A DNA stretch of 64,000 nt, from the NCBI RefSeq assembly GCF_003352185.1, contig NZ_CP029608.1, positions 1,426,001 to 1,490,000 on the forward strand, in the 5' to 3' direction. The DNA is from Pseudomonas kribbensis. GTDB lineage: Bacteria; Pseudomonadota; Gammaproteobacteria; Pseudomonadales; Pseudomonadaceae. Made by a program: the position numbers and the translations under genes. Below the pieces are notes generated by a model, which was not told the origin of the DNA, searched no databases, and saw only the letters and a list, made by a program, of their open reading frames with translations. Shown piece by piece: positions 1 to 64,000 of this stretch (positions within the stretch are counted from its first letter, which is position 1; each line of letters opens with the position of its first letter).

Positions 1-33
1 GCCGTGAAGGCCGCTGCCAAGAAGGCTGACTGA
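1..33 (+). CDS. 3' end of an unidentified gene before the tail sheath
   Basis: The first ten codons read AVKAAAKKAD and then stop, two bases before the sheath start. Only this Lys/Ala-rich tail is in the window, so the product cannot be named. The close spacing suggests it belongs to the same tail operon. In P2-like tail clusters the gene before the sheath is often a fibre or fibre-related gene, but nothing here proves that. Confidence 0.5.
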   Translation, partial: AVKAAAKKAD

Positions 34-35
34 AT

Positions 36-1202
36 ATGGCTGAGGTTCTGAACTTCGAGCACAACGGCATTACCGTCAATGCCACCGAATCCCCCGAGGC
101 CATGGGTGGCCTGGGTGACAACGTCATCGGTCTGGTCGGCACCGCGCCGAAAGCCGATCCGCTGATTCCGCGCAACGCACCGTTTCGCATCAACAGCTTT
201 ACCACCCACGCGCTGCTCGATCCGACCGGCGCGGAAGAGGGCACCCTGTACCACGCGGTTTACCAGATCCTCAAAGTGGTCAAGGTGCCGGTGTACGTGG
301 TGATCGTCGAAGCGGGCGCGACCCCGGCCGACACCGTCAACGCAGTGATCGGCGGCATCGAGCCAGCCACCGGCCGCAAACTCGGTCTGGCGGCACTGGG
401 TAGCGTCCCGGAAGACCTGACCATCATCGGCGCGCCGGGCTTCACCGGCACCAAGGCTGTAGCCAGTGAGTTCGCCTCGTTCGGCAAGCGCATCAAGGCC
501 CGTGTGGTGCTGGACGGCAAGGACGCTTCGGTCGCTGACCAGGTGACTTACAGCCAGGAACTGGGCGGCGCCGACCTCGGTTTCGACCGTTGTCTGGTGG
601 TGCACAACATGCCCGCCGTGTACTCGAAAGCGGCGAAGAAAAACGTCTTCCTCGCGCCATCCAGTCTGGCAATCGCCGCGCTGGCCAAGGTCAAGCAATG
701 GGAAAGCCCGGGCAACCAGGTGACCTACGCCGAAGACGTGTCCCGGGTCGTTGAGTACAACATCCTCGACACCTCCACCGAAGGCGATCTGCTCAACCGC
801 TACGGCGTCAGCTACTACGCCCGCACCATCCTTGGCGGCTTCTCGCTGCTGGGCAACCGCTCGATCACCGGCAAGTTCATCAGCTACGTCGGTCTGGAAG
901 ATGCCATCAGCCGCAAGCTGGTGAAGGCCGGCCAGAAAGCCATGGCCAAGAACCTGACCAAGTCGTTCATGGATCAGGAAGTCAAACGCATCAACGACTG
1001 GCTGCAGACCCTGGTCGCCGACGAAACCATTCCCGGCGGCAGCGTGTATCTGCACCCGGAACTCAACAGCGTCGAGAAGTACAAGAACGGCACCTGGTAC
1101 GTGGTCATCGACTACGGCCGCTACGCGCCGAACGAACACATGGTTTATCAACTCAACGCCCGCGATGAAATCATCGAGCAGTTCCTGGAGGACGTTCTCT
1201 AA
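36..1202 (+). CDS. Contractile tail sheath protein, P2 FI / R-pyocin type
   Basis: 388 residues, the usual size for P2 gpFI and R-pyocin sheaths. The protein forms the outer contractile tube that drives the inner tube through the target envelope. The family is recognised from the N-terminal insertion-domain region, the central VVHNMPAVYSK segment, and the conserved C-terminal strand region with YVVIDYGRYAPNEHM, which forms the inter-subunit mesh in this family. It starts two bases after the previous stop. Its stop overlaps the next start (TAATG), so sheath and tube are translationally coupled. The gene order sheath-tube-chaperone-tape measure-U-X-D is that of P2. Confidence 0.93.
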   Translation: MAEVLNFEHNGITVNATESPEAMGGLGDNVIGLVGTAPKADPLIPRNAPFRINSFTTHALLDPTGAEEGTLYHAVYQILKVVKVPVYVVIVEAGATPADTVNAVIGGIEPATGRKLGLAALGSVPEDLTIIGAPGFTGTKAVASEFASFGKRIKARVVLDGKDASVADQVTYSQELGGADLGFDRCLVVHNMPAVYSKAAKKNVFLAPSSLAIAALAKVKQWESPGNQVTYAEDVSRVVEYNILDTSTEGDLLNRYGVSYYARTILGGFSLLGNRSITGKFISYVGLEDAISRKLVKAGQKAMAKNLTKSFMDQEVKRINDWLQTLVADETIPGGSVYLHPELNSVEKYKNGTWYVVIDYGRYAPNEHMVYQLNARDEIIEQFLEDVL

Positions 1203-1708
1203 TGTTTACCAACCGCGTAAGACAGGCCATCGCGGCCACCCTGCAAGGCCTGCCGCTGTCGGCGACCGTGGAGGAATTCACTCCGCCGAAAATCGATTTC
1301 GATATGGAAAGCATGGCGGGCGGGCGCTTCATCGTCGAGGAAATGGCCAAGAGTGCCAAGCCGCTGAATGCCACGCTCAAGCTGCAAGGCACCGGCGCTG
1401 AAGTGCTGCTGGCGATGGGCGTGAAACTGGGCGACGACATTCTGCTGAACGTGCGTGAGGCCGGTCAGGATCAGGACGGCAACACCTGGTTCACCTATCA
1501 CACCATTGGCGGCAAGCTCAAAACCCTGGGTGAAGAAGCAATCAAAATGGGTAGCAAAGCCCTGACGACGCTTGAGTTCTCCTGCCGCACCTACAACCGC
1601 CTGGAAAACGGCATTCCGGTGATCGACATCGACGTGCGTACCCAGAAGTTCGTGCTCAGCGGCGTCGACATCCTTGGTGATGCCCGTCGTGCGGTGCTGA
1701 TGCCGTAA
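1202..1708 (+). CDS. Major tail tube protein, P2 FII type
   Basis: 168 residues, matching P2 gpFII and R-pyocin tubes. It stacks as hexamers to form the rigid inner tube that carries no DNA in a tailocin. The sequence shows the alternating beta-strand pattern of tube proteins, the opening NRVRQAIAATLQG, and a GDDILLNVREAG loop region. It is coupled to the sheath gene by a one-base overlap, fitting the equal stoichiometry of sheath and tube. A perfect 10-bp hairpin follows before the chaperone gene. Confidence 0.92.
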   Translation: MFTNRVRQAIAATLQGLPLSATVEEFTPPKIDFDMESMAGGRFIVEEMAKSAKPLNATLKLQGTGAEVLLAMGVKLGDDILLNVREAGQDQDGNTWFTYHTIGGKLKTLGEEAIKMGSKALTTLEFSCRTYNRLENGIPVIDIDVRTQKFVLSGVDILGDARRAVLMP

Positions 1709-1732
1709 GGCTTTTTGGCGACCGTGCACAAA

Positions 1733-1758
1733 CCCTGCGGGCGTTCATGCCCGCAGGG
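1733..1758. other. Perfect 10-bp hairpin between tube and chaperone genes
   Basis: CCCTGCGGGC, loop GTTCAT, GCCCGCAGGG. No T-tract follows on the plus strand, so it is not a standard intrinsic terminator. It may protect the 3' end of the sheath-tube mRNA or lower readthrough to the scarcer chaperone and tape-measure products. It contains the ATG at 1747, which argues against that codon as the chaperone start. Confidence 0.6.
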
Positions 1759-1788
1759 ATCTTCAAGAACACCCAAGGAATTCCTTTC

Positions 1789-2370
1789 ATGTCGTGGATG
1801 CCACCCAAGCATGACCTGCTCTCGCCGATCACCGGCGACGACGGCTCGCAGATCGAATCGATCCAGCTCAAACCCCTGTTCTACGCCGCCCAGAAAGAAG
1901 CGCTGGAACGCGCCGGCGACGATGAAGACGATCAGTTCTTCGAGCTGGCGCTGCTGGCCACTGGGATGTCGGTCAAGGAACTCGACCAGCTCAAGCGCCC
2001 GGACTACGTAACCATTGCGCAGTATGTGCATGAGATGTCGACCCGTCCGGCGTCGTACTTTCTCGACCAGGTCGAAGACGCGGAAAAGTCCGACGATCCC
2101 GACCAGGTGCAACTGCTGCAACCGCTCGCCGTCACCGGCCGCACCGTGACCTCGCTGAGCCTGGAAATGCCGGCGCTGCGGGCCACTAAAGTGATGAAGA
2201 AACTGAAAACGGCCAAGGAACGCGCCGAGTTCATCACCGCCCATTGCACCGGCCTGATGATCCCCGATCTGGCCCTGATGAGTGTCCCTGACTGGACGCA
2301 ATTGCAGGTGCGCATCGACGATTTTTTAAACCAGCCGGCGGCCTTCTTTCAGAGCGCGACATCGAAGTAA
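1789..2370 (+). CDS. Tail assembly chaperone, short form (P2 gpE-like)
   Basis: 193 residues. By analogy with P2 gpE and lambda gpG, this protein coats the tape measure during tube polymerisation and is absent from the finished particle. The start MSWMPPKHD is chosen because AAGGAA lies eight bases upstream, while an earlier in-frame ATG lies inside a hairpin. A TIAQYVHEM-like helical region and acidic stretches are visible, as is usual for this family. Near the 3' end the slippery heptamer T TTA AAC allows a -1 shift that makes a longer product. It lies directly before the tape measure, the invariant place for this gene. Confidence 0.85.
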   Translation: MSWMPPKHDLLSPITGDDGSQIESIQLKPLFYAAQKEALERAGDDEDDQFFELALLATGMSVKELDQLKRPDYVTIAQYVHEMSTRPASYFLDQVEDAEKSDDPDQVQLLQPLAVTGRTVTSLSLEMPALRATKVMKKLKTAKERAEFITAHCTGLMIPDLALMSVPDWTQLQVRIDDFLNQPAAFFQSATSK

Positions 2371-2492
2371 TCCTCGATATCGTGCCGCTCATTTACCCGG
2401 TAAGTGAGGCGGAAATTCTGGAGTGGGACGCCGAAAAGGCGTTGCGCCGCTACGACATAGCGATCACTCGCCTTGGCGTGAAAAAGGAGTAG
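1789..2492 (+). CDS. Tail assembly chaperone, -1 frameshifted form (gpE-E'-like)
   Basis: Reading 1789-2331 in frame 0, then 2331-2492 after a -1 slip, gives 181 + 53 = 234 residues with no stop between. The new C-terminus begins PAGGLLSERDIEVILD and contains SEAEILEWDAEKALRR, which resembles the short gpE' extension of P2 (hydrophobic, Trp and paired Arg). By analogy with P2 and lambda, this minor form links the chaperone to the tape measure. The extension has no start codon of its own in a suitable place and no ribosome-binding site. It stops six bases before the tape measure start, so the fusion is the only good explanation for this coding stretch. Confidence 0.8.
2325..2331 (+). promoter_or_regulatory. 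-1 programmed frameshift heptamer TTTAAAC
   Basis: The sequence reads gaT TTT TTA AAC in the chaperone frame. T TTA AAC fits X XXY YYZ and is one of the strongest known -1 slippery heptamers. The overlapping T TTT TTA one codon earlier is also slip-prone. Slipping here enters the open E' frame. Confidence 0.8.
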
Positions 2493-2498
2493 AGCGGC

Positions 2499-4970
2499 AT
2501 GGCAGACACATCGTTTTCGCTGATGTACGCCGCGCAAAACGGAGGCGCGGGTTCCGGTTTGTCGGCAGGGGGATCGGCCACGGACAGCCTGATCAAACCG
2601 CTGTCCGAACTGAAAGAGGCGCTGCTCACGGCCAGTCTCGACATCCGCAGTCTGGTGCGTGAACAGATCAAGCTCGGCGCCGTTGTCCTGGGGCTGAACA
2701 CAGCCCTGGCATCGTTCAAGGCGCCCGTTGTAACCGCCGCGCCGGCGGCAGGCGGCGAGAGCAAGTCTAAGCTCAAGGCCGAGATTGAACAGCGCTCGCC
2801 TCCGGCCTACCTGCAATCGGACATGGCCCTGAAAACCGCCATGGCCCAGCTCAGGCAGGTGCAAGGCCTGAGTGGCGACCTCGACACGCTGTCGAAAGCC
2901 AACCTCAAACTGGCCTCCGACAAACGGGTTGCCGGCAGTGGGGCGACGGTCGTGGATCTGGTGCAGGTCGAAGTTGCGGCTGGCAGATCGGGGATTGGCG
3001 CGGGTCTCAAGGGGGCCGACAAGGAACACGCGCTGCTGGACTTTGCCCAGGATGCAGCGGTCAACGCGTCGGCGTTCGGCATCAGCCTGAAGTCGGCCGG
3101 TGAGATGCTGTCGGCCTGGCAAGTCTCGATGAAACTGGATCGTGCTCAAGGTCAGTTGCTGGCCGATGCGACTCAGCATCTGGGCAACAGCGGACTGAAT
3201 GCGACGGCCGCCGATATCGGCTCGGTGGTGCAGCAATCAGGCGAGTCGGCCGTTGCAGCGGGGATCCTGCCCGAGCAGTTGGCAGCACTGTCAGCCGCGT
3301 TGCTCAACGCTGACGTCGACAAGGCCGGTGCCGGGGCGGCGGTGAAAAGCATCAGCGCAGCCCTGGGCAAAGGCAGCCAGGGCTCGGCGGCCGAGCAGTC
3401 GGCGTGGAAGGCGTTGGGGCTTGATCCCGGCAAGCTGACTGAAAACGTCCCGGACAACCTTGTCAAAGCGCTGGCGGCATTGAAGCAACAACCGGCAGAA
3501 CAGCAAACGGCGCTGATCAAGACACTTTTCAGTGGCGACGACGGTGTACGCAAACTGCTGGCGAAGCCCGAAGACCTGCAAAAAGCGTTTTCGCTGGTCG
3601 CTCCGGCCAAACTGGAAGGAACGTCGACGCTTGTGTCCTCGCAAGCGACCCAGAGCAGCCTCGCATCGCCCTACAAAGGTGAGGGTGGCGTGCGCCAATG
3701 GATGGGAAAACCCGGCGAGGCACAGACGCCGCTTTCATTGCTCAAGCCCAATGATCCACTGACACCGGCTTACAGCGGCGCGATTGAACGCAGCGCCGAG
3801 CCTGCGGGTAAAGACCCTCAGCGAAGCTGGAACGCGTTCGATGCCAGTCTCAATCGTCTGGTCACGGCGTTGGCACCTGATGCAGCCGGCACGCTGGATT
3901 CGCTGACGAATATGACCAACGGCGTGGCCGATATGGCTGAAGCCTATCCAAAAACCTCGACGGCACTGGCCGTTGCGGGCGCTGGATTGTCGGCCATCGT
4001 GGTGGCGGTGATGGCCAAGGCATTCGGCAATTTCACTGACAAACTGCTCAAGGGCGTGGCTTCAAAATTGCCGTTTGGTCTTGGCGGTTTGATTGCCGAT
4101 ATTGAAGACCCGAAAACAAAAAAAACGTCTGCCGGAAATGGCGTGGGCCATGATTGTTGCTGCTACTGCAAACCGCTGGGCGGCGGGACGGGCGGCAAGC
4201 TCAAGCCTCGTCGGGCAAGCATCACGCCTCGAGTCGGACGTGGAGCAGTCGGTGGGGTGACCCCCCGGGCACCACGGATCATTGCACCGTCGGCACCGCT
4301 TGCACCCTCGGCACCGCTTGCACCGCCGACACGATCCGTTGGCACGTACTGGTCGGGAACCATGACGGCATTTGCAGGCTCATCAGCCGTCAGCTCCGCA
4401 CCGGCCGCTCCACTGTCCGGTTCCTACGCCAGGGCAGGCAGACTGCTTGCCAGACGGGCACCACCACTGCGGTTGCTCAGCGCCGGATATGAAATGGTCA
4501 CCGGCGTCATGAAGGGCGATAAACGTGCCGTCGTGTCCTCCGGTGCATCGTTAGCCGGGTCGTCTGCCGGAGCCGCTGTCGGTGCTGCATTGGGCACGTT
4601 GATTCTGCCGGGTTTGGGCACCATGGTTGGCGGGTGGCTTGGGAGCATGGCGGGCGGGGCCATCGGTGAGTCCCTGGGCGACAAGCTGGGGAAACAAGTC
4701 GATCGTCTCGGCTCTCCTGCACAGGTCAGTAAAGACCTCATCGCGACCTCGGCGACCTCCACGATCCCCGCGGCACTTGCAACCACAGCCGCCAGCCAGC
4801 CTGTCACGCTCAATTCCACCATCAACATCAATGGTCAGGATCAGGGCAGTGCCCAGGCACTGGCCAATCTGGTGGTGCAAACAACGATGAGTCAGTTGGG
4901 CCAGATCATGCCGACCAACCCTCTCGCCACACGACGTGACGCTGCCCTGACCGATGGAGTCGCCACATGA
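2499..4970 (+). CDS. Tail tape measure protein, long form (P2 gpT-like)
   Basis: 823 residues. It sets tail length and helps form the pore at the membrane. Residues about 110-370 carry a TP901-type tape measure core rich in Ala and Leu helices. A hydrophobic helix lies near 485-505, and a Gly-zipper membrane-like segment near 683-725. Between them is an unusual cysteine group, CCCYC at residues 553-557, followed by a basic, Pro/Ala-rich linker in which APLAPSAPLAP repeats. GGAGT-like AAGGAGT precedes the start at seven bases. The 3' end overlaps the gpU gene by four bases (ATGA). It is much longer than the tape measure of the second module (523 residues). Confidence 0.88.
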   Translation: MADTSFSLMYAAQNGGAGSGLSAGGSATDSLIKPLSELKEALLTASLDIRSLVREQIKLGAVVLGLNTALASFKAPVVTAAPAAGGESKSKLKAEIEQRSPPAYLQSDMALKTAMAQLRQVQGLSGDLDTLSKANLKLASDKRVAGSGATVVDLVQVEVAAGRSGIGAGLKGADKEHALLDFAQDAAVNASAFGISLKSAGEMLSAWQVSMKLDRAQGQLLADATQHLGNSGLNATAADIGSVVQQSGESAVAAGILPEQLAALSAALLNADVDKAGAGAAVKSISAALGKGSQGSAAEQSAWKALGLDPGKLTENVPDNLVKALAALKQQPAEQQTALIKTLFSGDDGVRKLLAKPEDLQKAFSLVAPAKLEGTSTLVSSQATQSSLASPYKGEGGVRQWMGKPGEAQTPLSLLKPNDPLTPAYSGAIERSAEPAGKDPQRSWNAFDASLNRLVTALAPDAAGTLDSLTNMTNGVADMAEAYPKTSTALAVAGAGLSAIVVAVMAKAFGNFTDKLLKGVASKLPFGLGGLIADIEDPKTKKTSAGNGVGHDCCCYCKPLGGGTGGKLKPRRASITPRVGRGAVGGVTPRAPRIIAPSAPLAPSAPLAPPTRSVGTYWSGTMTAFAGSSAVSSAPAAPLSGSYARAGRLLARRAPPLRLLSAGYEMVTGVMKGDKRAVVSSGASLAGSSAGAAVGAALGTLILPGLGTMVGGWLGSMAGGAIGESLGDKLGKQVDRLGSPAQVSKDLIATSATSTIPAALATTAASQPVTLNSTININGQDQGSAQALANLVVQTTMSQLGQIMPTNPLATRRDAALTDGVAT

Positions 4971-5350
4971 AACAACAAATGGCACTGGGCAGTTTCATCT
5001 TTGGCCTGTCACGCGGTTTTGCCTACAGCAGTTTTCTGCGCAAGTCCGATGGCGGCTGGACGGAGCTGCAGATCCTCACCAGCAAACCCAAGTCGCACCA
5101 GACGGGACAGAAGCCTGAAACCCTGACCATCACCGGCAAATCGATGTACGCGGTGGCCATGGATCGGCTGGATGAACTGCGGGCGCTGCAAGCCCTTCGT
5201 GTACCGCTGCCGCTGATTGATGGCATCGGCCGCAACTGGGGTTTGTGGCGGATTACCACGGTTCAGGAAACCCAGACCTGCATCATCGATGATGGTACGG
5301 CGATGGTGGTCGACTGGACCCTCGAATTGGCGGAGTTCAACAATGCGTAA
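4967..5350 (+). CDS. Tail protein, P2 gpU family
   Basis: 127 residues. gpU in P2 is needed for tail completion. The family pattern is visible as MALGSFIFGLSR at the start, a TGQKPETLTITG segment and a C-terminal VDWTLELAEFNNA. It begins inside the tape measure stop (ATGA) and overlaps the next start by eight bases, so it is translated as part of the same chain. It belongs to the first, P2-like module, between the tape measure and X, exactly as in P2 and R-pyocin clusters. Confidence 0.85.
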   Translation: MKQQMALGSFIFGLSRGFAYSSFLRKSDGGWTELQILTSKPKSHQTGQKPETLTITGKSMYAVAMDRLDELRALQALRVPLPLIDGIGRNWGLWRITTVQETQTCIIDDGTAMVVDWTLELAEFNNA

Positions 5351-5555
5351 GGTACGAAGCGTGGCCGGTGATTCGGTGAATCTGTTGTTGTACCGCGAAA
5401 CCGGTCGCAGCGATGACTCCGCCGAAGAAGCCCTGTGGCAGCTCAATCCGACGCTGGCCGAACACGGCCCCGTCTTGCCTGCGGACGTCTGGGTGGTGTT
5501 GCCGGAACTCGATTCGAAGCCGGCGGCGATCAAGCCGGTTTCAGCCTGGGATTAA
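5343..5555 (+). CDS. Tail protein, P2 gpX family (small LysM-like)
   Basis: 70 residues. The gene starts inside the end of the gpU gene. The protein has the gpX layout: VRSVAGDSVNLLLYRETGR, then EEALWQLNPTLAEHG, then LPADVWVVLPEL. This is a compact LysM-like fold that in P2 contributes to the baseplate centre or tail tip. It is short, but its position between U and D and its conserved motif make it a real gene. The strong AAGGAGG ribosome-binding site of the next gene lies at its 3' end. Confidence 0.85.
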   Translation: MRKVRSVAGDSVNLLLYRETGRSDDSAEEALWQLNPTLAEHGPVLPADVWVVLPELDSKPAAIKPVSAWD

Positions 5556-5564
5556 GGAGGTTGT

Positions 5565-6593
5565 ATGGCACAGGGTTTCACGCCTGTGGTGGAAATCTAC
5601 GGGACCAACGCGGCGCTGCTCAATCAGCGCCTGATCAGTTGGGAGCACGTCGATGCTGCCGGTACCGAGTCTGATCAGCTGACGCTGACGGTCGATCTGG
5701 AAGGGCTTGAAGGGCTGCCTGATCTCGGGGGGAGAATCGGTCTTCGGGTCGGCTATCGCGAATCGGAAATTGTCGATAAGGGCCTGTTCAAAGTGACGCG
5801 CCTGACACCGACCCTGTTCCCGTTTCGCCTGACACTGGTCGCCACGGCCGCGCCGTTCAGCGCCGCCGACGAGACCGGCTTCAAACAGCGACGTACGGCC
5901 AGCCATGGTCCGACCACCCTGGGTGCGCTGTTTGGTGAACTGGTTTCGCCTCATGGATTTTCTCCACGGGTGGCGTCCGATCTGGCGCTGATCAGGATCG
6001 ATCACATCGACCAGTCCAACGAAACCGACATGGGTTTCCTGACGCGCCTGGCGAAGAAGTACAAGGTGATCGCCAAACCGGTGGGCGAGCTGTATGTGCT
6101 GGCGCGCCCCGGTCAGACCAAATCGCTGTCGGGCAAGTCCTTGGCGGACGTGCGTCTGTCGGTGACCGAGAACAACCGCCCCGGCGATCACGCTTTCATC
6201 AGCGCCACCCTTGAAGAGACCGCCCGGGCACAGGCCAAAGGCTGCAAGACCCGGTTCCTGGATAAGGCCATCGGTGTGATGCGTGAGGTGCTGACCGGTG
6301 AGGCGCCCTACAAGACCGTGCGTCAGATCTGCCAGAGCGAGGAGGAGGCCAAGGCTATCGGAGAGGGCGAAGTGCGCAAGATGCTGCGGGAAAAGTACAA
6401 GGTGAAGATCACCTGCCCGGGCAATCCGCTGCTGTCTGCCGAGGGCCTGCTGTTGCTCGATGAGACCTGGCCGGACTTCCTGCGTGGTCGCTGGTCGATC
6501 GAAAAGGTCACTGCCAGCGGCAAGCGCGAAGAAAGTTATCGCTGCGTCATCGAGGCCACCAGCCTCGATCCGAAAGCAGACGCCAAAGACTGA
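5565..6593 (+). CDS. Late control protein D / baseplate hub (P2 gpD-like)
   Basis: 342 residues. In P2-like tails gpD is a tail protein equivalent to the T4 gp27 hub, linking tube and spike; its name comes from the 'late control' label. AAGGAGG sits five bases before the ATG. The N-terminal half has the beta-rich hub domain (EIYGTNAALLNQRLISWEHV) with MGFLTRLAKKYKVIAKPVG in the middle. The C-terminal half has a region ending RWSIEKVTASGK and YRCVIEATS. It is the last gene of the first tail module; 57 bases then separate it from the second module. Confidence 0.9.
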   Translation: MAQGFTPVVEIYGTNAALLNQRLISWEHVDAAGTESDQLTLTVDLEGLEGLPDLGGRIGLRVGYRESEIVDKGLFKVTRLTPTLFPFRLTLVATAAPFSAADETGFKQRRTASHGPTTLGALFGELVSPHGFSPRVASDLALIRIDHIDQSNETDMGFLTRLAKKYKVIAKPVGELYVLARPGQTKSLSGKSLADVRLSVTENNRPGDHAFISATLEETARAQAKGCKTRFLDKAIGVMREVLTGEAPYKTVRQICQSEEEAKAIGEGEVRKMLREKYKVKITCPGNPLLSAEGLLLLDETWPDFLRGRWSIEKVTASGKREESYRCVIEATSLDPKADAKD

Positions 6594-6650
6594 TTCATCC
6601 CACCATACGCTCCCACTCCTGCGTCACTCTCTAACACTGGAACGCTCCCC

Positions 6651-7235
6651 ATGAAGATCTCCCCGATCCTCACGCAGCTGCGTGCGCAATGCCCAAGCCT
6701 TGCCGGCCATATCGCGACAGGTGTCGACCTGGCGCTGCTGCAAGGCAACCCGAATCTGCCGACACCGTCGGCCCATGTATTACCGCTGGCCGATCTGGCC
6801 AGTGCCAGTACCGCACAAAACTCCACCAGCCAGCCGATCCGCGACCGCTTCGAAATCATCCTGGTGCTCGACGCCACGGACGCCACAAAAGCGCTGGATC
6901 TGTTGCACGACCTGCGCGCCGAACTGTGGCGTGCGCTGGTGGGTTTCAAACCCGGTTCGGAATACAGCGCCATCGTTTATGACGGCGGCGAAACGGTCTC
7001 GATCAACAGCAGCCGCATGTTCTACCGGCTGCGCTTTTTTGCCGAGTTCCAGCTGGGCCGCAATCTGCCAAGTCAGCCTGCGGAGAGTTGGCACGAACGC
7101 GAACTGGACGGTTTGTCGTCCTTTACCGGGGTCACCGTGAGGGTCGATGCGATCGACCCGGCCGACCCCAACCTGAAACACCCGGGCCCTGACGGGCGCG
7201 TGGAAATGACTTTCTCTGGAGACGTAACCCCATGA
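6651..7235 (+). CDS. Tail terminator-like protein, Mu gp37/SfV type
   Basis: 194 residues. It begins the second, Mu/SfV-like tail module. The family includes Mu gp37-type proteins that cap the tail tube or act in tail completion. The sequence opens MKISPILTQLRAQCPSLAGH, then has a terminator-like alpha/beta core (RFEIILVLDATDATKALDLL) and ends with strands such as RVEMTFSGDV. Its stop overlaps the next start by ATGA. The exact role is inferred from position and general fold rather than from a catalytic motif. Confidence 0.75.
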   Translation: MKISPILTQLRAQCPSLAGHIATGVDLALLQGNPNLPTPSAHVLPLADLASASTAQNSTSQPIRDRFEIILVLDATDATKALDLLHDLRAELWRALVGFKPGSEYSAIVYDGGETVSINSSRMFYRLRFFAEFQLGRNLPSQPAESWHERELDGLSSFTGVTVRVDAIDPADPNLKHPGPDGRVEMTFSGDVTP

Positions 7236-7411
7236 GCAACCGCATCACCGTAGTGCCGGCCGCCGGCCGTGCCGTGCCGGACCCGGAAGCAGGCGACCTG
7301 CTGCCACTGGAAGGCCGTGAAGTGCTGGACAGCGCCTGGTGGCGCCGGCGTCTGGCCGACGGCGATATCACCCTCAAAACCGCAACAGCTAAACAAAAGG
7401 GAGCCAAATAA
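7232..7411 (+). CDS. Small tail-cluster protein, DUF2635 type
   Basis: 59 residues, beginning MSNRITVVPAAGRAVPDPE, with LPLEGREVLDSAWWRRRLADG in the middle. Small proteins of this pattern lie just before the sheath in Mu- and SfV-like tails; their function is not established. The gene overlaps both neighbours: its start lies in the stop of the terminator gene and its stop overlaps the sheath start (TAATG). This tight coupling and the conserved motif support a real gene. Confidence 0.8.
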   Translation: MSNRITVVPAAGRAVPDPEAGDLLPLEGREVLDSAWWRRRLADGDITLKTATAKQKGAK

Positions 7412-8907
7412 TGGCGATCGGATTCAGCAACATTCCTGCGGACATTCGTGTTCCGCTGTTCTATGCCGAAATGGACAACTCGGCCGCCAATAGCGCGTCT
7501 TCGTCCATGCGCCGGCTGATCGTGGCGCAGGTCAACGACAACATCGCCCCGAGCGAAGTCGGCAAACTGGTGCTGGTTTCCAGCGTGGCGCTGGCCAAAA
7601 GCATCGGCGGCCAGGGCTCGATGCTGGCTTCCATGTACGAAACCTTCCGCAAGGCCGACCCGATCGGTGAGATCTGGTGCCTGCCGCTGCACAACGCTGA
7701 AGGCGCAATCGCCAAAGGCGTGGTGACCCTGACGGGCACCGCAACCCAGGCCGGCGTGCTTAACCTGTATGTCGGCGGCGTTCGCGTGCAGGCCACCATC
7801 GCCAATGGTGCCACCGCTGCACAAGCGGCCACTGCGCTGGTGCAGAAAGTCAATGCCACTGCCGATCTGCCGGTGACGGCGCTGGCCACCGACGGTGTGG
7901 TTACCCTCAACGCCAAATGGATCGGCGACAGCGGCAACGACATCAGCCTGCAATTCAATCGTCTGGGCAAGAGCAATGGCGAAGAAACCCCGGCCGGTCT
8001 GGTCACCGCGATCACCCCGATGATCGGCGGCACCGGCGTGCCGGATCAGGTGGCTGCCGTCGCGGCTCTGGGTGACGAGCCATTCGAATTCATCGCGCTG
8101 CCATGGTCCGACCTGGCCACCCTCAATACCTGGCAAGCGGTAATGGACGACAGTACCGGTCGCTGGTCGTGGGCCAAGCAACTGTTCGGTCACGTCTACA
8201 GCGCCAAGCGCGGCACCGTCGGTACTCTGGTCGCAGCCGGTCAGGCACGCAACGACCAGCACATGACCATTCAGGCGCTGGAGCCGGGCGTTCCGCAACC
8301 GGTGTGGGTACAAGCCGCTGCACTGGCTGCACGTACTGCGGTGTTCATCTCCGCCGACGCCAGCCGTCCGACCCAGAGCGGCAGCCTGCCAGGCGTCGAT
8401 CCGGCGCCGGCCAGCGAGCGCTTCACCCTGACCGAGCGTCAGTCGCTGCTCAACTACGGCATCGCCACCGCGTACTACGAAGGCGGCTACGTGCGCATCC
8501 AGCGCTCGATCACCACCTACCAGAAGAACGCCTACGGCCAGGCTGACAACTCGTACCTGGACAGCGAAACCATGCACCAGTCGGCGTTCATCGTACGTCG
8601 TCTGCAAAGCGTGATCACCAGCAAGTACGGTCGCCACAAACTGGCCTCCGACGGCACCCGTTTCGGCGCCGGTCAACCGATCGTCACCCCGGCGACCATT
8701 CGCGGTGAGCTGATCGCCCAGTACGCCAAGCTCGAACTGGAAGGCCACGTGGAAAACGCCGAGCTGTTCGCCGAGCACCTGATCGTCGAGCGCGACGTGA
8801 AGGACCCGAGCCGCGTGAACGTGCTGTTCCCGCCTGATTACATCAACGGTCTGCGCGTGTTCGCACTGCTCAACCAGTTCCGTCTGCAGTACGACGACGT
8901 CGCCTGA
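7411..8907 (+). CDS. Contractile tail sheath protein, Mu gpL type
   Basis: 498 residues, about 110 longer than the sheath of the first module and of a different lineage (Mu gpL/SfV). It opens MAIGFSNIPADIRVPLFYAE, typical of this family. An inserted region around residues 110-190 (GTATQAGVLNLYVGGVRVQA) looks like an outer surface domain. The C-terminal conserved part includes EGGYVRIQRSITTYQKN and NVLFPPDYINGLRVFALLNQ. An intrinsic terminator follows before the tube gene, which is unusual because the two products are needed in equal amounts. Confidence 0.92.
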   Translation: MAIGFSNIPADIRVPLFYAEMDNSAANSASSSMRRLIVAQVNDNIAPSEVGKLVLVSSVALAKSIGGQGSMLASMYETFRKADPIGEIWCLPLHNAEGAIAKGVVTLTGTATQAGVLNLYVGGVRVQATIANGATAAQAATALVQKVNATADLPVTALATDGVVTLNAKWIGDSGNDISLQFNRLGKSNGEETPAGLVTAITPMIGGTGVPDQVAAVAALGDEPFEFIALPWSDLATLNTWQAVMDDSTGRWSWAKQLFGHVYSAKRGTVGTLVAAGQARNDQHMTIQALEPGVPQPVWVQAAALAARTAVFISADASRPTQSGSLPGVDPAPASERFTLTERQSLLNYGIATAYYEGGYVRIQRSITTYQKNAYGQADNSYLDSETMHQSAFIVRRLQSVITSKYGRHKLASDGTRFGAGQPIVTPATIRGELIAQYAKLELEGHVENAELFAEHLIVERDVKDPSRVNVLFPPDYINGLRVFALLNQFRLQYDDVA

Positions 8908-8932
8908 TCGGCTCGTTTGACACTGTGATTCG

Positions 8933-8955
8933 GCCCACCTCGCGTGGGCTTTTTA
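8933..8955 (+). terminator. Intrinsic terminator/attenuator between sheath and tube genes
   Basis: GCCCAC, loop CTCGC, GTGGGC and then TTTTTATTT. The stem is short but all pairs are G-C or A-T Watson-Crick and the T-tract is good, so partial termination is likely. It sits inside the structural operon. Confidence 0.75.
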
Positions 8956-8973
8956 TTTGAAGGGAGTAACACC

Positions 8974-9321
8974 ATGGGTCAACTGATTGCAGGCACCTGC
9001 TACGTCAAGGTCGACGGTGCACAACTGACCATCAATGGCGGCTGCGAAGCCCCGCTGATGGCCGTCAAACGCGAAACCGTCGTGCCGGGTTTCTACAAGG
9101 AAACCGACATTGCGCCGTCGTTCAAAGTGACTGCGCTGCACACCGCCGACTTCCCGCTGAAGAAGCTGATCGAAGGCACCGACATCACCGTCACCTGCGA
9201 ATTCAGCAACGGCAAAGTCTACGTGCTGGCCGGTGCCTACCTGGTCGAAGAGCCAGTCTCCAAAGGCGATGACGCCACCATCGAACTGAAATTCGAAGGC
9301 ATCAAGGGGACCTGGCAATGA
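8974..9321 (+). CDS. Tail tube protein, Mu gpM type
   Basis: 115 residues, the size of Mu gpM-type tube proteins. Start chosen at MGQLIAGTCYVKVDG because AAGGGAG lies eight bases before it; an earlier in-frame ATG lies in the terminator region. Beta-strand segments ITVTCEFSNGKVYVLAGAYLV and TIELKFEGIKGTWQ fit the tube barrel. It overlaps the chaperone gene by ATGA. Product: the inner tube of the second tail. Confidence 0.88.
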   Translation: MGQLIAGTCYVKVDGAQLTINGGCEAPLMAVKRETVVPGFYKETDIAPSFKVTALHTADFPLKKLIEGTDITVTCEFSNGKVYVLAGAYLVEEPVSKGDDATIELKFEGIKGTWQ

Positions 9322-9614
9322 GCGGCGCCGTGAAGCTTCAAGTTGCGATCGAAGCTCACGGCGAGCCCCTGACCGAACTCGTCCTGCGCCGTCCGACGGT
9401 GCAGGAGGTGCGAGCGATCAAGGCGCTGCCGTACAAGATCGACAAGAGCGAAGAAGTCAGCCTCGACATGGACGTGGCGGCCAAATACATCGCCGTGTGC
9501 GCCGGCATTCCGCCGTCGTCGGTCAACCAGCTGGACCTGGCTGACTTCAACGCGTTGAGCTGGGCCGTTGCAGGTTTTTTCATGAGTGCGGCGTCGGAGC
9601 CATCACCGACCTGA
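9318..9614 (+). CDS. Tail assembly chaperone, short form (Mu gp41-like)
   Basis: 98 residues, with TELVLRRPTVQEVRAIKALP and CAGIPPSSVNQLDLADFNAL, the pattern of Mu gp41-type proteins that act as tape measure chaperones. Translation is coupled to the tube gene. Near its end the codons ggT TTT TTC form a slippery heptamer and a second frame stays open up to the tape measure start, so this is the unshifted product of a two-form gene. Confidence 0.85.
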   Translation: MSGAVKLQVAIEAHGEPLTELVLRRPTVQEVRAIKALPYKIDKSEEVSLDMDVAAKYIAVCAGIPPSSVNQLDLADFNALSWAVAGFFMSAASEPSPT

Positions 9615-9745
9615 TTTCGGTCGCCTATGACCTGGCCTGGTTCTGGAAGGTTGACCCCGAACAGATGATGGCCAGGCCACTGGATGTGCTTCGCGAATCG
9701 CTGGAGCACGCGCAACGGATCAACGCGATGCAGCAGGTGCAGTGA
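9318..9745 (+). CDS. Tail assembly chaperone, -1 frameshifted form
   Basis: Frame 0 from 9318 to 9581, then -1 to 9745, gives 88 + 54 = 142 residues. The added part has ITDLISVAYDLAWFWKVDP and PLDVLRESLEHAQRINAMQQ, a helical extension like those made by frameshifting in Mu and other tailed phages. It has no ribosome-binding site of its own and its TGA overlaps the tape measure ATG, so the shift also keeps translation coupled to the next gene. The module-1 chaperone uses a different heptamer, so the mechanism is conserved but the site is not copied. Confidence 0.8.
9575..9581 (+). promoter_or_regulatory. -1 programmed frameshift heptamer TTTTTTC
   Basis: In frame the codons are ggT TTT TTC; T TTT TTC matches X XXY YYZ. 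Both tRNAs can re-pair in the -1 frame, which is open to 9745. Confidence 0.78.
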
Positions 9746-11316
9746 TGGCCAATACACAGATAAACACGATCCAGCAAAACATTCAGACCACGGCCGGCAT
9801 GCTCGAGGTGATGCAAGGTCTGCAGAAAACGGCGACCGAGATGAAGGGTGTTCGCGCCAAGGTCGCAGGGTTCAAGAAAAGCCTGGAAAGCAGTGGACTC
9901 AAGCCGCTGGATCTGTCCGGTTTTGTTTCCGGGGGCGGCTTGCTCAAGCCGTTTCAGGACGGCTTGAAAAAGGCGATCAAGGCCGAAGACGAACTGGCGA
10001 ACAAGAGCAAGAAGCTCAAGGCCCCGGCGCTGGCAAAGGATGCCGTTATACCCAAGCCGTTGCCCAGGCCCGCGACCGCGCGACTTCCCGCGCCGGTGAA
10101 GGGTGAAACCTCTACCAACCTCGCGAAGTTCAACGTTTCGCTCGACAACATCTCGCTGAAGATCGGCCAGGCGCTGTTACCGGCGGTCAAGGGTCTGGTG
10201 ACGGCGCTGGTGCCGGTCATGACCACGGTCGGCAAGTTTGTCGCCGAACATCCTCAACTGGTTGAAGGACTGGCAGCGGCAGCAGTGGCGTTCACCGTGG
10301 TGACCACGGCCGCTGCCGGACTCAGTGCGGTGTTGACACTGCTGGCCTCGCCGATCGGCTTGTTTGCCGCCGGAGCCGCGCTGGCGGCCGGTTTGATTGT
10401 CGCCAACTGGAAACCGCTTTCGGCTTTCTTCGTCCGGCTGTGGCAACAGATCGCCCCGGTGGTACTGCCGATGGCGAACTTTTTCAGAACCCTGTTCGAC
10501 TTCACCCCGCTGGGCATGGTGATCAACAACTGGGGACCGGTCAGCACGTTCTTCGCAGCTCTGTGGAACGTGCTCAAGGCAGTGGCCGCGCCGGTTATCG
10601 ATTTCTATACAACGCTGTTTGCCTACTCACCGCAGGCGCTGATTCTGAAAAACTGGCAACCATTGGTTGGCCTGTTTGCTTCGATCTGGGATTTGCTGCG
10701 AGCGGTGTCGGTGCCGATCTCAGCGTTTATTCAAGACGTGGTGGACTCCATCAGTCTGTCGGTGGTGGAGCTGTATGCGGTGATTAGCGAGCAGTTGGGC
10801 TGGTCGCCGCTGGAAACGATCATCGAGGCCTGGGGATCGGTGACGGTGTGGATTCAGAAGTGGAGTGACAAGTTCTACGATGCGCTGGCGCCGATCCGGG
10901 AGTTTTTCAATGGCGGTCTTGGCACACTCGCTGCCGAAGCGTCGGCCAAGGTCGATGTTCTCACCCGTGCTCAGCTGAAAACCAATGCCGAAGGCAAGGG
11001 CGAGTGGGCTCCGGGTTTTTTTGGCTCTGATGCCGACTCCACGCCCGGCGTTTCGGTGCCGGAAGGCGCATTGACGCAGAACTCCAGCTCGTTGACGCAG
11101 AATTCCAGCTCGCTGACGCAATCCTCCAGCAACCTGATCCAGAAAAGCGCCGCCAACAACCGCACGCAACTCGAAGGCGGCCTGACGGTCCGCTTCGAAA
11201 ACGCGCCGGCGGGGCTGCGCACCGATCAACCGCAAACCAATCAACCGGGGCTGGCGCTCAGTTCGCGCATCGGCTATCGCTCGCTATCGGCAGGAGGTTC
11301 CAATGAACTGGCGTGA
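9745..11316 (+). CDS. Tail tape measure protein, short form (Mu/SfV type)
   Basis: 523 residues. The ATG overlapping the TGA of the frameshifted chaperone is preferred to the GTG one codon earlier. A coiled N-terminus (INTIQQNIQTTAGMLEVMQG) leads to a hydrophobic region near residues 160-215, then three NW-x-P-type motifs (NWKPLSAFF, NWGPVSTFF, NWQPLVGLF) spaced about 41 residues apart with a fourth degenerate copy (AWGSVTVWI). These repeats are common in tape measures and may act as length units. Near the C-terminus four 7-residue units (LTQNSSS and variants) occur from residue 443. It is shorter than the module-1 tape measure, so a shorter tail is expected. Confidence 0.88.
   Translation: MANTQINTIQQNIQTTAGMLEVMQGLQKTATEMKGVRAKVAGFKKSLESSGLKPLDLSGFVSGGGLLKPFQDGLKKAIKAEDELANKSKKLKAPALAKDAVIPKPLPRPATARLPAPVKGETSTNLAKFNVSLDNISLKIGQALLPAVKGLVTALVPVMTTVGKFVAEHPQLVEGLAAAAVAFTVVTTAAAGLSAVLTLLASPIGLFAAGAALAAGLIVANWKPLSAFFVRLWQQIAPVVLPMANFFRTLFDFTPLGMVINNWGPVSTFFAALWNVLKAVAAPVIDFYTTLFAYSPQALILKNWQPLVGLFASIWDLLRAVSVPISAFIQDVVDSISLSVVELYAVISEQLGWSPLETIIEAWGSVTVWIQKWSDKFYDALAPIREFFNGGLGTLAAEASAKVDVLTRAQLKTNAEGKGEWAPGFFGSDADSTPGVSVPEGALTQNSSSLTQNSSSLTQSSSNLIQKSAANNRTQLEGGLTVRFENAPAGLRTDQPQTNQPGLALSSRIGYRSLSAGGSNELA
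11071..11154 (+). repeat. Four 21-bp tandem units in the tape measure gene
   Basis: Units encode LTQNSSS, LTQNSSS, LTQSSSN and LIQKSAA. The first two DNA units differ by one silent base; the later two are diverged. Whole-codon length keeps the frame. Confidence 0.85.
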
Positions 11317-12538
11317 CCGTTTGTTGCCGGCATCCTTTCGCGGTGTCGGTTTCTGGATCGACCAGGCGAAAACCCCGGTCGGTCGCAAGGGACAGTTGCA
11401 TGAGTATCCGCAGCGCGACCTGCCGTTTTTCGAGGATCTCGGCCAGCAGGCCAAGACCCACGACCTGACGGCGTTCATCATCGGTGCCGATTGCCTGGAG
11501 CAGCGCGACAAGCTGCTCCAGGCTTTGGAGCAGGGCAGCGGCGAGCTGGTGCATCCGTGGCTGGGCCGCTTGCAGGTCAAGGTCGGCGAGTGCGACATGA
11601 CCCACACCCGCCAGGACGGCGGGATGGTGACCTTCACACTGAAGTTCTACCCGGACCGGCCGCTGCCGTTTCCGACGGCGACGGTCAGCACGCAGAAAGT
11701 TCTGCTGATCAAGGCCGACGGTTTGCTCGGCTCGGCGGTGGCGCGCTTCGAGCAGGCGATGACCCTGATCAAGGCCGCGCGGATCGGCATCGCCAATCTG
11801 CGCAACAGCCTCACCGGCGTGTATGACGTGATCAAGGAGCAGCTCAAGCCGCTGATCGCGCAATACAAGCAGATCACCGAACTGGTCAGGGCCGTCAAGG
11901 AACTGCCCAAGGAGGTGGCGGCGGAGTTCAAGGGCTTGCTCGGCGATATCAAGGAGCTGAAGGCATTCGCGAAGGAGGGCTACCGTGGCGTGATTGCCGA
12001 CGTGTCCCAACAGATCGAAGCCATCCGCAAGGCCGACGCACCGAAAATCACCACCGGCATGGATACTAATGCCGCTGCGCAAGCCATGGCCAACCTGGTG
12101 CAGGACACACTGATCGTCAAGGTTGCGCAGTGGGTTGCCTCAATGCCGGTGGCGTCGACGCCGGTAAAACTGTCGTCGACGCCTTCGCTGGACCAACAGT
12201 CGAAACAGCCGGTCAGCCGTCAGGAAGTGCCGGTCACCGATGATTTGCAAGCGTTGCAAAAAGAGCTGATCGAAGCGCTGCAAAAGGCCCAGGACAAGGC
12301 CGATCCCGCGCACTACCAGGCCATCGCCGATGTGAAGGAAGCGCTGATCGCGCACCTCAAGGCTGTGGCTTCGTCCGGTGTGCGGCTGGTGAGCAAAACC
12401 TTCCAGGAAACCTTTCCGGCGCTGGTGGTGGCCTACAAGCAGTTTGGCGACGCCACTCGGGTGACCGAGGTCATTCAGCGCAACGGTCTGTCTCATCCGG
12501 GTTATTCACCCAACGAAGTCAAGGTTTCCAGGGAGTGA
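11303..12538 (+). CDS. Tail protein with DNA-circulation N-terminal domain (Mu gpN-like)
   Basis: 411 residues. AGGAGG precedes the ATG by five bases, and the start lies inside the end of the tape measure gene. The N-terminal 130 residues (LLPASFRGVGFWIDQAK, ELVHPWLGRLQVKVGECDM) match the domain called DNA circularisation N, found in Mu gpN; in a tail cluster it is a baseplate or tail protein and the DNA role is only a family name. The middle is a long Lys-rich helical region and the C-terminus is helical. It sits between tape measure and hub as in Mu. Confidence 0.85.
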   Translation: MNWRDRLLPASFRGVGFWIDQAKTPVGRKGQLHEYPQRDLPFFEDLGQQAKTHDLTAFIIGADCLEQRDKLLQALEQGSGELVHPWLGRLQVKVGECDMTHTRQDGGMVTFTLKFYPDRPLPFPTATVSTQKVLLIKADGLLGSAVARFEQAMTLIKAARIGIANLRNSLTGVYDVIKEQLKPLIAQYKQITELVRAVKELPKEVAAEFKGLLGDIKELKAFAKEGYRGVIADVSQQIEAIRKADAPKITTGMDTNAAAQAMANLVQDTLIVKVAQWVASMPVASTPVKLSSTPSLDQQSKQPVSRQEVPVTDDLQALQKELIEALQKAQDKADPAHYQAIADVKEALIAHLKAVASSGVRLVSKTFQETFPALVVAYKQFGDATRVTEVIQRNGLSHPGYSPNEVKVSRE

Positions 12539-12541
12539 GTC

Positions 12542-13585
12542 ATGAACGAGACTGACAACCGCGTCACGCTGACCGTCGGCGACATGGAATACGGCGGCTG
12601 GAAAAGCGTGGAGATCTCCGCGGACCTGGAGCGCCAGTTCCGCACCTTCAAACTCGACATCACCTGGCAATGGCCGGGGCAGACCGTGGATCAGCGGATC
12701 AAGGCCGGCGACCCGTGCGAAGTGCGGATCGGCCAGGATCTGGTGCTCACCGGTTATGTGTTCAAGGCCCCGATCAGTTACGACGGGCGACAGATCAGCC
12801 TGAGCATCGAGGGCAGCTCCAAGACCCAGGATTTGGTGGATTGTGCGGCGCGAAACAACCCTGGCCAATGGCAGGATCAATCGCTGTTGAACATCGTCCA
12901 GGCCCTGGCCATGGAGTACGCGTTGAGGGTGGTCAACGAAATTCCCGAGACCGCACGGCTGAGCAAACACACGATCGTCCCGGGTGAAACGGTGTTTCAG
13001 TCGATCGACCGTCTGCTCTCGCTGTACCGGGTGTTTTCCACCGATGACGCCGAAGGCCGGCTGGTGCTTGCCAAACCCGGCAGCGGCGGCCGCGCCAGCG
13101 ATGCACTGGAGCTGGGCAAGAACATTCTCTCGGCCAATGCGCCGATGGATTTCAGCCAGGTGTTTTCCGAATACCGGGTGATCGGCCAGCAGAAGGGCAA
13201 CGACAAGAAGAGCGGGGCGGCGGCCAGCGAAGTGGAATCGACGGCGGCCGACCTGAGTTTCAAACGCCGGCGTACCACGATCATCAACGAAGGCTCGCAG
13301 CTGACGTTCGAACTGGCCCAGCAACGGGCCCAATGGGAGAGCGCGACGCGCATGGGCCGGGCGCTGACCACCACGTATCAGGTGCAGGGCTGGCGTCAGT
13401 CCAACGGTGACCTTTGGCGTCACAACACCTTGGTGCGTGTCAAGGATCCGGTGCTCGGATTCGATGAAGACATGCTGATCTCCAAGGTGACGTATTCGCT
13501 GTCGGCGCAAGGTTCGGTGACCACCCTGCAAGTGGCGCCACCGCATACCTTCGACGCGAACCCGACTCCCCCGAAAAAGACCTGA
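12542..13585 (+). CDS. Baseplate hub protein (Mu gp44 / gpP-like)
   Basis: 347 residues. The N-terminus VTLTVGDMEYGGWKSVEISADL and the GYVFKAPISYDGRQISLSIEG segment are typical of Mu gp44, whose trimer is the baseplate hub equivalent to T4 gp27 and P2 gpD. The later DTLVRVKDPVLG-like strand region (NTLVRVKDPVLGFDEDMLIS) closes the domain. It is followed by the spike gene after 29 bases. Together with that gene it forms the central piercing device of the second tail. Confidence 0.88.
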   Translation: MNETDNRVTLTVGDMEYGGWKSVEISADLERQFRTFKLDITWQWPGQTVDQRIKAGDPCEVRIGQDLVLTGYVFKAPISYDGRQISLSIEGSSKTQDLVDCAARNNPGQWQDQSLLNIVQALAMEYALRVVNEIPETARLSKHTIVPGETVFQSIDRLLSLYRVFSTDDAEGRLVLAKPGSGGRASDALELGKNILSANAPMDFSQVFSEYRVIGQQKGNDKKSGAAASEVESTAADLSFKRRRTTIINEGSQLTFELAQQRAQWESATRMGRALTTTYQVQGWRQSNGDLWRHNTLVRVKDPVLGFDEDMLISKVTYSLSAQGSVTTLQVAPPHTFDANPTPPKKT

Positions 13586-13614
13586 GCCCGACACCGTCCT
13601 CCAAGGAAACCCCT

Positions 13615-14124
13615 ATGAGCCTACTGACACGCCTGCTGGCGCGCGGCACTGTCGTGCTCGCCAGTTCGGCCTCCAAGCTGCAATCGCTGCAAATGCGCCT
13701 CACCGCCGGTGAAGTGAACGACGACATGGAGCACTTCGAGCCCTACGGCTTCACCAGCCATCCGCTGGCCGGCGCCGAGGGTGTCGTCACGTTCCTCGGC
13801 GGTGACCGTTCCCACGCCATCGCCCTGGTGGTCGCTGACCGCCGTTATCGCCTGCAATCGCTGGCGGCCGGCGAGGTGGCGATCTACACCGACGAAGGCG
13901 ACAAGATCCACTTCAAGCGCGGGCGGATCATCGATATCGAAACCGCCACGCTCAACATCCGCGCCAGCACGGCGGTGAACTTCGACACGCCGGTGATCAA
14001 CCAGACGGGCAAGATCGTTTCCAATGGCGATCAGGTGGCCGGCGGTATCAGCCAGATCAAGCACGTGCATGGCGGCGTACAGGGCGGCAGCGGTCAGACC
14101 GGCGTGCCGGCGGGAGGTCAGTGA
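13615..14124 (+). CDS. Baseplate spike protein (Mu gp45-like)
   Basis: 169 residues. An OB-fold N-terminal region is followed by strand repeats (GDKIHFKRGRIIDIETATL, LNIRASTAVNFDTPVINQ) that would form the trimeric beta-helix. The tip contains IKHVHGGVQGGSGQTG, the His-x-His motif that in P2 gpV and Mu gp45 spikes binds an iron ion at the apex. This points to a needle able to pierce the outer membrane. It overlaps the next gene by ATGA. Confidence 0.9.
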   Translation: MSLLTRLLARGTVVLASSASKLQSLQMRLTAGEVNDDMEHFEPYGFTSHPLAGAEGVVTFLGGDRSHAIALVVADRRYRLQSLAAGEVAIYTDEGDKIHFKRGRIIDIETATLNIRASTAVNFDTPVINQTGKIVSNGDQVAGGISQIKHVHGGVQGGSGQTGVPAGGQ

Positions 14125-14522
14125 TGCTCTTCAGTCAAAACCTCCACGCCGCGCTGACCCGCTCGGTGCTGATCAGCCTGTTCACCTGGCGCCGCGCGGC
14201 CGACGACGATGCCCTCGACGACGAGGAGCGTTATGGCTGGTGGGGTGACACTTTTCCTACCGTGGCCAATGACCGCATCGGTTCGCGGCTGTGGCTGCTA
14301 CGTCGGGTCAAGCTGACCCGACAGACCCAGATGGACGCCGAGTTCTATGCCCGCGAAGCCTTGCAGTGGCTGATCGATGACGGCCATTGCAGCGCCATCG
14401 ACATCATCAGCGAACGCCTCGACGCCCAGCGGCTAAACCTGCGCACGGTCCTGACCCTGGCCGACGGCGAGCGCCTGGACATCAACCCTGAAAACAGTTG
14501 GCAGGTGATCTATGCCGTTTGA
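14121..14522 (+). CDS. Baseplate wedge protein, Mu gp46 (gp25-like)
   Basis: 133 residues. The start is LFSQNLHAALTRSVLISLF after Met and the middle includes WWGDTFPTVANDRIGSRLWL, the marker of Mu gp46 proteins, which play the wedge role of T4 gp25. Both ends overlap neighbours: four bases with the spike gene and eleven with the J-like gene, so the baseplate proteins are made in a linked series. Confidence 0.87.
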   Translation: MMLFSQNLHAALTRSVLISLFTWRRAADDDALDDEERYGWWGDTFPTVANDRIGSRLWLLRRVKLTRQTQMDAEFYAREALQWLIDDGHCSAIDIISERLDAQRLNLRTVLTLADGERLDINPENSWQVIYAV

Positions 14523-15555
14523 AACCCCTTCGCTGCCGGTGCTGATCAAACGCACCCAAAGCGACCTGGCCGGCGATTCGCTGCGCCAGTCCGATGCACA
14601 AGTCCTGGCCCGCACCCTTGGCGGTGCGGTCTACGGACTTTATGGCTATCTCGATTGGATCGCCGAGCAGATCCTGCCCGACAAGGCCGATGAATCGACC
14701 CTGGAGCGGATTGCTGCGCTGCGCTTGAATCAGCCGCGAAAATCCGCGCAGGTGGCCACTGGCAGCGTCAGCTTCAATGCCAGCGCCGGGGCGGTGCTGG
14801 ATGTCGATACGTTGCTGCAATCGAATGACGGTCGAACCTACCGGGTCACCGCTGCGCAAACGACCGGCAACGGCGTCAACAGCGCCACCATTGCGGCCCT
14901 GGATGCCGGCAGCCAGGGCAATGCCGACGCCGGTCTGACACTGGTACCGGTGCAACCGGTTCAGGGCATCGACGGCAGCAGCTTCAAGGTCCTGGAACCA
15001 GGGCTGACCGGCGGCATCGCCCGGGAAAGCCTTGAATCCTTGCGCTCACGGGTGATCCGTTCCTACCGCCTCATTCCTCACGGCGGTTCGGCTCAGGATT
15101 ACGAGACGTGGGCGCTGGAGTGCCCGGGAATTACCCGGGCATGGTGTCGTGGCAACTTCCTGGGGCCGGGCACGGTCGGCGTATTCGTCATGCGCGACGA
15201 CGATGCACAGCCCATTCCCAATGACGAGCAACTGGCGCAAGTGCTGGCTTACATCGAACAGTTGCGACCGGTGACGGCGGATGTGAGCGTGATGGCGCCG
15301 GTGCAGGTGCTGGTCAACTACAAGTTGCGCATCACGCCCGACACCAGTGCCGTCCGTGCCGCCATCGAAACGCAGTTGCGCGATTTGCATAACCGTGAGG
15401 CCGGGTTGGGCGAGACGCTGTTGCTCAGCCATATCGGCGAAGCGATCAGCAGTGCGACCGGTGAAACGGATCACACTCTTGTTTCGCCTTCGAGCAATGT
15501 CACGGCAGCCAGTAACCAGCTCCTGACATTCGGGGGGTGCGAATGGCTGTCTTGA
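14512..15555 (+). CDS. Baseplate J-like protein (Mu gp47)
   Basis: 347 residues, with the baseplate_J pattern: N-terminal helices LIKRTQSDLAGDSLRQSDAQ, a middle strand part (AAQTTGNGVNSATIAALDAG), then GGIARESLESLRSRVIRSYR and the conserved QDYETWALECPGITRAWC motif. It is the wedge protein equivalent to T4 gp6 and P2 gpJ. It starts within the gp46 gene and ends within the gp48 gene. Confidence 0.92.
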   Translation: MPFETPSLPVLIKRTQSDLAGDSLRQSDAQVLARTLGGAVYGLYGYLDWIAEQILPDKADESTLERIAALRLNQPRKSAQVATGSVSFNASAGAVLDVDTLLQSNDGRTYRVTAAQTTGNGVNSATIAALDAGSQGNADAGLTLVPVQPVQGIDGSSFKVLEPGLTGGIARESLESLRSRVIRSYRLIPHGGSAQDYETWALECPGITRAWCRGNFLGPGTVGVFVMRDDDAQPIPNDEQLAQVLAYIEQLRPVTADVSVMAPVQVLVNYKLRITPDTSAVRAAIETQLRDLHNREAGLGETLLLSHIGEAISSATGETDHTLVSPSSNVTAASNQLLTFGGCEWLS

Positions 15556-16142
15556 GAAGCGCCGAACAATACCGCAATCAATTGCGCAGCCTGCTGCCCG
15601 GCGGACCCGCCTGGGAGCCGGAGCGAGTACCGGAACTCGATCAGGTGCTGGAAGGCATCGCCCAGGAACTGGCACGCCTCGATGCCCGCGCAGTTGATTT
15701 GCTCAACGAGATGGACCCTGCCGGTGTCAGCGAGCTGGTGCCGGACTGGGAAGCCGTCATGAACTTGCCGGACCCCTGCCTCGGCGCCACCCCACTTTAT
15801 GACGATCGGCGATTGGCCGTGCGCCGGCGCCTGCTGGCGGTAGGCAGTCAGACGGCAGCCTATTTCGTCGAGGTCGCACGCACCCAGGGGTATCCACAGG
15901 CATCGGTCTCCGAACTCCGGGTTCCGCGCATGGGGCGCTCGCGATTTGGCCAGGCGCATTTCGGCACCTGGAGAGCGCAATTCATGTGGATCCTCAATAC
16001 CGGCGGACGCCTGTCCAGCGGGCGCCGCTTTGGTGCCAGTTACTGGGGGGAGCGTTTCGGAATGAATCCAGGCTCGGCCCTGGAATGCCTCATTCACCGC
16101 AGCACACCGGCTCATACCCAGGTGTACATCAACTATGACTAA
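15543..16142 (+). CDS. Baseplate wedge protein, Mu gp48 (YmfQ/DUF2313)
   Basis: 199 residues. The start MAVLRSAEQYRNQLRSLLPG is that of the YmfQ family, with the LLPxGPAW motif seen as LLPGGPAW, then MNLPDPCL and the C-terminal LECLIHRSTPAHTQVYINYD. Family members are tail proteins equivalent to Mu gp48 and P2 gpI that connect wedges to fibres. An in-frame GTG six bases earlier is possible but lies before no better ribosome site. The gene overlaps gp47 by thirteen bases and lies ten bases before the fibre gene. Confidence 0.87.
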   Translation: MAVLRSAEQYRNQLRSLLPGGPAWEPERVPELDQVLEGIAQELARLDARAVDLLNEMDPAGVSELVPDWEAVMNLPDPCLGATPLYDDRRLAVRRRLLAVGSQTAAYFVEVARTQGYPQASVSELRVPRMGRSRFGQAHFGTWRAQFMWILNTGGRLSSGRRFGASYWGERFGMNPGSALECLIHRSTPAHTQVYINYD

Positions 16143-16152
16143 GGAATGAATA

Positions 16153-17313
16153 ATGGATTATCCAAAGAGTGTGCCCAGCGTCGGGCTGGTCAATGGCAAG
16201 TTTGTCGATGAAAACCCGGTGGCCGGTACGCCAGGATCGTTGATCCCGGCGGTGTGGGGGAACTCCGTCACCGAAGAGTTGCTGGGGGTCATCAAGGCCG
16301 GTGCACTGGTTCCTGACGAGACCAACGTCGGCCAGTTGCTCGTGGCCATCCGCAAGATCAATCAGGCGGGCCTCATCGATTTCGCCCTCGACACCGGCAC
16401 GGCCAATGCCTACGCCGCCACTTACTCGCCAGTTCCGACCACACTGGTCGACGGTATGGTGCTGCGTTTCAAGGCACTCAATACCAACACTGGCGCCAGT
16501 ACTTTTTCCGTGGCCGGCTCAATCGCCAAACCCATCGTCGGCCTCGACCATACTCCCCTGCGTTCCGGTGATATCGTCGCAACGGGCGATGCCTGGGTGC
16601 AATGGAACAGTTCTGTGGGAAGCGGAGCCTGGGTACTGATTGCGAGTACCGGTGTGGCGCGGCAACTGGGGGCCGATGTCGGCGACGTGAAAACGGTCGC
16701 TACCGTTGATGCTCCAAGTGGCTGGCTCAAATGCAGCGGACAACCTGTATCGCGGACTCAGTACGCCAATCTGTTCGCCGCTATCGGTACCCGGTTTGGC
16801 GCCGGGGATGGCACCAATACCTTCAACGTGCCGGATCTGCGGGGTGAATTTGTCCGGGGTCTGGACGATGGTCGCGGCGTCGATCCAGGTCGAGTACTGG
16901 GCAGCAAGCAGGCAGGGCAGAACGCCTCGCACATTCACGATGTGTCGGCTGCGGCTGCCGGCAACCACGCCCACGCGGCGCGCACGGATGCTGCCGGCTT
17001 GCACTCGCACGGTGGGGCTGTGGTCGGTGGTGGCGCGTTCAACATTGATCTGGTCATGGGCGGGCAGGGTGTCGTCGTCGGCGGCAGCACGGCAGGCTCC
17101 GTCATGGGTTCCAGCTCGGGACCTTCGGTCAACCGCAACTTCACGACCAACGCTCCGGCGCACTCCCACGGCATCGTTGCGGACGGCAACCACGCGCACA
17201 ACGTGGGTGTGGATGCTGCGGGTCAACACACGCACACAATGTCTGTCGCTGCATCGGGTGGCAATGAGGCGCGTCCGATGAACACGGCCCTGTTGTTTGT
17301 CATCAAGTATTGA
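16153..17313 (+). CDS. Tail fibre with collar-type receptor-binding tip
   Basis: 386 residues. The N-terminus MDYPKSVPSVGLVNGKF is that of Pseudomonas tailocin fibres and should bind the baseplate. A phage tail collar domain lies at about residues 175-240 (DAPSGWLKCSGQPVSRTQYA, FNVPDLRGEFVRGLD). The C-terminal third has six His-x-His motifs (HIH, HAH, HSH, HSH, HAH, HTH) and ends GNEARPMNTALLFVIKY. In T4 gp12 and related tips such motifs bind iron along the trimer axis. The protein decides which strains are killed. No fibre-assembly chaperone gene follows, consistent with a collar-tipped short fibre. Confidence 0.9.
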   Translation: MDYPKSVPSVGLVNGKFVDENPVAGTPGSLIPAVWGNSVTEELLGVIKAGALVPDETNVGQLLVAIRKINQAGLIDFALDTGTANAYAATYSPVPTTLVDGMVLRFKALNTNTGASTFSVAGSIAKPIVGLDHTPLRSGDIVATGDAWVQWNSSVGSGAWVLIASTGVARQLGADVGDVKTVATVDAPSGWLKCSGQPVSRTQYANLFAAIGTRFGAGDGTNTFNVPDLRGEFVRGLDDGRGVDPGRVLGSKQAGQNASHIHDVSAAAAGNHAHAARTDAAGLHSHGGAVVGGGAFNIDLVMGGQGVVVGGSTAGSVMGSSSGPSVNRNFTTNAPAHSHGIVADGNHAHNVGVDAAGQHTHTMSVAASGGNEARPMNTALLFVIKY

Positions 17314-17450
17314 GGGTCAATTTCCGGGGAGCCACTGGCGCCCCGGTAAATAGCCCCGGACAGCACCCCTGAAAACTCTGGCAAAGAAGGCTGGCAGGCA
17401 TCAGCCGCCAGCCGTGATTCAATCGGAGCATTCAAGGAGGAATACGCATT

Positions 17451-18017
17451 ATGCAAATAACTGAAAACAACCTTTTGTCCATCATGCCCAACGCTCGCTC
17501 CCAGGCGGGCGTTTTTGTTTCACCGCTCAACGATGCCATGGCGCGTCATCGCATCGATACGCCCAAGCGCGTCGCTGCGTTCCTCGCACAGGTCGGCCAT
17601 GAGTCCGGGCAACTGCGCTACGTGCGCGAACTGGGCGACAACCAGTATCTGAGCAAATACGACACCGGCACGCTGGCCCTGCGTCTGGGCAACACGCCGG
17701 AAGCCGATGGTGACGGACAGAAGTATCGCGGTCGCGGGCTGATCCAGATCACCGGCCGCACCAACTATCGCCAGTGCAGTCTCGGGCTGTTTGGCGATGA
17801 GCGTCTGCTGTCGTTGCCTGAATTGCTCGAGCAACCACAGTGGGCGGCGGAGTCCGCCGCGTGGTTCTGGGAGCAGAACGGTTTGAACGATCTGGCGGAC
17901 CGCGATCAGTTCAACACCATCACCCGTCGAATCAACGGCGGGTTGAACGGCTTGCAGGATCGCCTGGACATCTGGGCGCGGGCGAGGGCGGTGTTATGTC
18001 CATCTCCTGGCGTGTAA
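17451..18017 (+). CDS. GH19 endolysin (chitinase-like lysozyme)
   Basis: 188 residues with AAGGAGG before the ATG. The GH19 fold is shown by FLAQVGHESGQLRYVRELGD (Glu51 the likely general acid), the YRGRGLIQITGRTNY motif, and FNTITRRINGG. It cuts peptidoglycan to release the assembled tail particles from the cell. There is no signal peptide or membrane anchor, so a holin is needed; none is visible in the window. The gene overlaps the spanin gene. The 137 bases before it hold no gene. Confidence 0.9.
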   Translation: MQITENNLLSIMPNARSQAGVFVSPLNDAMARHRIDTPKRVAAFLAQVGHESGQLRYVRELGDNQYLSKYDTGTLALRLGNTPEADGDGQKYRGRGLIQITGRTNYRQCSLGLFGDERLLSLPELLEQPQWAAESAAWFWEQNGLNDLADRDQFNTITRRINGGLNGLQDRLDIWARARAVLCPSPGV

Positions 18018-18514
18018 CCGGTGTTGTATTGCTGGTCCTGGGGGCTGGCGCGTTGACCTGGCAATTTCAGGACTGGCGCTACGGCCGCCAACTGGCCGAG
18101 CAGGCCCGACAGCATGCCGAAACCCTCAACCAACTGACTCAGGCTGCTGCCTCGGCGCAGCAGGCCGAGCAGGACAAGCGCCTGGCCCTGGAGCAACGGC
18201 TCGCGGCCAGTGAGCAAACCCACTATCGAGCACTGAGTGATGCCCAACGTGATCAGGATCGCCTGCGCGATCGTCTTGCCACTGCTGATCTGCGCCTGTC
18301 AGTCCTCATCGACGCAGGCGACGCTGCCCAAGGCTGCGGTGTGCCAGCCGCCTCCGGCGCCGGCGGCGTGGATCATGCAACCGTACGCGCCCGACTTGAC
18401 CCGGCGCATGCTCAACGAATTGTCGCCATCACCGGCGAAGGCGATCGCGGACTGATTGCCCTGCAAGCGTGTCAGGCCTATATCAGAGCGCTGGCGCCTG
18501 CACATTTTGAATGA
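17996..18514 (+). CDS. Inner-membrane spanin (Rz-like)
   Basis: 172 residues. A single N-terminal membrane helix ([18 protein letters not shown]) is followed by a long Gln/Ala/Glu-rich coiled region (LAEQARQHAETLNQLTQAA) and the pattern DQDRLRDRLATADLRLSVLI typical of Rz proteins. It would span the periplasm and bind the outer-membrane lipoprotein spanin to fuse the membranes in the last lysis step. It starts inside the endolysin gene and contains the second spanin gene in another frame. Confidence 0.85.
   Translation: MSISWRVTGVVLLVLGAGALTWQFQDWRYGRQLAEQARQHAETLNQLTQAAASAQQAEQDKRLALEQRLAASEQTHYRALSDAQRDQDRLRDRLATADLRLSVLIDAGDAAQGCGVPAASGAGGVDHATVRARLDPAHAQRIVAITGEGDRGLIALQACQAYIRALAPAHFE
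18240..18455 (+). CDS. Outer-membrane spanin lipoprotein (Rz1-like), nested in Rz
   Basis: 71 residues, entirely inside the Rz-like gene in a different frame, as lambda Rz1 is inside Rz. MPNVIRIACAIVLPLLICAC is a lipoprotein signal with lipobox ICAC; the mature part starts CQSSSTQ and has the short Pro-rich stretch QPPPAPAA usual in o-spanins. The ATG is preferred to the GTG just before it. Nested overlap, lipobox and Pro-rich mature part together make this a confident call. Confidence 0.85.
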   Translation: MPNVIRIACAIVLPLLICACQSSSTQATLPKAAVCQPPPAPAAWIMQPYAPDLTRRMLNELSPSPAKAIAD

Positions 18515-18582
18515 GTCTGTGTATTGAAAGCGCAACCGGCTCGTGTACGGTGGTAGGCATTCCACCCGATCCGGAGAGTGCC

Positions 18583-19083
18583 GTGAAAGACCTCACCCAA
18601 CTGGCGGCCGAACTTGGCCGACGCCTGCAGTTGCTCAATGCCCACGTCACCACGGCCGAGTCCTGCACCGGCGGCGGCATCGCTGAAGCGATTACCCGGA
18701 TTCCGGGGAGCTCCGCCTGGTTCGAGGCCGGTTATGTGACCTACTCCAACCGCCAGAAAACCCAGCAACTGAACGTGCCTGCCGAACTGTTCGGGACGGT
18801 GGGTGCGGTCAGTCGCGAGGTGGTCGAGGCGATGGTGCGCGGCGCGCAGAAACACAGCCGTGCACGATTTGCCGTGGCGGTCAGCGGTATCGCCGGGCCG
18901 GACGGCGGCTCGCCGAACAAGCCGGTGGGCACGGTGTGGCTGGCCTGGGGTGTCGGCGACGCGGTTTCCAGCGAGGTGCAGCACTTCCCCGGCAACCGCG
19001 ACGAAGTCCGCCGACAAACGGTGAAGGCCGCGCTAGAGGGGCTGCTGCGACTGGCGGCACGAGAAATCGAAAATCAGGGGTAG
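18583..19083 (+). CDS. pncC: Nicotinamide-nucleotide amidase (CinA C-terminal family)
   Basis: 166 residues. Removes the amide from nicotinamide mononucleotide, recycling pyridine nucleotides. The CinA C-terminal motifs are clear: [20 protein letters not shown], the [13 protein letters not shown] helix and [20 protein letters not shown]. The GTG start is chosen because GGAGAG precedes it and an upstream in-frame ATG would add residues unlike the family. The N-terminal CinA domain is absent, as in other pseudomonads. It marks the chromosomal border of the tailocin locus and lies before recA. Confidence 0.93.
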
Positions 19084-19110
19084 GCGATCCGCGAACGCTG
19101 TGGAATAATA

Positions 19111-19126
19111 CTGGCTACTTATACAG
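19111..19126. promoter_or_regulatory. LexA box (SOS operator) of recA
   Basis: CTG-N10-CAG (CTGGCTACTTATACAG), 41 bases before the recA start. It matches the gammaproteobacterial SOS box and should give LexA control of recA-recX. Confidence 0.9.
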
Positions 19127-19166
19127 GTGTTGGCCGTCAGGCCTTATTGATTACGTGAGGACTTTA

Positions 19167-20225
19167 ATGGACGACAACAAGAAGAAAGCCTTGGCTGCGG
19201 CCCTGGGTCAGATCGAACGTCAATTCGGCAAGGGTGCCGTAATGCGTATGGGCGATCAGGACCGTCAGGCGATCCCGGCCATTTCCACCGGCTCTCTGGG
19301 TCTGGACATCGCGCTCGGCATCGGCGGCCTGCCAAAAGGTCGTATTGTTGAAATCTACGGTCCTGAATCTTCCGGTAAAACCACACTGACGCTGTCCGTG
19401 ATCGCCCAGGCCCAGAAGGCCGGCGCGACCTGCGCATTCGTCGACGCCGAACACGCCCTCGACCCTGAGTACGCCGGCAAACTGGGCGTCAACGTCGACG
19501 ACCTGCTGGTTTCCCAGCCGGACACCGGCGAACAGGCCCTGGAAATCACCGACATGCTGGTGCGCTCTAACGCCGTTGACGTGATCATCGTCGACTCCGT
19601 GGCGGCACTGGTGCCGAAGGCTGAAATCGAAGGCGAAATGGGTGACATGCACGTGGGCCTGCAAGCCCGTCTGATGTCCCAGGCGCTGCGTAAAATCACC
19701 GGTAACATCAAGAACGCCAACTGCCTGGTAATTTTCATCAACCAGATCCGCATGAAGATCGGCGTGATGTTCGGCAGCCCGGAAACCACCACCGGTGGTA
19801 ACGCGCTGAAGTTCTACGCTTCGGTCCGTCTCGACATCCGCCGTACCGGCGCGGTGAAGGAAGGCGACGAAGTGGTCGGCAGCGAAACCCGCGTCAAGGT
19901 TGTGAAGAACAAGGTGGCTTCGCCGTTCCGTCAGGCCGAGTTCCAGATTCTCTACGGCAAGGGTATCTACCTGAACGGCGAGATGATCGACCTGGGCGTG
20001 CTGCACGGTTTCGTCGAGAAGTCCGGCGCCTGGTATGCCTACGAAGGCACCAAGATCGGTCAGGGCAAGGCCAACTCGGCCAAGTTCCTGGCAGACAACC
20101 CGGAAGTCGCGGCGAAGCTCGAGAAGCAACTGCGTGACAAGCTGCTGTCGCCAGCCGTGATCGCTGACTCCAAGGCTTCTGCGGTCACCGAGACCGAAGA
20201 CGACCTGGCTGACGCTGACATCTGA
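19167..20225 (+). CDS. recA: RecA recombinase
   Basis: 352 residues, the expected length. RecA forms filaments on single-stranded DNA for homologous repair and triggers LexA self-cleavage, so it also controls tailocin induction in related bacteria. Walker [10 protein letters not shown] is at residues 65-73, with the usual [20 protein letters not shown] (Walker B region) and the L2 loop [18 protein letters not shown]. The acidic C-terminus ends [12 protein letters not shown] LexA box lies in the promoter and recX follows after eight bases. Confidence 0.99.
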
Positions 20226-20233
20226 TTGCACCG

Positions 20234-20704
20234 ATGACAACCGCCGTACTCGATACCCTCGTCGCGGTGCGGCGAACCGCAATGGACCTGCTCGCACGCC
20301 GCGAGCACGGTCGAGTCGAGCTGACGCGTAAACTGCGTCAGCGCGGCGCTCCACCCGAAATGATCGAAACAGCTCTCGACCGGTTGACGGAAGAAGGGCT
20401 GCTTTCCGAAGCCCGTTATCTGGAAAGCTTTGTTTCTTACCGCGCCCGTTCAGGTTATGGCCCGTTACGGATTCGTGAAGAGCTGAGCCAGCGCGGCCTG
20501 CAGCGTGCCGACATCGAACTTGCCTTGCGTGAGAGCGGTATCAACTGGCAGGAGCAACTCACAGACACGTGGCAACGGAAATTCTCCGGCCAGCTTCCCG
20601 GCGACGCCAAGGAACGAGCCAGACAAGGCCGGTTTCTGGCGTATCGGGGGTTCTCGATGGAGATGATCAACCGCTTGTTCAGCGGCAGAGGGATGGACGA
20701 TTAA
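20234..20704 (+). CDS. recX: Recombination regulator RecX
   Basis: 156 residues. Binds RecA filaments and limits their growth. Three-helix repeats typical of RecX are visible: [38 protein letters not shown] and [14 protein letters not shown]. Placed eight bases after recA, so it is co-transcribed under the same LexA box. A strong terminator follows. Confidence 0.95.
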
Positions 20705-20735
20705 ATCGGTTCCAGCTTCAATCAAAAAATAAAAA

Positions 20736-20772
20736 AGCGGCCCGCTATTTCGATAGCGGGCCGCTTTTTTTT
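20736..20772. terminator. Bidirectional terminator between recX and the LOG-family gene
   Basis: AGCGGCCCGCTAT, loop TTCG, ATAGCGGGCCGCT, with T-runs on the plus side and A-runs (T on the other strand) before it. It serves convergent genes on both sides. Confidence 0.93.
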
Positions 20773-20777
20773 TGCCT

Positions 20778-21896
20778 TCAGATTACCTTCGACGGTTCGC
20801 GGGAGGATTGCACCGTTTGTGGTCTGGACTGTGCCCAATTTTCCGGCAGGTTGATGAAGTCCACCAGTTCCCGCAGGCGCCCATGGTCCCGGGCGTTGAA
20901 GGCGAAGGACAGTCGCGCCAGATGGCTGAATTGCGCCTCGTCGTGCTCCTCGCCGCTATAGGCTTGTTGATGGAACCGGTCGCTCAGGCACAGATCGGCG
21001 AAGGCTTCCTGCATGTGGTCCAGGGCCCGGTCGCTGAGCCTGTGGTTCATGCGAATCACGAACTGCCGTTTGAGCCAGCGGCTGGAGTGGAAGTTGCCGT
21101 AGAACTGATTGATCTGTTCCACCGCCTCTTCAACGCTGTAGACCAGGCGCATCAGTTTCAGGTCAGTTGGCAGGATGTAACGGTTGTCCTCCAGTTGCTG
21201 ACGAATGAAGTCCAGTGCTCCTTGCCAGAACGTGCCGCCCGGCGCGTCCAGCAGCACCACCGGCACCAGCGGGCTTTTGCCGGTCTGGATCAGGGTCAGC
21301 ACTTCCAGCGCTTCGTCCAGCGTGCCGAAGCCGCCGGGGCAGAGCACCAGTGCGTCGGCCTCCTTGACGAAGAACAGTTTGCGCGTAAAGAAAAAGTGGA
21401 ACGGCAGCAGGTTCCCGGTGCCGTCCACGGTAGGGTTGGCGTGCTGTTCGAAGGGCAGGGTGATGTTGAATCCCAGGCTGTTGTCGCGGCCGGCTCCTTC
21501 ATGGGCGGCGGCCATGATTCCACCACCGGCACCAGTGATGACCATCATGTCTGAGCGGGCCAGGGCAGCGCCCAGTTCACGGGCCATGGCGTACAGCGGA
21601 TGCTCGACGGGCGTGCGCGCCGAGCCGAATACCGTGACCTTGCGCCGGCCCTTGAACTGTTCGAGCGTGCGAAACGCCTGTTCCAGCTCCCGCAGGGCTT
21701 GCAGGGTGATCTTGGCGTTCCAGCGGTTGTGATCTTCCTGGGCCATGCGCAGCACGGTCAGGATCATGTCGCGGTAGATGGGAATGTTCGGGCTGTTGGG
21801 GGAAACCAGGTTGAGTTGTTCTTCGACCTTGCCGGTAAGGTCGTGGCCGCTTTCCTGAAAATGACGGCTGAGCAGGTCATTCGGTTGGTAAGGCAT
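20778..21896 (-). CDS. LOG-family nucleotide 5'-monophosphate nucleosidase (TIGR00730 type)
   Basis: 372 residues. The Rossmann fold LOG motif appears as MVITGAGGGIMAAAHEGAG and CPGGFGTLDEALEVLTLIQTG (the PGGxGTxxE active-site motif). Members split nucleoside 5'-monophosphates into base and ribose phosphate. It is longer than minimal LOG proteins and has extra N- and C-terminal helices, closer to PpnN-like proteins, but shorter than E. coli PpnN (454 residues). AGGAG precedes the ATG. It converges on recX. Confidence 0.85.
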   Translation of the reverse strand: MPYQPNDLLSRHFQESGHDLTGKVEEQLNLVSPNSPNIPIYRDMILTVLRMAQEDHNRWNAKITLQALRELEQAFRTLEQFKGRRKVTVFGSARTPVEHPLYAMARELGAALARSDMMVITGAGGGIMAAAHEGAGRDNSLGFNITLPFEQHANPTVDGTGNLLPFHFFFTRKLFFVKEADALVLCPGGFGTLDEALEVLTLIQTGKSPLVPVVLLDAPGGTFWQGALDFIRQQLEDNRYILPTDLKLMRLVYSVEEAVEQINQFYGNFHSSRWLKRQFVIRMNHRLSDRALDHMQEAFADLCLSDRFHQQAYSGEEHDEAQFSHLARLSFAFNARDHGRLRELVDFINLPENWAQSRPQTVQSSREPSKVI

Positions 21897-22250
21897 GCAA
21901 CTTCTCCTTCTGCACAGAGCCTTCGGCCCTGACGTGCGGCGTCAGTGCCGCGCTGCAAGAAAAACAAACGTCCGGCAGCTCCTTTCCTGCCGTTGATAAA
22001 ATGATCGGGAATACTTTGAATCTAGACCCTCAAAGCATTTCTCGCTCATTGAGCATTGCGCTACAAAGTCTTGTCTGGCAACTGCTTATTGTCGTTTTGC
22101 GAAGTGCTTTCACCGCTCGTCCGATGGCGCACCGTGGGCAAAATGCTCTGATTTACTAAGTTAAAGGCGCCGTACGACAACTTTGCGTCAGCGAGCGTAC
22201 GCAAGGTGCACGCGATTCAAGGATTTGCGGGTGGCAAGGAGGCGGGACAC
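21897..22250. other. Intergenic region, 354 bases, divergent promoters
   Basis: AT-richer than its surroundings. It separates the minus-strand LOG gene from the plus-strand small gene, so it should hold both promoters. A CTTTGA...TCAAAG inverted repeat (22014-22035) is visible but I cannot assign it. No coding pattern seen. Confidence 0.6.
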
Positions 22251-22445
22251 ATGACCAGAGTCACTCTGGAGATCGATACGCAGCTGTATCGAATGTTGAA
22301 GGCATCGGCCGAGACCAATCATGTCAGTCTCGAAGAGGAGTGCTGCCGACGTCTTTCGGGAGGGGAGCGCCGTTCGCGGTATCTGCAGGCCTTGCTGGCC
22401 GAACTGCGCGCCGAGGATGAACAGCGGCGCGCCAATTCTCGTTGA
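22251..22445 (+). CDS. Small ribbon-helix-helix-like protein
   Basis: 64 residues with AAGGAGG seven bases before the ATG. MTRVTLEIDTQLYRMLKASA followed by NHVSLEEECCRRL fits a ribbon-helix-helix DNA-binding fold (a beta-strand and two helices) like FitA/Arc-type antitoxins and repressors; the rest is a charged helix (LLAELRAEDEQRRANSR). No toxin gene adjoins it, as the next gene is convergent. Function unknown; fold call is from pattern only. Confidence 0.65.
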   Translation: MTRVTLEIDTQLYRMLKASAETNHVSLEEECCRRLSGGERRSRYLQALLAELRAEDEQRRANSR

Positions 22446-22871
22446 TTACTTCTTCTTCGCCGGGCCTGCTTTAGGGCAGTCCGATTCTTGATAGCTGGCC
22501 GAACCGATCGCCCGGTTGGTCTTCACTTCGCTGAAGTCATAACGCATGACGGCACCCTTGGCCATCAGCTTGCGGTACGACGGGTTGTTGCAGACCGAAG
22601 CCCCCAGCTGGAAGTACACGGCCTTGGGATCGGCGCGCATCTTCTCGGCATGGCTTGCCTGGACGCTCAGGTGGTTGATCAGCGTGGTGCCTTCAACGGT
22701 GTAACCCTGATCGAGGATGTCTTCGTTGATCGCCCGTGGTGTACCGACGCTGCTTTGGGCGGCGACGTTTTGCAGCTCTTTGTTCAGGTTCTGCTCTTTC
22801 AGGGACGCAGCCTGTGCGCTGAAGGACAACGCCAGCGCAATGGCCGCGGTAGGAACGATAAGGCGCAGCAT
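22446..22871 (-). CDS. Exported PA3611-like (quorum-sensing-regulated virulence factor family) protein
   Basis: 141 residues. A signal peptide (MLRLIVPTAAIALALSFSAQA) ends before ASLKEQ, so the protein is periplasmic or secreted. The rest resembles P. aeruginosa PA3611: QNVAAQSSVGTPRAINEDIL, GTTLINHLSVQ and QLGASVCNNPSYRKLMAKGA. Its cell function is not known. AGGAG precedes the start. Two Cys residues (in SVCNN and ESDCP) could pair. It is divergent from the DTW gene; its location near recA matches the P. aeruginosa map. Confidence 0.8.
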   Translation of the reverse strand: MLRLIVPTAAIALALSFSAQAASLKEQNLNKELQNVAAQSSVGTPRAINEDILDQGYTVEGTTLINHLSVQASHAEKMRADPKAVYFQLGASVCNNPSYRKLMAKGAVMRYDFSEVKTNRAIGSASYQESDCPKAGPAKKK

Positions 22872-23060
22872 GAAACTCTCCTGATTCAGTGACTGGTGGT
22901 TCGACCAGCCCCGGGGCTGTGCGTTCAGTGGCGGCGAATTATAGGGGAGCCGGTCGGGAGGGTACAGGCTTGTGCCCGCTGCTCTGATAAACTGCCGGCC
23001 TTTATTGCCTTGCCGAGAGTTGTTCGTGTCGAGTTTTCCTGTCAGTCGGCGTCGCCCGCA

Positions 23061-23804
23061 ATGAACCATGCCCCCAACGCCGTGGCCCGCCTGCGCGATC
23101 AGCGCGAGGACGAGGGCATCAAACCGATTCAGGCCCGTGGTTTTCGCTCCGAACGTTGCCGCGACTGCCGGGTCATCATCAGTCATTGCCTGTGCGCCTG
23201 GCGCCCGACCGTTGAAACCCGCTCCGGTGTCTGCCTGATCATGACCGGCAAGGAGGTGTTCAAGCCGAGCAACACCGGTTGGCTGATCGCCGACATCGTG
23301 CGGGACAATCACGCCTTCATCTGGTCGCGGACCGAACCCGACGAGCAATTGCTGGCGCTGCTGAACAACCCGCAGTGGCAGCCTTATCTGGTGTTTCCCG
23401 GCGAGTACGTCGAGCCTTCGCGGGTCACCAACACCGTGGATCTCGACAGCAGCAAGCGTCCGCTTTTCATTCTGCTGGACGCGACCTGGACCGAGGCGCG
23501 CAAGATCTTCCGCAAAAGCCCGTACTTCGATCGCCTGCCGATCCTGAGTCTGTTGCCCGACAAACTGTCGCGTTATCGCCTGCGCCGTTCGACCCGCAGC
23601 GAGCACCTGTGCACCGCCGAAGTGGCGGCACTGTGCCTGGAACTGGCGGGTGATAGGGATGCCGCCTCGGCGCTGGACGCCTATTTCGATGTGTTCAGCC
23701 AGCATTACCTGGGCGCCAAACAGCAGCTTGAGGTGAATGTGTCGACACCGGCCCATGCCGAGTTGCTGCCTTTTATAGTCAACCCGCAGCCGGTGCCGGC
23801 CTGA
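23061..23804 (+). CDS. DTW-domain tRNA-uridine aminocarboxypropyltransferase
   Basis: 247 residues. Members such as TapT transfer the aminocarboxypropyl group of SAM to uridine in tRNA. The DTW motif is present as DATW (residues 140-143), and four cysteines (CRDCRVIISHCLCAW) form the N-terminal zinc-knuckle. RRSTRSEHLCTAEVAALCLE is the conserved C-terminal part. Divergent from the PA3611-like gene. The start at MNHAPNAVARLRD is chosen because sequence upstream lacks the family pattern. Confidence 0.85.
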   Translation: MNHAPNAVARLRDQREDEGIKPIQARGFRSERCRDCRVIISHCLCAWRPTVETRSGVCLIMTGKEVFKPSNTGWLIADIVRDNHAFIWSRTEPDEQLLALLNNPQWQPYLVFPGEYVEPSRVTNTVDLDSSKRPLFILLDATWTEARKIFRKSPYFDRLPILSLLPDKLSRYRLRRSTRSEHLCTAEVAALCLELAGDRDAASALDAYFDVFSQHYLGAKQQLEVNVSTPAHAELLPFIVNPQPVPA

Positions 23805-24033
23805 TCCTGGCCCATACTGCTAAAGCAGTGGCCGTGTTGCTTGACCACCCCGGCTTCGCTGGGCATGCTTGGCGCCGATTGGGGTGCGGCCAAGGTTTGA
23901 AACGCCGTTTTTGTCCGTGATTGGCGTTGAACGTGCCCCTGTGGATGCCGCTGCACAAGCGCCGGCATCTTGATTTGCCTTGGTGAGCCCCGAATGCATC
24001 GGGTCTGCCATCAAAAACAGGATCATTTGAAAA

Positions 24034-24684
24034 ATGGCCACATACGACATCCTGATTGCCGATGATCACCCTCTTTTTCGTAGCGCACTGCATCAAGCGG
24101 TGACGATGGGCCTTGGTCCGGATGTACGAATGGTGGAGGTGGCGAGCATCGCCGAGCTGGAAGCCCGCCTGACCGAGAAGGCCGACTGGGATTTGGTGCT
24201 GCTGGACCTGAACATGCCGGGCGCCTTCGGGTTTTCCGGGCTGGTGATGCTGCGCGGGCAGTACCCGCAGATTCCGGTAGTGATGGTTTCGGCGCAGGAA
24301 GAAGCTTCGGTGATGGTCAAGTCGCGGGAGTTCGGTGCCAGCGGTTTCATTCCCAAGTCGAGCGACTTGAGCGTGATTCAGGAAGCGGTGCGCAAAGTGC
24401 TGGACGGTGACGTGTTCTGGCCGCCCCAGGCGTTCGAAGCCGTCAGCGTCTCCGACGAGGCCAAGGCTGCCAGCGATGGCCTGGCGAGCCTTACGCCCCA
24501 GCAGTTCCGGGTGTTGACCATGGTCTGTGAAGGCCTGCTCAACAAGCAGATTGCCTATGAGTTGAGCGTGTCGGAAGCGACCATCAAGGCCCACGTCACG
24601 GCGATCTTTCGCAAGTTGAACGTGCGGACTCGCACCCAGGCGGCTTTACTCTTGCAACAACTTGAGTCAATTCCAAGCCAGTAA
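24034..24684 (+). CDS. erdR: LuxR-type response regulator ErdR
   Basis: 216 residues. A receiver domain (IADDHPLFRSALHQAV; phosphorylation Asp in LVLLDLNMPG; Lys in GFIPKSS) is joined to a LuxR helix-turn-helix (LTPQQFRVLTMVCEGLLNKQ, VSEATIKAHVTAIFRKLNV). The next gene is dgkA, the same pair as PA3604-PA3603 in P. aeruginosa, where ErdR controls ethanol and acetate oxidation genes; the name rests on that synteny and similarity. No sensor kinase adjoins it. Confidence 0.82.
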   Translation: MATYDILIADDHPLFRSALHQAVTMGLGPDVRMVEVASIAELEARLTEKADWDLVLLDLNMPGAFGFSGLVMLRGQYPQIPVVMVSAQEEASVMVKSREFGASGFIPKSSDLSVIQEAVRKVLDGDVFWPPQAFEAVSVSDEAKAASDGLASLTPQQFRVLTMVCEGLLNKQIAYELSVSEATIKAHVTAIFRKLNVRTRTQAALLLQQLESIPSQ

Positions 24685-24759
24685 AGGCTGGCGTCTTCAC
24701 GCTTTTTTGACTTTCGTTGAACTAGCTTCCCCACTTCTTTTTGGTCGGTTGTTTACTTT

Positions 24760-25122
24760 ATGTCACCTTTCAAGGGCCAGACGGGCCTGAAACGCATCCT
24801 CAACGCCTCCGGTTACTCGCTGGACGGCCTGCGCGCAGCCTTCACCGGCGAAGCGGCGTTCCGTCAACTGGTGCTGCTTAACGTGGTGCTGATTCCACTG
24901 ACGTTCTTCCTGAATGTCAGCCGTGTCGAGCAGGCGTTGCTGATTGCCGTGTGCCTGCTGGCGCTGATCGTCGAACTGCTGAACTCTGCGGTGGAGGCGG
25001 CTATCGACCGCATTTCCCTGGAATTGCACCCGCTGTCCAAGAACGCCAAGGACATGGGCAGCGCCGCGCAATTCGTGGCACTGAGCATGATTGCCCTGGT
25101 GTGGGCGGTGATTCTTCTTTAA
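24760..25122 (+). CDS. dgkA: Diacylglycerol kinase
   Basis: 120 residues with three membrane helices. It phosphorylates diacylglycerol made by membrane-derived glucan synthesis, returning it to phosphatidic acid. The signature VELLNSAVEAAIDRISLE is present, and KNAKDMGSAAQF follows it as in E. coli DgkA. It overlaps the end of the finR gene on the other strand by four bases. Confidence 0.95.
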   Translation: MSPFKGQTGLKRILNASGYSLDGLRAAFTGEAAFRQLVLLNVVLIPLTFFLNVSRVEQALLIAVCLLALIVELLNSAVEAAIDRISLELHPLSKNAKDMGSAAQFVALSMIALVWAVILL

Positions 25123-26045
25123 GCGATTGTTGGCAGGACGATCTCGTCGCTGCGCTGGACCCCGGCGGTGAAGGCGCGGCACAGATCGAGAAATTCGCGC
25201 ATGGCGGAGGTCTGGTACTTCTGCTTATGCCAGATGAAATAGAACTGCCGCGCCAGATCCAGATCCGGCGTCTCCACCGGTACCAGACTGCCGCGCCGGA
25301 ACGCATCACGCAGCGCCAGACGCGAGATGCAGCCAATCCCCAGACCTGATTCCACGGCTCGCTTGATCGCTTCCGTGTGTTCCAGCTCCAGACGAATATT
25401 CAGCGCACTGCGATGGTGACGCATGGCCTGATCGAAGGTCAGGCGGGTACCGGAGCCTTGTTCGCGCAGAATCCACGCTTCGTGGGTCAACTCTTCCATG
25501 GTCGCGCTGCCGCGTTTGGCCAACGGATGCTGCGGGGCGCAGAACACCACCAGTTCGTCCTCTACCCAGCTCTGCACTTCGATGTCCGGGTGGCTGCAAT
25601 CGCCTTCGATTAGACCCAGATCAATTTCGTAATGCGCCACTTGTTGCACGATATTGGCAGTGTTCTGCACGTGTAGCTTCACCTGGCTTTCCGGGTGACG
25701 CTGCATGAAGCCGCCGATCAGCAGGGTGGCCAGGTAATTGCCGATGGTCAGGGTCGCGCCCACCGACAGCGAGCCGAAACCGGATTTGCCGTTGAGCAGG
25801 TCCTCGATTTCCTTGGCCTGATCGAGCATCGCCACCGCTTGCGGTAACAATTGTTTGCCGAGGGCGTTGAGGCTCAGGCGTTTGCCGGCGCGATCAAACA
25901 GCTGGCAGCTGGATTGACGCTCCAGTTCGGTGATGGAAGTGCTGGCGGCCGATTGCGACAGGTTGAGCAGACCCGCAGCACGGGACACGCTCTCCTGCTG
26001 GGCGACAGCGACGAAGACTTGCAGTTGACGAAGAGTAAATCGCAT
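25119..26045 (-). CDS. finR: LysR-family regulator FinR
   Basis: 308 residues. N-terminal helix-turn-helix (MRFTLRQLQVFVAVAQQES, AAGLLNLSQSAASTSI) and LysR substrate domain. Start at MRFTLRQL because the family begins there; the longer upstream frame runs through the promoter. It is divergent from fprA, the arrangement known in P. putida and P. aeruginosa, where FinR activates fprA under superoxide stress. It should bind the intergenic region and may repress itself. Confidence 0.88.
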   Translation of the reverse strand: MRFTLRQLQVFVAVAQQESVSRAAGLLNLSQSAASTSITELERQSSCQLFDRAGKRLSLNALGKQLLPQAVAMLDQAKEIEDLLNGKSGFGSLSVGATLTIGNYLATLLIGGFMQRHPESQVKLHVQNTANIVQQVAHYEIDLGLIEGDCSHPDIEVQSWVEDELVVFCAPQHPLAKRGSATMEELTHEAWILREQGSGTRLTFDQAMRHHRSALNIRLELEHTEAIKRAVESGLGIGCISRLALRDAFRRGSLVPVETPDLDLARQFYFIWHKQKYQTSAMREFLDLCRAFTAGVQRSDEIVLPTIA

Positions 26046-26057
26046 ATCGATATAACC

Positions 26058-26111
26058 GATAACCCTTATCTTAATAATCCAGTTAACAGATATTGTCGGC
26101 GCTATTAGAAT
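26058..26111 (+). promoter_or_regulatory. fprA promoter and candidate FinR-binding region
   Basis: -35 TTAACA (26083-26088), 17-bp spacer, -10 TAGAAT (26106-26111) face fprA. Just upstream is the inverted repeat GATAA-CCC-TTATC (26058-26070), a candidate regulator site. The promoter assignment is good; the FinR site is inference. Confidence 0.65.
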
Positions 26112-26189
26112 GCGATGCAATTGCGCACCGTCGGCATCCTTCAACGCGAGCCGGGCAAGCGCAGATCAATCTCCAGGAGTCCCACGTAC

Positions 26190-26969
26190 ATGAGCAACAT
26201 GAACCACGAGCGTGTCCTCAGTGTTCATCACTGGAACGACACTCTGTTCAGCTTCAAGTGCACCCGCGATCCGGGCCTGCGCTTCGAGAACGGTCAGTTC
26301 GTGATGATCGGCCTGCAACAGCCAAATGGCCGCCCGCTTATGCGCGCTTACTCGATCGCCAGCCCGAACTGGGAAGAGCATCTCGAGTTCTTCAGCATCA
26401 AGGTGCCTGATGGTCCGCTGACCTCGCAGCTGCAGCACCTGAAGGAAGGCGACGAGATCATCATCTCGAAGAAGCCTACCGGCACCCTCGTCCTGGACGA
26501 CCTGAACCCGGGCAAGCACCTGTACCTGCTGAGCACAGGCACCGGTCTGGCGCCGTTCATGAGCGTAATTCAGGACCCTGAAACCTACGAGCGCTTCGAG
26601 AAAGTGATCCTGGTTCACGGTGTTCGTTACGTCAACGAAGTCGCCTACCGCGAGTTCATCACCGAGCACCTGCCGCAGAACGAGTTCTTCGGCGAGGCGC
26701 TGCGTGACAAGCTGATCTACTACCCGACCGTGACTCGCGAGCCGTTCGAGAATCAGGGTCGTCTGACCGACCTGATGCGCAGCGGCAAGCTGTTCAGCGA
26801 CATCGGCCTGCCACCGATCAACCCGCAGGACGACCGCGCGATGATCTGCGGCAGCCCGAGCATGCTCGACGAGACCAGCGAAGTGCTCGACAGCTTCGGC
26901 CTGAAGATCTCGGCCCGTATGCGCGAGCCGGGTGACTACCTGATCGAGCGCGCGTTCGTCGAGAAGTAA
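26190..26969 (+). CDS. fprA: Ferredoxin-NADP reductase FprA
   Basis: 259 residues. Moves electrons between NADPH and ferredoxin/flavodoxin and supports oxidative-stress defence and iron-sulfur repair. FAD-binding RAYSIASPNWEEHLEFFSIK and the NADP-binding LLSTGTGLAPFMSVIQDP are clear, and the C-terminus MREPGDYLIERAFVEK is the subclass I bacterial type. CCAGGAG precedes the start. A terminator follows directly. Confidence 0.96.
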   Translation: MSNMNHERVLSVHHWNDTLFSFKCTRDPGLRFENGQFVMIGLQQPNGRPLMRAYSIASPNWEEHLEFFSIKVPDGPLTSQLQHLKEGDEIIISKKPTGTLVLDDLNPGKHLYLLSTGTGLAPFMSVIQDPETYERFEKVILVHGVRYVNEVAYREFITEHLPQNEFFGEALRDKLIYYPTVTREPFENQGRLTDLMRSGKLFSDIGLPPINPQDDRAMICGSPSMLDETSEVLDSFGLKISARMREPGDYLIERAFVEK

Positions 26970-26990
26970 TCCCGACGATGCCAACAGAAA

Positions 26991-27026
26991 AGCCCGCGTT
27001 GCCCGAGAAGGCAACGCGGGCTTTTT
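26991..27026 (+). terminator. Terminator after fprA
   Basis: AGCCCGCGTTGCC / GGCAACGCGGGCT stem, then TTTT. It lies between convergent fprA and trmO. Confidence 0.93.
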
Positions 27027-27038
27027 CGTTTCCGGGGA

Positions 27039-27746
27039 TCAGGCTTTGGCGGGGATGACTTCCAGAACGCGGATCCGCTCCGGTGTCGGGTAATGCCAGC
27101 GCACGTCCAGATCCCAGAACTGCGCGCCGTATTCACGCTCCGGTGCGGGTGTCTGGTAGGCCGGACGCGGATCCTGAGCCAGGCATTGCTCGATCAGCTC
27201 CACCAGCGGCTCGGCCAGGCGCTGAGCGTGGGTGTGGGCCTGTTGCAGCGCCGCATCCGTCCACTGCACGTCGATCAGTTGCGGCGCGGCACTGGCGATG
27301 CTGTTGGAGGCCTCGGGGATGATGTCGGCGTAAGGCACGTAGGGTTTGATATCGAGTATCGGCGTGCCGTCCAGCAGGTCGATGCCGGAGATGAACAGGC
27401 GATTGGCCTCGACCTTGTCCAGTTTCACCACCGACTGACCGATGCCGTTTGGCCGGTGAGTGGCGCGGGTGGCAAACACCCCCATGGACTTGTTGCCACC
27501 CAGACGGGGAGGGCGGACCTTGAGGCGCGGCTTGTCTTCCAGCGCCTGATGGAACAGGAACAGCAGCCAGACATGACTGACCTGCTCCAGTCCCTGCACC
27601 GCATCGCCCTGGTCGAACGGTGCCACCAGCTCCAGCACGCCACGGGCGGCGGGGGCCAGTTGCGGCTGGCGCGGGATGGCGAACTTCTCCTTGAAGCAGG
27701 AGCGGACGAAGCCGATGGGGGAGACGCTGTAAGTCATGGTTTGCAT
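27039..27746 (-). CDS. trmO: tRNA (N6-threonylcarbamoyladenosine(37)-N6)-methyltransferase TrmO
   Basis: 235 residues. Methylates t6A37 in tRNA-Thr with SAM. UPF0066 signature residues are present: SPIGFVRSCFKEKFAIPRQP, GLEQVSHVWLLFLFHQ, GVFATRATHRPNGIGQSVV and DIKPYVPYADIIPEA. A second ATG three codons in (MTYSVSPIG) is a possible start. It converges on fprA. Confidence 0.93.
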   Translation of the reverse strand: MQTMTYSVSPIGFVRSCFKEKFAIPRQPQLAPAARGVLELVAPFDQGDAVQGLEQVSHVWLLFLFHQALEDKPRLKVRPPRLGGNKSMGVFATRATHRPNGIGQSVVKLDKVEANRLFISGIDLLDGTPILDIKPYVPYADIIPEASNSIASAAPQLIDVQWTDAALQQAHTHAQRLAEPLVELIEQCLAQDPRPAYQTPAPEREYGAQFWDLDVRWHYPTPERIRVLEVIPAKA

Positions 27747-27814
27747 TCGAAACGGAGCAGGGCGGGCATGATAACCCGGCAGGCTTCAAGTCTGGTGGTG
27801 GCAGGGCCGGCCTC

Positions 27815-27879
27815 TTCGCGAGCAAGCTCGCTCCCACAGGGGAACGCATTCCAAATGTGGGAGCGAGCCTGCTCGCGAA
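27815..27879. repeat. REP pair (REPIN-like)
   Basis: Two REP units in inverted orientation: 27815-27837 and 27857-27879, each a GTGGGAGCGAGC..GCTCGCGAA palindrome-like unit with one mismatch between arms. Placed between trmO and rhlG genes. Confidence 0.9.
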
Positions 27880-27894
27880 GGCCGCGCCGCGGAT

Positions 27895-28665
27895 CTACAG
27901 GCTAAACCCGCCATCCAGCGGAATCACATTCCCGGTCATGTAGGCCCCGGCGGTACTCGCCAGGCTGATCGCCAGCGCAGCCATTTCTTCCTCGCGGCCC
28001 CAACGTTTCATCGGGATCAGCGCGGTGTCTTCGGCCAGTGCCTGCTGGTCGTTGCCGATGTGCTGGGTCATCTTGCTCGGGAAGCGGCCCGGCGCGATGA
28101 CGTTGACGTTGATGTGCTGGCTCACCAGTTCCCGGGCGAGAATCCGCGACAGTTGATGCAGGGCCGCTTTGCTCGGCCCATAGGCGTAGGCCTGCTCGCC
28201 GAACGAAGAAATCCCCGCCACCGAGCCGATGTTGATGACCCGCGCCGGATTGGCTGCCGAGCCGGCCTTGCGCAGCAGCGGCAGGAACTGCTGGATGCAA
28301 CTGAACACCGAAGTCACGTTGAGCTGCATGACCTTCTCCCAGCCCTTGACCGGGTAGCTCTCCAGCGGCGCCCCCCAAGTGGTGCCGGCGTTGTTCACCA
28401 GAATGTCCAGATGGGTGATCTGCTCGCCCAGTCGCTCCGCCAGCTCTTTTACGCCTTCTTCAGTCGCCAGATTCGCTGCCACGCCCTGACAAGTGCCCAG
28501 GGCACCGAGTTCTTCAGCGGTCTGATGACAGGCTTCAGCGTCACGGGAGCAGACGTATACACGGGCGCCGGCCTCGACAAAGGCCTTGGCGATCATTTTG
28601 CCGATACCACGGGTGCCGCCGGTCACCAGGGCGGTGCGGCCTTGCAGGGAGAAGTACGGGTGCAT
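27895..28665 (-). CDS. rhlG: Short-chain dehydrogenase RhlG-like beta-ketoacyl reductase
   Basis: 256 residues. SDR fold with TGGTRGIG cofactor motif, NNAG, and the active-site Ser-Tyr-Lys (GSVAGISSFGEQAYAYGPSK). Start MHPYFSLQGRTALVTGG and segment ESYPVKGWEKVMQLNVTSVF match P. aeruginosa RhlG closely. RhlG was first linked to rhamnolipid precursor supply; later work questioned that, so an NADPH-dependent ketoacyl reductase of uncertain substrate is the safe call. The organism may not make rhamnolipid. Confidence 0.85.
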   Translation of the reverse strand: MHPYFSLQGRTALVTGGTRGIGKMIAKAFVEAGARVYVCSRDAEACHQTAEELGALGTCQGVAANLATEEGVKELAERLGEQITHLDILVNNAGTTWGAPLESYPVKGWEKVMQLNVTSVFSCIQQFLPLLRKAGSAANPARVINIGSVAGISSFGEQAYAYGPSKAALHQLSRILARELVSQHINVNVIAPGRFPSKMTQHIGNDQQALAEDTALIPMKRWGREEEMAALAISLASTAGAYMTGNVIPLDGGFSL

Positions 28666-28792
28666 GGCGAATCCTGAGGGCTAGGGTTCAGTACACCCTA
28701 GTCGCCGGCCGCGAAAAGCGGAGCCACTATTTTCGGAGGGAATGGAGGGCCATGCATGAAAACGGCGACCGAAGTCGCCGTTCTGGAAGGGA

Positions 28793-29260
28793 TCAGCCGC
28801 GAATGCGCAGCGTCAGGCCCTTGAGGAAATTGCGCAGCAACTGGTCGCCGCACGGGCGGTAGTTGGTGTGGCCGACCTTGCGGAACAGCGCGCTCAGCTC
28901 AGGTTTGGACACCGGGAAATCGGCAGCCTTGAGGATCGCGTGCATGTCGTCTTCTTTCAGTTCGAAAGCCACGCGCAGTTTTTTCAGGATGATGTTGTTG
29001 GTCACAGGCACTTCAATCGGCTGCGGCGGACGGCTTTCATCCTTGCCGCGCTTGAAGATCACCAGACCGTCGAGGAAGTGCGCGATGACTTCGTCCGGGC
29101 AGCGCACGAAACCTTCTTCGTCTTCTTCCTTCTTGTCGAGCCAGGTCACCACGTCGGCGAGGGTCACGTCCATGCCGCCGAGTTTGATGATTTCGACGAC
29201 TTTCTTGTCGCTGATGTCGAGCATGTAGCGCACGCTGCGCAGTACGTCGTTATGAACCAT
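28793..29260 (-). CDS. DUF1456 protein (YehS-like)
   Basis: 155 residues. Two repeated DUF1456 units are visible: NDVLRSVRYMLDISDKKVVE and NIILKKLRVAFELKEDDMHA, each followed by a Leu-rich helix and a segment ending in FLDGLVIFKRG or FLKGLTLRIRG. Function is not known. Start at MVHNDVLRS fits the family; the longer frame runs into the neighbour. It lies between rhlG and the RluF-like gene on the same strand. Confidence 0.88.
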   Translation of the reverse strand: MVHNDVLRSVRYMLDISDKKVVEIIKLGGMDVTLADVVTWLDKKEEDEEGFVRCPDEVIAHFLDGLVIFKRGKDESRPPQPIEVPVTNNIILKKLRVAFELKEDDMHAILKAADFPVSKPELSALFRKVGHTNYRPCGDQLLRNFLKGLTLRIRG

Positions 29261-29333
29261 GTTTGCAATCCTGATCGTTCGCTGTGGGCACCGCGCAAGC
29301 GCGATGCCGGAATGTGTGGCGGCAACGGAGGCC

Positions 29334-30044
29334 TTAGAACTTCTCTTTGCCGGACAGGTAGCGCCATTGGCCGGCCGGCACCTTGCCGATCGATACGCCA
29401 CCGATGCGGATACGGCGGATGCCGACGACCTTCAGCCCGACCGCTTCGCAGAACTGGGCGATGATTCCCGGCTGCGGGTTCTTCATGGCGAAGCGCAGGC
29501 GGTTTTCGTTCTGCCAGCTGGCCTTGACCGGCGGCAGCTCTTTGCCCTTGTGGGTGAGGCCATGCTGCAGGCGATTGAGGCCGTGGGCGACCATTTCGCC
29601 TTCGACTTCGACCACGTATTCCTGCTCGATCTTGGCCGCGTCGGCAGTGAGCTTGCGCAACACCTTCCAGTCCTGAGTGAACACCAGCAGGCCGCTGGCC
29701 TTGGGTTGCAGGTCGGCGCTGGCGGTCAGGCGCAGGAAATGCCCGCGCAGCGGACGCTTGCCGTAGCGATGTTCTTCACTGAGGGTGTCGGCGTTCAGCG
29801 ACTGCATGGCGCTATCGACATCCATGCCCGCCGGCACGTTGAGCAGGATGGTCACTGGCTCCGGCGCGGAGGCCTTGGCGTCCTTGTCGAGCTCGACTTT
29901 CTGGTCGCCGACCTTGAACTGCGGCTCGTCGATGACCTCGCCGTCCACGGTGACCCAGCCGCCCTCGATGAACAGCTCGGCCTCCCGGCGGGAGCAACCG
30001 ACCAGTTCGATGAGGCGTTTGGAGAGGCGAATCGGGTCAGTCAT
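29334..30044 (-). CDS. RluF-like RNA pseudouridine synthase with degenerate catalytic motif
   Basis: 236 residues. An N-terminal S4 RNA-binding domain (RLSKRLIELVGCSRREAELF, GGWVTVDGEVIDEPQFKVG) is followed by a pseudouridine-synthase fold. The usual active-site motif GRLDxxTxGLL is not present: the aligned place reads SADLQPKASGLLVFTQDW (residues 109-126), so the catalytic Asp is missing or displaced. The final part (AVGLKVVGIRRIRIGGVSIG) is normal for the RluB/E/F group. It may bind RNA without modifying it, or use another residue. Similar degenerate copies may be common in pseudomonads. Confidence 0.8.
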   Translation of the reverse strand: MTDPIRLSKRLIELVGCSRREAELFIEGGWVTVDGEVIDEPQFKVGDQKVELDKDAKASAPEPVTILLNVPAGMDVDSAMQSLNADTLSEEHRYGKRPLRGHFLRLTASADLQPKASGLLVFTQDWKVLRKLTADAAKIEQEYVVEVEGEMVAHGLNRLQHGLTHKGKELPPVKASWQNENRLRFAMKNPQPGIIAQFCEAVGLKVVGIRRIRIGGVSIGKVPAGQWRYLSGKEKF

Positions 30045-30128
30045 GACAGGGCCGTAACAAAAAAGGGGTGGGCATTGTACCTGCCTGGCGCCGGTTAAGC
30101 CCGGAACGATTTTTACCGCTTGGCTTTT

Positions 30129-30218
30129 TGTGGGAGCGAGCCTGCTCGCGATGAGGCCTTTAGTCTCGATATCAATGTCGACTGACAGACCGCCATCGCG
30201 AGCAGGCTCGCTCCCACA
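30129..30218. repeat. REPIN: two REP units in perfect inverted repeat
   Basis: A 25-bp unit (30129-30153) and its exact reverse complement (30194-30218), 40 bases apart. It is a typical mobile REP doublet of the TGTGGGAGCGAGCCTGCTCG type between the RluF-like and acetyltransferase genes. Confidence 0.95.
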
Positions 30219-30234
30219 GTTGATTTCTGTCGTG

Positions 30235-30729
30235 TCAGCCGTGTTGCGAGCGTTGCTGGTTCTGGCGCAACCGCATGTGCAGCAACGGATAAGGCTGGCC
30301 CATGCCATCGACTTCCGACCGGCCGATCACCTCGAACCCTTGTTTGAAGTAAAAACCCAAGGCCTGCGGGTTCTGCTCGTTGACGTCCAGTTCATCGGCG
30401 TTCAAGTGCTGCATCGCATAATTGAGCAGCTTCTTGCCCAGACCCTGGCCACGATGTTCAGGGTCGATGAACAGCATTTCGATCTTGCCCGCCGCCACGC
30501 CGGCAAACCCGGTGATGCGCTGATGGCTGTCCCTGGTGCAGATCAGCATCACCGCATCGAGGTAGCGGGTCAGCACCAGATTGCGCAGCAGCTCGATATA
30601 GCTGTCCGGCAGAAAATCATGTGTGGCACGAACCGAGGCCTCCCAGACCCGGGTCAGTTCCTGATAATCGCTGAGTTTCGGCGTGTGAATGACCGAATGG
30701 TGGCGCATGCCCGATAGCCTCTTTGTCAT
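30235..30729 (-). CDS. GNAT-family N-acetyltransferase
   Basis: 164 residues. The acetyl-CoA loop RGQGLGKKLLNYAMQHL and preceding MLFIDPEHRG strand show the GNAT fold; DFLPDSYIELLRNLVLTRYL and NEQNPQALGFYFKQGFEVIG are as in YafP/YjaB-like enzymes. Substrate unknown. The start is chosen because AAGGAGT precedes it by nine bases. The next gene upstream, rimO, is separated by a terminator. Confidence 0.82.
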   Translation of the reverse strand: MTKRLSGMRHHSVIHTPKLSDYQELTRVWEASVRATHDFLPDSYIELLRNLVLTRYLDAVMLICTRDSHQRITGFAGVAAGKIEMLFIDPEHRGQGLGKKLLNYAMQHLNADELDVNEQNPQALGFYFKQGFEVIGRSEVDGMGQPYPLLHMRLRQNQQRSQHG

Positions 30730-30768
30730 GGATGAGGGACTCCTTCCCACCACAAACGATAGCCGTAA

Positions 30769-30805
30769 AAAAGCCCCGCATCTCGTAAAAGAGAGCGGGG
30801 CTTTT
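30769..30805 (-). terminator. Terminator after rimO
   Basis: Stem AAAAGCCCCGC-A-TCTC, loop GTAAAA, GAGA-GCGGGGCTTTT, with T-runs on both strands; it ends the minus-strand rimO transcript. Confidence 0.9.
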
Positions 30806-30819
30806 CGTATTTTTCGCGT

Positions 30820-32157
30820 TTAGATCTGTTCGGCCCAGAGGTCGTATTCGTCGGCGTCGGTCACCTTGCACCAGACCTTGTCGCCCGGCTTGAGGTTGCT
30901 GCCGTTGTCGATGAACACGTTGCCGTCGATTTCCGGGGCATCGAAGAAGCAGCGGCCGACTGCACCTTGCTCGTCGACTTCGTCCACCAGCACTTCGATT
31001 TCACGGCCGATGCGCATTTGCAGGCGCGCCGAGCTGATTTCCTGCTGGTGCGCCATGAAGCGTTCCCAGCGATCCTGCTTGACTTCGTCCGGGACGATGT
31101 CGAGGTTCAGGTCATTGGCCGGTGCGCCTTCGACCGGCGAGTATTGGAAGCAGCCGACGCGGTCGAGCTGGGCTTCGGTCAGCCAGTCCAGCAGGTACTG
31201 GAAGTCTTCTTCGGTTTCGCCGGGGAAGCCGACGATGAAGGTCGAACGGATGATCAGATCCGGGCAGATTTCGCGCCAGTTCTTGATCCGCGCCAGGGTC
31301 TTGTCTTCGAACGCCGGGCGTTTCATCGACTTCAGGACTTTCGGGCTGGCGTGCTGGAACGGGATGTCCAGGTACGGCAGGATCTTGCCGGCGGCCATCA
31401 GCGGGATCAGCTCGTCGACGTGCGGGTACGGGTAAACGTAGTGCAGGCGGACCCAGACGCCGAGGGTGCTCAGCGCTTCGCAGAGTTCGGTCATGCGGGT
31501 CTTGACCGGCGCGCCGTTCCAGAAACCGGTGCGGTACTTGACGTCAACGCCGTAGGCGCTGGTGTCCTGGGAAATCACCAGCAGCTCCTTCACGCCGGAT
31601 TTGACCAGGCGCTGGGCTTCGTCGAGCACGTCGCCGACCGGACGGCTGACCAGTTTGCCGCGCATCGACGGGATGATGCAGAAGCTGCAGCTGTGGTTGC
31701 AGCCTTCGGAAATCTTCAGGTACGCGTAGTGACGCGGGGTCAGCTTGATGCCTTGCGGCGGCACCAGGTCGATCAGCGGGTTGTGATCCTGTTTCGGCGG
31801 CACGACTTCGTGCACGGCGTTGACCACTTGCTCGTACTGCTGCGGACCGGTGACGGCCAGCACGCTCGGGTGCACGTCACGGATGTTGCCTTCTTCGACG
31901 CCCATGCAGCCGGTCACGATGACCTTGCCGTTTTCCTTGATCGCTTCGCCGATGACTTCCAGGGATTCGGCCTTGGCCGAGTCGATGAAGCCACAGGTGT
32001 TGACCACGACCACGTCGGCGTCCTGATAGGTGGACACCACGTCATAGCCTTCCATGCGCAGCTGGGTCAGGATGCGCTCGGAGTCGACCAGTGCTTTCGG
32101 GCAACCCAGAGATACGAAGCCAACCTTTGGATTGGCCGGCGCAGGAGTGGTGGACAT
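30820..32157 (-). CDS. rimO: Ribosomal protein S12 methylthiotransferase RimO
   Basis: 445 residues. Radical-SAM enzyme that adds a methylthio group to Asp of S12. N-terminal UPF0004 cluster cysteines C19, C55 and C84; radical [11 protein letters not shown] at 153-160; C-terminal TRAM domain around [15 protein letters not shown]. Start at [18 protein letters not shown] gives the usual length. Confidence 0.97.
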
Positions 32158-32342
32158 GTCTAACCTCGGTGTTTTGTGACGTCGCTTGCCTGATGGCGGA
32201 AGCCGACGGACGGGCGCTTGAAGTGCGCCTCTGATCAAAAAGTGCGCAATTCTAGCGATGAGCAGCGCACTTGACCAGCTTTATGCAGGGAAATACGACG
32301 AGTGCTGCGCTATGCTTCGCGCCGTTGGGCTTTACCAATTTT

Positions 32343-32366
32343 TTACAGTCAACAAAACGACTGTAA
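32343..32366. promoter_or_regulatory. Inverted repeat upstream of kup (operator or leader hairpin)
   Basis: TTACAGTC-N8-GACTGTAA, a perfect 8-bp inverted repeat 82 bases before the kup start. The symmetry fits a dimeric regulator site; an RNA hairpin is the alternative. No named regulator can be assigned. Confidence 0.45.
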
Positions 32367-32447
32367 CAACAGGTAAAACAGCGCATGCTGCATCAAAAAG
32401 CATAGTGCTTCGTTCAAAGAAGCCGGTCTGGAAATCAGGAGTGTTGG

Positions 32448-34349
32448 ATGGGTCAGGCAAGTAGTCAGGCGGCGGGCGCCGAGCATTCGGCTGCAAAACC
32501 GCTGAGCATGCTGGTCGCGGCAGTCGGGGTAGTTTACGGCGACATCGGCACGAGCCCGTTGTACACCCTCAAAGAAGTGTTTTCCGGCGGTTACGGCGTA
32601 CCGGTCAATCACGACGGAGTGCTGGGCATCCTGTCGCTGATCTTCTGGTCGCTGATCTGGGTCGTGTCGATCAAATACATGATGTTCGTCCTGCGGGCCG
32701 ACAACCAGGGCGAAGGCGGGATCATGGCACTCACCGCATTGGCGCGGCGGGCGGCGGGGGAGCGCAGGAAGTTGCGTTCGCTGCTGGTGGTCTGCGGCCT
32801 GATCGGCGCGGCGCTGTTCTACGGCGACAGCATGATCACCCCGGCGATCTCCGTACTCTCCGCCATTGAAGGTCTGGGCCTGGCGTTTGACGGGATCGAC
32901 CACTGGGTCGTACCGCTGTCGCTGGTGGTGCTGGTGGGCCTGTTCCTGATCCAGCGTCACGGTACGGCGCGGATCGGCATTCTCTTCGGGCCGATCATGG
33001 TCACCTGGTTCCTGGTGCTCGGCGCCCTCGGCGTGTACGGCATCAGTCATTCCCCGGAAGTGCTGAAGGCGCTGAACCCGATCTGGGCCGTGCGTTTCTT
33101 TATGGTGCATGCCGGCATGGGCGTGGCGATCCTCGGTGCCGTGGTGCTGGCGCTGACCGGTGCCGAAGCGCTGTACGCCGACATGGGGCACTTCGGTCGC
33201 AAGCCGATCGCCCGGGCGTGGTTCCTGCTGGTGCTGCCGGCGCTGGTGCTCAACTACTTCGGCCAGGGTGCCTTGCTGCTGGACAACCCGGAAGCGGCGC
33301 GCAACCCGTTCTACCTGCTGGCGCCGAGCTGGGCGCTGATTCCGCTGGTCGGTCTGTCGACCCTGGCCACAGTGATCGCGTCCCAGGCGGTGATTTCCGG
33401 TGCGTTCTCCCTGACCCGTCAGGCGATCCAGCTCGGCTACATCCCGCGCATGTACATCCAGCACACCTCCAGCGATGAGCAGGGGCAGATCTACATCGGT
33501 GCGGTGAACTGGACGCTGATGGTCGGCGTGGTCCTGCTGGTGCTGGGCTTCGAGTCCTCCGGCGCCCTGGCCTCGGCCTACGGTGTGGCCGTGACCGGCA
33601 CCATGCTGATGACCACCATTCTGGTGTCGGCGGTCATGTTGCTGTTGTGGAAATGGCCGCCGGTGCTGGCCGTGCCGGTGCTGATCGGTTTCCTGCTGGT
33701 GGACGGGCTGTACTTCGCCGCCAACGTACCGAAGATCGTCCAGGGTGGTGCGTTCCCGGTGGTCGCCGGTATCGCGCTGTTCATCCTCATGACCACCTGG
33801 AAGCGCGGCAAGCAATTGCTGGTCGAGCGCCTGGACGAAGGTGCGCTGCCGCTGCCGATCTTCATCAGCAGTATCCGCGTGCAGCCGCCACATCGCGTGC
33901 AGGGCACTGCCGTGTTCCTGACTGCGCGCTCCGACGCGGTGCCGCATGCGCTGTTGCACAACTTGCTGCACAACCAGGTCTTGCACGAGCAGGTTGTGCT
34001 GCTGACCGTGGTCTACGAAGACATTCCGCGCGTACCACCATCCCGACGCTTCGAAGTCGAGGCCCATGGCGAAGGCTTCTTCCGGGTGATCCTGCACTTC
34101 GGCTTCACCGACGAACCGGACGTGCCGCAGGCGTTGAAACTGTGCCATCTGGACGACCTCGACTTCAGCCCGATGCGCACCACCTACTTCCTCAGCCGCG
34201 AAACGGTCATTGCCTCGAAACTCGAAGGCATGGCCCGTTGGCGTGAAGCGCTGTTTGCGTTCATGTTGAAGAATGCCAACGGCAACCTGCGGTTCTTCAA
34301 TCTGCCGCTGAACCGGGTGATTGAATTGGGGACGCAGGTGGAGATGTAG
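32448..34349 (+). CDS. kup: Low-affinity potassium transporter Kup
   Basis: 633 residues, about twelve membrane helices then a soluble C-terminal domain. The signature [20 protein letters not shown] is present, then [11 protein letters not shown] and [14 protein letters not shown] as in E. coli Kup. It takes up K+ by H+ symport. GGAGTGTTGG precedes the start. A terminator follows. The 290 bases before it contain the inverted repeat described separately and no convincing gene. Confidence 0.97.
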
Positions 34350-34364
34350 GTTCTGCCTTGAATG

Positions 34365-34404
34365 AAAAGCCCCCGTCGGTCTTGTGGCTGGCGGGGGCTT
34401 TTTT
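34365..34404 (+). terminator. Terminator after kup
   Basis: AAAAGCCCCCG / CGGGGGCTTTT stem with a 16-base loop and a TTTTTT tract. Confidence 0.9.
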
Positions 34405-34500
34405 GTGTCGCTGTACCAAACCTGTTCCAGGCGCCAATCCACTATGGGAGCTGGTAGGCTAGTTCTCACGGAGTCATTACGTTGCGCGAGGTCGGTTTGT

Positions 34501-34659
34501 ATGACGGAATTACCGGAGCAAGAGATGCTGGATGAACTTGAGAATCTTCGGATTGAAGCGGTAGTAAAAGCACGACTGATCAATTTCGATCCGGCTCAAG
34601 CGATCAGTCATGACGACATGCGGGCAAGGTACTGGCAGGAAGAGCTGACAGTTAATTGA
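34501..34659 (+). CDS. Small orphan protein with antitoxin-like C-terminus
   Basis: 52 residues, acidic. GAGGT precedes the ATG by about eight bases. MTELPEQEMLDELENLRIEA looks like a single helix and PAQAISHDDMRARYWQEEL resembles the C-terminal ISHEE-motif of RelB/Phd-type antitoxins. No toxin gene is next to it: the downstream gene is convergent beyond a terminator. Coding status is supported by its ribosome site and flanking terminators, but function is unknown. Confidence 0.5.
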   Translation: MTELPEQEMLDELENLRIEAVVKARLINFDPAQAISHDDMRARYWQEELTVN

Positions 34660-34693
34660 ATCCCGCGTAGTTCTCTTTGTGACTACGGGAATG

Positions 34694-34731
34694 AAAAAGC
34701 CCCCGCAACCCTAAGGTTGCGGGGGGCTTTT
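34694..34731. terminator. Bidirectional terminator between small gene and virJ-like gene
   Basis: GCCCCCGCAACC-CTAA-GGTTGCGGGGGGC stem (one bulge) with A-run before and T-run after. Confidence 0.9.
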
Positions 34732-34748
34732 CGTTGGAGCGCCTCAGA

Positions 34749-36041
34749 TCACTCTGCCGGCTGATCCTTGCTCTGACGCTTCTCGATCAGATCCACCAGG
34801 CGCTTGGCCAGCGCCGGGTAGTTCTCGTCAAAGTGGTGGCCGCCAGGCAGTTTCACCGCTTCGCCCACCGCGGTCTTGTCGGTGCAGCCGCTTTCATCCT
34901 TCTCTTCTTCACCGTAGATGCACACGACCTTGGCCGGTGGCAGCTTGGCCATTTCCGGGCCGGTGGCGGCTTCTTTGCCGGCGTTGCCGAGCCAGCCTTC
35001 GACTTCGATTTCGAAGCTGCCGGTGCGGGCGAAGGCCAGCAGGATGATTGCGTCGACGCGTTGCTGCTCGGTTTCCGGCAGGCGGTTGTAGATGGCCGGC
35101 AGGACATCGGCACCGAACGAGTAACCGGTCAGGATGAAGCGTTTGGTGCCCCATTTCTGGCGGTAGTGCTGCATCAGTTCGGTCAGGTCCAGCGCGCTCT
35201 GTTCCGGGCTCTTGTGCTGCCAGTAGTAGCGCAGGGTGTCGATGCCGACCACCGGGTAACCGATCTTGGCCATTTCACCGGCCACGTCGCGGTCGAGGTC
35301 GCGCCAGCCACCATCACCGGACAGGAACAGGGTCACGGTGTCCTTGGCCTGGCCGGCCGGGACTTCCACCACCGGGATCTGCAGGCCGCCGTTGGCCTTG
35401 TCGCCACCGACGAGGATCTTGCGCAGTTCGTTGTTCAGCACTTGCGGCAGGTTGATGTCGTAGTCGCTGATGCTGGTTTCGGCGTTCGGTTGATCGCGTA
35501 CGAAACCGGCGCTGGTGTCGTCCGGGTTGTCGTTCCAGGCCACCAGCCAGTGGCCGTGGGCGGCGGATTTTGGCAGCAGGTGAGTGCAGCCGCCTTTTTC
35601 CAGGGCCAGGTCGACCGACACGGCCTGGGCCTTGTCGTCCTTCTGTTCCGACAGCCAGCGCCAGGCCAGCACCGCGCCAGGGCCGATGCCGCTGACCAGG
35701 GTCGCCGGGCCGTTCAGTTCGCGCAGACCGCTTTGCAGCGCGCGGCTTTGCAGCAGGCAGTCCTTGGGCAGAATCACCTGGACGATCTGCGCCGAGGCGC
35801 TGCGGCTCAGGGTGGTCAGCTGATTGTCGGTGAGTTTCTTGTCGTCCTCGACCGCCACCAGCACCTGGGCCTTGGGCTTGGTGCCGGGGATGACCCGGGT
35901 CATGACCGTGCCGTCAGCCGGCGTGAGCTGTTCGAGGGTCGGTTCCGGTGCCGGGCGTTTGAGGTACCAGTAACCGCCGCCGGCAATCACGGCCAGCACA
36001 ATCAGCGCGGCCAGGATGTACTTCAGGGAGCGTTGAATCAT
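34749..36041 (-). CDS. VirJ/AcvB-family periplasmic aminoacyl-phosphatidylglycerol hydrolase
   Basis: 430 residues. An N-terminal membrane anchor (LKYILAALIVLAVIAGGGYW) puts it in the periplasm. Alpha/beta hydrolase fold with nucleophile motif GYSFG (LTGYSFGADVLPAIYNRL) and likely His in PGGHHFDENYP. In P. aeruginosa the pair PA0920-PA0919 makes and hydrolyses alanyl-phosphatidylglycerol; here the gene overlaps mprF by one base (TGATG), so the same maker-breaker pair is translated together. Confidence 0.88.
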   Translation of the reverse strand: MIQRSLKYILAALIVLAVIAGGGYWYLKRPAPEPTLEQLTPADGTVMTRVIPGTKPKAQVLVAVEDDKKLTDNQLTTLSRSASAQIVQVILPKDCLLQSRALQSGLRELNGPATLVSGIGPGAVLAWRWLSEQKDDKAQAVSVDLALEKGGCTHLLPKSAAHGHWLVAWNDNPDDTSAGFVRDQPNAETSISDYDINLPQVLNNELRKILVGGDKANGGLQIPVVEVPAGQAKDTVTLFLSGDGGWRDLDRDVAGEMAKIGYPVVGIDTLRYYWQHKSPEQSALDLTELMQHYRQKWGTKRFILTGYSFGADVLPAIYNRLPETEQQRVDAIILLAFARTGSFEIEVEGWLGNAGKEAATGPEMAKLPPAKVVCIYGEEEKDESGCTDKTAVGEAVKLPGGHHFDENYPALAKRLVDLIEKRQSKDQPAE

Positions 36042-38680
36042 CAGCGTTTCACCAATCCAGTCAAGCCGCCCGCGATCAGGGCAGCAGTATCGGCCAGTGC
36101 CACCAGCGGATCGAGTCCGGCGGGCACTGCCATATAACGGGGTTCCCAGTCAGGCTGGAACTTGTCTTTGAAGCGGCGCAAGCCTTGGAAGTTGTACAGC
36201 TGCTCACCACGGCGGAAAACCATCGAGCCCAGACGCTGGGTCAGCGGTGCACCACGACGGGGTTGCAACCCCGACAACGGCACCATGCCCAGGCTGAAAC
36301 GCGCGTATCCGTGACTCTTATAATGTTGAATCAGACCGACCATCAAAAACTCCATGGTCAGCTTGGGGGCGTCCGGGTGCGAGCGCATCAGGTCAAGGCT
36401 GGCCAGGTCATGGCTGTAAGTCTCGAGCAGGTTGGCGAACGCCACCGGGCGGCCCTCGAAGCGAATCACCGCGATGCGGAAGTGCTTCAGGTAATCGTCG
36501 CTGAAACGGCCGAGGGAGAAGCCTTTCTCGCGTACGTTCTTGCCGGTCAGCCAGGCGTCGGAAATCACCTTGAGCTCATCCATCGGCGCCTGGCCCGGCT
36601 CGAAGATCTCCAGCGACAGACCGTCGCGGGTGCCGCGGTTCCAGGTGTAGCGCAGGTCCTTCATCTCCTTGCCCTTGGCATCCAGGTCAAAGCGATGCAG
36701 ATCGACCCGGGCTTCTTCACCGAGCTTGATCGCGGTCAGACCGATGTCCATGTAGTACGGCAGGTTCTCGGCACGCACTTGATAGAACACGGGACGGGCA
36801 TGGTGGATGTCGCACAGGTCGCGGAACTGCCAGATCATTTCCGCCCGTTGCTGGCCGGGGCCGATCGGGTCGTACAGCGCCACCAGACTGCGGCCGCGAC
36901 GGGCGTACATCAGGAAGGCTTCGTCGTTGGGGTGGAACAGCAGCGCCTTGTCACCGGTCAGGGCCATGCCGCCGTCCGGTTGCGAAGAGGCCATCAGCAC
37001 CTTCGAGGCGCGCTCCAGCTCGTCCGGGGTCGGCAGATGAATCACCGGGCGGGCGGTGCGCAGCAGCCAGGTCAGGGCGATCACCAGCAACAGCACCGCA
37101 GCGCCGAGCAGCGAACGCAGACCGCGCGGGGCATCGGCGTCGAGGGTGAACTGCCACCACAGCTGATGGCTGTACGGCACGTCCTGATAGGCGAACAGCA
37201 GCAGCCAGGTCGATGCACCGAGTACGCACAGGCTCGCCACCAGATACAGCGGCGAGAACGGCACTTCAGTCAGGCGGCTCGGGCGATAGAACGAACGACG
37301 GAAGACCCCCAGCAGCGCTGCCGTGAGAGTCATCAACGTGGCTTCTTCCCAGTCGAAACCCTTGAGCAGCGAGAGCAGGGCGCCCACCAGCAGCAGAATG
37401 GTGGTCAGCATCCACGCCGCCGACAGCCGGCGACGCAGGCCCTGGGCGAGCATCAGGCACAGCACGCCGATCAGGCTGGCGCCGAAGTGCGAAGCATCGA
37501 CCAGGCGATGAGGAATCAAGTAGGCGATGTGTTCCAGGCGCGTGTCGATTTCAGGGGTGGCGCCGGAGAACAGCAGCACCACGCCGGACAGGAACACCAG
37601 CACCGCGAGGATCGGTGCGGCCAGGCCGGAAGCGGCGCGCATGGTCTGGGTCTGGAACAGCCGCTGACCTTCATTGATCAGCAGCAGTACGCAGGCCACC
37701 AGCAATGGCAGCACCACGTAGATCATGCGATAGAGCAGCAGGGCGGCGGCCAGTGGTGCTGCGCCGAGCTTGTCGGCGAAGGCCGCCAGCAGAATCGCTT
37801 CGAAAACCCCGACGCCGCCCGGTACATGGCTGAGCACGCCGGCCGCCAGGGCCAGCAGGTACACCAGCAGGAACGCGCCGAATGGCGGGGCTTCCGGCAA
37901 CAGCATGTACAACACGGTGGCGGCAGCGGCGACGTCGAGGGCGGTGATGACCAGTTGCAGGAACGTCAGGCGTCGGCCTGGCAGGCGCAGGGTGCGGCGA
38001 CCAACCTTGACCAGCAGATTGTCGCGGTAAGGCTGTTCCGGCAGACGCCGACGATAAATGCCCATGGCCAGAATCGCGCCGAGCAGCAGAACGGCAGAGG
38101 CAATGGTGGCCAGCAGACCTTCGGACAGGCCCAGCGCCTGGGAAGCGGCCGGCAGGTCACTCAGGGTGGCCAGTGCCGCCAGCGGGGGCAGGGCGCAACC
38201 CAGCGACAGGCTGGCAAACAGGGTCATGTGCGCGACTTCCGAAGCGCCCAGGCCAAGCCGTGCATATAAACGGTAACGCACCGAGCCGCCGGACAGCATC
38301 GACAGGCCAATGGCATTGCCGATCGCGAATGCCGTGAAGCCACCGAGCGCCAGCGTGCGCGGCGGGATGGTCACGCCGGCATAGCGGCTGGCCGACCATT
38401 CGTAGCCCAGCAGAATGATGAAGCCGACGACGGTCGCGCCGAAAGCGCCCAGCAGGGCCGGCTTCGGCACGTCGAGAATCGAATCGTGCAAGGCATAGAG
38501 GTCGAGTTCGCTGAGCAGATGGCGACAGGCAATCAGCGCAATAGCGAACAACAGCAAAGTGACCGCCAGACCAATCGGTTGCCGGTATTTGCTGATTCGA
38601 TCCAGCAAGCGCATGCGCTCGGGCTTGATCGATGGATTCACGGTGAGGGTGTCTTGTGGATCAGACGAGTTGGCGCGCAT
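36041..38680 (-). CDS. mprF: MprF: aminoacyl-phosphatidylglycerol synthase and flippase
   Basis: 879 residues. The N-terminal two-thirds has about fourteen membrane helices of the flippase domain (LTLLLFAIALIACRHLL, HVPGGVGVFEAILLA), and the C-terminal third is the cytoplasmic DUF2156 synthase (DGGMALTGDKALLFHPNDEA, SLGMVPLSGLQPRRGAPL). It moves Ala or Lys from aminoacyl-tRNA to phosphatidylglycerol, lowering the negative surface charge and raising resistance to cationic peptides. AGAGGTG precedes the ATG. Amino acid choice cannot be read here; relatives in Pseudomonas use Ala. Confidence 0.95.
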   Translation of the reverse strand: MRANSSDPQDTLTVNPSIKPERMRLLDRISKYRQPIGLAVTLLLFAIALIACRHLLSELDLYALHDSILDVPKPALLGAFGATVVGFIILLGYEWSASRYAGVTIPPRTLALGGFTAFAIGNAIGLSMLSGGSVRYRLYARLGLGASEVAHMTLFASLSLGCALPPLAALATLSDLPAASQALGLSEGLLATIASAVLLLGAILAMGIYRRRLPEQPYRDNLLVKVGRRTLRLPGRRLTFLQLVITALDVAAAATVLYMLLPEAPPFGAFLLVYLLALAAGVLSHVPGGVGVFEAILLAAFADKLGAAPLAAALLLYRMIYVVLPLLVACVLLLINEGQRLFQTQTMRAASGLAAPILAVLVFLSGVVLLFSGATPEIDTRLEHIAYLIPHRLVDASHFGASLIGVLCLMLAQGLRRRLSAAWMLTTILLLVGALLSLLKGFDWEEATLMTLTAALLGVFRRSFYRPSRLTEVPFSPLYLVASLCVLGASTWLLLFAYQDVPYSHQLWWQFTLDADAPRGLRSLLGAAVLLLVIALTWLLRTARPVIHLPTPDELERASKVLMASSQPDGGMALTGDKALLFHPNDEAFLMYARRGRSLVALYDPIGPGQQRAEMIWQFRDLCDIHHARPVFYQVRAENLPYYMDIGLTAIKLGEEARVDLHRFDLDAKGKEMKDLRYTWNRGTRDGLSLEIFEPGQAPMDELKVISDAWLTGKNVREKGFSLGRFSDDYLKHFRIAVIRFEGRPVAFANLLETYSHDLASLDLMRSHPDAPKLTMEFLMVGLIQHYKSHGYARFSLGMVPLSGLQPRRGAPLTQRLGSMVFRRGEQLYNFQGLRRFKDKFQPDWEPRYMAVPAGLDPLVALADTAALIAGGLTGLVKR

Positions 38681-38921
38681 CAATCACCTCTTGGATTGTG
38701 CGCGACAGGATGGGGGTATCCAGCCAAGTTACCAATCCCTGTAGAAAAAAATAATCACAAAATACTACGCCTCTCGTCGGGTATCGGCGAGGGCAGGTCC
38801 CGGATTGCAGACCTCTTGCCTGCGACTCAAGCATAGTCGCAACTCGGCGGGTCTGAAGATCCTGAGTGGTTCACTGCACAGTGACAGATCATTGTTGCGA
38901 AAGGACTTTTTCCACAGATAC
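38681..38921. other. Intergenic region before mprF
   Basis: About 240 bases between the mprF start and the tRNA terminator. It should hold the mprF promoter; an AT-rich stretch lies about 60 bases before the gene. No gene seen. Confidence 0.5.
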
Positions 38922-38953
38922 AAAAAAGGCCACTCTTTCGAGCAGCCTTTTTT
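38922..38953 (-). terminator. Terminator of the downstream tRNA-fMet gene
   Basis: AAAAAAGGC..CTC / GAG..GCCTTTTTT stem just beyond the tRNA on the minus strand. Confidence 0.85.
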
Positions 38954-38959
38954 GATGTT

Positions 38960-39036
<77 letters not shown>

Positions 39037-39208
39037 TCTGTGTGGCGGCATTCTACAGGCGAACGGCGGGGTGTCAACCGTTAATCCCGCGAAGGGTCAA
39101 ATAAGCGTGAAATCGCGTCAATCCGTCGCAGGAGGGCGGTAAGTTTCGGAATTGCAAAGGATTCCTGTTTGGCCCGGATGATTGCCCAATGAAAAACAGA
39201 CGCGCACA

Positions 39209-39238
39209 AAAAAGGCCAATCTTTCGATTGGCCTTTTT
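39209..39238 (-). terminator. Terminator after tRNA-fMet copy 2
   Basis: AAAAAGGCCAATC-TTTC-GATTGGCCTTTTT, a perfect stem following the minus-strand tRNA. Confidence 0.93.
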
Positions 39239-39245
39239 CGATGTT

Positions 39246-39322
<77 letters not shown>

Positions 39323-39537
39323 TCTGTGTGGCGGCATTCTACAGAGGATCGCCGGGGTGTCAACCTTGAATCCGGATAAAATCTGTTCTGGTTCAATTGG
39401 TTAGCTATTTTTCGAGGCCGCTGGCGGGGCCGCAGGTCAGGCAGGGCGCGGGTTTCAGCTCTATTGGTCAGCGATTTCCGATTGAGAAAATAAATTCAAC
39501 GGACGTTTCCTACCGCTGGAAAAGAACCTTCATACCA
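39323..39537. other. Intergenic region between tRNA-fMet copy 2 and dinB
   Basis: Holds the tRNA promoter (minus) and the dinB promoter (plus). The start of the duplicated tRNA flank occupies its first 45 bases. No gene seen. Confidence 0.5.
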
Positions 39538-39553
39538 CTGGTGCTATATACAG
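39538..39553. promoter_or_regulatory. LexA box (SOS operator) of dinB
   Basis: CTG-N10-CAG (CTGGTGCTATATACAG), 49 bases before the dinB start. It resembles the recA box in this window. Confidence 0.9.
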
Positions 39554-39602
39554 GTGTCAGTGAGATACTGCCCATCCGGCTTGCCACGTTTCCTTTTCTG
39601 TC

Positions 39603-40664
39603 ATGACTCAGCGAAAAATCATCCACATCGACTGTGACTGTTTCTACGCCGCCATCGAGATGCGTGACGATCCGCGTCTGGCCGGAAAACCGCTGGCGGT
39701 GGGTGGTTCGGCAGACCGGCGCGGGGTGATCGCCACCTGCAACTATGAAGCGAGGGCTTACGGCGTGCGGTCGGCGATGTCCTCCGGGCATGCCTTGAAA
39801 CTGTGCCCGGACCTGACGATCGTCAAACCGCGTATGGACGCCTACCGTGAGGCATCGAAGGAAATTCACACGATCTTTCGCGATTACACCGACCTGATCG
39901 AACCGCTGTCGCTGGACGAGGCTTACCTCGATGTCTCGGACAGCGCGCATTTCGGTGGCAGCGCCACGCGGATTGCGCAGGACATCCGGCGCCGGGTCTC
40001 CAATCAATTGCACATCACGGTCTCGGCCGGGGTGGCACCGAACAAGTTTCTGGCCAAGATCGCCAGCGACTGGAAAAAGCCCAACGGCTTGTTTGTCATC
40101 ACCCCGGATCAGGTCGAAGACTTTGTCAGTGGTCTGCCGGTGAGCAAGCTGCACGGCGTCGGCAAGGTCACTGCGGACAAACTGGGCAAGCTCGGTATCA
40201 ACGACTGCTCGCAACTGCGCGAGTGGGACAAGTTGGCGTTGGTGCGCGAATTCGGCAGTTTTGGCGAGCGACTCTGGAGCCTGGCCCGTGGGATAGATGA
40301 GCGGCAGGTGCATAACGACAGTCGTCGTCAGTCGATCAGTGTCGAAAACACCTACGACGTGGATCTGCCGGATCTGCGCAGTTGCCTGGACAAGCTCCCT
40401 GAACTGTTGGAAACCCTGAAAACCCGCATGGCGCGGATCGACAGCAGCTACCGGCCGGGCAAGCCATTCGTCAAAGTGAAATTTCATGACTTCACCCAGA
40501 CCACACTGGAGCAGGCCGGGGCAGGACGGGATCTGGGCAGTTATCAGTTGATGCTGACGCAGGCATTCAATCGCGGCGGCAAACCGGTGCGGCTGCTCGG
40601 GGTGGGTGTGCGGCTGGAGGATTTGCGCGGCGGTTTTGAACAAATGGAGCTGTTCGAGCGGTAG
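39603..40664 (+). CDS. dinB: DNA polymerase IV (DinB)
   Basis: 353 residues. Y-family error-prone polymerase for bypass of DNA damage. Catalytic palm IHIDCDCFYAAIEMRDDP and LSLDEAYLDVSD carry the metal-binding acids; SAGVAPNKFLAKIASDWKKP is the Pol IV signature. The C-terminus ends FEQMELFER, a clamp-binding-type motif (QMELF). SOS control is shown by the LexA box. Confidence 0.97.
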   Translation: MTQRKIIHIDCDCFYAAIEMRDDPRLAGKPLAVGGSADRRGVIATCNYEARAYGVRSAMSSGHALKLCPDLTIVKPRMDAYREASKEIHTIFRDYTDLIEPLSLDEAYLDVSDSAHFGGSATRIAQDIRRRVSNQLHITVSAGVAPNKFLAKIASDWKKPNGLFVITPDQVEDFVSGLPVSKLHGVGKVTADKLGKLGINDCSQLREWDKLALVREFGSFGERLWSLARGIDERQVHNDSRRQSISVENTYDVDLPDLRSCLDKLPELLETLKTRMARIDSSYRPGKPFVKVKFHDFTQTTLEQAGAGRDLGSYQLMLTQAFNRGGKPVRLLGVGVRLEDLRGGFEQMELFER

Positions 40665-40674
40665 CGTAAATAAA

Positions 40675-40700
40675 AAAGCCCGAAACAGGTTCGGGCTCTT
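40675..40700. terminator. Terminator between dinB and lipoprotein gene
   Basis: AAGCCCGAA-ACAGG-TTCGGGCTCTT hairpin, between convergent genes. Confidence 0.85.
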
Positions 40701-40712
40701 CTATAAGCGTTG

Positions 40713-41666
40713 TCAGTTCGGACCGGGGTCCGCCACCAGTCGCCCGGCATCCTTGGTCAGCGACTTGAGGAACTCGGCCTGCAACTCGGGATCGTTGCGT
40801 GTCAGCTCGATCAGGCTCTGTTCCAGCTCACTGGCTTCTTCTTCCAGACCCAGTTCCGACAGACGTTTGACCCGGTGCACCCACTGGCTCACCTCGTCGT
40901 CTTCCAGATCGTCGTAAATCAGACCATGGGCTTCCAGCAGCTTGCCGCGCAGGTGACTGCTGATCGTCAGGGACGAGTCGGAATGCACGTCATCCTTGGC
41001 GTCTTCGACACTGATCTGCAGTTTGCCGACATGGTTCAGATCGTTTTCGGCGAACGGACTGTCCAGCAGGTTCAGGCGCAGCACGCCGTTGCGGTCGGTG
41101 GTCATGTCGAAGGTCTGCTTGCCGGCCTTGACCTGCACCGGGCGTTCGCTCCACGGCAGGCTCGAATACTCCATGCGCTTGTCGCGCTGGACTTCATCGA
41201 TTCCGGCCAGGTTCTGCTGCGCACGACCGTGGGACTGCACGTTCATGAACGGGTTGAGCCCGGCGAATCCGTAGCTCAGCCAGTCCTTGGTCACGCTGTC
41301 CGGCAGGGTGCCGAAGGCGAACACGTTGACCACGTTGGCCCCGACGCCGGCCACCACCGCCACTGCACCCAGCGGAATCTCGTAGATTTCGCGCCAGGGC
41401 TGGTAAGGCGTGTAACGGTCATAACGACGGGTCACTTCGTACTCAGTGACTTCGAAGGTTTTCTGCTCGTTGATCTTTACGCGTCTCTGCGGCAGCTCAA
41501 GCACCTTAGGCTCACCGACATCGATCTGCAGGCTGTGATCGAGCAGCTTTCGCTCGACCCGCTCTTCGTGCTCGCTGCGCTGTGACATGTGATTGGCACA
41601 GCCGCTGACCAGCAGGGTGCCGCACAGGGCGGCACCACCGAGGCCTAAGGTGTTTCGCTTGAACAT
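40713..41666 (-). CDS. Uncharacterised lipoprotein
   Basis: 317 residues. Signal peptide with lipobox SGC (LCGTLLVSGCANHMSQRS, lipid Cys 23). A middle hydrophobic stretch (IPLGAVAVVAGVGANVVNVF) and a Glu-rich C-terminus (ELGLEEEASELEQSLIEL) are visible. I do not recognise the family; it seems to be a Pseudomonas outer-membrane lipoprotein. It stands just downstream of proS on the same strand (18 bases) and may be co-transcribed. Confidence 0.75.
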   Translation of the reverse strand: MFKRNTLGLGGAALCGTLLVSGCANHMSQRSEHEERVERKLLDHSLQIDVGEPKVLELPQRRVKINEQKTFEVTEYEVTRRYDRYTPYQPWREIYEIPLGAVAVVAGVGANVVNVFAFGTLPDSVTKDWLSYGFAGLNPFMNVQSHGRAQQNLAGIDEVQRDKRMEYSSLPWSERPVQVKAGKQTFDMTTDRNGVLRLNLLDSPFAENDLNHVGKLQISVEDAKDDVHSDSSLTISSHLRGKLLEAHGLIYDDLEDDEVSQWVHRVKRLSELGLEEEASELEQSLIELTRNDPELQAEFLKSLTKDAGRLVADPGPN

Positions 41667-41683
41667 GAGGACTCTATCTGGTT

Positions 41684-43399
41684 TCAGCGGCGGATACGGG
41701 CCTGCAGGAAGGACAGTACGTCGGCAACCGGCAGCGCTTGCGCCTGGCCTTCGGTACGGCTCTTGTATTCCAGGTTGCCTTCGGCGAGGCCGCGGTCGCT
41801 GACCACGATCCGGTGTGGAATGCCGATCAGCTCCATGTCTGCGAACTTGATGCCCGGGCTGGTTTTCTTGTCGCGATCGTCCAGCAGCACTTCGAAGCCG
41901 GCCGCGGTCAGTTCCGCGTACAGCTTGTCGGTGGCTTCGCGCACCTGCTCGGTTTCATAGCGCAGCGGTACCAGGGCGATCTGGAATGGCGCCAGGGCGT
42001 CGCTCCAGATGATGCCGTTCTCGTCGTTGTTCTGCTCGATGGCCGCAGCCACCACGCGGGACACGCCGATGCCGTAGCAACCCATTTCCAGAGTCACAGG
42101 CTTGCCGTTCTCGCCCAGCACTTCGCACTTCATCGCCTTGCTGTACTTGTTGCCCAGCTGGAAGATGTGTCCGACTTCGATGCCGCGCTTGATTTCCAGG
42201 GTGCCCTTGCCGTCCGGGCTCGGGTCGCCGGCCACGACGTTGCGCAGGTCGGCCACGGTCGGAACCGGCAGGTCACGCTCCCAGTTCACGCCGAAGTAGT
42301 GCTTGTCGTCGATGTTGGCACCGATGCCGAAGTCGCTCATCAGCTCGACCGAACGGTCGATGATGATCGGCAGTGGCAGGTTCAGCGGGCCGAGGGAACC
42401 AGCGCCGGCGCCGATGGCGTCACGCAGTTCGGCGTCGGACGCCATGACCAGCGGGCTGGCGACGCCAGGTTGCTGGGCAGCCTTGATTTCGTTCAGCTCG
42501 TGGTCGCCACGGATGACCAGGGCGATCAGCTTGCCTTCTTCCTCGGCGTGTACGATCAGGGTCTTGATGGTCTTTTCGATCGGCAGACCGAATTTTTCCA
42601 CCAGGGCCGCGATGGTCTTGGTGTCCGGGGTGTCGACCAGACGCAGTTCTTCGGCCGGCGCAGCGCGGGAGGTTTCACGCGGTACGGCTTCGGCTTTCTC
42701 GATGTTCGCGGCGTAGTCGGAGCCGTTGCTGAAGACGATATCGTCTTCGCCGGACTCGGCCAGCACGTGGAATTCGTGGGAGCCGGCACCGCCGATGGAA
42801 CCGTTGTCGGCTTCGACCGGACGGAATTTCAGGCCCAGACGGGTGAACACGTTGCAGTACGCCTCGTGCATGCGGTCATAGGTGACCTGCAGCGACGCCT
42901 GGTCGGCGTGGAACGAGTACGCGTCCTTCATGATGAATTCACGGCCGCGCATCAAACCGAAGCGTGGGCGGATTTCGTCACGGAACTTGGTCTGGATCTG
43001 GTACAGGTTGATCGGCAGCTGCTTGTAGCTGCTCAACTCGTTGCGCATCAGATCGGTGATCACTTCTTCGTGGGTCGGGCCCGCGCAGAAGTCGCGACCG
43101 TGACGGTCTTTGATGCGCAGCAGCTCAGGGCCGTATTCTTCCCAGCGCCCCGATTCCTGCCACAGCTCGGCCGGTTGGGTGCTCGGCATCAACACTTCCA
43201 GAGAGCCGGCGGCGTTCATCTCTTCGCGAACGATGGCTTCCACCTTGCGCATTACCCGCAGGCCCATCGGCAGCCAGGTGTACAGGCCCGAGGCGAGTTT
43301 GCGGATCATGCCGGCGCGCAGCATCAGCTGATGGCTGATCACGACCGCGTCGGAAGGCGTTTCTTTCTGTGTGGCGAGCAAAAATTGACTGGTGCGCAT
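41684..43399 (-). CDS. proS: Prolyl-tRNA synthetase
   Basis: 571 residues, the long bacterial form. Class II motifs are present: motif 2 near [20 protein letters not shown], motif 3 near [20 protein letters not shown], and the YbaK-like editing insert ([20 protein letters not shown] to about residue 390) that clears Ala-tRNA-Pro. C-terminal anticodon domain with [20 protein letters not shown]. Confidence 0.98.
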
Positions 43400-43514
43400 G
43401 GTTGGCCGTTGTCGGTTGCTATGACTGGAAATGACGGAGCAGTGTACCGGCGAGAGCTGCCGACGTACAGAAGTGCAGGCCCGGCGGAAACCCTCCCGCC
43501 GGGTGCGAGATGTC

Positions 43515-45074
43515 TTACGACTCTTCGGCGACGGGCGTCGACACGGGTTCCGGTGTCGGTGTCGGGCCTTCGCGGCGACTCTCCTGGAACCAGTGCAGGG
43601 CGATCAGCACCAGGGTCGGTACGCCGAGCGCCGCTGTGATGATGAAGAAGTTGTGATAGCCGAACTTCTCCACCATGACCCCGGAGTAGCCGCCGATGAG
43701 GCGTGGCAGCAACAGCATGATCGAGCTGAGGAGGGCGTACTGGGTCGCGGAGAATTTCAGGTTGGTCAGGCTCGACAGATAGGCGACGAACGCCGAAGTG
43801 GCCATGCCCGAGCTGAAGTTGTCGAGGGAAATGGTCACTACCAGCATCTGCAGGTTGGGGCCCATGTCCGCCAGCATCACGAACAGCAGATTGGTGGCTG
43901 CCGACGCGGCACCGCCGATGAACAGGATCGGCAGAATCCCGAAGCGCACGATCAGCAGGCCGCCCATGCCGGCGCCCACCAGGGTCATGATCAGGCCGAA
44001 GATCTTGCTGACGCTGGCGATCTGGTCCTTGGTGAAGCCCTGGTCGATGTAGAACACGTTGGCCATCACGCCCATCACCGTGTCAGACATGCGATAGGTG
44101 GCGATCAGGCCGAGCAGCAGCAGGGCCTGCCAGCGGTAGCGCAGGATGAAATCGTTGACCGGCGTCAGCACTGGCGCCAGGCCACGGCGACCCATGGTCG
44201 ACAGGCACAGGCCGGTCAGCAGGGTGTAGAGAATGGCGCGCAGGAATGCCCGGTCTTCCAGCAGCAGGTCCAGCGGGCTCATGGTGCCGAACAGTACGCT
44301 GGCGAAATCGGTGTTGTAGAGCTGGGTGAACATGGCCGGTACGGAAACCAGCAGGACGATCAGCACGAATACCGACATCAGCTGGTGCATGAAGGTGTAG
44401 CGCCCGGCCTGCAACTGGGTACGCAGCGGCACTGGCGGCTCGCGCATCAGCAGGGTGGTGATCAGCGCAGGCACCATCAAGGCGCCGAACAACGCGTAAG
44501 TGCCGGTCCAGGCGGAATGCTGGTAGTTGAAACCGGTGGAGCCGAAACCTTCGGCGAAGAACAGTGCTCCGGCGGTCGCCAGCAGGGCTGCGACCCGATA
44601 GCCAGACATGTAACTGGCGGCCAGTGCGGCCTGGCGGTTGTCCTCGGCGATTTCCAGTCGATAGGCGTCGACGGCGATGTCCTGGGTGGCGGAAGCGAAG
44701 GCGACGATCACGGCAATGGCGATCAGCCAGGACAAGTGTTTCTGCGGGTCGCAGAAGCCCATGCCGATCAGGCCGAGGATTACCAGCGACTGCGCAAGCA
44801 CCAGCCACGAACGGCGTCGGCCCAGTTTGCCGAGCAACGGCAGGCGCCACTGGTCGAGCAGCGGCGACCAGACCCATTTGAAGGCATAGGCCAGACCGAT
44901 CAGGCTGGCATAGCCGATCGTCTCGCGGGCTACACCGGCTTCACGCAGCCAGACCGAAAGTGTCGAGAACACCAGCATGTACGGCAGGCCGGCGGCGAAA
45001 CCCAGCAACAACAGCACGAGCGTCGAAGGACTGGCATAGGCGGCGAGCGCGGCGCGCCAGGTTTTACGGGGCAT
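43515..45074 (-). CDS. ampG: Muropeptide permease AmpG (MFS)
   Basis: 519 residues with 12-14 membrane helices. N-terminus [20 protein letters not shown], then [20 protein letters not shown] and [16 protein letters not shown] are AmpG hallmarks. Imports anhydro-muropeptides for cell-wall recycling and so affects AmpC beta-lactamase induction. The C-terminal tail is Pro/Thr-rich ([17 protein letters not shown]). Stands alone between proS and the alkyltransferase-like gene. Confidence 0.9.
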
Positions 45075-45117
45075 GGGCTGAAGTCTGCCTCAAGATTGCG
45101 AAAACAAAGCGCGCACT

Positions 45118-45471
45118 CTAACCGCTGTGCTCTACCGGACGCCAGCCATGGCGCCGAATATCCACACGATTGTTCAGGATCGTAACGCCCTCCATACGCA
45201 ATCGTGCCCGCTGCTCATCACCCGAAGGGCTGCCTGCCGGCAGGCTGATCCGACCGCCGGCACCGAGTACGCGGTGCCAGGGCAGCTTGGTGTCGCCCGG
45301 CAACTGGCTCAGAGTGCGGCCGACCCAGCGGGCGGCGCGCCCCAACCCGGCCAGTTCGGCCAACTGACCATAGCTGACGACCTTGCCTTCGGGCACTTGG
45401 GCAAGGGTCGAATAGAGTGCCGTGCGTCGGATTTGCGGATCGTTTTCGCAGGCTTGTATCGGGTCTGTCAC
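45118..45471 (-). CDS. Alkyltransferase-like protein (ATL, MGMT family without Cys)
   Basis: About 117 residues. The fold of O6-alkylguanine transferase is present (VPEGKVVSYGQLAELAGLGR, ARWVGRTLSQLP), but the reactive Cys of PCHRV is Trp: LPWHRVLGAGGRI. Such ATL proteins bind O6-alkylguanine without repair and guide nucleotide excision repair. The GTG is chosen because AGGAA lies eight bases before it; an ATG ten codons upstream (45501) has no such site. Confidence 0.85.
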   Translation of the reverse strand: MTDPIQACENDPQIRRTALYSTLAQVPEGKVVSYGQLAELAGLGRAARWVGRTLSQLPGDTKLPWHRVLGAGGRISLPAGSPSGDEQRARLRMEGVTILNNRVDIRRHGWRPVEHSG

Positions 45472-45636
45472 GTGCGCCGTTCCTGAACAGGGTCGATTCA
45501 TGGATGAAAGGGTAATCCGTGATCGGGCAATTGAGAAATGAACTCAACAGAAATAGCCGGGTCACTCCTTGTCAGAGGATTATTCCTACGGATAATGCCG
45601 ACCCTTTTTTCGCAAACCCGAGCCCCCGATTCGCTT

Positions 45637-46644
45637 ATGTTGTCCAGAACCCTGTTGTGCCTTGCTGTCTTCAGTGCGTCCACGCCCTTGCTTGCCGATA
45701 CCGTCTGGTTGAAGAACGGTGACAAGCTGAGCGGCAAAATCACCCTGTTCGACGGCGGTAAGTTGCTGGTCCAGACCCAGTACGCCGGTGCGGTCACCAT
45801 CGACTGGAAACAGGTGAAGACGCTGGAGAGCGATCAGGAACTGCTGGTCAAGCAGGACGCCTACAGCGGCGAGAAAGCCAAGTCGCTGACCGCCGCTGAC
45901 GATGGCAAGGTCACCCTGGCCAACGGCGAGGCGCCGAAAACCGTCGAGCTGGCGAGCATCCAGCAGATTCTCAAGCCCAAGCCGGTGGTCGAGGATCTGG
46001 TCTGGAAGGGCAATGTCGATCTGGCACTGGATTATCAGCGTGCCGAAAAAGACACCAATGACTACGACATCGGCTTCAAGACCTCGGCGCGCCATGGCCG
46101 TTGGCGTCATACCGCTGAAGGCGAGTACAACCGCGAAGTCCAGGATGAGGTGGTGACCACCAACAACTGGCGCGCCGAATACGCTCTGGACCGCTTCCTG
46201 ACAGACAAGTGGTTCTGGCAGGGGCGGTTGAACTACAAACGCGACTACGTCGAAGAGCTGTCACGCCAGCGTGTGGTCGGTACGGGTCCGGGCTATCAGT
46301 TCTGGGATGACGAGCTGGGAGCGTTCTCTCTCGGCTCGCTGCTCAACCGCACCGATTACGAGTACAGCGACGGCGGCACGGACAACTTCTATTCCGTCGC
46401 CATGAAATGGGACTACAACCGCTACCTGATCGGCAAGAAGGTGCAGTTCTTCACCACCGGCGAGATTGGCAAGCCGCTGTCGGACGTCGCCAACTATGCC
46501 CTGGATTCGGAAGTGGGCCTGCGCTACAAGGTGACGGACTGGGCATCGCTCAATCTGAAAGCCGAGCGCGACATCATCAGCGGCACCAAGGACGCGGATC
46601 TGAACAAGACCCGCTACACCGCCGGGTTTGGCGTGGCCTGGTAA
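45637..46644 (+). CDS. DUF481 outer-membrane protein (YdiY-like)
   Basis: 335 residues. Signal peptide MLSRTLLCLAVFSASTPLLA, then DTVWLKNGDKLSGKITLFDG, a small beta domain, and a DUF481 beta-barrel with repeated aromatic strands (WRHTAEGEYNREVQDEVVT, DWASLNLKAERDIISGT) ending in W. Related to acid-inducible YdiY; transport role unknown. Upstream ATGs in frame lack a signal peptide. Confidence 0.85.
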   Translation: MLSRTLLCLAVFSASTPLLADTVWLKNGDKLSGKITLFDGGKLLVQTQYAGAVTIDWKQVKTLESDQELLVKQDAYSGEKAKSLTAADDGKVTLANGEAPKTVELASIQQILKPKPVVEDLVWKGNVDLALDYQRAEKDTNDYDIGFKTSARHGRWRHTAEGEYNREVQDEVVTTNNWRAEYALDRFLTDKWFWQGRLNYKRDYVEELSRQRVVGTGPGYQFWDDELGAFSLGSLLNRTDYEYSDGGTDNFYSVAMKWDYNRYLIGKKVQFFTTGEIGKPLSDVANYALDSEVGLRYKVTDWASLNLKAERDIISGTKDADLNKTRYTAGFGVAW

Positions 46645-46656
46645 CGCCGCACATAA

Positions 46657-46689
46657 AAAACGCAGCCTTTGTCGGGCTGCGTTTTTTTT
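46657..46689 (+). terminator. Terminator after DUF481 gene
   Basis: AAAACGCAGCC / GGCTGCGTTTT stem and eight Ts. Confidence 0.92.
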
Positions 46690-46712
46690 GCCTGTACAAA
46701 ACAGGCACCCAC

Positions 46713-46745
46713 AAAAAAGCCCCGCTTTTAAGGGCGGGGCTTCTT
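46713..46745 (-). terminator. Terminator after cold-shock gene
   Basis: AAGCCCCGC / GCGGGGCTT stem; reading on the minus strand it is followed by TTTTTT. Confidence 0.9.
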
Positions 46746-46762
46746 AGCCAGGAAGCTACAAG

Positions 46763-46972
46763 TTAGATAACTTGTACTTCTTCAGCTTGCATGCCTTTCT
46801 GACCGCGGGTAGCGATGAAAGAAACCTGTTGGCCTTCTTTCAGGCTTTTGAAGCCGTCGGACTGGATAGCTTTGAAGTGAACGAACAGGTCGTCACCGGA
46901 TTGTGGAGTGATGAAGCCGAAGCCTTTTTCATCGTTGAACCACTTAACGGTACCGGTTTGGCGATTAGACAT
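46763..46972 (-). CDS. Cold-shock protein (CspA family)
   Basis: 69 residues with RNP1 KGFGFI and RNP2 LFVHF motifs ([29 protein letters not shown]). Binds RNA or ssDNA and melts structures. AAGGAG before the ATG. A long untranslated leader, as in other csp genes, is likely in the 354 bases upstream. Confidence 0.95.
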
Positions 46973-47326
46973 GGTGTAACTCCTTGAACAAAGATAACTG
47001 CGACTCAGGAAGAACCCTGGCCGAGACTGAGTGCAAAGAGCAGGAAAAATTCTTGTAGATGGTTGGATCGAAATTCAACATATCGTGTAGAGATTCTCAG
47101 TGACACAAGCAGCACAGTGGCGCCACCTTAACCCTTTTTCCGGAACGTGCCAATGCTTCTTGCGAAGGTTTCTCCGTTTTAAGGATCGGCGGTGTGACGG
47201 TTCGTCGCGAAGCCGCGTATTTCCTGCATGTTCGGCGAGATTTGCACCCTGGACTTTGAACCCGGCGGCGCGCCCGGTAAGATGCCGGACAGATTTTTTC
47301 CACCTCGCTATTCAGGACACCCCGCC
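46973..47326. other. 354-base intergenic region: csp leader and dcd promoter
   Basis: The near half is AT-rich and probably the long csp 5' leader (minus strand), a place for temperature-dependent folding. The other half precedes dcd. No gene seen. Confidence 0.5.
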
Positions 47327-47893
47327 ATGAGCATCAAATCGGACAAGTGGATTCGCCGCATGGCGCAGGAACACGGCATGATCGAGCCGTTCGTCGAGCG
47401 CCAGGTACGTGGCAGCGACGACAGCCGGGTGATCTCCTACGGTGTGTCGAGCTACGGCTACGATGTGCGTTGCACCAACCATTTCAAGGTGTTCACCAAC
47501 ATCAATTCGGCCATCGTCGATCCGAAGAACTTCGATGCCGGCAGCTTCGTCGATGTCCACAGCGACGTTTGCATCATCCCGCCGAACTCCTTCGCCCTGG
47601 CCACGACCGTTGAATACTTCCGTATTCCACGCAACGTGCTGACCATCTGCCTGGGCAAAAGCACCTACGCCCGTTGCGGCATCATCGTCAACGTCACTCC
47701 GCTTGAGCCTGAGTGGGAAGGCCAGGTGACCCTGGAATTCTCCAACACCACCAACCTGCCGGCGAAGATCTACGCCAATGAAGGTGTGGCGCAAATGCTG
47801 TTCCTGGAGTCCGACGAGGAATGTGAAGTTTCCTACAAGGACCGTGCGGGCAAGTACCAGGGCCAGCGTGGCGTGACCCTGCCGCGGACCTGA
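47327..47893 (+). CDS. dcd: dCTP deaminase
   Basis: 188 residues. Makes dUTP from dCTP for thymidylate supply. Family motifs: [37 protein letters not shown] (catalytic Glu) and [10 protein letters not shown] at the end. Standard start and length for Pseudomonas. Confidence 0.97.
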
Positions 47894-47999
47894 GCCGTCC
47901 ATCCGGCAGTTACCGGGAATTCTTCGGCGGGTAGACACTCTATGGGGTGTACTGCCCGTTTCGCGAACAGCGGGACGGGCCTTCGCCGAGGAGTGCTCC

Positions 48000-48209
48000 A
48001 TGAAGATCGATCCGCAAATCACTGCCGAACTGGCAAGGCTCGAGCCCAATCAGGTTGGCGTATTGGCCTGGTCCTTGTTGGCACACCCGCCCGTCACCCT
48101 GGCTGGCGGAATTCCTCACCAGCCTGATCCCGACACCCCCAACGAAGAACCGACCGAGCCCGGCGAGCCTACGCTCCCGGACAAACCACCACCTGCGCCC
48201 GTCGCGTGA
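48000..48209 (+). CDS. Small protein with Pro-rich tail
   Basis: 69 residues, AGGAG before the ATG. The first half is helical (DPQITAELARLEPNQVGVLA); the second half is a low-complexity Pro/Glu/Asp tail (PDPDTPNEEPTEPGEPTLPD). No family is recognised and function is unknown. Placed after dcd, convergent with pdeM. Confidence 0.6.
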   Translation: MKIDPQITAELARLEPNQVGVLAWSLLAHPPVTLAGGIPHQPDPDTPNEEPTEPGEPTLPDKPPPAPVA

Positions 48210-48248
48210 TTGAATGTATGGCCCGTCGACTGAATCCTGAACAGGACT

Positions 48249-48905
48249 TCAGCCGACGGGCCATATTTCATTGTCGCCAATGACAAAGATCCGACAGCTG
48301 TCTTCTTTCCCCACCGGATAACCGCCGGTGAAGGCACCGAAGGCCGGCAGCAGGCTGATGCGTTCTCCCAGCCTGAAACACGCCAGCCGCAGACGCTGAC
48401 GCCCCTTGCCGTTCAATCGATAAACCGGATGTACGTGCCCGGCGAGGACGTGGCGTTCAGGGTGCGGATCGGGTTCGTGCTGCAAGGCGAAGGGCCCGAG
48501 CAGCAAGGGCTCCGGCACCACCCGGATATTCAGCGTCTGGGGTGGATCACCGGCACGTTTATCGTGATTGCCGCGAATCAGCGTGATCGGCAGATCCGCA
48601 TGACGTGCCCGCCACTGCGCCAATGCCTGCAAGGTGTCGGTGGCGTGGGAGCCGGGGCCATGCAAAAAATCACCGAGGAAGATCAGTTGCCGGCACGGCA
48701 GTTTCTCCAGCAACTGTTCGATCACCGCAATGTTGCTCGCCGTGGTGCCCTGCGGCACCGGTTGTCCCAGGCGCCGGTAGGCGGCCGCCTTGCCGAAATG
48801 CACGTCGGCAATCAGCAGCGCCTGTTGCGCCGGCCAATACAGTGCCTTTTCCGGCAACAGCCAGAGTTCTTCACCCGCCAGACGCACAGGGTAGGGCGCG
48901 CCCAT
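48249..48905 (-). CDS. pdeM: Ligase-associated DNA damage response phosphoesterase PdeM
   Basis: 218 residues. Calcineurin-like metallo-phosphoesterase with DVHFGK (residues 34-39), GDFLHG, GNHDK and GHVHP motifs, complete for two metals. Proteins of this group cluster with an Lhr-type helicase, an ATP-dependent ligase and an MBL exonuclease. Its start overlaps the helicase stop (TGATG), so the two are coupled. Likely trims DNA ends in repair; exact substrate unproven. Confidence 0.88.
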   Translation of the reverse strand: MGAPYPVRLAGEELWLLPEKALYWPAQQALLIADVHFGKAAAYRRLGQPVPQGTTASNIAVIEQLLEKLPCRQLIFLGDFLHGPGSHATDTLQALAQWRARHADLPITLIRGNHDKRAGDPPQTLNIRVVPEPLLLGPFALQHEPDPHPERHVLAGHVHPVYRLNGKGRQRLRLACFRLGERISLLPAFGAFTGGYPVGKEDSCRIFVIGDNEIWPVG

Positions 48906-51391
48906 CAGGATTGACCCTTGTCGGCGGTTTTCTCCAGATCGCCGACCATGCGCCGGATCCGGTCGGCGAGTCTTTCCGAACTCATGCTTTCGCGCATGCG
49001 TTCCACCAGCAGCGGGAAGCCGAGCGGTGTAGGACGTTTGATCAGGTGCATGTCCAGTTTCATCCGGTTGATTCGCTCCAGGGTCTGTTCCAGTCGACGA
49101 ATATCCAGTTCTTCCCGTAGGACTTCTTCCCCGGCCTGCGCCAGCAACAGATTGTCGGCGTCGTATTGCTTGAACACTTCGAAAAACAGCCCGCTGGAGG
49201 CCTGTACCTGACGGGTGCTTTTCGGCGCGCCGGGGTAACCGGCGAACACCAGGCCCGCGATCCGCGCGATTTCCCGAAACCTGCGCAGTGCCAGTTCGCC
49301 GGCGTTGAGGCTGGCGAGCACATCCTTCAACAAATCTTCGGGACTGAGCAGGGCACCATCCAGTTGCACAGACCAGTCAACCGGCGTGGCGCTGAGCAAC
49401 TCCAGTCCGTAATCATTGACCGCAATCGAGAAGGTCACAGGCAGGCGCTGGCTGACCCGCCATGCCAGCAGGCTGGCTAGCCCCAGATGCACCTGACGTC
49501 CGGCAAACGGATAGAGGAAAAGATGCCAGCCTTCGCGGGACTTCAGCACTTCGGCCAGCAGATTGTTGACGGTCGGCAAACCCGACCAACGCATCTGCGT
49601 TTCCAGCAGCGGGCGCAAGGCCTGCATTTCCGGGCCGGCAAACTCACCGTGTGCTGCGGCGCTGAATCGAGCGACCACCGCTTCGGCCAGTTCACTGGAC
49701 AGCGGCATGCGCCCGCCATTCCAGCGCGGCACGGCGGCTTTTTTCGCGGTGCTGCGTTTGACGTAGGCAGTCATGTTTTCCACCCGCACCAGCTCCAGCA
49801 AGCGTCCGGCGAACAGGAAACCGTCACCGGGTTTGAGGCGGGCGATGAAGCCTTCCTCAACGCTGCCCAGTTGCTTGCCGCCTCCGCCCTTGCTCCAGAA
49901 TTTCAGATGGATGCTGGCCTCGCTGACGATGGTACCGATGCTCATCCGGTGCCGCCGGGCCAGACGCGCGTCCGGCACTCGCCAGACACCCTGTTCGTCC
50001 GGCTCGACCCGACGGTAATCCGGGTAAGCCGTCAGCGACATCCCGCCATGGCGTACGAACGCCAGCGCCCAAGCCCACTCCGCCAGCGTCAGGTCGCGAT
50101 AAGCCCAGGCTCCCCGGACTTCTTCGTACAAGTCCTCGGGTAAAAAGCCACCACCCAATGCCATGCTGACCAGATGCTGGACCAGCACATCCAGCGGTTT
50201 TTGCGGTGACAGACGCGGTTCAATCCGTCGCTGCGCCACCGCATCGCGAGCGGCTGCGGCTTCGATCAGTTCCAGGCTGTGGGTCGGCACCAGAGTGACC
50301 CGCGACGTTCGACCGGGCGCATGGCCTGAACGTCCGGCACGCTGCATCAGACGCGCCACGCCTTTGGCCGAACCGATTTGCAGCACCCGTTCCACCGGTA
50401 GAAAGTCCACTCCAAGATCCAGGCTCGAAGTGCAGACCACCGCTTTGAGCTGACCATTCTTCAACGCCTGCTCGACCCAGTCCCGGGTCTCGCGGGACAG
50501 CGAGCTGTGGTGCAAGGCAATCAACCCGGCCCAGTCCGGACGCGCGCCCAGCAAGGCCTGATACCAGATTTCCGACTGCGCCCGAGTATTGGTGAACACC
50601 AGGCTGCTGGCGCAGACGTCCAGTTCGGCAACCACTTGCGGCAACATCTTCAGACCGATATGCCCGGCCCAGGGAAAACGCTCGATCTGCGGTGGGAGCA
50701 GAGTATCGACCCGCAGCGTTTTTTCGCTTTGACCCTGAACACTCACGCCACTGCCCTGCGGGATCAGTACCTGTTCGGCGTGGGATTGATTGCCGAGCGT
50801 CGCAGAAACACCCCAGACGATCAGTCCCGGATGCCAGCGCCGCAGGCGGGCGAGGGCCAGTTGCAATTGCACGCCGCGTTTGTTGCCGAGCAGTTCGTGC
50901 CACTCATCCACCACGACCATGCGCAAGGTCGACAGCGCCGTTTGCGCGTCGGCGCGGGCGAGCATCAGGGTCAGGCTTTCCGGGGTGGTGATCAGCGCGG
51001 TCGGCAAGCGCCGGTTCTGCCGGGCGCGTTCGCTGCTGCCGGTGTCGCCGGTGCGCAGGCCGACGCTCCAGGGGATTTGCAGATCGTCCAGCGGCGTTTG
51101 CAAAGCACGCGCGGTGTCGGCGGCCAGCGCCCGCATCGGTGTGATCCACAAGACAGTCAGCGGTTCGGCAGGCGGCGGGCGTTTGCGGGTGGTCTCTGCG
51201 GCAAGCCCGGAGCGGGCAAATCGATTGAGTGCGGCAAACCACACCGCGTAGGTTTTACCGGCGCCGGTGCTGGCGTGCAGCAGTCCCGACTCGCCACGCT
51301 TGACCGCCGCCCACACCTGCTTCTGAAAGGCGAACGGCTTCCAGTCGCGGGCGCTGAACCAGTGTCTGGCGAAGTCGGTGGAAGTGCCCAT
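48905..51391 (-). CDS. Ligase-associated DEXH-box helicase (Lhr-type)
   Basis: 828 residues. Walker [12 protein letters not shown] (about 41-51), Walker [13 protein letters not shown], motif VSATLGN, a helicase C domain with [20 protein letters not shown] and [10 protein letters not shown]-terminal winged and Lhr-core part ([19 protein letters not shown]) follows. In many bacteria it sits beside the ligase and exonuclease; here they are 4.2 kb away across an ABC transporter operon. It starts 59 bases after the transporter ATPase gene stop. Confidence 0.93.
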
Positions 51392-51450
51392 GCCGGCGAC
51401 GTGTGCTCTGAAGGTGTTCCTTCAGTGACCGCGCCGGCCGGGCAATAGTT

Positions 51451-52215
51451 TTACTTGAGATTGCCGCTGAGGAATTGCTTCAGGCGTTCGCTTTTCGGAT
51501 TGCCCAGCACGTCTTCCGGCGCACCTTCTTCTTCCACCAGCCCCTGGTGCAGAAACAGCACCTGGCTCGACACCTTGCGCGCAAAACTCATTTCGTGGGT
51601 GACCATGATCATGGTCCGGCCTTCTTCCGCCAGGCCTTGAATCACCTTGAGCACTTCGCCGACCAGTTCCGGGTCGAGCGCCGAGGTCGGTTCGTCGAAC
51701 AGCATGACTTCCGGCTCCATGGCCAGGGCCCGGGCGATGGCCACCCGTTGTTGCTGGCCACCGGAAAGAAACGCCGGGTACTGATCGGCAACCCGGGCCG
51801 GCAGGCCGACCTTGTCCAGATAACGCCGGGCGCGATCATCGGCCTCGGCCTTGCTGCAACCCAGCACCCGGCGCGGGGCCATGGTGATGTTTTCCAGCAC
51901 GGTCATGTGGCTCCACAGGTTGAAATGCTGGAACACCATGGCGAGGCGGGTGCGCAGACGTTGCAGTTCCTCGGCGTCGGCGACGTGCATGCCGTGGCGG
52001 TCGGTGACCATGCGGATCGCCTGGCCGTCGAGGCTCATCGCGCCGTCGTTGGGTTGTTCGAGGAAGTTGATGCAGCGCAAAAAGGTGCTTTTGCCCGAGC
52101 CGCTGGCGCCGATCAGGCTGATCACGTCACCGGTTTTGGCTTTGAGCGAAACGCCTTTGAGCACCTGATGGTCGCCATAGCTTTTGTGCAGGCCTTCTAC
52201 GGTCAGTTTGTACAT
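51451..52215 (-). CDS. Amino acid ABC transporter ATP-binding protein (AotP/HisP-like)
   Basis: 254 residues. Walker [12 protein letters not shown], signature [15 protein letters not shown] and Walker [15 protein letters not shown] are complete. The HisP-type loop [18 protein letters not shown] marks the basic amino acid class. Last gene of a five-gene set whose order matches aotJQMOP of P. aeruginosa, though argR does not follow here. Confidence 0.92.
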
Positions 52216-52228
52216 GGGACAGGCATCC

Positions 52229-53347
52229 TCAAGGCGAAAGTAAGTAGCCGCTGCGATAGGCTTCGGCGCCCGCGACGTGGGCGATCACCATGCCGGCCGT
52301 GGCCATGCGCCGCAGCGAGCGGGCATAGAGCAGACCGGAAGCGGTGCAATGGACTGGCGTGACCCGATCATTGATCGGGTCGATGATTTCGGCAATTTGC
52401 TGCCCGGCTTCCAGATGCTGCCCGGGCGTGGCGGTGTACACCAGCAGGCCGCCGACCGGCGTGGTGACAGGTTCGACACCGGCCAGCGGAGTAGCCGGGA
52501 ATGGCAGCTCCGGCAGCGGTTTCGAAGCGCCGGCGATGGCGCCGAAGTGAGTCAGGTAATCGAGCAGCGCCTGGCAGTCACGACTGGCCACGGGATGGCT
52601 GACGTCGCCCTGGCCACGCAACTCGACCGTGACCGAGAAACTGCCGAGGGGGATCTCGAAGTGCTCGCCGAAGCGTTCCTTCAATTGCCACCACAACAGG
52701 GTGAAGCATTCGTCGAACGACTGACCGCCGGAGTCGGTGGCCAGCAGGCTCGCCTTCGATTCGATGTAGCGCGCCAGCGGCTCGACCTGCGGCCAGGCCT
52801 CGGGCGTGGTGTAGAGGTGAACCACGGATTCGAAATCGCAGTGGAGGTCCAGCACCATGTCCGCGTCACAGGCCAGCCGTTGCAGGGTCAGGCGCTGGGA
52901 TTGCAGCTGAGTCGTGGCGGTATGGCGGGCGAGGGCGTTGCGCAGGCTGGTGCGAATCAGTTCGAGGTTGCGCTGCGGGTCGTCGCACAGTTGCGATTCG
53001 ATTTCGTTGCCGATCTCTTCGCTGAGGTCGACGAACCAGCGGTTGAAATTCTGCCCGCTCTCCAGCTCGTAGCGGCCCAGCGGCACGTCCATCAGCACTT
53101 GTTCGAGGCCGACCGGGTTGGCCACCGGCACCAGCACGATTTCGCTGATCAGGCGGCCGGCGGCTTCCAGCTCCGCCAGGCGTTGCTTGAGGTGCCAGGC
53201 CACCAGCATGCCGGGCAGTTCGTCGGCATGCAGCGAGGACTGGATGTAGATTTTGCCTTTGGCCTTTTCCGGGCCGAAGTGAAAGCTGTGGATCTGTCGT
53301 GCGGTCCCCGGCAGCGGGGCCAGCAGGTCATGTATCTGGTGGCGCAT
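52229..53347 (-). CDS. AotO-like succinylglutamate desuccinylase/aspartoacylase family protein
   Basis: 372 residues. Zinc-peptidase fold (M14-like) with [16 protein letters not shown] (His and Glu metal ligands) and [16 protein letters not shown] (third His). The C-terminal half has a biotinyl-like barrel ([20 protein letters not shown]). An unusual member inside a transport operon, as AotO in P. aeruginosa; it may process an imported acylated amino acid. Substrate unknown. Confidence 0.85.
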
Positions 53348-53359
53348 TGCAGAGAGGTC

Positions 53360-54070
53360 CTAGTGAGTCGGCCCGAGGAAGGCCAGCCATCGGCGTTCGG
53401 CAAGACGGAACAGGCCGACCAGCGCAAAGGTGATGGTCAGGTAGATCAGCGCGGCGATGCCGAACGACTGGAAGGTCAGGTAGGTCGCCGAGTTGGCGTC
53501 CCGCGCGACTTTCAGGATGTCCGGGATCGTTGCGGTGAACGCCACGGTGGTCGAGTGCAGCATCAGGATCACTTCGTTGCTGTAATACGGCAACGAGCGA
53601 CGCAGCGCCGACGGCATGATCACGTAGGCATACAGCTTCCAGCCGGTCAGGCCGTAGGCCTTGGCCGCTTCGACTTCGCCGTGGTTCATGCTGCGGATCG
53701 CCCCGGCGAAGATCTCCGTGGTGTAGGCGCAGGTGTTGAGGGCGAAGGCGAGGATCGTGCAGTTCATCGCATCGCGAAAGAATGCATCGAGCATCGGCTG
53801 GGCGCGCACGGCGGCCAGGCTGTAGATCCCGGTGTAGCAGATCAGCAGCTGGATATAGAGCGGCGTGCCCCGGAACAGGTAAGTGTAGAACTGCACCGGC
53901 CAGCGAACGTAGAAGTGCGGGGAAACCCGGGCAATCGACAGCGGGATCGACACGATGAAACCGATGAAGATCGACGCACTGAGCAACCACAGGGTCATGG
54001 CCAGCCCGGTGATGTTGTTGCCGTCGGTATAAAGGAAGGGTTTCCAGTATTCCTGCAGGAGTTCGATCAT
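53360..54070 (-). CDS. Amino acid ABC transporter permease (HisM/AotM-like)
   Basis: 236 residues, about five membrane helices and the EAA loop (GEVEAAKAYGLTGWKLYAYV). The N-terminus and FYTYLFRGTPLYIQLLICYT are typical of HisM. It overlaps the previous permease gene by ATGA, so the two are made together to form the membrane pair. Confidence 0.93.
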   Translation of the reverse strand: MIELLQEYWKPFLYTDGNNITGLAMTLWLLSASIFIGFIVSIPLSIARVSPHFYVRWPVQFYTYLFRGTPLYIQLLICYTGIYSLAAVRAQPMLDAFFRDAMNCTILAFALNTCAYTTEIFAGAIRSMNHGEVEAAKAYGLTGWKLYAYVIMPSALRRSLPYYSNEVILMLHSTTVAFTATIPDILKVARDANSATYLTFQSFGIAALIYLTITFALVGLFRLAERRWLAFLGPTH

Positions 54071-54795
54071 CGTACGGCCTCCCGGGCACCGGCGGCGTAG
54101 CGACGTTCGAGCCAGCGCAGGATGACGTTCGAGGCACTGGTGATCAGCAGATAGATCAAGGCGGCGAGTACCAGGAAGTAAAACAGTTGATAGGAGCTTT
54201 TGCCGGCATCCTGGGCGGCCTTGACCAGATCCGCCAGGCCGATGATCGACACCAGCGCGGTGGCCTTGAGCATCACCATCCAGTTGTTGCCGATGCCCGG
54301 CAGGGCGAAGCGCATCATTTGCGGGAACACCACGAAGCGAAAGCGCTGGCCGCGTTTGAGGCCGTAGGCCGTGGCAGCTTCAACCTGACCCCGTGGCACG
54401 GCGAGGATCGCGCCGCGGAAGGTTTCGGTGAAGTACGCGCCATAAATGAAGCCCAGAGTGATCACGCCGGCGGTGAAGGAGTCGATTTCAATGTAATCCC
54501 ACTCCATGACGTCGGTCAGCGCGGTCAGCCAGGTTTGCAGGCTGTAGAAGATCAACAGCATCAGCACCAGGTCCGGCACCCCGCGAATCAGCGTGGTGTA
54601 GAGCTGGGCAGGCAGGCGCAGCAGTTTTGATTTGGACAGTTTGGCACTGGCGCCCAGCAGGCCGAGCAACACGGCCACCAGCAGCGACAACGCCGACAAT
54701 TTGATGGTCATCCAGGTGCCTTCCAACAGCAACGGACCGAAGCCCTTGAGGCTGAAGGCGGAGAGCCCCAGATTTTGTAAGAGGTTTTCGAACAT
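54067..54795 (-). CDS. Amino acid ABC transporter permease (HisQ/AotQ-like)
   Basis: 242 residues. LYTTLIRGVPDLVLMLLIFY and the EAA loop RGQVEAATAYGLKRGQRFRF mark the HisQ type. Partner of the HisM-like gene directly after it. It lies 57 bases downstream of the binding-protein gene. Confidence 0.93.
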   Translation of the reverse strand: MFENLLQNLGLSAFSLKGFGPLLLEGTWMTIKLSALSLLVAVLLGLLGASAKLSKSKLLRLPAQLYTTLIRGVPDLVLMLLIFYSLQTWLTALTDVMEWDYIEIDSFTAGVITLGFIYGAYFTETFRGAILAVPRGQVEAATAYGLKRGQRFRFVVFPQMMRFALPGIGNNWMVMLKATALVSIIGLADLVKAAQDAGKSSYQLFYFLVLAALIYLLITSASNVILRWLERRYAAGAREAVR

Positions 54796-54852
54796 AAATC
54801 AGCAACCTGAGCGGATGAAAAAGGCGCCCATCGAAGGATGGGCGCCGGTGCA

Positions 54853-55635
54853 TTATTTGCCGCTGTACAGATTCAGATCGCCAAAGTGTTTCTTTTGAAT
54901 CTCGGCGTATTTGCCGTCGTCGTGTAACGCTTTGATACCTTTATCTAAAAGCGCCTTCAGCTCTTTGTTACCTTTCTTAATACCGACAGCGGTTTTGGCT
55001 GGCAGCAATTCGCTGTCAACCGGCTTGCTGACTTCGTAGGCGGCACCGTCCGGCGACTTCAAAAAGCCCAGTTCGGCTTGCAGCATGTCCTGGATCGAGG
55101 CGTCGAGGCGGCCGTTTTTCAGGTCGGCGTAGACCTGGTCCTGGTTGGCGTAGGCCTGGATTTTCACCCCGGCCTTCTCCAGCACGGCCTTGGCGTAGGC
55201 TTCCTGGATGGTGCCTTGCTCGTAACCGACGGATTTGCCCTTGAGCGAAGCAACGTCATCGGTCAGGCCGGAACCCTTCTTGAATACGTAGGCCGTCGGG
55301 CCGGAGAACAGCTCGCTGGAGAAGTCGATGGCCTTTTCACGGGCCGGTGTTACCGTCATCGACGAGATCACACCGTCGAACTTATTGGCGTTGAGGCCCG
55401 GAATCATGCCGTCGAAGTCGCTTTCGACCCACTTGCACTTGACCTTCAGCTCGGCGCAGATCGCGTTGCCCAGATCGATGTCAAAGCCCACCAGGCTGCC
55501 GTCGGCCGCTTTCGACTCGAACGGTGCGTAGGAAGGATCGACGCCAAAACGCAGCTCTTTGTATTCCTTGGCCAGCGCGGAGCCGGCGGCCATGCACAAC
55601 GCCAGTGCAGAAAGGGTCAGCAATGCTTTTTTCAT
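54853..55635 (-). CDS. Basic amino acid-binding periplasmic protein (AotJ/ArgT-like)
   Basis: 260 residues. Signal peptide MKKALLTLSALALCMAAGSA LA-type ending ALA|KE. LRFGVDPSYAPFESKAADGS and GFDIDLGNAICAELKVKCKW match the Lys/Arg/ornithine-binding class, including SSMTVTPAREKAIDF. First gene of the operon. Near its 3' end (about 54,900-54,990) codons shift to rare ones, with two TTA Leu codons, unlike its neighbours. Confidence 0.93.
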   Translation of the reverse strand: MKKALLTLSALALCMAAGSALAKEYKELRFGVDPSYAPFESKAADGSLVGFDIDLGNAICAELKVKCKWVESDFDGMIPGLNANKFDGVISSMTVTPAREKAIDFSSELFSGPTAYVFKKGSGLTDDVASLKGKSVGYEQGTIQEAYAKAVLEKAGVKIQAYANQDQVYADLKNGRLDASIQDMLQAELGFLKSPDGAAYEVSKPVDSELLPAKTAVGIKKGNKELKALLDKGIKALHDDGKYAEIQKKHFGDLNLYSGK

Positions 55636-55830
55636 TATTCAATCCCTAAGAACCAATATGAGCGCTTGTGGCGCAGAATTATTGTTACTGGAACGCTTAC
55701 GACTTATAGAAAGTAGCAATTTCCGAACCAGAGTCCCGAACAAGTGTTTTAAAAGGTGTAGGAAGGGAGGGTGCAGCGGGAGGAATGCCCGAAAACGGGC
55801 ACGGAAAATCGGATGCACTGTTTATGAGCA

Positions 55831-55863
55831 TGATCGTTCCCACGCTCTGCGTGGGAGTGATCA
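55831..55863. repeat. REP-like palindrome, TGATCGTTCCC family
   Basis: TGATCGTTCCCACGC-TCT-GCGTGGGAGTGATCA with two G-T wobbles. It lies just after the ligase gene stop on the transcribed strand and before the transporter operon, so it may also stop transcription. Confidence 0.75.
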
Positions 55864-55885
55864 GATTGAGCATCGGGAGGAGGGA

Positions 55886-57571
55886 TCAGACCAGCAGATT
55901 TTGCAAGGTCGCCAGGTTGTCGGCTTCTTCCACAGTCTTGTCCTGGCGCCAGCGCAGCATGCGCGGGAAGCGCACGGCGATGCCGCTCTTGTGCCGGCGC
56001 GACAGGGCGATGCCTTCGAAACCCAGTTCGAACACCAGGCTCGGTGTCACGCTGCTGACCGGGCCGAATTTTTCCACGGTGGTCTTGCGCACAATGCTGT
56101 CGACCTCGCGCATTTCCTCGTCGGTCAGGCCGGAATAGGCCTTGGCGAATGGCACCAGGGCGCGGGCGCTGGAACCGGGCGGCCCGTCCCACACCGCAAA
56201 CGTGTAATCGCTGTAGAGGCTGGCACGCCGGCCATGGCCGCGCTGGGCGTAAATCAGCACGGCGTCGACACTGAACGGGTCGACTTTCCATTTCCACCAG
56301 ACGCCCATGTCCTTGGTGCGCCCGACGCCGTACATCGCGTCGCGGGCCTTGAGCATCATGCCTTCGACCCCCAGTCGCCGGGAGGCTTCGCGCTGCCGGG
56401 CGAGGTCGAACCAGTCGCTGCCGGTCAGCACGGGGGAGGGCAGCAGCACCGGGTTGTTGCACCGGGCGATGACCTGTTCCAGTTGTTCTCGCCGTTTGAT
56501 CTGCGGCTGGTTGCGCCAGTCTTCGCCCTGCCATTCCAAAAGGTCGTAGGCGAGGACCACCACCGGTACGTCTTCGAGGATCTTCCTGTCCAGGGTCTTG
56601 CGACCGATCCGTTGCTGGAGCAGGGCGAAAGGTTGCACCGCCGGTGGCGCCGTCGAATCAGGATCAAAGGCTTCGGCGTCAGGCCGGGTGTTTTTCCAGA
56701 CCACGATTTCGCCGTCGATCACCGTGCCGTCAGGCAAGCCTTCAACCAGCGAATCGAGTTCGGGAAAACGTTCGGTCACCAGTTCCTCGCCACGGGACCA
56801 GATCCATAGTCGCCCGTCGCGCTTGACCACTTGGGCGCGAATGCCGTCCCACTTCCACTCCACCTGCCAGTTGCTGGCCGGGCCGAGCAAGTCTTCGAAC
56901 TGCTCGACCGGTTGCGACAGGCCGTGGGCGAGAAAGAACGGATACGGCTGGCCGCCGCGCTGGGCGTGTTCGTCGCTGGACTCGGGGGCGATCAGTTTCA
57001 GGTAGCTGGCGGCGTCCGGCCGGTTGGACAAGTCGGTGTAACCCACCAGCCGTTGCGCCACGCGTTTGCTGTCCAGCCCGGCCATCGAGGCCAGGGCACG
57101 GGTCACCAGCAATTTGGACACACCGACGCGGAAACTGCCGGTGATCAGTTTGATGCACAGCATCAGGCTCGGCCGGTCCAGTTGCGCCCACAGCGCCGGC
57201 AACTGACGAGCGAGGTATTCCGGGGTTTCACCGCGCAGCGGCAACAGCTTGTGCTCGATCCATTCGGCGAGGCCGGCTTCGGAGGTGTGCGGGTTTTCCG
57301 GGAGTACCAGCGAAATGGTTTCCGCCAGATCGCCGACCGCCTGATAGCTTTCCTCGAACAGCCATGGCGTGAGTCCGGACACTTCGACGGCGAGTTCGCG
57401 CAGGATCCGTACCGGCACCAGTTGTCGTGGCCGTCCGCCGGACAGAAAGTACACCGCCCACGCGGCATCTTGCGGTTCCGCCTGGGCGAAGTAGGCCTGC
57501 ATGGCTGCGAGTTTCGCGTTGCTGGAGGTGGTGGCGTCGAGTTCGGCGTACAACCCGGCGAAGTCTTTCAT
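55886..57571 (-). CDS. ATP-dependent DNA ligase, ligase-associated repair cluster
   Basis: 561 residues. Catalytic Lys in EWKWDGIR (Lys 240), with motifs DGEIVVWK, EGMMLKARDAMYGVGRTK and WWKWKVD. N-terminal DNA-binding domain, adenylylation domain, OB-fold. It seals nicks with ATP, separate from the essential NAD ligase. ATGA overlap with the exonuclease gene before it. Confidence 0.95.
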   Translation of the reverse strand: MKDFAGLYAELDATTSSNAKLAAMQAYFAQAEPQDAAWAVYFLSGGRPRQLVPVRILRELAVEVSGLTPWLFEESYQAVGDLAETISLVLPENPHTSEAGLAEWIEHKLLPLRGETPEYLARQLPALWAQLDRPSLMLCIKLITGSFRVGVSKLLVTRALASMAGLDSKRVAQRLVGYTDLSNRPDAASYLKLIAPESSDEHAQRGGQPYPFFLAHGLSQPVEQFEDLLGPASNWQVEWKWDGIRAQVVKRDGRLWIWSRGEELVTERFPELDSLVEGLPDGTVIDGEIVVWKNTRPDAEAFDPDSTAPPAVQPFALLQQRIGRKTLDRKILEDVPVVVLAYDLLEWQGEDWRNQPQIKRREQLEQVIARCNNPVLLPSPVLTGSDWFDLARQREASRRLGVEGMMLKARDAMYGVGRTKDMGVWWKWKVDPFSVDAVLIYAQRGHGRRASLYSDYTFAVWDGPPGSSARALVPFAKAYSGLTDEEMREVDSIVRKTTVEKFGPVSSVTPSLVFELGFEGIALSRRHKSGIAVRFPRMLRWRQDKTVEEADNLATLQNLLV

Positions 57572-58602
57572 GGTTGCACCTCGGCAACGGTGGGTTCGAC
57601 GGCGAGGTTGTCCTGTTCATCATCGCCGTATTCGGTGTTGAAGCCTTGGGCATCCAGCCCTTTTTCGCGCAGGTGGCGGACCAGCACACCAATCGAGCCG
57701 TGGGTGACCATCACCCGCTCGGCACCGGTCTGTTCGATGGCCCACAACAGGCCGGGCCAGTCGGCGTGATCGGAAAGCACGAAACCGCGATCCACGCCGC
57801 GCCGCCGACGGGTGCCACGCAAGCGCATCCAGCCGCTGGCGAAGCTGTCGCTGTAGTCGCCGAAACGCCGCATCCAGCTGCTGCCGCCGGCCGAAGGCGG
57901 GGCGATGACCAGCGCCTGACGCATCAGCGGATCGTTTTTCTTCACGTCGCCGGCGTAGATCGTCGACGGTAGATACACCCCGGCCTCGCGGTAGACCCGG
58001 TTCAGCGGTTCCACCGCGCCGTGGCTGAGGATCGGGCCGAGGGTTTCGTCGATGCCGTGGAGGATGCGCTGGGCCTTGCCGAAGGAATAGCAGAACAGCA
58101 CGCTGGTTTTGCCGGCTTCGATATTGGCCTGCCACCACTGATTGATCTCGCCAAACACCTGCGCCTGCGGCTGCCAGCGGTAGATCGGCAGGCCGAAGGT
58201 CGATTCGGTGATGAAGGTGTGGCAGCGCACCGGTTCGAAGGGCGCACAGGTGCCGTCGGGTTCGATCTTGTAGTCGCCGGAAGCGACCCAGACTTCGCCG
58301 CCATATTCGAGCCGTACCTGAGCCGAGCCCAGAACGTGTCCGGCAGGGTGAAAACTCAAGGTGACGCCGTGGTGGGTCAGGCGCCGGCCGTACTCAAGTG
58401 ATTGCAGGTTGATGTCCTGACCGAGACGCGCACGCAGAATGCCTTCGCCGGCGCTGGCCGCCAGATAATGCGCGTTGCCGGTGCGGGCGTGATCGCCGTG
58501 GGCATGGGTGATCACCGCGCGCTCGACCGGGCGCCACGGATCGATATAGAAGTCCCCGGCGGGGCAGTACAGGCCTTCGGGGCGGGCGATAACAAGGTCC
58601 AT
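57568..58602 (-). CDS. Ligase-associated MBL-fold exonuclease
   Basis: 344 residues. Metallo-beta-lactamase motif HAHGDH (residues 33-38) and beta-CASP-type features (ITESTFGLPIYRW, GFVLSDHADWPGL). It belongs to the SNM1-like repair nucleases always found beside the ATP ligase. First gene of this half-operon; its stop overlaps the ligase start. Confidence 0.92.
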   Translation of the reverse strand: MDLVIARPEGLYCPAGDFYIDPWRPVERAVITHAHGDHARTGNAHYLAASAGEGILRARLGQDINLQSLEYGRRLTHHGVTLSFHPAGHVLGSAQVRLEYGGEVWVASGDYKIEPDGTCAPFEPVRCHTFITESTFGLPIYRWQPQAQVFGEINQWWQANIEAGKTSVLFCYSFGKAQRILHGIDETLGPILSHGAVEPLNRVYREAGVYLPSTIYAGDVKKNDPLMRQALVIAPPSAGGSSWMRRFGDYSDSFASGWMRLRGTRRRRGVDRGFVLSDHADWPGLLWAIEQTGAERVMVTHGSIGVLVRHLREKGLDAQGFNTEYGDDEQDNLAVEPTVAEVQP

Positions 58603-58685
58603 GGCGTTACCGGAATGGAGGGACTTGTTAGCTATGAGGTTTGGGCGAAGTCAGAAGTTCGATTGATTTTGCGGGTCATGCAAAA

Positions 58686-58718
58686 CCCGTGTGGGAGCCG
58701 GGCTGGCTCCCACACGGG
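58686..58718. repeat. REP-type perfect palindrome
   Basis: CCCGTGTGGGAGCC-GGGCT-GGCTCCCACACGGG, 14-bp perfect arms, between the exonuclease and acylase genes. Confidence 0.88.
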
Positions 58719-58726
58719 GATCGCAT

Positions 58727-61177
58727 TTACTTGCCGGGAGTCAGCGTCAACCGCGTCTTCCCATACACCCGCTCAAAGTTCTGCGGCTGCATCGGCAAGC
58801 CGATGTACTGGCCCTTGAGCCACGGATCGATTCCGTTGAGGTAGTTCGGACTGGCCGGGTTACCCGATTGCCCCGTGCCGTTCTGGCCCATCAGCGGTTC
58901 ACTCTGGCTGAAGTCGACGATGAAACGCATCGACGGCGCACGGGTGGTGTTGAAGTCCTGCCCCCAGGCAAATGCCGCGGTGTTCAGGGTGGTGTGGTCG
59001 CCTCCCGCTGCGATTGGACCGCGAACGGTCTGGCCGTTGGCATTTTTCCATTCGTAGCGGTGCAGTTTGCCCCACTGCCAGGCTTTGCGGTCGCCACCCA
59101 GTTGACTGTCGCCGGCGCTGATCGCCGCCGCCAGACTGCGGGCGAGGATCGTCGGCTTGTCTTCTTTCTGCGGCGTGCGGGCGTCGTCCCAGAACGGACT
59201 GTCCTCGCGGCCCAGCAAGTGATCGGCCTGCGCCGAGTAGGACAAGTCGCCGTTGGCGATAAACGCTTTCCACGCCGGGCTGTTCTGCGGGCCGAGTTCG
59301 TCGAGGAAAATCTGCTTCATGCTTTCCTGCAGGAACAACTCGTAGATCGCCGCGTCGGCCGAAGTCGGGCTGAGCTTGCCGTCGAATGCCATCAGTCGGG
59401 TGTAGGCTTCGCGGGCCTTGCTGCGGTCGGCTTCCGGCAGAGCGTCGATCGCCTGTTTCAGCGGCTGCGCCATGCCCGGGGCTTCGAACATTTTCTTCAG
59501 CTTGGCGGCGAAGGTGGTGGTCTGGTCGTACTGCATGGCGATCATGCTGCGGCCGTCCTGTTTACCGCTGCCGGCCAGTTCCGCGAGGCGCTCGCCACGC
59601 TCCGGCGCGGCCCAGGAATTGGACAGTTGCATACCGTAGCCGTGAGGAATGACGCGCTGGTTGGCGGTGCCGAGCCAGCCTTGCGCCGGATCCTGATCGT
59701 ACGGGTGCAGCATCGGGTCGGCGTAACCGTCCCAGTCGTAGCGACCGTCCCAGCCCGGCGACGGCAACAGGCCTTCGCCTTCGCGGCGGTTCGGGAAACG
59801 CCCGGTGACTTGCCAGCCGATGTTGCTGGCGTCGGCAAACACTAGGTTCAGCGCGATGGCACGGATTTCCCGGCTGGCGTCCGAAGCGCGTTCAGCGGTT
59901 TGCGCGCGGCTCAGATCGAAAAACGCATCGAGGGATTTGTCGTCGGTGAAGCTCGGCGTCTGCAAGGCCAGGCCGAAACCTGCGCCTTGAGCAGCGGCCT
60001 GGGAACTGTTGAGCAGCGCGCCGTGGCGGGTTTCGTACACCGCTTCGCGAATCGGCCGCTGGCCTTTGACGAAATAGGTTTCGTTGCGCACGCCCAGTGG
60101 CTGCCATTTGCCGTTGACCTCGTAGGTCAGGCTGCTGCCCTGGCGTCGGATTTTTTCCAGGAACAGGTCCTGGTTGTCACCGAAGACGCTGGTCGCGCTC
60201 CACGCCACTTTGCCGTTGAAACCACCGAGCACCATTGGCAGACCGGCCACGGTCACGCCGGCGGCCTGGTATTTCGGTGCGTGAATCTGCACGAAACTCC
60301 ACAGCGACGGCGCGGCCAGCGGGCCATGACTGTCGCTGGCCAGCAGGCTCTTGCCGCTGCGGCTGCGTTGCGGGGCAATCGCCCAGTTGTTCGAAGTGCT
60401 GGCGCCGAGCAGGTTCATCGCCGCCAGTTGTTCGCTGGCGTTGCTCAGCTCGCTCAAGCCGGGAATCTGCCCGTTGAGCTTGATGCCTTGCAGCTTGTCG
60501 GCTTCGGCCACCGGCAGGTTTTCGTCGGGGGCGGAAGGGGTCAGCCAGGCGAGCTTGTCGGTGGTGACAGTCTGCGCCAGCACCAGCGAAGCGATTTCTT
60601 CCGGCAGGTTGGCCGACTGGCTGAAGTTCAGCAGGCAGAAAATCAGCGCCGAGTCCTCAGGTTTCCAGTATTCAGGCTTGTAGCCGCTGGAGGCCAGATC
60701 CCCCGGCAACTTGTCGGCGTAGCGGAACAGGTAGGCGTTGACGCCCCGGGCATAGACTTCGAAGAAGCGCTTGAGCCGTGGCGACGACGCCTTGTACAGC
60801 TCGCCGGCGCTTTTCTTCAGGTTGACGGCGCGCATGTAGCGGTCGGCGTCGAGCATCGACGCCCCGGACATTTCCGCCAGACGCCCCTGGGCCAGCAGGC
60901 GCAGGGTGACCATCTGATTGATGCGGTCGCTGGCGTGCACATAACCGAGGGCGAACAAGGCGTCGTGGAAGCTGTTGCTTTCGATCAGCGGCATGCCCAT
61001 GGCATTGCGGCGTACCGAAACGTTCTGCGCCAGGCCCTTGAGCGGCTGTACACCGGAGGTCGGCGGGAGGGAGTCCTGAGCGTTCCAGGTCTGGCAACCG
61101 GAGAGGCTCAAGACACCGGTCACTGCTGCGGCAACGCCGAACCGGGGAAGAAAATGTGAAAGGGCTGGCGAGGCCAT
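58727..61177 (-). CDS. Penicillin acylase-family Ntn hydrolase lipoprotein
   Basis: 816 residues. A lipoprotein signal (lipobox LSLSGC, Cys 28) is followed by the alpha-subunit region and the self-cleavage point [12 protein letters not shown], where Ser 262 becomes the N-terminal nucleophile of the beta chain. [20 protein letters not shown] and the C-terminal [15 protein letters not shown] fit the family. Such acylases may cleave N-acyl-homoserine lactones or lipopeptides; substrate cannot be told. Membrane-anchored in the periplasm. Confidence 0.9.
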
Positions 61178-61282
61178 GGCAAAGCTCCTGCGGGGGTGTA
61201 GAGGCTGGGGGCGCAATAAAGCCGCTACGTTAGTGAGCAGGAGGGGGCCGCGCAAGCGGGGCAAGCGGTTATTTCTTCCCGT

Positions 61283-61310
61283 TGATCGTTCCCGCGAACG
61301 GGAACGATCA
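61283..61310. repeat. REP-like palindrome, TGATCGTTCCC family
   Basis: TGATCGTTCCCG-CGAA-CGGGAACGATCA, perfect 12-bp arms, next to the glutathione transferase stop. Shares its outer arm with the palindrome at 55,831. Confidence 0.85.
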
Positions 61311-61321
61311 GGCCGGGTCAC

Positions 61322-61966
61322 TCAAGCCTTCGGCGGATTGATCTTCTGCACCAGCGCGTAGGCCTTCACGGTCGCCGGGCGATCCTTGATGTGGTTGAAC
61401 CAGCGCAGCACGTTCGGGAAGTCTTCGAGGTTCTGGCTCTGCCATTTGTGCGAGACGATCCACGGGTAGATCGCCATGTCGGCGATGCTGTATTCGCTGC
61501 CGGCAACGAACTCATGGTTGGCCAGTTGCTTGTCCAGCACCCCGTACAAACGTGCGGTTTCATCGATGTAGCGCTTGATCGCGTAGGGGATTTTTTCCGG
61601 GGCGAACTGGCTGAAGTGATGGTTCTGCCCGGCCATCGGCCCCAGCCCGCCCATCTGCCAGAACAGCCATTGCAGCGCCACCTGACGGCCACGCAGATCC
61701 TTGGGCAGGAACTTCCCGGTCTTTTCCGCGAGGTACAGCAGGATGGCGCCGGACTCGAACAGCGACAACGGTTCGCCGCCATCGGCCGGCTCATGATCGA
61801 CGATGGCCGGAATGCGATTGTTCGGCGCGATCTTCAGGAAGTGCGGCTGGAACTGCTCGCCCTGGCTGATGTTGATCGGGTGCACGTTGTAGCGCAGGCC
61901 GGCCTCTTCGAGGAACAGGGAAATCTTGTGGCCGTTGGGCGTGGTCCAGTAATACAGGTCGATCAT
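61322..61966 (-). CDS. Glutathione S-transferase, YfcG/Nu class
   Basis: 214 residues. MIDLYYWTTPNGHKISLFLE (Thr in the TPNG turn binds glutathione), NISQGEQF, PNNRIPAIVD, the SLFESGAILLYLAEKTG motif, and GGLGPMAGQNHHFSQFAPE are the YfcG marks. Has disulfide reductase activity in E. coli relatives. Start at MIDLYYW; four codons upstream is another ATG with less fit. Confidence 0.9.
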   Translation of the reverse strand: MIDLYYWTTPNGHKISLFLEEAGLRYNVHPINISQGEQFQPHFLKIAPNNRIPAIVDHEPADGGEPLSLFESGAILLYLAEKTGKFLPKDLRGRQVALQWLFWQMGGLGPMAGQNHHFSQFAPEKIPYAIKRYIDETARLYGVLDKQLANHEFVAGSEYSIADMAIYPWIVSHKWQSQNLEDFPNVLRWFNHIKDRPATVKAYALVQKINPPKA

Positions 61967-62104
61967 GGAAAGCTCCAAATCAGGAAGGGTACGGACAGCA
62001 AACGCCGGCTTCAGGTTGTCCTGTGTGCGTTCGATAGCTTGCTTAGTGACAGGAGGTGATGCTCAAGTACGGGAAATTCAATGACCCGCGTGAGAAAAAT
62101 CGCC

Positions 62105-62668
62105 ATGGAGCTTCAGGCCAACGCTGCACTGATTATCATCGACCAGCAAAAGGGCATTCTGGAGCCGCGTCTGGGGCGGCGGAATAATCCGTTGGCCGAA
62201 CAACGGATCCTCGATCTGCTGGACTTTTGGCGGCGCAGCGGGCGGCCGGTGACTCACGTGCAGCACCTGTCGCGCTCGCCGGATTCGGTGTTCTGGCCAG
62301 AACAGTCCGGGGTGGAATTTCAGGACAGGTTTCTGCCGCAGGATGGCGAGTGGCTGATCCAGAAACAGGTGCCGGATGCGTTTTGTGCGACGGGGCTTGA
62401 AGTGAAATTGCGTGACGCGGGGATCGGACAATTGGTCATCGTCGGTGTGGCGACCAACAACTCGGTGGAGTCCACGGCGCGCACGGCGGGCAATCTGGGG
62501 TTCGAGACGTGGGTGGCGGAGGATGCGTGCTTTACCTTCGACAAGGCCGATTATTTCGGCACGCCGCGTTCGGCTGAAGAGGTGCATGCCATGTCGCTGG
62601 GGAATCTGCATGGGGAGTATGCGACGGTGGTCAGCAGCGCTGAAATTCTTGCGGAAGTCTTATACTGA
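62105..62668 (+). CDS. Isochorismatase-fold hydrolase with Ser at the Cys position
   Basis: 187 residues. The fold is clear: ALIIIDQQKGIL (Asp 13), Lys in LIQKQVPDAF (Lys 88), then VGVATNNSVESTARTAGNLG where the nucleophile Cys of the family (TNxCV) is Ser 120. DACFTFDKADYFGTPRSAEE follows, a marker of this subgroup. Ser may be functional or the protein may bind without hydrolysis. Alternative start eight codons upstream (62081); neither has a strong ribosome site. Confidence 0.82.
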   Translation: MELQANAALIIIDQQKGILEPRLGRRNNPLAEQRILDLLDFWRRSGRPVTHVQHLSRSPDSVFWPEQSGVEFQDRFLPQDGEWLIQKQVPDAFCATGLEVKLRDAGIGQLVIVGVATNNSVESTARTAGNLGFETWVAEDACFTFDKADYFGTPRSAEEVHAMSLGNLHGEYATVVSSAEILAEVLY

Positions 62669-62688
62669 TCGGGGGAAGTTGCTGGCCT

Positions 62689-62771
62689 CATCGCTGGCAA
62701 GCCAGCTCCCACATTTGACCGAGTTGCTCCTGGCGGAACGCGATCCCTGTGGGAGCGAGCTTGCTCGCGAT
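62689..62771. repeat. REP pair (REPIN-like)
   Basis: Inverted REP units at 62689-62713 (ATCGCTGGCAAGCCAGCTCC) and 62748-62771 (TGTGGGAGCGAGCTTGCTCG); the halves are of two REP subtypes. Confidence 0.85.
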
Positions 62772-62778
62772 TGGCGGT

Positions 62779-62809
62779 GTATCAGGCGAAGAAAGTCTTC
62801 GCCTGATAC
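62779..62809. other. Perfect 14-bp hairpin at SEC-C gene end
   Basis: GTATCAGGCGAAGA-AAG-TCTTCGCCTGATAC, one base past the SEC-C gene stop. No T-run follows on the minus strand, so it may be a processing or weak terminator structure. Confidence 0.6.
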
Positions 62810-62810
62810 A

Positions 62811-63014
62811 TCAAGCGCCGTGGCACTTCTTGAACTTCTTGCCGTTGCCGCACGGGCAAGGGTCGTTGCGGCCGACGTCTTTCAGGGCGTTGCGCACCGG
62901 CTCCTGGTGGGCGTGGCCGCAGTTCGGGCCGTGGACATGGCCATGGTCGTGATCATGGTGATGGTCATGATCGTGGTTGCAGTCTGGGCCATGGACATGA
63001 GGTTGCTGGGTCAT
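62811..63014 (-). CDS. His-rich SEC-C zinc-binding protein
   Basis: 67 residues. His/Asp-rich start ([20 protein letters not shown]) then SEC-C domain [18 protein letters not shown] with the zinc ligands (Cys-x-Cys ... Cys-His). Probably binds several metal ions; possible zinc store or ribosome-associated factor like SecA's C-terminus. Another SEC-C gene lies 0.5 kb away. Confidence 0.85.
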
Positions 63015-63019
63015 CGGGG

Positions 63020-63505
63020 TCACTCCGTAATCAAATCGGCGGGGATTATCACGCCATTGCGTTCCAGGTGCACGTAGTGAGCGATGAATAAACCGGTTTC
63101 CATCTCGCCTTGCAGCCGGTAGGGAACCTGCTGGTGCGGATTCTTCAGCATTTTCACCACGTCCTTGACCTTCGGCCACAGGTTGGTGCGGATCGGCACC
63201 TTATAGAAAGCACTGCTTTTGGCCCCGACGGTGATCCAGTGCTCATGCTCGCCCTCGGCCAGCAGCATGTCCGCCAGATGTACGCGGTATTCGAGGCCGC
63301 GCACGGTCAGCTCACTGTCATTGGGATTGTCGATGCGAAAGTGCAGGATGAATTTCTGCTCCAGCAACTTGGCGCGCATCACTTCGACTTTCACCAGATG
63401 CACGGCGGGGTCGAGGGTGTCGTCGGCGAACCATGAGGCACAGCCGCCGAGCCCGAGAAACAGCAGCAGCGTGAAGGCTTTGAATGTGTGCCATTGACCG
63501 ACCAT
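63020..63505 (-). CDS. LEA14-type (WHy domain) lipoprotein
   Basis: 161 residues. Lipobox in [12 protein letters not shown], then a WHy domain with [20 protein letters not shown], typical of LEA2/WHy proteins tied to stress or drying in plants and bacteria. Start MVGQWHTF chosen as the signal peptide then follows directly. It lies five bases before the SEC-C gene. Confidence 0.85.
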
Positions 63506-63546
63506 CGCAGAACTCCCTTTTGCGCCCAGTCTAGTCGCCACTCACC

Positions 63547-64000
63547 TCATGCGCCGAAATAGCCCGCGCAACACTTCTTGAACTTCTGCCCGCTGGCGCA
63601 AGGGCAGCTGTCGTTGCGCCCGAGCTTGAGCTGCACGGTCGGGTCGATGAAGTACCAGCGCCCGCCGTTCTGCACGAACGAGGAGCGCTCGCGGTGACTG
63701 TGCTCACCCTGGCTGTCGTGCCAGCGCGCGGTGAAGGTGACGAAGGCGTGTTCCGGCTGGCCGCCGAAGACTTCCGAACTCTCGACGTTGAGGCCTAGCC
63801 AGGTGCTCGATGCACTCCAGTTGCTGATCGACTGGCGATCGAGCCCGGCCTGCTGAGCGGGAAGGGTGGTCGCCACCAGATAATCAATCAGGCCCAGCAC
63901 GTAGGCGCTGTAGCGCGAACGCATCAGGGCTTCGGCGCACGGTGCCGGATGGCCCGCATGATAATGGCCGCAGCAGGCATCCAGCAGGTTGCCGCTGCCG
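63547..64000 (-). CDS. YchJ/UPF0225 family protein with SEC-C motif, 5' end beyond window
   Basis: At least 151 residues; the start is outside the window. The visible N-terminal zinc part reads [15 protein letters not shown], then [19 protein letters not shown], a central [20 protein letters not shown], and a C-terminal SEC-C motif [20 protein letters not shown]. This is the YchJ domain order. Function unknown; zinc-binding. Confidence 0.88.

Follow-up and report, generated by a model that had tools for sequence, protein, structure and literature searches.

Gene content between mutS and cinA

The window, a 64,000-nt stretch of the Pseudomonas kribbensis genome, was analysed together with its left flank, which is numbered here in the coordinates of L003. 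Between mutS (L003 4668-7250), the left border, and cinA (18511..19083; PF02464), the right border, a P2-like contractile tail is followed head to tail by a Mu/SfV-like one, with one PrtR-type repressor and a holin upstream of the tails and one endolysin/spanin set downstream; all features of the window described here lie on the + strand. The flank holds the repressor, a leader RNA, terminators, cassettes, the holin, the baseplate genes V-W-J-I and fibre 1 (1089 aa) with its fibre chaperone. Once it is added, both tail modules appear complete: genes for the sheath, tube, chaperone, tape measure, hub, spike, wedge and fibre are present in each.

The first module runs from sheath 1 (FI, 388 aa, 36..1202; phrog_23 tail sheath, E 3.8e-70) and tube 1 (FII, 1202..1708; PF04985, FII-type), which found no meaningful match in the PDB, through chaperone E with its -1 frameshift extension (1747..2492; PF10109; T_TTT_TTA at about 2322-2328), tape measure 1 (T, 2499..4970), gpU (4967..5350; phrog_76) and gpX (5340..5555, start provisional; PF05489) to the hub gpD (5565..6593; phrog_52; pyocin R2 6u5h). 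A phrog_1072 protein matched nothing in the PDB or Pfam, so that its role, possibly that of the R-pyocin collar, rests on its position. The second module comprises a Mu-like tail terminator (6651..7235; PF23840), a gp38-like DUF2635 protein (7232..7411), sheath 2 (Mu gpL-like, 498 aa, 7411..8907; phrog_165, E 3.1e-196), tube 2 (8974..9321; PF10618, Mu-type), chaperone 2 with its own -1 frameshift extension (9318..9745; PF10109; T_TTT_TTC at about 9575-9581), tape measure 2 (9742..11316), a gpN-like protein with a DNA circularisation N-terminus (11303..12538), a gpP-like hub (12542..13585), a gp45-like spike (13615..14124; PF06890, PF18946), gp46-, gp47- and gp48-like wedge proteins (14121..16142) and fibre 2 (386 aa, single Collar domain, 16153..17313). 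Across species the reading frames are preserved, as are the two frameshift sites, the slippery heptamer being kept in 63/63 anchored rows for chaperone E (17 of 80 rows were dropped) and in 55/55 rows for chaperone 2.

Behind the second tail follow a GH19 endolysin (17451..18017; PF00182) and an Rz-like spanin (17996..18514; PF03245, phrog_2466). A possible Rz1 lipoprotein is embedded in the latter (18237..18455), its LLICAC presumably a lipobox. This is the single endolysin/Rz set, as the preliminary description had it, and the sole holin found lies upstream, outside the window.

Capsid, terminase and integrase genes are missing among the scanned mutS-cinA proteins, the left flank included, and PF05065 (capsid) and PF03354 (terminase) have no match in the whole genome. 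The PHROG labels 'head closure' for the FII tube and 'portal' for the tail terminator do not denote head genes, because Pfam identifies the two proteins as tube and terminator. The absence of head genes had been read from the window beforehand, as had two sheaths of 388 and 498 residues, two tubes, two tape measures and two chaperones; the reading frames are in place, and Pfam and PHROG matches bear out their identities. A regulator, a holin and P2-like baseplate and fibre genes, which the preliminary description had suggested seeking to the left, are all in the flank. It had also called the two modules unrelated, which stands at the level of sequence (best sheath-to-sheath blastp E 0.23; no blastp match at E <= 0.01 in 6 of the seven counterpart pairs) but not beyond it: both chaperones match PF10109 and both gpJ/gp47 proteins match phrog_6, and the modules are therefore distant homologues.

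A conserved terminator-like hairpin lies between sheath 2 and tube 2 (8932..8950). It recurs in 75/93 distinct sheath-tube junctions, four of them in Pseudomonas prophages of the SfV-like kind that have capsid and terminase immediately upstream (G019, G002, G026 and G003) and one in a Burkholderia phage, and it is absent in 9/10 phages examined. We had considered it as a tailocin invention and rejected this, since capsid- and terminase-bearing prophages have it too; the hairpin is an inherited trait of Pseudomonas SfV-like tails. A scan of viral contigs for the hairpin sequence was uninformative, the pattern being that of a general terminator.

Two predicted particles and their published relatives

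Judged by its site, bordered by mutS and cinA, and by its genes (sheath, tube, tape measure, baseplate and fibre in both modules, lysis genes of its own and an SOS-type repressor), the locus almost certainly represents one DNA-damage-controlled operon that would yield two headless contractile particles, released by one holin/endolysin/spanin set. By synteny and family, the P2-like particle would be of the Rp3 type and the Mu/SfV-like one of the Rp4 type. The two-particle, common-release reading is already published and the tandem pair is not new; being known, the pair by itself would matter little. P. chlororaphis 30-84, the subject of work by Dorosky in 2017, reportedly carries an Rp3-Rp4 pair.

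Tandem clusters occur in 23/199 genus genomes by hand tally; a 24th (G035) is divided between two contigs and stands outside the 23. Among 80 named loci, 52 are tandem and 20 P2-only. Near cinA, the tandem genomes have endolysin and spanin in 16/23, spanin only in three and a stretch too short in four; the window's own endolysin and spanin, and the holin upstream of it, found no match within the 52 named tandem stretches.

The tandem tail arrangement was described for Pf0-1 by Mavrodi 2009 (PMC2647930). As here, the clusters of Pf0-1, Pf-5, Q8r1-96 and SBW25 lie at the mutS-cinA site, with prtR and a holin before and an endolysin after, and Pf0-1 likewise carries both P2-like and SfV-like tails. 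In that study, 22/34 strains hybridised with both tail probes, the holin and endolysin from Pf-5 and Q8r1-96 caused lysis of E. coli, and the authors proposed that prtR-hol and lys are sites of recombination with each other. In contrast to our reading, the SfV-like tail was classed there as F-type (flexible), and the account of the clusters mentions neither a leader RNA nor terminator repeats. Rp3-Rp4 pairs described since, with the tandem of P. baetica reported as one (PMC5909648), consist of neighbouring R-type clusters at mutS-cinA, the P2-like one first and the Mu-like one second (PMC8319346, PMC5909648), and do not differ in kind from the present locus.

Could both tails belong to a single mixed particle, or could one module have decayed? 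They are part of the same operon, and clusters with just one module are frequent (the P2-only loci above), yet each module has a full tail gene set, frames and frameshift sites are kept across species, and both kinds of particle have been found in relatives, which makes this highly improbable. Carim 2021 (PMC8319346) detected proteins of every encoded particle by proteomics, and single baseplate-locus deletions in strain Pse04 showed one target to be killed by the Rp3 particle and another by the Rp4 particle. Vacheron 2021 (PMC7815802) tagged the two sheaths of P. protegens CHA0 within a single strain and saw both particles by electron microscopy; the CHA0 tailocins 1 and 2 resemble those predicted here in being two R-tailocins with own tape measures, common release, PrtR and mutS and cinA/recA borders, and differ in having two endolysins and in tailocin 1 being described as protegens-group specific. 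That the cluster is instead a defective prophage, a tailocin in looks only, is scarcely credible. The tails are of phage origin, and Pseudomonas prophages of the SfV-like kind that carry capsid and terminase genes have sheaths 63-81% identical to sheath 2 (the EU982300 sheath is 90% identical to it), but head genes are lacking, site, gene order and lysis set are kept across many species, and related clusters are published as active bactericidal particles. Two full tails, one lysis set, one repressor and the experiments on relatives thus support two particles with common release, as the preliminary description had proposed.

A structured leader RNA and terminator ahead of the holin

The interval between prtR and the holin, left of the window, carries an RNA element of ~97 nt with covarying helices, followed 169-229 nt past it by an intrinsic terminator (TR) with a short T run and then GG. 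Core and TR are present in 52/52 clusters (23 tandem, 12 P2-only and 17 Mu-only; 51 from genomes plus EU982300, a sample that is not random), from which the Mu-only stretches L196, L197 and L203-L205 were left out as they contain no prtR and holin. The leader alignment has 50 rows (L159 and L195 left out for length). In the covariation analysis 98.1% of cells are paired, and both sides are changed in 8 pairs and in 35 cells; 0/500 shuffles reach any of five measures, and slid versions give at most 0.065 against 0.275. RNAalifold recovers the first two helices unaided and not the third. It is the RNA structure that selection maintains. A small protein gene in the leader (36-aa ORF) was considered and rejected: third codon positions are the least variable (96/81/39), and stops or indels interrupt the frame in many loci. 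In predicted structures TR stays folded and would end an RNA of ~295 nt.

The element is unmatched in Rfam 15. Leader matches, partial ones and some without the core included, were counted in 123/199 genus genomes, and an RNA model search under stricter filters returned 1/143 in the class, the own genome only. It also stands behind genes for S24/CI-type repressors at other places, among them temperate Pseudomonas phages: an S24 repressor is upstream in 16 of the 19 other copies, and in three the nearest long upstream ORF is something else. The phages examined have no terminator close behind the element, so its link with a terminator holds for tailocins and not for every copy. One phage, PseuP_224, has a small hypothetical protein annotated at this place. 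What appears to be new is that the cluster starts with a folded RNA also seen in Pseudomonas phages.

Proposed control of the operon

In phage HK022, the put RNA enables RNA polymerase to read through terminators. Put and, in lambdoid phages, the nut/PL leaders are folded RNAs leading a repressor-controlled early operon; the present element, from another host genus, is likewise folded and would lead a repressor-controlled operon that starts upstream of it. From the observed gene content and order, their conservation, the covariation-based RNA structure and the terminator positions we propose a put-like antitermination leader, inferring its promoter use, read-through and direct RNA action; joined to the two-particle operon, it forms the best explanation of the whole, for which we see about even chances. 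PrtR, of the self-cleaving S24 kind, sits upstream of the operon, and a promoter/operator block right behind prtR would give a transcript that begins with the folded RNA, although consensus promoter matches are not above chance (2 found versus 3.5 expected, and 0 versus 3.4 in a second scan); one or several terminators then lie between this RNA and the holin, and most likely the RNA would let RNA polymerase pass them, as put does, the tail operon being transcribed once PrtR releases.

PF11112 (the PrtN family, presumably covering AlpA as well), PF06530 and PF03589 antiterminators have no match in this genome (G000), which thus has no activator of the kind seen in PrtN-activated pyocin operons, nor in G002, G004, G006, G010 and G017, which also bear clusters. 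The cluster-bearing G011, G016 and G019 have PF11112 proteins elsewhere in the genome, and such searches would miss an antiterminator of a family outside these three. Possibly the RNA itself is the antiterminator that switches the tailocin operon, a suggestion we put forward tentatively. Loss of PrtR alone would suffice to turn the weapons on, in the absence of PrtN, AlpA or Q; the RNA family would serve temperate Pseudomonas phages in their repressor-side operons and would have been kept when the tails were tamed; and the terminator repeats between PrtR and holin would be a cassette array, in which cargo such as fibre-assembly proteins is gained or lost between repeats and leaves the operon unbroken because the RNA-modified polymerase passes them all. 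Orphan Tfa genes, candidate chaperones for fibre 2, occur in 11/23 tandem, 4/17 Mu-only and 0/12 P2-only clusters (15/40 against 0/12, Fisher two-sided p 0.011, kinship ignored). As several of these clusters also have a Tfa adjoining fibre 2, the orphans are not simply replacements.

It is rather doubtful that the folded RNA represents an independent small RNA of the lambda 6S or RsmY type, ending at TR with the tail promoter behind it. TR would be a good end for such an RNA, and there is a weak RsmY match at L003 8537-8644 (21.8 bits, E 0.0018), but this lies far under the gathering score of 57 and outside the conserved core, and the phages examined carry the core in a leader lacking a close terminator. 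Nor do 37 loci share a promoter in the stretch from the last TR to the holin, where conservation is confined to the TR repeat's end and the ribosome-binding site. A protein antiterminator, AlpA- or Q-like and of an unknown family or encoded by a distant gene, might instead load at the promoter, the RNA only helping or serving another role. In P. aeruginosa, AlpA acts at the alpB promoter so that a terminator before the lysis operon is bypassed (PMC7969949), and in alpBCDE, as proposed for the present operon, lysis genes follow a promoter and an intrinsic terminator that has to be bypassed for output. There, however, a protein is used and the account describes no RNA leader; here, the three families are absent in 6/6 cluster-bearing genomes tested for all of them and the RNA structure itself is selected, which renders a protein antiterminator unlikely.

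The leader matters because plant-associated Pseudomonas have, according to a review, prtR only and no prtN, and the regulation of their clusters is there said to remain unclear (PMC10598620). A covarying RNA with a terminator in every one of the 52 clusters offers a concrete test for such prtR-only regulation. Put is known from coliphages; should the RNA described here need no protein for its action, RNA antiterminators would extend beyond them, and the element would be a simple part for SOS-inducible expression.

Two tail modules and a shared lysis cassette

Gene-by-gene family matches bore out the preliminary description of two contractile tail modules, one directly after the other, and a single lysis cassette, in content, coordinates and order, within a 6.32 Mb genome assembled as a single contig. 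The window part of the P2-like module 1 comprises sheath 1 (36–1202), tube 1 (1202–1708; PF04985), chaperone 1, or E (1747–2370), tape measure 1 (2499–4970) and then U, X (PF05489) and D, which ends at 6593 and has its closest named relative in Pseudomonas bananamidigenes BW11P2 (92% identity). The Mu/SfV-like module 2 consists of a tail terminator (6651–7235; PF23840), a DUF2635 protein (7232–7411), sheath 2 (7411–8907), tube 2 (8974–9321; PF10618), chaperone 2 (9318–9614), tape measure 2 (9742–11316) and N-, P-, gp45-, gp46-, gp47- and gp48-like proteins followed by a 386-residue fibre, extending to 17313. A GH19 endolysin and then an Rz-type spanin, with a possible embedded Rz1, lie 3′ of module 2. 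The spanin stop codon overlaps the start codon of cinA, which begins at 18511 (overlap 18511–18514), and given this overlap tailocin transcription may continue into cinA–recA.

The left flank, where a regulator, a holin and P2-like baseplate and fibre genes had been anticipated, contains them all (coordinates in the fetched stretch L003, whose position 18001 is window position 1). Downstream of mutS (4668–7250, minus strand), the plus strand encodes a PrtR-like repressor (7461–8195) that combines HTH and S24 domains and contains the motifs GNSM, RVKQLY and LAAGSG, which we take to mark self-cleavage; a holin (10426–10764; PF16085, E = 2.1e-55); a phrog_1072 protein (10841–11359), by its position presumably an R-pyocin-type collar; and the remainder of module 1, namely V-W-J-I (11363–13942), the 1,089-residue fibre 1 (13943–17212) and its assembly protein (17212–17748). 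Three Collar domains follow one another in fibre 1, possibly a triplication of the tip region. As first described, no head, terminase or integrase genes were found in the cluster. Elsewhere in the genome, a P2-like prophage (approximately 348–371 kb) encodes a major head protein and a primase, as well as a tape measure, a fibre and a sheath of its own; that sheath is only 25% identical to sheath 1.

Both chaperone genes contain a classic −1 slippery heptamer with an open −1 extension of 52–54 residues. The heptamer of E reads T_TTT_TTA or T_TTT_TTG in all 63 anchored rows (17 of 80 were set aside for an unanchored start or a short frame), and that of the Mu-like chaperone reads T_TTT_TTC in 55 of 55; conservation of this kind is expected of functional tail genes.

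The locus almost certainly encodes a dual tailocin. The earlier inference of two particles sharing release was right and is not new, because the tandem arrangement is already in print for relatives. SfV-like and P2-like tail clusters are both described in the mutS–cinA region of Pf0-1, which was compared with the R2/F2 locus of PAO1, and both tail probes gave a signal in 22 of 34 strains (Mavrodi 2009, PMC2647930). Pseudomonas baetica has two adjacent R-type clusters at this site, named Rp3–Rp4 (PMC5909648), and Carim 2021 (PMC8319346) reports one to four particles per mutS–cinA cluster, proteins of all encoded particles in four samples examined, and different targets killed by Rp3 and Rp4 of one strain. 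In CHA0, the sheaths of two R-tailocins were separately tagged (Vacheron 2021, PMC7815802).

Arrangement among relatives

Close relatives of sheath 1 and sheath 2 occur in 53 and 62 of 199 genus genomes, respectively, and 23 of the 199, by hand tally from the two match tables, carry the tandem on one contig and strand, with sheath 2 approximately 6.4–8.1 kb after sheath 1. Both sheaths are also present in G035, split over two contigs, and in G073, far apart. Among 80 named loci recovered through gpD (81 qualified), 52 have the tandem, 20 reach cinA from gpD with no second tail in between, 4 stop short and 4 are of other kinds. Of the 23 tandem genomes, that of the window included, 16 have the endolysin and spanin near cinA and 3 the spanin alone, the fetched stretch being too short in 4; the window's own holin, endolysin and spanin had no match in the 52 tandem stretches of named loci.

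Two single-module clusters look, from their sequences, like deletion products of a tandem, because remnants persist: 34 residues of the gpD end directly precede the Mu-like module of EU982300 (strain Q8r1-96), and a piece of Mu-like terminator remains in the P2-only locus L126. In three genomes (L203, L204 and L205), the P2-like tail ahead of the Mu-like one is not module 1 but a distant relative, with weak gpD matches. A second endolysin/spanin pair upstream of prtR in L194 and L212 hints that the interval from mutS to prtR holds another tail element.

A terminator-like hairpin separates sheath 2 from tube 2 (window 8932–8950) and recurs in 75 of 93 distinct junctions, with compensatory changes at 3 pairs (12 cells) in a 32-row alignment. 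Absent from nine of ten phages examined, it also occurs in SfV-like Pseudomonas prophages and on that comparison is inherited rather than new to tailocins. Longer junctions of 142–249 nt replace it in L117, L108 and L014; those inspected contain long inverted repeats resembling REP elements.

Leader RNA and predicted terminator repeats before the holin

A predicted promoter/operator block (L003 8304–8360, plus strand) is followed by a leader RNA core (8409–8505; 1416409–1416505 of the contig) and four near-copies of a predicted terminator repeat, TR (approximately 8617–8655, 9199–9237, 9751–9790 and 10321–10362), flanking three small cassette genes. These fibre-assembly-like genes (8727–9158, 9311–9712 and 9854–10273, the second below the Pfam cut-off) are each followed by a TR copy, and relatives have none to three; EU982300 carries other cargo near the holin, such as a colicin M-like gene. 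Across 52 clusters (23 tandem, 12 P2-only and 17 Mu-only including EU982300), every one has the conserved core and a TR 169–229 nt past its start. One TR is present in 36 of 37 clusters without fibre-assembly cassettes, and n + 1 copies in 12 of 15 with n cassettes (exceptions L169, L175 and L198). Where no more than 130 nt separates the last TR from the holin (37 clusters), the repeat end and a ribosome-binding site alone are conserved in between, and no conserved promoter was seen there. The block 5′ of the core, with palindromes, is present in 50 aligned leaders; consensus promoter scans taken alone gave matches not above chance.

The A3 alignment sets the core beside 30 relatives taken from tailocins, from phages and from further genomic copies. 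In it the core forms a three-helix structure in which 98.1% of cells pair, 8 pairs change on both sides (35 such cells) and none of 500 shuffles reaches any of five measures. Its covariation score is 0.275, against at most 0.065 when the partner is slid, a comparison biased towards the structure because it was drawn from the same alignment. RNAalifold, unaided, recovered helices 1 and 2 and gave a different closing stem in place of the third, so helix 3 is the weakest of the three in these models. Taken as a whole, the leader has a more stable predicted fold than its shuffles (z = −3.34). The stretch does not code for protein: across a frame of 36 codons the third position is the least variable, and many loci have stops or shifts.

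Rfam 15 contains no family matching the core up to E = 1; RsmY gave a match 3′ of it that falls below threshold. A 311-base leader probe matched 123 of 199 genus genomes, some partially, at up to four places per genome, and under strict filters a covariance model found the leader in one of 143 class-sample genomes, its own. Ten records came from the phage search, including EU982300 and some near-identical or duplicate entries; copies in PseuP_224, Orimi01, Medea1 and Aurca01 adjoin the immunity region on the same strand as the following operon, with a repressor-like gene on the opposite strand in Orimi01, and a fifth record inspected is unannotated. An S24/HTH repressor is the nearest long upstream open reading frame in 16 of 19 other copies, a twentieth at a contig end being left out.

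A candidate antitermination circuit

By analogy, this plan of repressor, promoter, folded RNA, terminator, holin and tails is that of a phage operon under antitermination control. Transcription would start at the promoter behind PrtR and end at TR, unless polymerase reads through into the holin and tail genes. The order of the genes, their conservation, the RNA structure and the TR positions are established here; use of the promoter, termination at TR, read-through and a direct role of the RNA are inferred. In Pseudomonas aeruginosa, AlpA is reported to let polymerase bypass a terminator before the lysis operon (PMC7969949). Unlike that protein-driven system, six cluster-bearing genomes, picked for their absence of PF11112, lack PF11112, PF06530 and PF03589 proteins; three others (G011, G016 and G019) have PF11112 proteins elsewhere in the genome. 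The put element of HK022 acts directly as an antitermination RNA, and the simplest reading is that the leader RNA would itself act in this way. Such protein-free antitermination is a tentative proposal that we consider rather less likely than its converse; the broader statement, in which antitermination with the RNA's help would govern the dual tailocin, we regard as evenly balanced.
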